From the IMG/VR virus record IMGVR_UViG_3300006086_000044, positions 1-20,558 of that record: DNA of 20,558 bases; one strand, written 5' to 3'. The notes beneath the pieces were generated by a model. It made no database searches. It saw only the letters and a program-made list of their open reading frames with translations, and had not been told where the DNA came from. The stretch comes from a virus. The translations under genes and the position numbers were made by a program. The stretch's first letter is position 1, and the number at the start of each line of letters is the position of its first letter. Shown here in pieces: positions 1-20,558 of this stretch.

Positions 1-36
1 TTGTGTTCACATTAATAATTATTAATGTGAACACAA
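1..36. repeat. Composite palindromic element, copy 1 (perfect 36-bp palindrome)
   Basis: The first 36 bases are a perfect inverted repeat. It consists of a left decamer TGTGTTCACA (2..11), a 14-bp AT-rich core TTAATAATTATTAA (12..25) and a right decamer TGTGAACACA (26..35). A further GTTCACA follows at 37..43. The element lies directly upstream of the early promoter (64..92). The same decamer-core-decamer layout, with the same 24-bp centre spacing, recurs at 7135, 13599 and 16711. The window edge coincides with the palindrome, so sequence to its left cannot be judged. It is probably a protein-binding site acting on DNA; a terminator is less likely because no T-tract follows. Confidence 0.85.
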
Positions 37-63
37 GTTCACATCAAATCGGCTAACTCTTGG

Positions 64-92
64 TTGACAATGCGGGTGAACGGGGGGATAAT
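64..92 (+). promoter_or_regulatory. Sigma70-like promoter of the early operon
   Basis: A perfect -35 box TTGACA (64..69) and a -10 box GATAAT (87..92) are separated by the optimal 17 bp. Transcription would start near position 99, leaving a short leader before the ATG at 143. The spacer contains GTGAAC (76..81), the same core as the decamers of the palindromic elements, which suggests a regulator could occlude or activate the promoter. Recognition by the host holoenzyme fits an early gene block. Confidence 0.7.
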
Positions 93-142
93 CTAATCGT
101 GGCAATAATGCCATGCTAACTATTTGCACTGAAAGGCAAACC

Positions 143-829
143 ATGACCCAAGAACTTACTGGCGAACTTAACTTCCCAGCAGACCTAGACGACCCCTTCG
201 CCGCCCTTGACCGCGAAGTTGCCGCTGTCCTAGCAGCAAAAGAAGCGGAAGCTTCCCTTAAAGCAGCCGCAAAACAAGCCCGCGACCGCGCCGATGACCC
301 TGAAAGTCGCAGGCTTGAGGCTGAACTTGACCGCATCCGCAATGCCAGACTGTGGAAAGCCACTTCAAATGTGGCGCTTTTTCGGGTTAAGAATTGCGAA
401 TGTGGCACTTCTCACGCTGTGCTTGAGCGACTTTTTGAACGTCAGGAGAACAAACAGCTGCTTGCTTCAAGGTTAATCGTGCCTGAGGGCAGTCTGCGCG
501 ACGACCTTCCCCGCTTAACCGACCGCATTGAAGAAGCTGTGCTGCAATGTGCAAGCTGCATTGGGACTTACGGCTTTGACCTGAGCGATATTTTCGCGGA
601 AGTTGAAGGGGAAGACGGCGAAGAAGTTGCCTCGACAGATGAGACAGCTCCTGCTCTTGACACCCTCACAGATGATGAACTGGCTGAGCGCATTTACGCC
701 TTAGACAGCGAGACATTTGCTTTACTGGAAGAACAAGACCGCCGCCGCCTCGCGCAGAAGCTGGAAGTCTCCCAATCCTTCCTCCAAGCCCACCTCAACA
801 CCACCGAAGGAGACTTCCATCATGTGTAA
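143..829 (+). CDS. Hypothetical early phage protein with CxC/CxxC cysteine pairs
   Basis: This is a 228-residue acidic protein, the first gene of the early operon. The ATG at 143 is preferred over an in-frame ATG at 113 because GAAAGG (131..136) lies six bases before it. The N-terminal third is charged, alanine-rich and helical, probably a coiled coil (about residues 25-65). Two cysteine pairs, C85-x-C87 and C136-x2-C139, could bind one zinc ion in a ribbon-like fold. The rest is rich in Asp and Glu. I do not recognise the family. Its place behind the early promoter fits a host-takeover or replication accessory protein, but nothing in the sequence proves that. It overlaps the next start (ATG at 822), implying translational coupling. 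Confidence 0.8.
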   Translation: MTQELTGELNFPADLDDPFAALDREVAAVLAAKEAEASLKAAAKQARDRADDPESRRLEAELDRIRNARLWKATSNVALFRVKNCECGTSHAVLERLFERQENKQLLASRLIVPEGSLRDDLPRLTDRIEEAVLQCASCIGTYGFDLSDIFAEVEGEDGEEVASTDETAPALDTLTDDELAERIYALDSETFALLEEQDRRRLAQKLEVSQSFLQAHLNTTEGDFHHV

Positions 830-1094
830 ATTCACTGTCACAGCTCACAACCCTTACGAAGAAGGGTCTTTGGAGCACATCGCCTTCCGCGAAAAGCTTG
901 CGGACATCAATTCCAGCCCTCGGTTCTGGGTAAGTGACTGGCGTTGGCTCACGCAGAAGCTGCCACTCGCGGCTTACGAACGGCTTTCTGCTTTTTCAGG
1001 TGATGAATGGGCGAAAATGTCACCTGAGCTGAGCGTGAAATTTCGGGAAGAACTCGCAAAACTTACAGGAGCACAATTCCATGAGAAAGATTGA
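822..1094 (+). CDS. Hypothetical small phage protein (90 aa)
   Basis: This 90-residue protein starts at the ATG at 822, which overlaps the end of the previous gene by 8 bases. A strong GAAGGAGA (806..813) precedes it, and this rules out longer in-frame starts upstream. The protein has many aromatic residues in its middle (FWVSDWRW) and a charged helical C-terminus. No catalytic motif or membrane segment is visible. It is probably a soluble early protein of unknown role. Confidence 0.75.
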   Translation: MCKFTVTAHNPYEEGSLEHIAFREKLADINSSPRFWVSDWRWLTQKLPLAAYERLSAFSGDEWAKMSPELSVKFREELAKLTGAQFHEKD

Positions 1095-1401
1095 ACGTCG
1101 AATGTTGGCTGCAGTTAAGAAAAACATTAGCCTGAAGATGAGAAAGGATGAATGGAACTCACACACTGGGCAGTATTTGCTTTATGGTAAATGCATCGCA
1201 AAGCTTTATGAGGGAAAGCTTCTTGTAAGTCTTGCGGAACACTCCTCTCGGGTAACCCTAAGCCGCCTTCGCAATGTCTTCGGAGTAAGGCTTGACGTCA
1301 AGCGAGGTAATGTCTTTTTGAATCCTGTGGGTACTACTGACTTGGGGGTTCCCATGCACCCTTGTGAGTTCTACGAAGTAACTTCAGGACTGCCAAAATG
1401 A
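1081..1401 (+). CDS. Hypothetical basic phage protein (106 aa)
   Basis: This 106-residue protein is rich in Lys and Arg, particularly in the first 25 residues. The ATG at 1081 follows an AGGAG motif with normal spacing and overlaps the preceding gene by 14 bases. The basic N-terminus and the mixed beta-like body (repeated V/L/F patterns around residues 40-85) could suit nucleic-acid binding, but no known domain is recognised. Confidence 0.7.
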   Translation: MRKIERRMLAAVKKNISLKMRKDEWNSHTGQYLLYGKCIAKLYEGKLLVSLAEHSSRVTLSRLRNVFGVRLDVKRGNVFLNPVGTTDLGVPMHPCEFYEVTSGLPK

Positions 1402-1535
1402 AGCACCAATTACCCCAAGATGAAGACGAACTCACTCTGCTACGCGATTTCACGGCAGCAGCCTTACGATTCGCAGCCGTAAGCCTCGGGATTCTCTGCT
1501 TTTATCTGCTTATGTCGGCGGTGATGTATGACTAA
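1398..1535 (+). CDS. Small single-pass membrane protein (45 aa)
   Basis: This 45-residue ORF starts with the ATG at 1398 (CAGGA eight bases upstream), overlaps the previous stop as ATGA and ends at TAA 1533..1535. Residues 1-17 are polar and acidic. Residues about 21-43 form one hydrophobic helix (ALRFAAVSLGILCFYLLMSAVM), suggesting a single membrane pass. The function is unknown. It is the first of three consecutive tiny membrane-protein genes. Confidence 0.6.
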   Translation: MKHQLPQDEDELTLLRDFTAAALRFAAVSLGILCFYLLMSAVMYD

Positions 1536-1653
1536 CCGCCGACATAAGCGTGTTCTCCCGCCCCTGTGGTATCGTGCAGGGCTTCTCTACATCAAGTGCT
1601 GGATTATTGCAATGGTGCTTGGTATTACTTACCATTTGATTAAGGATTTATAA
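1528..1653 (+). CDS. Small basic membrane protein (41 aa)
   Basis: This 41-residue ORF starts at the ATG at 1528 inside the end of the previous gene (8-base overlap) and stops at TAA 1651..1653, one base before the next ATG. A basic N-terminus (NRRHKR) is followed by an aromatic, hydrophobic helix (about residues 14-37), a positive-inside pattern predicting a cytoplasmic N-terminus. The family is not recognised. The tight overlap on both sides supports it as a real gene despite its size. Confidence 0.55.
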   Translation: MTNRRHKRVLPPLWYRAGLLYIKCWIIAMVLGITYHLIKDL

Positions 1654-1654
1654 G

Positions 1655-1852
1655 ATGGAAAACATTAAAATTACTCTGCTGACCCTTAGCCTACTCGCCA
1701 ACTCTTACATCGCATTGCAGCTTATCCCTGAAGCTATCGACACTCAGGGATTACACAGTCTAAAGTTGCGACTGCTTGCCTTACTTGCAGTCATTCTCAA
1801 CTTGGGTTCAATTGTTTGGTGTATCGTTTACTTTCAGGAGATTCTAATATGA
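1655..1852 (+). CDS. Small two-pass membrane protein (65 aa)
   Basis: This 65-residue protein has the ATG at 1655 and AAGGA (1642..1646) upstream. Two hydrophobic segments are visible (about residues 5-25 and 38-60), joined by a short polar loop, so it probably spans the inner membrane twice. It is the third consecutive tiny membrane gene, immediately before the DNA ligase, whose ATG overlaps this stop as ATGA. The role is unknown; a host-membrane or superinfection-exclusion role is only a guess from size and position. Confidence 0.65.
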   Translation: MENIKITLLTLSLLANSYIALQLIPEAIDTQGLHSLKLRLLALLAVILNLGSIVWCIVYFQEILI

Positions 1853-2754
1853 CCCCCTTCCGCCCTATGCTTGGTGTTGCCATCAAGTCCCCCTCAGCCC
1901 TTCGCTACCCCTTATGGGCATCGCCTAAGATTGACGGCATCCGCGCTCTTGTCCGCGATGGTGTGGTGTACAGCCGCAGCATGAAGCCAATCCCCAATTC
2001 TTGGGTGCAGGAAGCCTTCGGCCTGCGCCAGTTCGAGGGCTTTGACGGTGAGCTTATCCTCAACAACAGCTTCAACGAGACAACTTCCGTGGTAATGTCC
2101 CACGATAAGCCCATCACAGGACTGCAATACAAGGTCTTTGACCTCGCTGGCAGACATCAAAAAGAGCCATTCTACAAGCGACAGGAAATCTTAAATGAGT
2201 GCTTTGACCTCTTTAAGTACCGTGATGATGTGGAGCTGCTGCCGCAGGGTTGCATTTACAATGAAAAGGACTTACAGCTCTACGAAGAGATTGTACTGGG
2301 CATGGGCTACGAAGGCGTCATGCTTCGCAACCCCAATGCCCCCTATAAGCAAGGTCGCAGCACCCTTCGCGAACAGGGGATGCTGAAAGTCAAGCGCTTC
2401 GAGGACATGGAGGCTGTTGTGACAGGCTTCGAACCCCTCTACACCAACGAAAACACTGCCCATGCAGACGAACGTGGCTTCACCAAGCGCAGCACTCGGC
2501 AAGAAGGCAAGGTACAGATGGATATGCTGGGGACTCTGCACGTTAAAGGTGTCGCTGTGCCTTGGCAAGGCAAGGAGTTTTGCGTGGGCGGGGGCTTCAC
2601 CGCCCAGCAGCGCATCGACCTCTGGCAAGCCTCACAGCAACTCCTCGGCAAAGTCATCCGCGTCCGCTACTTCCCTTACGGCAGCGTTGACGCCCCACGC
2701 TTCCCAGTCTTTGCAGGCTTCCGCGACCCTCTTGACATGGGAGAGCCAGCATGA
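1849..2754 (+). CDS. ATP-dependent DNA ligase
   Basis: This 301-residue enzyme would seal nicks in phage DNA during replication and repair through an AMP-lysine intermediate. All nucleotidyltransferase motifs are visible: motif I KIDGIR with the adenylated Lys27, motif III FDGEL with Glu68, motif IIIa KVFDL (95-99), motif IV EGVMLR (155-160) and motif V KVK (180-182). A C-terminal OB-fold of about 100 residues follows, ending in a FRYP-like RVRYFPYGS stretch typical of small phage ligases. The length is close to minimal viral ligases and shorter than T7 ligase. CAGGAG (1835..1840) before the ATG at 1849 fixes the start, and the ATG overlaps the preceding stop. It belongs to the replication operon and probably joins Okazaki fragments. 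Confidence 0.93.
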   Translation: MTPFRPMLGVAIKSPSALRYPLWASPKIDGIRALVRDGVVYSRSMKPIPNSWVQEAFGLRQFEGFDGELILNNSFNETTSVVMSHDKPITGLQYKVFDLAGRHQKEPFYKRQEILNECFDLFKYRDDVELLPQGCIYNEKDLQLYEEIVLGMGYEGVMLRNPNAPYKQGRSTLREQGMLKVKRFEDMEAVVTGFEPLYTNENTAHADERGFTKRSTRQEGKVQMDMLGTLHVKGVAVPWQGKEFCVGGGFTAQQRIDLWQASQQLLGKVIRVRYFPYGSVDAPRFPVFAGFRDPLDMGEPA

Positions 2755-2972
2755 GCTTTGATTTCAACATCCCACTCCCACCAAAAGCTCCACGCGACAG
2801 GCTGGGACTTAAGGACTTTCCCACTGGAGCTTCTAAGTTCTTCGCGGCTCACGAGATTTCCCGTAATCGCCTGTACACTGCCCTAAACCATCATAACCCC
2901 GATGCCGACTTCTCTGTTCGAAAGCTGACAGAAGGCGGAGTTGTGGGCTACAGAGCTTGGAGAACGAGATGA
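2751..2972 (+). CDS. Hypothetical small basic phage protein (73 aa)
   Basis: This 73-residue protein has its ATG at 2751 overlapping the ligase stop (ATGA) and GGGAGAG just upstream. It is proline-rich at the N-terminus and basic at the C-terminus. The middle (ASKFFAAHEISRNRLYTALN) looks like a helix-turn-helix-sized helical pair, which would suit a small DNA-binding or replication accessory protein. That is inferred from composition only. Confidence 0.65.
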   Translation: MSFDFNIPLPPKAPRDRLGLKDFPTGASKFFAAHEISRNRLYTALNHHNPDADFSVRKLTEGGVVGYRAWRTR

Positions 2973-3151
2973 AAACTTATGACATCCTGTTAAGCTCCCT
3001 TTCCAGTACCCAGCGAAAGAATAATTTACGCTGGATGCGTGGGATAAGAGCATCAAGTCTTACAGAAGCGGCGGGAAAGGCGACAGCAAAATGCCCAAGA
3101 ATCGGCATTACACCGCCGATTATGTCCATAGGCTGGGAGGTCTGGAAATGA
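2969..3151 (+). CDS. Hypothetical small basic protein (60 aa)
   Basis: This 60-residue protein starts at the ATG at 2969 (GGAG at 2959..2962), overlapping the previous stop. An upstream in-frame TTG at 2957 is less likely because it lies on top of the ribosome binding site. The protein is rich in Arg and Lys (TQRKNNLRWMRGIR) with a helical centre. No family is recognised. It overlaps the next gene as ATGA. Confidence 0.6.
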   Translation: MKTYDILLSSLSSTQRKNNLRWMRGIRASSLTEAAGKATAKCPRIGITPPIMSIGWEVWK

Positions 3152-3483
3152 AAGCCCCTTCCGAACTCGAACGCGAAGCCTACATCCGTGGCGACACTGC
3201 GGCTGCAGACATCTACTACAAAGCGTGCATTGTGGACAAGATGAAAACTCAGCTGGAAAGTGGAACTGCCCACATTGAGGAAGCTCGGGCTACGCTGCCC
3301 GAAGAAGGCTGGATTCTCACCGCCCTCCGCGACAGACTGCCTCGGGGCAACCGCAGTATCGCAGTCATCATGGAAACACTCGAAGACCTTGACACCGAAC
3401 TGGCTAACCTCATCGGCTGCGCCCAAGAAGAACTCTCACTCGCAACTAAAGAACTCTTACTCACAACTAAGGAACTGAAATGA
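3148..3483 (+). CDS. Hypothetical helical phage protein (111 aa)
   Basis: This 111-residue, mostly helical, acidic protein starts at the ATG at 3148, seven bases after GGGAGG (3135..3140); an in-frame ATG at 3091 lacks such a site. The C-terminus carries a short near-repeat, ATKELLLTTKELK, encoded by two almost identical stretches near 3446-3480. The heptad-like leucine spacing suggests a coiled coil. The function is unknown. Confidence 0.7.
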   Translation: MKAPSELEREAYIRGDTAAADIYYKACIVDKMKTQLESGTAHIEEARATLPEEGWILTALRDRLPRGNRSIAVIMETLEDLDTELANLIGCAQEELSLATKELLLTTKELK

Positions 3484-3680
3484 ATACCACCCTCCACTTC
3501 GGCTTGACCGAGGAAATCAAAGCAAAGCTTGACCTGCTGCTCTTTTCGCAAGTCGAACTCCGCGTTCCCAAGGGAGCTTATAAAGCCTACCTTGAAGGGC
3601 TTATTACCCGTGATTTGAAGGCGATGCAAACCCCATGCCCTCAGTGCCGTGGTACAGGTATAGGAGCTTCCCATGTTTGA
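3480..3680 (+). CDS. Small protein ending in a CxxCxGxG zinc motif (66 aa)
   Basis: This 66-residue protein overlaps the preceding stop (ATGA at 3480). Residues 1-45 look like a helical domain with charged heptads. The C-terminus carries CPQCRGTG, the CxxCxGxG half-motif of DnaJ-type zinc ribbons. With only one pair it would need a dimer or a partner to bind zinc. It overlaps the helicase start by 8 bases and is probably co-translated with it. It may be an accessory factor, but no specific function can be given. Confidence 0.65.
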   Translation: MNTTLHFGLTEEIKAKLDLLLFSQVELRVPKGAYKAYLEGLITRDLKAMQTPCPQCRGTGIGASHV

Positions 3681-4935
3681 ACTCTCCTCTGAACAAGAAC
3701 TCGCTGTGCAAGGCGTTTTGGACTTCATCCAAAATCCCCACCCAGCTTCCCCTTACTACGTTCTGAGTGGCTACGCTGGCACAGGCAAAACCTATTGCCT
3801 TCATGCCATCCTAGAACGCACCAAGCGGAGCAAAGTGTCCTTCGCCTTCACTGCGCCCACGAACAAGGCTGCGAAAGTCCTCATGTCCGTGGCCAAGGAC
3901 GCCAAGACCATCCACTCCCTCTTGGGGCTGTACCTCGATAAGTCTGGCGAACTCAAGCGGCTCACTGGCGGTAAGCTCACACATAAAGACTTCCAGCATC
4001 TTGACGTGATTATCGTGGATGAAGGCTCAATGATTTCCGAGGGGCTGAAGGCGGAACTCGATAAAATCACCAGCAAATCTTCCCTGAAGGTGCTTTTCCT
4101 TGGCGACCCTGCTCAGCTCCCGCCAGTCAAAGAGGGCGACTCCCCCATTTGGCAGCTTCCGCGTGGCCAGCACCTGACCAAAGTCATGCGCCATGACAAT
4201 CAAATCCTTGCCTTGGCCACCCGTATCCGCGAAGCAGTTAACCATCCCGCCCCCAGCATCGAAATCGTCAGCGACAACGATGGGGATACTGGGGTCTGGA
4301 GGCTGAAATCTGTCCCCTTCAAAGCCTCGATTCACAAAGCTGCACTTGATGGACTGTTCAGCGACCCGCTGGCGTGTAAGGTAATCGCATGGCGCAACAC
4401 CAAAGTAGACGAATACAACCAACTCGTCCGCAGTGCCCTGTGGGGAACAGAAGCTCAGCTTAATCGCTACGTTGTCGGAGACAGAATCATTGCTGCCGCC
4501 GCTCTCCAAAGCGACGACATCATCATCATGACCACTGATGAAGAAGCCCTTATCACAGGTGTAGTTGTTGGTCGACATCCTGCTGCCCCCGACTACAGCA
4601 TCTTCTTCCTGACCTGCCGAACTGAGAATGGGCGCACGGTGCAGCTTCGCGTCCTACACCCCGACTCAGAAGAAGCCCATCGTGGCAAACTCAATCGCAT
4701 GGCGGAAGAGGCCAAAGGCTTCCCCAAGCTCTGGAAGGACTACTGGAACTTCAAGGAACTCTTCCACGAGGTAAAGTACGCCTATGCCATCACTGCCCAT
4801 CGTTCGCAGGGCAGCACGTATGCAAATGTATGGGTGGACTGCATGGACATTCTCGCAAACCGTAAACGCAAGGAAGCCTTCCAGTGCCTTTATGTGGCGT
4901 GTACGCGCCCCTCCACGCGCCTCTACGTCCAATAA
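3673..4935 (+). CDS. SF1 DNA helicase, Dda/RecD2-like
   Basis: This 420-residue superfamily 1B helicase is close in length to T4 Dda (439). It would unwind duplex DNA with 5'-3' polarity during replication or recombination. The visible motifs are a Q-like motif SSEQELAV (5-12), Walker A GYAGTGKT (33-40), motif Ia TAPTNKAAK, Walker B IVDE (D116, E117), motif III GDPAQLPPV (144-152, sensor Q148), a UvrD_C_2-type motif HRSQGST (376-382) and motif VI YVACTR with R412. TAGGAG precedes the ATG at 3673. It is the last gene of the first plus-strand unit; a new promoter follows. The Dda-like family is clear, while the exact role (origin unwinding or fork remodelling) is inferred. Confidence 0.92.
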   Translation: MFELSSEQELAVQGVLDFIQNPHPASPYYVLSGYAGTGKTYCLHAILERTKRSKVSFAFTAPTNKAAKVLMSVAKDAKTIHSLLGLYLDKSGELKRLTGGKLTHKDFQHLDVIIVDEGSMISEGLKAELDKITSKSSLKVLFLGDPAQLPPVKEGDSPIWQLPRGQHLTKVMRHDNQILALATRIREAVNHPAPSIEIVSDNDGDTGVWRLKSVPFKASIHKAALDGLFSDPLACKVIAWRNTKVDEYNQLVRSALWGTEAQLNRYVVGDRIIAAAALQSDDIIIMTTDEEALITGVVVGRHPAAPDYSIFFLTCRTENGRTVQLRVLHPDSEEAHRGKLNRMAEEAKGFPKLWKDYWNFKELFHEVKYAYAITAHRSQGSTYANVWVDCMDILANRKRKEAFQCLYVACTRPSTRLYVQ

Positions 4936-4949
4936 CGTCAATAACTTAC

Positions 4950-4978
4950 TAGACAATGTGAACCTATCGCATTATAAT
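4950..4978 (+). promoter_or_regulatory. Sigma70-like promoter before the nuclease/Sak4 genes
   Basis: A -35 box TAGACA (4950..4955, one mismatch) and a perfect -10 box TATAAT (4973..4978) are separated by 17 bp, in the 75-base gap after the helicase gene. The spacer holds TGTGAACCTA (4957..4966), which matches the TRTGNNCAYR decamer of the palindromic elements except for one base. This suggests that the promoter is controlled by the same DNA-binding protein. Confidence 0.7.
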
Positions 4979-5010
4979 TCATCCCCTAGCCAAATAGAAA
5001 GCACTACAAT

Positions 5011-5208
5011 ATGTCAGACATTATCGCATCACAGATTCAAACATGGCGGCAGAAAGTCCTTGACGGGACAATCACCAAAGCCGAAATGACTGAGGCCATC
5101 GCTGCCATCCGCAAAGAGCGCATAAACGCCAGCGTCAAATCCGCTGTGAGCCGTGCCAAGCGCACGCCAGTCACCATTGACGCCGATTCACTCTTGGAGG
5201 GCTTCTGA
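5011..5208 (+). CDS. Hypothetical small basic helical protein (65 aa)
   Basis: This 65-residue protein is the first gene after the 4950 promoter, with a weak GAAAG before the ATG at 5011. It is helical and basic in the second half (AIRKERINASVKSAVSRAKR). The pattern WRQKVLDGTITKAEMTEAI resembles short phage replication-module proteins, but I cannot name a family. It ends just before the nuclease start, separated by TTGGAGGG. Confidence 0.65.
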   Translation: MSDIIASQIQTWRQKVLDGTITKAEMTEAIAAIRKERINASVKSAVSRAKRTPVTIDADSLLEGF

Positions 5209-5209
5209 T

Positions 5210-6145
5210 ATGATGCAAGCCCGTCCAATGTTCCCACATACTTGGGATAGCACAATTCTCAGCACCTTTCGCAGCTGCCCACAAAAGTTCTTCCGCCAGT
5301 ATATGCAGCACTGGAAACCGAAAGCCCAGTCCGTGCATTTGGTGGCAGGTGGTGCGTTTGCGGAAGGCATTGAAAAAGCTCGTATGGCGTTTTACTTCAA
5401 TGGCGATTCCGCTGCCGAAGCCGAAGCTGCTGGGGCTGTCGCCTTGATGAAGCACTATGGAGACTTTGAGTGCCCTCCCGACAGCGCCAAGTCTCTTGAA
5501 CGTATGCTTGGCGCATTGGAGTTCTACTTCGATAATTACCCACTTGGAAAAGATAATGCTGAGCCAATCACCCTCCAAGGCGGCCGTAAGGCTATTGAGT
5601 ATTCCTTCGCGCACCCACTGCCGCTAGTGCATCCTACGACAGGCGACCCTATACTATACACAGGACGCTCGGATATGGTTGCTCACAGGGCTGGCGGAGT
5701 CTTCAACTACGACGAGAAGACTACAACAAGCCTCGGAGCCTCTTGGTCTCGCCAGTGGGAAATGCGCTCTCAGTTCACTGGTTACCAGTGGGCACTGGCA
5801 CAACAAGGAATTGAGTGTCAAGGAACTATTGTCCGTGGTGTCAGCATCCTCAAGACCAAGTACGATACTGTGGAAGTCGCCACCTATCGCACGAAGTATG
5901 AAGTAGAACGCTGGGAAACGCAGGCTGTCCGCGACATTAAGCGTGCCATCACCATGTGGCAAGAAGGGTATTGGGACTTCAACCTCGACGGAGCTTGCAA
6001 TGACTACGGAGGCTGCAGCTTTACCCCTGTATGCAAATCCCATCAGCCCGACAATTGGCTTCCAGTGTACTTCGAGCAGAAGGTTTGGGACCCCCTTGCC
6101 CGACGCGAGCTGACTGTGGAAGAGTGGGAGGCGAGCTGGAAATGA
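5210..6145 (+). CDS. PD-(D/E)XK nuclease, Cas4/RecB-like, with probable Fe-S cluster
   Basis: This 311-residue predicted exonuclease of the PDDEXK/Cas4-RecB group would act in phage recombination together with the neighbouring Sak4-like ATPase. The active site is visible as GRSD with D155 followed by DEK (D168, E169, K170). A conserved N-terminal SxFxxCPxxF motif (S18-F28) includes Cys23. Three C-terminal cysteines, C263-x5-C269-x5-C275, could join Cys23 in a 4Fe-4S cluster, as known for Cas4 and AddB. The ATG at 5210 (TTGGAGGG seven bases upstream) is preferred over a longer in-frame start at 5153. The Fe-S cluster is inferred from cysteine placement, which differs slightly from the Cas4 pattern. 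Confidence 0.88.
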   Translation: MMQARPMFPHTWDSTILSTFRSCPQKFFRQYMQHWKPKAQSVHLVAGGAFAEGIEKARMAFYFNGDSAAEAEAAGAVALMKHYGDFECPPDSAKSLERMLGALEFYFDNYPLGKDNAEPITLQGGRKAIEYSFAHPLPLVHPTTGDPILYTGRSDMVAHRAGGVFNYDEKTTTSLGASWSRQWEMRSQFTGYQWALAQQGIECQGTIVRGVSILKTKYDTVEVATYRTKYEVERWETQAVRDIKRAITMWQEGYWDFNLDGACNDYGGCSFTPVCKSHQPDNWLPVYFEQKVWDPLARRELTVEEWEASWK

Positions 6146-6309
6146 CACCAACTGCTCGCAATCGGCAGTACTGGGAATACCGCAAGAAGATTCTCACTGG
6201 TGAAGTCCCTGCCACACAGTCTTACGACGACTACAAACGCATCCGAGAACAGAAAAAGCTATGGCCAGCTTTAAAGGCCGTTAACAAACCTAAGGAACTT
6301 TCAAAATGA
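6142..6309 (+). CDS. Hypothetical small basic protein (55 aa)
   Basis: This 55-residue, strongly basic protein overlaps the nuclease stop (ATGA at 6142) and the start of the next ATPase gene (ATGA at 6306). It is rich in Tyr, Arg and Lys (NRQYWEYRKK). Its position between nuclease and recombinase genes suggests an accessory role in recombination. No domain is recognised. Confidence 0.6.
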   Translation: MTPTARNRQYWEYRKKILTGEVPATQSYDDYKRIREQKKLWPALKAVNKPKELSK

Positions 6310-7139
6310 CAACCACATCCACACTCCCTGGCCTTAACATCCTTCTTATGGGGCCAGCAGGCACGGGCAAGACCCACAGCATCGGCACACTTGTTGACTC
6401 AGGCGTTGAGGTGTTCTACTTGGGGCTGGAGGCAGGCCTCGAATCGCTCTTGGGCTACTACACCGACCGCAAGAAAGAAATCCCTGCCAATCTTCATTGG
6501 CATTTACTCGCAGCACCCAAGGCCAGCTTCAGCGACTTCCTCTCCAGTGCCACAAAAATCAACACCATGTCCCTTGATATGCTGGCGAAGGCCGTTGACC
6601 CTGACCGTGCGAAGCACAACCAGTTCCTCAAGCTCATCGAAGCCCTCAACAACTTCCCTGATGACAAGACTGGGGAGAAGTTCGGCTGTGTGGATACTTG
6701 GACACCCTCCCGCGCCCTTGTCATTGATGGTATGGCGGGGCTGGCTAACGCTGCCATGTCCCTCGTTGTCGGCGGTAAGGCTGTTCGCAATCAATCCGAC
6801 TGGGGGATTGCCCAGTCTCAAGTCGAGAAAATTGTCCGTATGTGGACTGAGAATTGCGATTGCCACTTCGTTCTCCTTGCTCACGTTGAACGCGAAACAG
6901 ATGCAGTCCTCGGTGGTGTGAAGCTGATGATTTCCACGCTTGGTAAAGCCCTCGCTCCCAAGCTCCCACCCATGTTCTCCGATGTTATCCTGACCGTACG
7001 CGAGGGCAACAAGTTCTCATGGGACACTGCCAATGCACAAGCTGATGTCAAGACCCGCAATCTGGAAATCAAAGCTGGGCTTCCTGCTGACTTCGGACCG
7101 ATTATTACCAAGTGGAAATCTCGCGGTGGCGTGATATGA
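6306..7139 (+). CDS. Sak4-like RecA-fold ATPase (AAA_24 type recombinase)
   Basis: This 277-residue P-loop ATPase has Walker A GPAGTGKT (16-23) and Walker B LVID with D141, followed by a RecA-core-like strand VLLAHVERE. The layout and length fit the Sak4/AAA_24 phage proteins, which bind single-stranded DNA and help strand annealing or exchange with an SSB. The partners expected for Sak4 are present here: a nuclease upstream and a putative SSB downstream. The ATG at 6306 overlaps the previous stop, with AAGGA upstream. The stop codon TGA (7137..7139) lies inside the left decamer of palindromic element 2, so the gene end and the element overlap. Confidence 0.85.
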   Translation: MTTTSTLPGLNILLMGPAGTGKTHSIGTLVDSGVEVFYLGLEAGLESLLGYYTDRKKEIPANLHWHLLAAPKASFSDFLSSATKINTMSLDMLAKAVDPDRAKHNQFLKLIEALNNFPDDKTGEKFGCVDTWTPSRALVIDGMAGLANAAMSLVVGGKAVRNQSDWGIAQSQVEKIVRMWTENCDCHFVLLAHVERETDAVLGGVKLMISTLGKALAPKLPPMFSDVILTVREGNKFSWDTANAQADVKTRNLEIKAGLPADFGPIITKWKSRGGVI

Positions 7140-7178
7140 CCACATTAATAATTATTAATATGACCACATAAAAGGAGA
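7134..7178 (+). repeat. Composite element, copy 2, with T7-promoter-like 3' flank
   Basis: A decamer TATGACCACA (7135..7144), the core TTAATAATTATTAA (7145..7158) and a second identical decamer (7159..7168) occupy the gap before the SSB-like gene. Here the two decamers are direct repeats, not inverted. The 13 bp CACATAAAAGGAG (7165..7177) are identical to the flank of copy 4 on the other strand. Bases 7156..7178 match the 23-bp T7 late promoter consensus at 16 positions by my count. The GGAG is not a usable ribosome binding site, because no start codon follows within range. Confidence 0.75.
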
Positions 7179-7261
7179 CTATCTCAGACACTTAACCCAA
7201 CACTCACCACTCACAACATTGCACTTATTTCTTTTCATTTCCCATTCTCAAAGGACTCATT

Positions 7262-7711
7262 ATGTCATTCGACCCAGATTCATTCCTGAACACTACCACC
7301 ACTCAAGCTGGCGACACACGCCTTCAACCTGTCCCCGTAGGCGAGTACCCTGCCCTCGTCACTGAGGTTAAAGCTCGTCAATGGACTGGCAAATCCGACC
7401 CAACAAAGTCAGGCGTTGCCCTCGACCTCACTTGGGAACTCGAAAGCATGGACTTAAAACACGCCCTTGGCCGTGACAAAATCACTGTCAAGCAGGGCAT
7501 CATGCTTGACCTTACCCCTGATGGGGCGCTGGACTTTGGCACAGGCCGCAATGTCAGCCTCGGTCGCTTGCGCGAAGCTGTTGGCTTGAACACTCCAGGC
7601 CAGCCATTCGCGTTCTCGATGCTGCAAGGCCGCGCTGCAAACGTGAAAGTCACGCATCGCTTGGTGGAAGATGAAGCCTACCCTGAAGTAAAATCAGTGT
7701 CGGCTATGTAA
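7262..7711 (+). CDS. Putative single-stranded DNA-binding protein
   Basis: This 149-residue protein has its ATG at 7262 with AAGGA (7251..7255) upstream. The sequence pattern (a short FDPDSFLNTTT start, then VPVGEYPALVTEV, then a beta-rich body) resembles phage single-strand-binding proteins of the DUF669 kind that accompany Sak-type recombinases. An OB-fold would bind ssDNA at the fork and support the neighbouring ATPase and polymerase. There is no acidic C-terminal tail like that of bacterial SSB. The call rests on overall pattern and context between a Sak4-like ATPase and replication genes, so it is moderate. Confidence 0.55.
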   Translation: MSFDPDSFLNTTTTQAGDTRLQPVPVGEYPALVTEVKARQWTGKSDPTKSGVALDLTWELESMDLKHALGRDKITVKQGIMLDLTPDGALDFGTGRNVSLGRLREAVGLNTPGQPFAFSMLQGRAANVKVTHRLVEDEAYPEVKSVSAM

Positions 7712-7717
7712 GATGGT

Positions 7718-7761
7718 GGGGCAGCGCACCAGCTTGAGCTTCGGCTCTCGACGCTTGCCCC
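7718..7761 (+). ncRNA. Stem-loop with cUUCGg tetraloop in the ParB-MTase leader
   Basis: GGGGCAGCG (7718..7726) pairs with CGCTTGCCCC (7752..7761), with a one-base bulge. It encloses a second hairpin, GAGC-TTCG-GCTC (7736..7747), closed by the stable C(UUCG)G tetraloop. It begins seven bases after the SSB-like stop. TTTT follows ten bases later, so partial termination is possible, but the distance is too great for a classic intrinsic terminator. Confidence 0.55.
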
Positions 7762-7778
7762 CGCTTGAGGTTTTAAAA

Positions 7779-7838
7779 GAGGGCAGGCATTCACCCCAAG
7801 GTGGGTGAATGAAGGAAACACTAGCCGTTCCTGCTCTC
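7779..7838 (+). ncRNA. Probable structured 5' leader RNA of the ParB-methyltransferase gene
   Basis: GAGGGCAGG (7779..7787) pairs with CCTGCTCTC (7830..7838), nine pairs including one G-U. Inside it, CATTCACCC (7788..7796) and GGGTGAATG (7803..7811) form a perfect nine-pair hairpin with a six-base loop. The remaining strand, AAGGAAACACTAGCCGTT, is unpaired or forms a short alternative AGGAA/TTCCT stem. The whole is about 30 bases upstream of the ATG at 7869. The nested helices with a purine-rich single strand look like a regulatory RNA or riboswitch-like domain. I could not match it to a known class. Confidence 0.5.
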
Positions 7839-7868
7839 CCTTAAACCCTTAACTCTCGGACTATCCTT

Positions 7869-9239
7869 ATGACTTTCATTCGCATCGCAGAAATTCACAT
7901 CCCTGAATCTCGCCAACGCAAGGCCTTCGACGAAGTGGCCTTATCCGACCTTGCAGAATCCCTGCAAACCACAGGTCTCCTTCACCCTATTGTCCTGCGT
8001 GAATCCCCTGAAGGCCTCACACTTGTGGCTGGAGAGCGTCGCCTCCGTGCCATGCAGCAGTGCCATCTTCTCGACCTCACAGTCTTGCATCAGGGTAAGC
8101 CCATCCCCGAAGGCTGCGTCCCTTACACCAATCTCGGTCAGCTTTCTGAACTTGAAATCGAGGAAGCCGAACTAGACGAAAACATCCGCAGGGTTGACCT
8201 CTCTTGGCAAGAGCGCGATGTCACCCTAGCCCGCATTCACGCCCTGCGCACCAAGCAAGCCCAAGCGCAAGGCCGCGTTCACACAGTCGCCGACACCGCC
8301 CATGAACTCTCAGGCCGCAGCGACGGAGCTTATCAAGACAATCTCCGCAAGTCCCTTGTCGTTGCGCGTTATATGGACAATCCTCTTGTGGCCAAAGCCA
8401 AGGACACCAACGAGGCTTTCAAAATCATCAAGCGCCAAGAAACCGCACAGCAGAACGTCCAGCTCGCTCGCACCATCGGCAAGACCTTCACAGCGCAAAA
8501 CCACAAGCTCTACAATGAAGACTGTCTCCAGTGGATGTCCGCTGCTCCAGCGGGGTACTTCGATGTTATCTGTACTGACCCTCCTTATGGCATGGGTGCA
8601 GATGACTTCGGCGATATGGGTTCCGCTGCTCGTGCTGCCGATACCCACGGCTACAAGGACGACAAAGCCCACTGGCGCAAGCTGATGACCGCGTGGGCGC
8701 CTCTGTCCTTCCGCATTACTAAGCCCGAAGCCCACGCTTACATCTTCTGCGATATCGACATTTGGGAAGAGCTCAAAGCTCTCATGCAAGCTGCTGGTTG
8801 GTATGTCTTCCGCACCCCTTTCATCAGCAGCAAAGGCACTGGAGGCCGCGTCCCCCTGTGGGATGAAGGCCCTCGTCGCTCTTGGGAAATGCTGATGTAC
8901 TGCATCAAAGGCCACAAGCACACCACAGGCATCTACGGTGACGTTATCACAACCTCAATGGAAGGGGAAAAGTACGGACACGCAGCTCAGAAACCTGTCG
9001 CCCTCTACTATGATTTACTTCGTCGTTCAGTTAAGGCTGGAGATAAGGTTCTTGACACCTTCGCAGGAACGGGAACAATTTTCCCTGCCGCCCAGCCTTT
9101 ACTTTGTGAGGTCACAGCCCTTGAGTTATCTCCTGAATACTATGCCATTGCTTCGAAGCGGCTAGCAGAATTGCAAACCCCTGCCCAAGCCTCCGATGGT
9201 GCAGCCCTCATGTCAGAACTCTTCAGCTTAGGAAAATAA
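7869..9239 (+). CDS. ParB-domain / DNA methyltransferase fusion
   Basis: This 456-residue two-domain protein has an N-terminal ParB/Sulfiredoxin-type domain (about 1-130) with GLLHPIVLR (36-44) and the GERR box (55-58). A linker rich in charged residues follows, then an amino-methyltransferase domain: DPPY (237-240), then FAGTG (398-402) for SAM binding. Having DPPY before FxGxG puts it in the beta class of N6-adenine/N4-cytosine enzymes. It probably methylates phage DNA, for example to evade host restriction or mark replication. The ParB-like part may guide DNA contact or use CTP, which is only inferred. The ribosome binding site is weak (GGA), and a structured leader lies upstream, so translation may be controlled. 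It abuts the polymerase gene. Confidence 0.9.
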   Translation: MTFIRIAEIHIPESRQRKAFDEVALSDLAESLQTTGLLHPIVLRESPEGLTLVAGERRLRAMQQCHLLDLTVLHQGKPIPEGCVPYTNLGQLSELEIEEAELDENIRRVDLSWQERDVTLARIHALRTKQAQAQGRVHTVADTAHELSGRSDGAYQDNLRKSLVVARYMDNPLVAKAKDTNEAFKIIKRQETAQQNVQLARTIGKTFTAQNHKLYNEDCLQWMSAAPAGYFDVICTDPPYGMGADDFGDMGSAARAADTHGYKDDKAHWRKLMTAWAPLSFRITKPEAHAYIFCDIDIWEELKALMQAAGWYVFRTPFISSKGTGGRVPLWDEGPRRSWEMLMYCIKGHKHTTGIYGDVITTSMEGEKYGHAAQKPVALYYDLLRRSVKAGDKVLDTFAGTGTIFPAAQPLLCEVTALELSPEYYAIASKRLAELQTPAQASDGAALMSELFSLGK

Positions 9240-11627
9240 ATGCTTCAACCTTTCGGCAACACTTCAGCGAAAATCCTCATTGTCGGGGAGTTTGCAACAG
9301 ACACCGACCTGCACGGCAACCGCCCGTTCGCAGGGGCGCGTGGGTTTGAACTCAATAAGATGCTGGAAGAAGCAGGCATTCAGCCACGAGATTGCTTATT
9401 TACCTATGTCGTAAATGACAGGGTTGCTGGCAACAACATCGACTCTCTTGTGGCGCCGACTAAGGCGAAAGCAGGTGTGGGCGATGTGCTGCGCGAGGGG
9501 AAATATGTCACACCACAGGTGCTTAAGGGGATTGATGCATTATCGGCGCTAATTGAAACCATGCGCCCGAATATCGTCATTACAATGGGTAATCTAGCCC
9601 TGTACGCCCTCACTGGCGAATGGGCTAGTACCCTATGGCGTTCATCCATCTTATCGGCTAAAATCGCCCATAAACCCAAGGTCTTACCCACCTATGGACT
9701 TAGCCTTGTGATGATGCAGTACTCCCTGCGCCCCATCTTCATTCACGACCTGAAGCGTGCTAAGCGCCAGTCCCTCGCCCCTGAAATTGCAAGGAAGCAT
9801 TATGAGTTCACCATCAGACCAGACTTTGCAACCGCTGTTTCTACCCTCACAGGGCTTGTGGAACGCAGTGTACAAGCAAGGCAAGCTGGTAACTCCTTTC
9901 CCCTTGGTGCTGACATCGAAACCCGAGCAGGGCACATCGCCTGCATCGCCTTCGCTTGGTCAGGAACCGAGGCTATCTGCATCCCACTCATGTGCCAGCA
10001 TAGTGACGAAGGCTACTGGAGCCTAGAAGAAGAAGTAGAATTGGTAATGCTGATACAGCAGCTCCTTCGCCACGCGAAAATCGTGGGGCAGAACTGGAAC
10101 TACGACGCGCAGTACATCTACCGTCACTGGCACATCATCGCCCCTGACGTGGAAGACACCATGATTCAGCACCATAGCTGCTTCTCGAACCTTGAGAAAA
10201 ATCTCGCGTTCCTCAGCTCCATGTACCTCGATGACCACCTCTACTGGAAGGACGACCGCACCAACTGGGAAACTGGGCCGAAAGGGGAAGGGGAAGATGT
10301 TTACTGGCGGTATAACTGCACTGACGCAGCCCGCACTCTTGCCATCAATGAAGTCTTGACTAAGGTCATCGCTGCCTTGGGTATGGGTGGAGTTAATGCC
10401 TTCCAGCAAAAGCTAGCCCCAGCTGTCTTGCAGTCTATGATTCGTGGGGTGAAGCTTGACCGCGAAGCACAAGGCCAGCTCTCCTTGACCATCCAACAGG
10501 AAATCGCCGACCGCGAACAGTGGTTCTTAGATGTTCTTGGCCATCCTCTTAACATTAACTCTCCCCCACAAATGAAGGATTTCTTCTACCGTCAGATGGG
10601 GCAGAAAGAAGTTATCAGCCGTAAGACAAAAAAAGTCACCTGCAATGATGAAGCGCTGCATAAAATCGCCGACCGCGAACCCATCCTGCAGCCCATCACC
10701 CGCAAAATTGCCGAGCTTCGCTCTCTTGGTGTCTTTCACAGCACCTTCGTCATGGCCTCAGTGGACGTGGACAGCCGTATTCGCACCATGTTTAATGTCT
10801 GCGGAACGGAAACCTACCGCTTCTCCAGCACCAAAAATGCCTTCGGCAGCGGACTTAATATGCAGAACATTCCCAAGGGGGGTGAAACCGAGGACGACGG
10901 CCTCAGCCTTCCTAATGTCCGCAACCTTTACGTGCCCGACTTCGGCAAGACCATGTTCGACATTGACCTCGACAGCGCCGACCTTCGCATTGTGACGTGG
11001 GAAAGCGGATGCGAGTGGATGAAAGACCACTTCCGCAATGGACGCAAGCCTTACATCGAAGTCATGCGTGAATACTATCACAACCCCAGCATGACTAAAA
11101 GCAGCCACCCCCGTGAATATGCCATGTTTAAGTCCCTGTGCCACGGCACGAACTACCTTGGCACGGCAGAAGGCATCGCCCCACGCATCGGCCTTAACGT
11201 CCATGAAACGCAGCGCATCCAAAAGTGGTACTTCGACCTGTGCCCCGAAATCCGCAAGTGGCAGGACGACATCAAATCCCAAGTCTCCAGCAATCGCTGT
11301 GTCAAAAACGTCTTCGGCTACAAGACTTACTTCTTCGACCGAATTGAAGGTACAATCTTCAATCAGGCTGTGGCGTGGATACCACAATCCACCGTTGCTT
11401 GCTTGATTAACCGCGCATACGTGAATATAATGGAGACTCTACCTGATGTTGAAGTGCTCCTGCAAGTACACGACTCCCTTGTGGGGCAGTTCGACACCTT
11501 CCGCAAGGAAAAGGCAATAGCTGATATTGTCAAGTGTAGTGAGATTCCTTTGCCTTATGCAGGGGAACCTTTAGTTATTCCAGTTGGTATCGCGACGAGC
11601 GATAAAAGCTGGGGAGATTGTAGATAG
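9240..11627 (+). CDS. Family A DNA polymerase with N-terminal UDG-like domain
   Basis: This 795-residue replicative polymerase has three parts. Residues about 10-175 resemble family 4 uracil-DNA glycosylases (GE at 16-17, then NRPFAGARG, then a VVNDR loop), but the HPS motif is replaced by GLS (153-155). Residues about 220-360 form a DnaQ-like 3'-5' exonuclease: DIE (D225, E227), a GQNWNYD motif and YNCTD. Residues about 400-795 are the polymerase: motif A with catalytic D576 and D581 at the usual Glu gate position, motif B R625-K631-Y639, motif C VHDS (H744, D745, S746 instead of Glu). AGGA lies six bases before the ATG at 9240, which directly follows the methyltransferase stop. It would copy the phage genome with proofreading. 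Confidence 0.93.
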   Translation: MLQPFGNTSAKILIVGEFATDTDLHGNRPFAGARGFELNKMLEEAGIQPRDCLFTYVVNDRVAGNNIDSLVAPTKAKAGVGDVLREGKYVTPQVLKGIDALSALIETMRPNIVITMGNLALYALTGEWASTLWRSSILSAKIAHKPKVLPTYGLSLVMMQYSLRPIFIHDLKRAKRQSLAPEIARKHYEFTIRPDFATAVSTLTGLVERSVQARQAGNSFPLGADIETRAGHIACIAFAWSGTEAICIPLMCQHSDEGYWSLEEEVELVMLIQQLLRHAKIVGQNWNYDAQYIYRHWHIIAPDVEDTMIQHHSCFSNLEKNLAFLSSMYLDDHLYWKDDRTNWETGPKGEGEDVYWRYNCTDAARTLAINEVLTKVIAALGMGGVNAFQQKLAPAVLQSMIRGVKLDREAQGQLSLTIQQEIADREQWFLDVLGHPLNINSPPQMKDFFYRQMGQKEVISRKTKKVTCNDEALHKIADREPILQPITRKIAELRSLGVFHSTFVMASVDVDSRIRTMFNVCGTETYRFSSTKNAFGSGLNMQNIPKGGETEDDGLSLPNVRNLYVPDFGKTMFDIDLDSADLRIVTWESGCEWMKDHFRNGRKPYIEVMREYYHNPSMTKSSHPREYAMFKSLCHGTNYLGTAEGIAPRIGLNVHETQRIQKWYFDLCPEIRKWQDDIKSQVSSNRCVKNVFGYKTYFFDRIEGTIFNQAVAWIPQSTVACLINRAYVNIMETLPDVEVLLQVHDSLVGQFDTFRKEKAIADIVKCSEIPLPYAGEPLVIPVGIATSDKSWGDCR

Positions 11628-11647
11628 TTTAACTTTGAAAGGTTATG

Positions 11648-11848
11648 ATGAACAAAACCCTAGACCCTGATGCGGTCAACCGACTAAACGCCAGCCTACA
11701 GCGCTACCAGCCACGAGCTGAGAAGCTTGCTCTCGCCGCAGCCTTCCGCCAACTGGAGCAGGAAACCGCAGCCGAACACTTGCACAACCTGCATACGGAA
11801 GCACAAAAAGAATACAAACGCAATTTAAGGAGCTACGAACATGATTAA
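11648..11848 (+). CDS. Hypothetical small helical protein (66 aa)
   Basis: This 66-residue protein starts at the second of two adjacent ATGs (11648), which sits at better distance from GAAAGG (11637..11642) than 11645. It is almost wholly helical and charged (Gln, Glu, Ala, Arg), probably a coiled coil. It is the first gene after the polymerase and begins a run of small accessory genes. No function is recognised. Confidence 0.6.
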   Translation: MNKTLDPDAVNRLNASLQRYQPRAEKLALAAAFRQLEQETAAEHLHNLHTEAQKEYKRNLRSYEHD

Positions 11849-11927
11849 GCAAGCAACAGCAATGACCGACCCGCAAAATCAGGTAAAACAACTGACCGAG
11901 CAAGCAAGGCGGGTGTGTGATGACTAA
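11841..11927 (+). CDS. Very small ORF (28 aa)
   Basis: A 28-codon ORF starts at the ATG at 11841, preceded by a strong AAGGAG (11827..11832), and stops at TAA 11925..11927. It overlaps the previous gene by 8 bases and the next start by 8 bases. The peptide is polar and helical. The strong ribosome binding site and close overlaps argue that it is translated, perhaps mainly to couple translation to the next gene. Confidence 0.45.
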   Translation: MIKQATAMTDPQNQVKQLTEQARRVCDD

Positions 11928-12288
11928 GCAACTACTAGAACAGGCTGTAGCTTTGGCAAAAGATGTGCTCGATAGCTTGGAAGATTGGGCAGGGTATGCA
12001 CCTACGTACTTCAAGGGAAAGCACGGATATTCTGTGCAAGTTTTGCAGTACAACCAGCGCATAAAAGCCCTAGAAGCTGCTATTGCATCTTGGAGTGATG
12101 AGCCTGCGGCTAATGGATGCCAATGTGTTGTATGCGGCGAATGGCAGCGTTGGACACCATCGGGTATGACTTGCAAAAATGGTCATGGTGGCGCACAAGG
12201 TATTAACACAAAACTCTACACCCGTCCAGCACCAAGCGAAGTAACGGCAGCGCAACAATGTCTTGAAAGGGCGAAAAATGTTACGTGA
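11920..12288 (+). CDS. Hypothetical phage protein with possible zinc-binding motif (122 aa)
   Basis: This 122-residue protein starts at the ATG at 11920; a GTG at 11917 is an alternative. The helical N-terminal half is followed by a cysteine cluster, CQCVVCGEWQRW and then TCKNGHGG. These are Cys and His residues that could bind one zinc ion. The pattern resembles accessory early-region proteins seen in many temperate and lytic phages of Proteobacteria, of unknown role. It overlaps the next gene by 11 bases. Confidence 0.65.
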   Translation: MTKQLLEQAVALAKDVLDSLEDWAGYAPTYFKGKHGYSVQVLQYNQRIKALEAAIASWSDEPAANGCQCVVCGEWQRWTPSGMTCKNGHGGAQGINTKLYTRPAPSEVTAAQQCLERAKNVT

Positions 12289-12487
12289 GACGCTGTTGAA
12301 AATCAAGAAATCCTATTTTTCTCTTAACGAAGTGACTATGGACAAATCATTAGAACAAGCCTATCAAGCAGGCGCAGAAGCCGAGCGTGAGGCGTGTGTA
12401 AAGGTTTGCGAGAGGGCTGCACGTAATCCTTCTACTGATGATGCGTACATGTTATCCAGACAAATCCGCGAAAGGAAAATAACATGA
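12278..12487 (+). CDS. Hypothetical small phage protein (69 aa)
   Basis: This 69-residue protein has its ATG at 12278 behind GAAAGG (12265..12270). An in-frame ATG at 12338 would give a 49-residue protein beginning MDKSLEQAYQAG and is a realistic alternative, because the conserved-looking part (AGAEAEREACVKVCE) starts there. It is helical, with two cysteines. No function is assigned. Confidence 0.6.
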   Translation: MLRETLLKIKKSYFSLNEVTMDKSLEQAYQAGAEAEREACVKVCERAARNPSTDDAYMLSRQIRERKIT

Positions 12488-12903
12488 ACTACATACCATA
12501 CCGCGAAGGTAAAGTTTACGACAAAGCGCATCTACGCCCGTTTGATTTGGACTTGGCAAAACAAGGGCATTCGTTGGCGCTTAGTAGCGGAGCAGAAATC
12601 CGATTATTCCGAGAGACAAGAATCGGCATTTATGGTTTTGACTATTGGCTTCCTAACTTTGGCTGGTCTTCGACTGGATGGTATAACGATATTAACGACC
12701 TTAACTTGTACCTACGCCTCGCACCCCTTGCAGTCAGAGACGGACGACCGCTTCATGTGGGGGATGTGATTGAAGTCGAGGGTCGTACATATCTTAACGA
12801 GTGGTTTATTAAAGTCTTTGAACTTAAAGACTCTTCGCATATAACAAGCAAGAGCAAGGTGTGGCGCTTCCCAAACGATGAAAAAGCAAAGGATATTTTA
12901 TGA
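12484..12903 (+). CDS. Hypothetical phage protein (139 aa)
   Basis: This 139-residue protein has its ATG at 12484 overlapping the previous stop, with AAAGGA upstream. It is rich in aromatic residues (YGFDYWLPNFGWSSTGWYN) and beta-like. A middle stretch (LHVGDVIEVEG) resembles a small barrel or SH3-like turn. No named family is recognised. Local base composition is visibly more AT-rich than in the replication genes, which fits an accessory origin. Confidence 0.65.
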   Translation: MNYIPYREGKVYDKAHLRPFDLDLAKQGHSLALSSGAEIRLFRETRIGIYGFDYWLPNFGWSSTGWYNDINDLNLYLRLAPLAVRDGRPLHVGDVIEVEGRTYLNEWFIKVFELKDSSHITSKSKVWRFPNDEKAKDIL

Positions 12904-13097
12904 GTGAACCGCTTAGTTTTACCGTAAAAGTAACCAGCTGCAATGACTGTCCTCACGCGAAGATTCATGATTACGAATCGTGGTGCGCCTATGTTAATTG
13001 TCCCCGTTGCGAATTTGAAACCTTTGAGGAAAATTGTCTCGGCATAACGCCTTCCTGCCCTGCTTGGCAGGATCAACAAAAAGAGAAAATAGAATGA
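12900..13097 (+). CDS. Cysteine-rich small protein, probable zinc binder (65 aa)
   Basis: This 65-residue protein has seven cysteines (C14, C17, C29, C34, C37, C46, C53) arranged as CxxC, C, CxxC, C, C. This strongly suggests one or two structural zinc ions. AAAGGA precedes the ATG at 12900, which overlaps the previous stop. Small zinc proteins of this sort in phages often act on host transcription or other host proteins, but that role is only inferred. Confidence 0.65.
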   Translation: MSEPLSFTVKVTSCNDCPHAKIHDYESWCAYVNCPRCEFETFEENCLGITPSCPAWQDQQKEKIE

Positions 13098-13423
13098 AAC
13101 CAACTAGAGAACAACTAGAGCTTGCGGCTAAGGCGGCGGGAATTGAAATATACCTGACTAAATCAACACCCGATAGAGTTTTTTACCGACTTGACATTTG
13201 TGAGGAGTGGCGTCCAACGGAGGACAAGTCCGAGAGCTTTGAACTTATGGTTGCTTGTGGAATTGATGTTGAATTTAATGAAGCTGCTGGAATAGTCTAT
13301 ACGGAAAAACACTCATGTTGCATCAGGGTATTTGTAGATGAAGACTACAATAACGACAAAGGTCTAGCCACCATGTGGGCTATCTTTTTATGTGCTGTTG
13401 AGATTGGGGGGGCTGTGCGATGA
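13094..13423 (+). CDS. Hypothetical phage protein (109 aa)
   Basis: This 109-residue acidic protein starts at the ATG at 13094, which overlaps the previous stop. An earlier in-frame start at 13034 would lie inside the previous gene with no ribosome binding site. The start TREQLELAAKAAGIEI and the overall length match a kind of accessory protein common in phages and prophages of Proteobacteria. The function is unknown. Confidence 0.65.
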   Translation: MKPTREQLELAAKAAGIEIYLTKSTPDRVFYRLDICEEWRPTEDKSESFELMVACGIDVEFNEAAGIVYTEKHSCCIRVFVDEDYNNDKGLATMWAIFLCAVEIGGAVR

Positions 13424-13584
13424 GGGAAGTACCTATAGAATTTAAACTGGCAAATGACCTTGGTTATTTTCGTAGCATTCTTGTGCCGATTATGATGGCT
13501 GACAAATACGATACCTTAAAGCAACCAATGACTGCCATGACAGAGAAAATCCAGCAAACTAAAAGATTGGAGGGTAAGCAATAA
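13420..13584 (+). CDS. Small hypothetical protein (54 aa), last plus-strand gene
   Basis: A 54-residue ORF starts at the ATG at 13420, overlapping the preceding stop (ATGA), and ends at TAA 13582..13584. It is the last gene before the convergent minus-strand module. The peptide is amphipathic (LANDLGYFRSILVPIMM) and basic at its end. No family is recognised. The coupling overlap is the main support that it is real. Confidence 0.5.
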   Translation: MREVPIEFKLANDLGYFRSILVPIMMADKYDTLKQPMTAMTEKIQQTKRLEGKQ

Positions 13585-13594
13585 TTCCACGTCG

Positions 13595-13636
13595 ATTATA
13601 TGGTCACATTACTAATTAGTAATGTGACCATATAAT
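13595..13636. repeat. Composite element, copy 3 (perfect 42-bp palindrome at the convergence point)
   Basis: A perfect 42-bp inverted repeat lies where the plus and minus modules meet. It holds decamers TATGGTCACA (13599..13608) and TGTGACCATA (13623..13632) around the core TTACTAATTAGTAA (13609..13622). The core differs from the other copies by a matched C/G pair that keeps the palindrome. It covers the last codons and stop of the Rz gene. As RNA it would form a long AU-rich hairpin from either strand, so a bidirectional terminator or RNA-end protector is possible besides protein binding. Confidence 0.85.
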
Positions 13637-14070
13637 TTCCGATATTCCTTCAGCTCCTCTTGCTGCATCATTGCGTCGGCAGCAAACCTTGCAAGAAATT
13701 CCGCATCTCCGCTTGATAATTCCGCTCCGTTCCCCCCAGCACACTTGTCACTTTCGGTGGTGGCGGGAGTTGTGGGCAAGTCTGCGCGACGGGCACTGCG
13801 CTGGCGCAAGCTGTCAGCAATAGCAGCATCACGCTGCTGAGCAATAAGAGTAATCTGTTCATCTGCTTTCTCCTGTAAAGTTGTGGCGATTTGCTGCCAG
13901 TTGGCTGTCGTTTTCTGTGCGGCAAGGATTTGAGCATCCACAGCCCTCTGCTCCTGCATTTTGTAAGTCGCAAGCTTCTTATCCCCACTGCGCAGCCCCT
14001 CCACATACCCAACACTGGCAATCCCAGCTGCTACCAGCAGCACCGCAAGCAATTTATAAACCGTAATCAT
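13612..14070 (-). CDS. Rz: Rz-like inner-membrane spanin (i-spanin)
   Basis: This 152-residue protein has one N-terminal transmembrane segment (about residues 4-23), then a long charged coiled-coil periplasmic domain. It would link the inner membrane to Rz1 in the outer membrane and fuse the two at the last step of lysis. The ATG at 14070 overlaps the endolysin stop (ATGA) and follows GAAGGGG; a TTG at 14088 is less likely. The Rz1 gene lies wholly inside it in another frame, a classic arrangement. Its last residues (YGHITN) are encoded by palindromic element 3, so the C-terminus may be shaped by the DNA element. Confidence 0.9.
   Translation of the reverse strand: MITVYKLLAVLLVAAGIASVGYVEGLRSGDKKLATYKMQEQRAVDAQILAAQKTTANWQQIATTLQEKADEQITLIAQQRDAAIADSLRQRSARRADLPTTPATTESDKCAGGNGAELSSGDAEFLARFAADAMMQQEELKEYRKLYGHITN
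13668..13862 (-). CDS. Rz1: Rz1-like outer-membrane lipoprotein spanin, nested in Rz
   Basis: This 64-residue lipoprotein lies wholly inside Rz in another frame. The N-terminus MNRLLLLLSS is followed by a lipobox LTAC with the lipidated Cys19. A proline-rich mature part (CPQLPPPPKV) follows, as is typical for Rz1. AGGAG (13870..13874) lies seven bases before the ATG at 13862 and fixes the start. It would sit in the outer membrane and pair with Rz. Its presence shows a Gram-negative host. Confidence 0.9.
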   Translation of the reverse strand: MNRLLLLLSSVMLLLLTACASAVPVAQTCPQLPPPPKVTSVLGGTERNYQAEMRNFLQGLLPTQ

Positions 14071-14549
14071 GTCAGCCCCTTCAGACAAACCTTCTGTTCA
14101 TCCAGCCGCCGCTGCCTAAGCCCAGGCAACACAACCATCATACCTGCCACTCGTGCCTTATCCCATTTCGGCAGCTCATTACAAGCAGCTTCCCAATTTC
14201 CATCATGAAGGTACTTGGCCATTGTAGAGTGGCTTGGCTCGCAGACGACTGATTCACCTAAATTGTAGGCGGCATCACTCATTGCGATAGTTACGTTATC
14301 GGGTATGCCTCTAGGAACGCATAAAACGACGTTTGAGACGATTTTCTGCACGTCCATATCCAACATAGCCCGACACTCGTCGAGCGAATATACGCGGTTT
14401 TGAACGTTGTGTGTTTCCCCGTAGCAAACCGTAAGCACCCGTGGCGGGTCATAGTAAGGAGTAAGTTTCACCCCCTCATGTGCTGCCGCCATTGCCACCA
14501 CAGCAGCCACGACTGCCGAAGTCTTACGCGCTTGTGGTGTCAGTGCCAT
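14067..14549 (-). CDS. SAR-type endolysin, GH24 lysozyme (muramidase)
   Basis: This 160-residue lysozyme of the T4L/R21 kind would cut peptidoglycan beta-1,4 bonds. The catalytic triad pattern E-x8-D-x5-T is exact: E25, D34 and T40 (HEG, YYD, VLTVCYGET). Residues about 11-23 are a weakly hydrophobic Ala/Val stretch (SAVVAAVVAMAAA), typical of a signal-anchor-release segment. This suggests export by Sec, tethering in the membrane, and activation when the holin depolarises it. Several cysteines (C42 and others) may take part in disulfide switching. The ATG at 14549 (AGGA upstream) is chosen over 14618; it overlaps the holin gene end by 26 bases. Confidence 0.9.
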   Translation of the reverse strand: MALTPQARKTSAVVAAVVAMAAAHEGVKLTPYYDPPRVLTVCYGETHNVQNRVYSLDECRAMLDMDVQKIVSNVVLCVPRGIPDNVTIAMSDAAYNLGESVVCEPSHSTMAKYLHDGNWEAACNELPKWDKARVAGMMVVLPGLRQRRLDEQKVCLKGLT

Positions 14550-14751
14550 GAAGAACATCCTGCTGGATAATGCTGGCGACCATGATGGCCAAGCCCAGCA
14601 CTGCGTTGATGACGGCAAAAGTAGTAGGCGGCAGGAAGGCCGACACAGCTCCGATGAACTGCTGGGCTGTGTTCAAGACTGCCACAACCGCAGCCAGCCG
14701 CACGAGCCAGCTTTCCTTCAAAATCCGCTGCCAACGACTTGTGAGGTTCAT
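14524..14751 (-). CDS. Holin (or pinholin)
   Basis: This 75-residue protein has a basic N-terminus (SRWQRILKESW) and two hydrophobic segments (about 17-40 and 43-63) separated by a PP turn, and a short polar tail. Size, topology and position just upstream of the endolysin mark it as the holin. Since the endolysin looks like a SAR type, the holin could be a pinholin that only depolarises the membrane. AGGAG precedes the ATG at 14751. Confidence 0.8.
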   Translation of the reverse strand: MNLTSRWQRILKESWLVRLAAVVAVLNTAQQFIGAVSAFLPPTTFAVINAVLGLAIMVASIIQQDVLHGTDTTSA

Positions 14752-14752
14752 A

Positions 14753-14950
14753 CTATTCTCCTGATTGTGGGATATTTGGGCCGAATTTATGCCTGTCCCA
14801 CATACGCCACAAGACCCACACGAGGGTGGCTGTGGTGAGAAGGGTAGTCATAACCGCGTTAAGGATATCAAACCAAGCAATGACTGTGACAGTGCCAGCT
14901 GCGAGGTCGAGAGCGTCCTTGAGAAGGGGTGGAGTGTTTTGTAAGCTCAT
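14753..14950 (-). CDS. Small membrane protein, holin-like or antiholin candidate (65 aa)
   Basis: This 65-residue protein has one or two hydrophobic stretches (about residues 17-28 and 33-49), ending in a WRMWDRHKFG basic tail. It overlaps the preceding stop as ATGA and is immediately upstream of the holin. Similar small proteins stand beside lysis genes in many podoviruses and siphoviruses. It could be a second holin, an antiholin or a general phage membrane protein; the sequence does not decide. Confidence 0.65.
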   Translation of the reverse strand: MSLQNTPPLLKDALDLAAGTVTVIAWFDILNAVMTTLLTTATLVWVLWRMWDRHKFGPNIPQSGE

Positions 14951-15138
14951 GAAGTTGCAGCGGCAGGCGCTGTCGTATTAGCGGCAGGGGGTGTCGATGT
15001 GACAGCTGGCAAGGGGGTGTTTCCCGCTGCCAGCCATAGCTGATAGGCTCGATAGTCTGTGTTAAGGGGGTCGGAGGGGATATAAGCCTTATCGGAGAGG
15101 CGGATAATCCCTGTAAAAAATTCTGTGCACTGGTACAT
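14947..15138 (-). CDS. Small tail-fibre-associated protein (63 aa)
   Basis: This 63-residue protein has its ATG at 15138 (GGAG nine bases upstream); a TTG at 15144 is less likely. The pattern DYRAYQLWLAAGNTPLPA resembles the end of many phage tail-fibre assembly or hinge proteins, where a WLAxGNTP motif is common. An Ala/Pro/Thr-rich tail ends the protein. It follows the fibre gene directly, so it may help fibre folding or attachment. The assignment rests on the motif and the position. Confidence 0.6.
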   Translation of the reverse strand: MYQCTEFFTGIIRLSDKAYIPSDPLNTDYRAYQLWLAAGNTPLPAVTSTPPAANTTAPAAATS

Positions 15139-15140
15139 GG

Positions 15141-16403
15141 TCAAAGCTCCGCTGATAATGTAATAGAAGGTTGATAATACTGAGCAGTCGTCCCCCCAGT
15201 CGTCACACTGCCCATCGCCATTGTGCGCCCACTGGTTGGAGTAATGGGAAGCACAACCCCATTAGCAGTACCACCAGCAGCTGCCGATGTGATGAAAACT
15301 GTCGGCGTGGCTCGCATCTGGCAAAGAAACGTAAACCCACTGCCAAAGGATGCCGGAGCATCTGACCGATAGCTATTAAGAATATAAGTGCTGAGAATCT
15401 GATAATACCGTTGGCACAGAGTTAACTCCTGCCCAACTGAGCGATTCTCGAAAGGAGTTGGGGCTGTCCCTGCCTCTAATTGAACCTGAGAAAAAGAAAA
15501 TTGCCCAGTTGCAAGCCCAGCTCCCGAGAGGATAAAGCTAACTTGTAATCCGTTTATACTGTTCACAAGGCCGCTTGGCATGGCTACAAAATATGATGTA
15601 AGTGGTGTCCCTGCTGGAAGGGTGAAAGATGTGCTGAAAAGTGTATTGCTGCTGGCAGGGTTTGTATACCAAGAATCACCCCCCGCAGTCGGGGAGGACA
15701 GCACTGTTGTCAGTGTCATTGGGAAAAAGCTGTTATTACCAGCTTGGAAAGAGAGGCAAAGCGGCACGTTAGTAAGGTTAAGGCAATTCTGTGCTTCAAT
15801 TCTCTGGCACAGGGTTATACTTGTCGTAGTTCCATTTCCATACTGAGCAAGATTCAACTGATAGCCCGAATTATTATTATTTGAGCCTCTTTGGGCATAC
15901 GCTCCAGTGCCTAAACTAGCAAAAGCCCACCTATCCACACAGTAGGTTATGACATTACTAGTATCATTCTTGAAAACTGCGGCTCCCGCATTTCTTTGGT
16001 CTATACGCATTGCCCCGTTAATGAGCAGATTTCTCCCACTAAGATACCCACTAAGATACCCAAGCTGCCCAATTTGCCACTGCTGCACGAAGTTTTGCAG
16101 CCCTGCCGCCGTGACACGCAGCTCGAAAGTCGTCCCTGCCTGCCACATTTGCGCCTTGCTGCCATCTTGACCGCGAACAATTGTGAAAGTGTCCCCTGCC
16201 GTGGCCGTGACCAGCACCCGCTCCCAAGACTGCGCCACGCCGTTCAACACAGTTGTAAGAGTGCCGTAGAAATAATCCCCGCTTTGGCTGATGACTGGGA
16301 ACATCGCCCCCTGACCACTGACTAATTGCAGCGAAGTGGCACCAGCAGCTAGTGAGTTAAGCAACTGTCCGCTGGCATTATTTGTAAAAAGATTGCTGTT
16401 CAT
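15141..16403 (-). CDS. Tail fibre / receptor-binding protein
   Basis: This 420-residue beta-rich protein is low in Lys and Cys and rich in Ser, Thr, Gly, Asn and Gln. The first ~110 residues (ATSLQLVSGQGAMFP, then VRGQDGSKAQMW) resemble the virion-attachment part of phage tail fibres. After a short GYLS repeat comes NLLINGAMRIDQRNAG, then a VDRW motif. This is a characteristic start of receptor-binding domains in fibres and tailspikes, followed by a carbohydrate-module-like beta sandwich to about 330 and a C-terminal tip domain. It probably binds host surface sugars. The start ATG at 16403 has a modest AGG upstream. Confidence 0.82.
   Translation of the reverse strand: MNSNLFTNNASGQLLNSLAAGATSLQLVSGQGAMFPVISQSGDYFYGTLTTVLNGVAQSWERVLVTATAGDTFTIVRGQDGSKAQMWQAGTTFELRVTAAGLQNFVQQWQIGQLGYLSGYLSGRNLLINGAMRIDQRNAGAAVFKNDTSNVITYCVDRWAFASLGTGAYAQRGSNNNNSGYQLNLAQYGNGTTTSITLCQRIEAQNCLNLTNVPLCLSFQAGNNSFFPMTLTTVLSSPTAGGDSWYTNPASSNTLFSTSFTLPAGTPLTSYFVAMPSGLVNSINGLQVSFILSGAGLATGQFSFSQVQLEAGTAPTPFENRSVGQELTLCQRYYQILSTYILNSYRSDAPASFGSGFTFLCQMRATPTVFITSAAAGGTANGVVLPITPTSGRTMAMGSVTTGGTTAQYYQPSITLSAEL
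16036..16059 (-). repeat. 12-bp tandem duplication in the tail fibre gene
   Basis: Two perfect copies of CCACTAAGATAC lie head to tail, giving the repeated peptide GYLSGYLSG at the joint between the attachment part and the receptor-binding domain. The unit is a multiple of three, so copy-number change would lengthen or shorten the hinge without a frameshift. Confidence 0.85.
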
Positions 16404-16409
16404 GTGAGC

Positions 16410-16697
16410 TTAGCCTATGGTGAAAGTATCAATCGCCGACCCGCCTATTGTATGCGAAGCTGGCTGGCTTGTCAAGCCTAGAATGAAGATGTATGGGGGG
16501 AGAGGCCGAGTCCAAGGAACTGAAGGGTTGTCAGTCACCCCACGCAGAAAGTCTTGCGGATTGCGCTTCTCCTTGTGGTGAGAGCAGACCCGAAAATTGT
16601 CCCACGTTTTCATGGCCGTGCTTGACTTGGCCTTCTTTCCGCAAAGGTCGCAGTAGAAATTCCATTCGCCATCAGCAAAATAGTCAGCTTCAGCCAT
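16410..16697 (-). CDS. Zinc-finger-like virion-region protein (95 aa)
   Basis: This 95-residue protein has FYCDLCGKKAKSSTAMKTW followed by VCSHHKE and RNPQDFLRG. This CxxC...CxHH pattern probably binds zinc and is common in small proteins beside tail genes in phages of Proteobacteria. The C-terminal part is beta-like and proline-rich. AAAAGGAG, part of the 13 bp shared with element 2, is the ribosome binding site five bases before the ATG at 16697. It is the first gene after palindromic element 4. The precise function is unknown. Confidence 0.72.
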   Translation of the reverse strand: MAEADYFADGEWNFYCDLCGKKAKSSTAMKTWDNFRVCSHHKEKRNPQDFLRGVTDNPSVPWTRPLPPYIFILGLTSQPASHTIGGSAIDTFTIG

Positions 16698-16701
16698 GAT
16701 G

Positions 16702-16744
16702 CTCCTTTTATGTGAACACGTTAATAATTATTAATGTGAACACA
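16702..16744 (-). repeat. Composite element, copy 4, with T7-promoter-like flank
   Basis: The decamers TGTGAACACG (16711..16720) and TGTGAACACA (16735..16744), direct repeats apart from the last base, flank the core TTAATAATTATTAA (16721..16734). On the minus strand the element is followed by CACATAAAAGGAG (16714..16702), identical to the 13 bp after copy 2. It therefore points towards the zinc-finger, fibre and lysis genes. A further GTTCAC lies at 16745..16750. It may be a promoter or operator for the late genes. Confidence 0.8.
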
Positions 16745-16746
16745 GT

Positions 16747-16905
16747 TCACGTCCCCGCAGGAGCAGTGCGCCCCAAACGATTCACAATCTGCTGTACCTG
16801 GTGCAAGTACTTGGTCACAGCGCCCGTGGGGTCAGCCTGCACAGGCAATTGCGGAGCAGGAGGAAGAGCTAAAGGCACCAGTGTCTTGTTATAAGTGGTA
16901 GTCAT
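16747..16905 (-). CDS. Small Pro/Ala/Gln-rich protein (52 aa)
   Basis: This 52-residue protein has its ATG at 16905 overlapping the stop of the PurD-like gene (ATGA), so the two are probably co-translated. The first half is proline- and hydrophobic-rich (LVPLALPPAPQLP). The second half is a short amphipathic helix (AVTKYLHQVQQIVNRLG). It is followed directly by element 4. It could be a small structural protein. Its coupling to an ATP-grasp gene makes it worth testing as a substrate, but that is speculative. Confidence 0.6.
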   Translation of the reverse strand: MTTTYNKTLVPLALPPAPQLPVQADPTGAVTKYLHQVQQIVNRLGRTAPAGT

Positions 16906-19253
16906 GCGTACTCCCAGCTTGTGGCATAGCCCATTGCCTGCAATTCAGGGAGCTGATGCTCCAAGCGCTTGCCAATATCAGTGCGGTACAGTGGGCTATT
17001 GGCCAGCTCAATGGTGCTGAGGTTCTCGTAAGCGTGCTCCGCAGCCTGCTCTACGGTCTTCCCGATGCCGCTCATAACCAGTAAGTAATTCCCGGCCGAC
17101 ACCATCAGCGGCATTTCCTTCAATTTGCCCTTTTCCAGGTCAGGCCCAGTTCCTGCCATTAGACTCACTGGGTGGAAGAAGTAGCGATTCTTTTCGTCCA
17201 CGCCCCAGACTGGGAAGCCGCACATCAGCTCCCGTGACATGGTGCTGTAAGGAAAGTCCTTCATCGCGGCCAAGACCCCCACTGCAATTTCTTGATGCGG
17301 TTCAAAGGTGTCCAGTCCCATGAGCGAATCCTTCATCCACTGGGCTGCATTTTTGTGAATCACCTGCTGGATGAAGAACAGCGGCCAGCCCATGCGCGAA
17401 GTAAACTCCAGTGGCCAAGGGTTGCCTTTCTTGTCAATGATAACTGCCACGTCGATGTAGCCAGTGTAGCCCTGCCGAATCAGCTCAGCCTCAATAGGAG
17501 CAAGCACCAACTGGAAGAGTCGTGACTCGGAGGCAGGTACATAGCGCATCACTGTATTACCACACCATAAGGGTTTCCCGTTGCGTCTGACATAAAGCAC
17601 ATGGCTAGGCACTGTTGCACAATAGACTTTGCCCTCATAGTACTCAGAAAACTTGTCTCGCTTATCCAACCAACTTCTCAACTTTTGCACGCGCTCCAGC
17701 ACCTCATAAGCATCCCTGCGCTGAATAATCGCATGACCATCAGGGGCAATTGTACACTGCCCACGCCAGTCGCGCTTTTTAAGCACCCCCACTCGACCGA
17801 TTTTCAGCAGTAACTCCTGCACATCCCCAGCAAGCTCCCTGTTACAAGTATAGAAAATCCTGAAGCCTGCGTCTTGCGTATTACCATCACCTAAAGCATA
17901 CCCTTCAAGGAAAGCTCGGATTATCCGCTTACTAGAATTTTTAATATAGTCAGGGATTCGTTTTTCCCAACTTCTCCCCAAAGGGTAAAAAAGCTGAGCC
18001 ACTTGAACGCTGCTAAGTACAAAACCTCGACCATTAGCTTTAAAGTCCAACCCAGTAGCTGCAAGCATGGCACTAACTTTCAGGGCCTTCTCAGGGTGGC
18101 TTTGTGCGATGCTGACTTGCGAGTGTGTGCAAGAGCCTTCTGCAATATACAACCCAACTAACCGTGCCCAAGCCTCTGCATCAAGATAAAAAGCTGGCAG
18201 CGTCGCAAAACCCAAGCCTTTTGCGTGAGTATACGCAGGGATTTCATGCAATTTGTAGTCTGTGCCTTCCCAATCCGCAGTCCGCATTACCTCATACTGA
18301 GCCTGAGTGCAGTTCTCCGCTTGAATAAACTCATACTTATCCAGTTGTTTACGTGCGGCGTCCTGCCTCTGCACATACATATTATGGTTTGGCGTGACCT
18401 TAATGTCTAAGGTTTGATTTTGCCATGTGACCATTTCACCTTTGAAGTCAAAGCTTACGACCTCGGAAGGACTGACAAACACAGTCTTACCATTTTCGAG
18501 GGAAGCTAGCTTATCTGCCATTGTCACCTCAGGCCAATACTTCCAGCCAGTGGAAGTCAAGACCTCTGTCTCCGCGTCATAGCAGCCCATCTCTCCAGTG
18601 TTAACCCCCACCTCCCCATTCATTAGCTTCTTGAACTCGAAATTCTCCAGCACATACTGACTAAACCCGTTGCGCCCGACCCAAGCTCCTACAGCCATTT
18701 CAATCCCTGGCGTGAAGTCTTGGAAAATGTACGGTATGCGCTTGCCTTCCCGTTGCCACTTTTGCAGCATGAACAGCATATCCCGACTGGATTTCGACAC
18801 ATAAGACAAGCTTTTGTCCTGCACATCCCCAATCGGCTTGCAGACCAAGCGCTTTTCAGGATTCGCCAGCACATAAGCCATGCCGTCTTTGTAATTCTTG
18901 AACGCAACCGAGGGCAAGCACTTAATTCCGTGCTGCTCAAAGACCTTCATCCCCAGCTCTCTGTCTATTTCCCACTGAGCGACTTCCCAAGTAGCGCCGA
19001 AAATGGGGTAGCCCTGCGCTCGATAGCCGTCCAGCTCCTTCAGATACTTGGTATTATCAGTCGTAACAATCAAATCCGCCCACTTGAGGTTCCTGCGCCA
19101 GTCCGTGACCTTGACAATCAAACCATCACCGCTAAGCGCACGGCCGCCTTTTGCTGGCGGCGACATGAAAACGCGCACGTCGTGGCCTTCCGCAGTGCAG
19201 CGCAAAGCGAAATCGAGACTTACCTCGTCAGCATCAATGATTAAAATGTTCAT
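16902..19253 (-). CDS. PurD-like ATP-grasp protein containing an intein
   Basis: This 783-codon gene has exteins (residues 1-223 and 567-783, 440 residues after splicing) that align by pattern with phosphoribosylamine-glycine ligase (PurD/GARS), and the spliced length fits. ATP-grasp features include KxxGD (residues about 138-142), NTGEMG before the intein, GYIDVAVI (598-605) and PLEF (Glu616). The end, YRTDIGKR, resembles the GARS C-domain. Yet the PRA-binding GxGGREHAL loop is replaced by IDADEVSLDFAL, and the second metal ligand Asn of the EFN motif is Thr618. It is therefore probably an ATP-dependent carboxylate-amine ligase with another substrate. It overlaps the metallopeptidase-like gene by 20 bases and lacks a clear ribosome binding site. 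Confidence 0.85.
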   Translation of the reverse strand: MNILIIDADEVSLDFALRCTAEGHDVRVFMSPPAKGGRALSGDGLIVKVTDWRRNLKWADLIVTTDNTKYLKELDGYRAQGYPIFGATWEVAQWEIDRELGMKVFEQHGIKCLPSVAFKNYKDGMAYVLANPEKRLVCKPIGDVQDKSLSYVSKSSRDMLFMLQKWQREGKRIPYIFQDFTPGIEMAVGAWVGRNGFSQYVLENFEFKKLMNGEVGVNTGEMGCYDAETEVLTSTGWKYWPEVTMADKLASLENGKTVFVSPSEVVSFDFKGEMVTWQNQTLDIKVTPNHNMYVQRQDAARKQLDKYEFIQAENCTQAQYEVMRTADWEGTDYKLHEIPAYTHAKGLGFATLPAFYLDAEAWARLVGLYIAEGSCTHSQVSIAQSHPEKALKVSAMLAATGLDFKANGRGFVLSSVQVAQLFYPLGRSWEKRIPDYIKNSSKRIIRAFLEGYALGDGNTQDAGFRIFYTCNRELAGDVQELLLKIGRVGVLKKRDWRGQCTIAPDGHAIIQRRDAYEVLERVQKLRSWLDKRDKFSEYYEGKVYCATVPSHVLYVRRNGKPLWCGNTVMRYVPASESRLFQLVLAPIEAELIRQGYTGYIDVAVIIDKKGNPWPLEFTSRMGWPLFFIQQVIHKNAAQWMKDSLMGLDTFEPHQEIAVGVLAAMKDFPYSTMSRELMCGFPVWGVDEKNRYFFHPVSLMAGTGPDLEKGKLKEMPLMVSAGNYLLVMSGIGKTVEQAAEHAYENLSTIELANSPLYRTDIGKRLEHQLPELQAMGYATSWEYA
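17556..18584 (-). mobile_element. Intein with LAGLIDADG homing endonuclease in the PurD-like protein
   Basis: This 343-residue in-frame element spans residues 224-566. Block A begins CYDAETEVLTSTGW with nucleophile Cys224. Block B is TPNH (287-290). Two endonuclease motifs follow, LVGLYIAEG (Glu372) and LEGYALGDG (Asp456), both with intact acidic residues. Block F, VYCATV...YVRRNGKPLWCGN, ends at Asn566. The first residue after splicing is Thr567. The penultimate residue is Gly, not His, as in other phage inteins ending CGN or SGN. The insertion lies exactly in the conserved NTGEMG region near the active site, so the host protein should be inactive until it is spliced. Confidence 0.93.
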
Positions 19254-19884
19254 AGTGGATAGTTATGGCAGGGGAAGTAGCCAGTAGTTGCTTGAAGGGG
19301 GCTTGGATTTCTGTGACGTAGTCGAATGTGTCGGCTGGGAGACTTTCTTTAATTTCATCCAGTGTACTAGAGGCTAAGTAGGCTTGCATTTCATCAAGCC
19401 ATATTGCTGCATTATACCCAAAATCTGATAGCCACGATTGTAAACGCAGGCACGCCACAAAGTGTTCCTTGGAGAAGACCTGCAAGAGGTCATTGGCTTG
19501 CTGGCGATACTCCACTGACAAGCAGTAATACGCATGAGCAAGTTCATGCTCCAGCACATCTACTGCCCCATCCTTTTCCAGCATGATGATGTAAGCAATG
19601 TCAGGAAAGTCCATCAAGGCCACATCCACCAGCGCACAGAATTTACTCTCCAGCTCAGTGCGCAGTCGCTCGGGAAAGGCCTTGCGCCATTCGTGGAACT
19701 GGATGAGGGAGAAGTTAAATCCGTCCCACTCCTGATAGGATTCCAGCCCGACCAGCCGCTCAAAAGTTTCCATTGTGAAGAACTTTCCGACAATTTCCTT
19801 GTGCTGACTCTCGTGAAACTCCTCCATGCGACAGACAGTTTCGCCCATGAGTTCACGCGAAGGGAAGGTAACAGCTAAAATCAC
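19234..19884 (-). CDS. Putative zincin metallopeptidase-like protein
   Basis: This 216-residue protein has a HELAH zinc-binding motif (H113, E114, H117) on a predicted helix, preceded by VDVLE. A likely third ligand is Glu165 in LDEMQAYL, about 50 residues later, which gives the gluzincin pattern HExxH...E. No signal peptide or membrane segment is visible, so it may act in the cell or be packed into the virion. GTG at 19884 is the probable start; it overlaps the previous stop (GTGA). It overlaps the PurD-like gene by 20 bases, so the two are expected to be made together. The real substrate is unknown. Confidence 0.7.
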   Translation of the reverse strand: MILAVTFPSRELMGETVCRMEEFHESQHKEIVGKFFTMETFERLVGLESYQEWDGFNFSLIQFHEWRKAFPERLRTELESKFCALVDVALMDFPDIAYIIMLEKDGAVDVLEHELAHAYYCLSVEYRQQANDLLQVFSKEHFVACLRLQSWLSDFGYNAAIWLDEMQAYLASSTLDEIKESLPADTFDYVTEIQAPFKQLLATSPAITIHYEHFNH

Positions 19885-20150
19885 GCATCAACCCCGAAGA
19901 GGCTGCGAACCTTAGCTGCGTAAGTCCGCAGAGTGGTGGAGATGTCTGCGCTTGTCGCCACAACGCCAGCCTCCAATTGCTGGGCGAGTGTTTCCACCTC
20001 TCCAAGGGCGCTCAGATGCGGGGCGATGGACGCGAGCTGGCCCTCAAGCGCCAAAACCGCAGTCTCCGCAGCAGCTTTATCGGATTGATATTTCGCATCA
20101 AGGTCGGCTACGGCCTGTTTTGCCGCTGCGAGGTCAGTTTGAAGTGACAT
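19881..20150 (-). CDS. Small coiled-coil virion-region protein (89 aa)
   Basis: This 89-residue Ala-rich helical protein has its ATG at 20150, seven bases after AGGAG; an in-frame start at 20186 has no such site. Heptad-like repeats run through residues 1-60 (AAAKQAVADLDAKYQSDKAA), a coiled coil likely to assemble into an oligomer. No known domain is visible. Similar small helical proteins are often minor structural or tail accessory parts of phages. Confidence 0.65.
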   Translation of the reverse strand: MSLQTDLAAAKQAVADLDAKYQSDKAAAETAVLALEGQLASIAPHLSALGEVETLAQQLEAGVVATSADISTTLRTYAAKVRSLFGVDA

Positions 20151-20194
20151 TGGAAGCTCCTGAAGTGGTTGAATTGGAAGTAACACTGGTGATA

Positions 20195-20437
20195 TTACCC
20201 GAAATTGGGGGAAGTGAACAAGTCTGTGACTGGGTTGTAGGCGTCACCGATGCCAGCGTATTTGCCGCGATAGGCGCCAGCGTAGTTGGTCAGAATGTAC
20301 TGAAGTTGTCCAAGAGTGACATTTACGCCTTGCAAAGCAATTGGAAGCCCATCAGTCGGACAGATAGTTGCATTGGTCGGCACGACAATGACCTCAAGCA
20401 CATTGCCGCCACCATCAATTAAAGCTGCGTTGCTCAT
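20195..20437 (-). CDS. Small virion-region protein (80 aa)
   Basis: This 80-residue protein has its ATG at 20437 sharing one base with the upstream stop (TAATG). The ending RGKYAGIGDAYNPVTDLFTSP matches a motif (G-x-G-Y/D-x-Y-x-P-x-x-D-x-F) that recurs at the end of small phage structural proteins. The N-terminal part (ALIDGGGNVLEVIVV) resembles short tail-linked beta domains. It is probably a minor virion protein. The exact role is unknown. Confidence 0.65.
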   Translation of the reverse strand: MSNAALIDGGGNVLEVIVVPTNATICPTDGLPIALQGVNVTLGQLQYILTNYAGAYRGKYAGIGDAYNPVTDLFTSPNFG

Positions 20438-20558
20438 TATGAAACCCTTGTGAATGTGCCAGAAGCTGTGAATGTGTGGACGGTGTAGCTGCCGTTGGTT
20501 GTGATAGTGCCACCTGTGCAGACCATTGAGCCTGTGAGGTAAGTCACCTCTACGACAC
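20437..20558 (-). CDS. Partial CDS: C-terminal end of a glycine-rich tail-type protein
   Basis: The last 39 codons of a gene enter from the right edge of the window; the start lies outside. The reading frame is open from 20558 to TAA (20439..20437). The end TNGSYTVHTFTASGTFTRV is typical of Gly/Thr/Ser-rich beta domains at the C-terminus of phage tail-fibre or adhesin-like proteins. It suggests that tail genes continue to the right. Confidence 0.6.
   Translation of the reverse strand, partial: VVEVTYLTGSMVCTGGTITTNGSYTVHTFTASGTFTRVS

Follow-up and report, generated by a model that had tools for sequence, protein, structure and literature searches.

What purpose does a palindromic element serve when a phage genome repeats it at the borders of its gene blocks? 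The question is raised by a 20,558-base IMG/VR fragment (hereafter the window, meaning the whole stretch analysed), whose plus strand encodes a DNA ligase, a Dda-like helicase, a PD-(D/E)XK exonuclease, Sak4, a ParB_N-methyltransferase and a PolA-type polymerase, and whose minus strand carries genes for lysis, fibre and ATP-grasp proteins. A first-pass annotation had described four 34-bp copies of an element composed of two TRTGNNCAYR decamers around a 14-bp palindromic core, and all four were recovered, at 2-35, 7135-7168, 13599-13632 and 16711-16744. The two-decamer pattern is not a product of chance, none of 100 dinucleotide shuffles containing a match. Of the eight TRTGNNCAYA decamers that the window contains, seven fall inside the four copies, and within the window the TTANTAATTANTAA core is confined to these copies. 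The central dinucleotides of the decamers (AA/TT in copies 1 and 4, AC/GT in copies 2 and 3) and their arrangement (inverted in copies 1 and 3, direct in copies 2 and 4) agree with the earlier description, and copies 1 and 3 are perfect palindromes. The features of the window referred to below are as follows.

1-39, no strand: element copy 1 (34-bp core at 2-35; 42-bp footprint clipped by the contig start)
64-92, plus: predicted sigma70 promoter that follows copy 1 (TTGACA-17-GATAAT)
113-829, plus: c8, the gene next after copy 1, whose product has four conserved cysteines (Cx1-2C...CxxC); candidate partner
3480-3680, plus: c26, encoding a 66-aa protein, RHH-like by eye; candidate binder
6306-7139, plus: Sak4-like gene c4, flanking copy 2 on its upstream side
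7131-7172, no strand: element copy 2, at the Sak4/SSB junction conserved in 11 genomes
7262-7711, plus: putative SSB gene c5, flanking copy 2 on its downstream side
13595-13636, no strand: element copy 3, where the PolA arm meets the convergent lysis/structural arm
16707-16748, no strand: element copy 4, at the junction beside ATP-grasp gene c17

Copies 1 and 4 do not overlap called genes at all. Copy 2 extends into the final bases of the Sak4 gene, and copy 3 into the 3′ end of the minus-strand gene for the spanin (ORF 13612-14088); copy 4 lies upstream of a minus-strand gene for a 95-aa protein (16410-16697). The product of c5 (7262-7711) has no family match, and its designation as SSB rests on position. 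The gene at 7869-9239, found in all full relatives, fuses a ParB_N domain to an N6/N4 DNA methyltransferase. The product of the ATP-grasp gene c17 (16902-19253, minus strand) is 783 aa long, compared with about 440 aa for its counterparts in relatives; it includes an in-frame, intein-like insert with a LAGLIDADG domain.

A search with PolA yielded 55 relatives of the window phage and no match in bacterial genomes. The decamers of the window are rare among these relatives, and a palindrome scan of the longer ones revealed in most of them repeated palindromes with a common core and phage-specific arms. We took 23 contigs and built one half-site matrix per contig; under a stricter score, 251 elements were detected in 21 related IMG/VR phages and none in reversed versions of the same genomes. 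No elements were found in the outgroup phages Kuura, PaP2, a Vibrio phage and a Microcystis phage. Elements were not encountered in any cultured member of the lineage. In all genomes, the unit consists of two inverted 18-bp half-sites around a 6-bp spacer, and, with spacers of 2-11 bp permitted in the scan, the spacer was 6 bp in every one of the elements listed. Alignment of orthologous sites yields a sharp, symmetric 42-bp phylogenetic footprint (positions 0-41) in which the spacer is variable. Genomes larger than 40 kb carry about 11 to 16 elements each, at a density of approximately one site per 3-4 kb over the entire genome. The expectation that spacing would be kept in relatives is thus borne out by the 6-bp spacer, whereas the supposed invariance of the 10-14-10 layout does not extend that far: the TRTGNNCAYR decamer is limited to the window phage and its nearest relatives, other relatives possess the 18-6-18 unit with different arms, and the 34-bp layout is the window genome's version of the conserved 42-bp unit. 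Half-sites are phage-specific, with a TTA core common to most; in G021 (L042, IMGVR_UViG_3300033552_000029), the 18-6-18 architecture is kept and the core is GTAA instead of TTAC. Two further features of this genome can be mentioned here: near position 37531, a near-consensus bacterial parS-like sequence, TGTTTCACGTGGAAC, is located between two inverted arms, and G021 and MW202489 both join a common early/replication module to an unrelated structural module.

The positions of the elements are also conserved. According to gene calls made with our own simple caller, 224 of the 255 elements (88%) are clear of genes, in genomes that are 75-87% coding. The junction between GroES and c15 carries an element in 16 genomes, that between c19 (taken as the major capsid gene) and c18 in 15, Sak4/SSB in 11 (including the window), c8/c0 in 10, and the PolA convergence in 10 (again including the window). 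Identical gene junctions are therefore reused across phages despite different arms, that is, spacing and position are kept between phages while the arm sequences change. Elements are also present in convergent and divergent gaps. The intergenic location and the recurrence of junctions support the placement at gene-block boundaries proposed from the four copies alone, and random scatter in coding DNA, which would have undermined it, is not observed, given the absence of elements from reversed genomes and outgroups and the near-absence of database matches elsewhere. Out of 2.9 million viral contigs, 4 contain the window-type pattern, and each of them belongs to this lineage: two are G013 and G027, relatives already in our set, and the remaining two encode the same structural genes, with elements positioned at the expected junctions or close to them. 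The bacterial genomes searched (257 Gb) contain the pattern twice, as single copies on unrelated contigs, which by our estimate is about the chance level.

Two properties of the arms bear on whether the constraint operates on DNA or on RNA. Among mismatched arm pairs of 190 co-directional elements, G.U combinations (198) are no more frequent than A.C combinations (304), with 400 transversions. Furthermore, the two arms of one element match each other at 13.26 of 18 positions, compared with 13.66 for random pairs of half-sites from the same genome (z = -4.6), so that selected hairpins and cruciforms are ruled out as a general explanation; pairing arms with compensating changes were not found across the elements. 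The lower match within elements fits half-sites that are read independently. Mismatch types and arm matching thus both favour the earlier suggestion of a protein-bound DNA site over an RNA hairpin. Asymmetry of the element edges, 5′ versus 3′ relative to transcription, is weak.

The elements have an ordered relationship to predicted transcription signals. Predicted intrinsic terminators are located upstream of elements in 23 cases and downstream in 1, and predicted promoters downstream in 53 and upstream in 31. At the orthologous early promoter, the -10 hexamer lies 36-90 bp from the element, and these distances share one 10.5-bp phase (R = 0.80; p = 0.0003 versus uniform, 0.0008 versus jittered distances), a suggestive result to be treated as a lead, the locus having been picked post hoc, after the pattern was seen, and some of the -10 choices being weak. 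In the window, the -10 of the promoter at 64-92 sits 48 bp past the end of the 38-mer and agrees in 10.5-bp phase with the orthologous promoter of the relatives. A second promoter locus, Sak4/SSB, showed no significant phasing (R = 0.47), and over all predicted promoters phasing was weak or absent (p = 0.04-0.23). CRP-type class I activator sites are likewise symmetric, located upstream of a sigma70 promoter and helically phased to it, and the present elements resemble them in being symmetric upstream sites at phased distances from a predicted sigma70 promoter; size, sequence and protein differ, and activation is putative here. Elements that serve as promoters themselves can be discarded, since the -10 occupies no fixed downstream position. 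Many in-operon elements leave a downstream gap of about 25 nt (element-gene gaps being approximate because the gene calls come from a simple caller), which is too short for a promoter, so the sites may not all act in a single way. A fixed-position partner motif common to the downstream flanks was looked for and not found. The 7-mer ATAACTG is approximately 15-fold enriched near elements (flanks, 13 genomes), at no fixed distance.

We propose, with a probability of roughly 0.6, that the elements are 42-bp sites for a phage-encoded protein at transcription-unit starts, acting on the host RNA polymerase. A sequence-specific DNA-binding protein encoded by the phage would sit symmetrically on two 18-bp half-sites 6 bp apart, its sites marking the starts of transcription units throughout the phage genome, and once bound would most likely work on the host RNA polymerase. 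At the early promoter it might act from upstream on a fixed helical face, either in an activator-like manner or as a repressor or insulator of the same geometry, and at sites inside operons, which follow a terminator or stop codon, it may function as an insulator or roadblock. Between phages, the protein and the specificity of its site would diverge together. The architecture, the positions, the constraint on DNA rather than RNA and the order of terminators are results of the computation, and the helical phasing is suggestive; what we infer is a protein, the sign of its action and a role in transcription.

In the literature, analogues were found in actinophages only. Cluster O mycobacteriophages (Corndog) contain more than 30 symmetric 17-bp dyad repeats dispersed over the genome, many of them intergenic; these phages have no integrase, and the repeats have been proposed as sites for a dimeric regulator (PMC4351075). 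The present elements are similarly symmetric, dispersed, predominantly intergenic and proposed as regulator sites, and no integrase was found in our scan of G003. However, the Corndog repeats are 17 bp long (7-3-7), have one sequence in five close phages and fall in coding DNA in about one third of cases (PMC4351075), whereas the elements described here span 42 bp (18-6-18), are nearly all intergenic and have arms that diverge while positions are kept. ESAS of Cluster K are 17-bp imperfect inverted repeats upstream of some genes, with a phage-dependent half-site consensus (PMC3203893, PMC12699233). They share with our elements half-sites that differ between phages, but their spacer is 4-13 bp and they are defined by association with a 13-bp SAS (PMC3203893, PMC12699233), in contrast to a spacer fixed at 6 bp and no fixed-position partner found. 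Cluster A (L5-type) stoperators also occur in many dispersed copies, to which a phage protein binds, affecting transcription; they are 13 bp long, asymmetric, oriented with transcription and bound by the immunity repressor (PMC9283540, PMC4351075). These three systems are the nearest known, and none matches the present elements in size, in the fixed spacer or in kept positions with diverging arms.

Stoperator-like roadblocks, at which a protein halts elongating RNA polymerase and keeps downstream genes silent until it is removed, would be the obvious alternative, and one that we regard as unlikely without considering it negligible. The sites are dispersed, intergenic (the same 224/255) and in part located within operons at a short distance from the next start codon, and a weak 5′/3′ asymmetry is present. 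The asymmetric orientation of stoperators, however, is not seen: the sites are near-symmetric, occur in convergent and divergent gaps as well, precede predicted promoters more often than they follow them and show phasing relative to the early promoter. Moreover, neither repressor nor integrase families were found in G003, the sole genome scanned in full. Genome-organising or partition sites of the parS type, bound to compact or segregate the DNA or to load the ParB_N-methyltransferase c6, would account for one site per ~3-4 kb genome-wide and for the ParB_N domain of c6; this seems improbable, as the HTH-like region of c6 is nearly identical in phages with unrelated half-sites and c6 is also found in element-free phages. 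Phages exploiting the host regulator CtrA are known (PMC9437464), and the arms could vary because hosts vary, which would make the elements host-regulator sites borrowed by the phage. We consider this highly improbable: no bacterial regulon with the window-type pattern was found in 257 Gb, where, for this arm type, the two matches are near chance.

Tyrosine-recombinase core sites consist of inverted arms around a short variable spacer, a layout that the elements resemble, and their placement at module borders would suit recombination sites or linkers for the exchange of gene modules. This possibility is more doubtful still, because comparison of related genomes shows no enrichment of mosaic breakpoints at elements, recombinase families were not found in G003, and element positions are conserved rather than shuffled. 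Finally, RNA hairpins for processing, stability or termination, despite the palindromic nature of the elements and the perfection of copies 1 and 3, are hardly credible when A.C exceeds G.U on the transcript strand, arms of one element pair worse than random ones and separate intrinsic terminators adjoin some elements.

To return to a phage-encoded protein on 42-bp sites, the layout observed is what one would expect of dispersed sites at which a fast-evolving phage regulator docks. A few actinophages are known to carry dispersed operator-like repeats, several kinds of which are unexplained, and the ~250 sites in 21 diverse genomes provide a natural data set for tracing the protein, for studying how one regulator changes its specificity in step with a dozen sites, and for examining how transcription units are divided in a phage for which no RNA polymerase gene was found in one genome scanned in full. 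It is possible, if doubtful, that a lineage using the host RNA polymerase has 42-bp sites of a single class as punctuation over its entire genome, with a dedicated phage protein to read them, that the specificity of this protein is rewired between phages while the positions are kept, and that the lineage thereby maintains a phage-private transcription code that distinguishes self from non-self.

Which protein might read these sites? In G021 and MW202489, elements are located among unrelated structural genes, and the early/replication module is the sole part that they have in common with the other genomes; hence, the trans factor is probably encoded in that module. Candidates include c0 (two paralogues), c1 (HTH, TerS-like), c8, c24, c26 and c2-c7. 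The fast-evolving c8 is present in every full element-bearing genome tested and c26 in nearly all. By eye, c26 displays an RHH-like strand-helix-helix pattern with a variable N-terminal strand; there was no RHH match in Pfam, its AlphaFold model has two helices, and the models of c0b and c26 had no matching PDB fold. In an analysis of covariation between proteins and half-sites, per cluster and per column, the top column scores mostly tracked one divergent clade. We rejected c6 as the binder on account of its near-constant HTH-like region, and c28 as a general binder because the family is missing from six element-bearing genomes. In the relatives, many c0 and c24 proteins end in a shared D-[TS]-D-A-L-L-like motif, a peptide that might allow both families to dock onto one partner.
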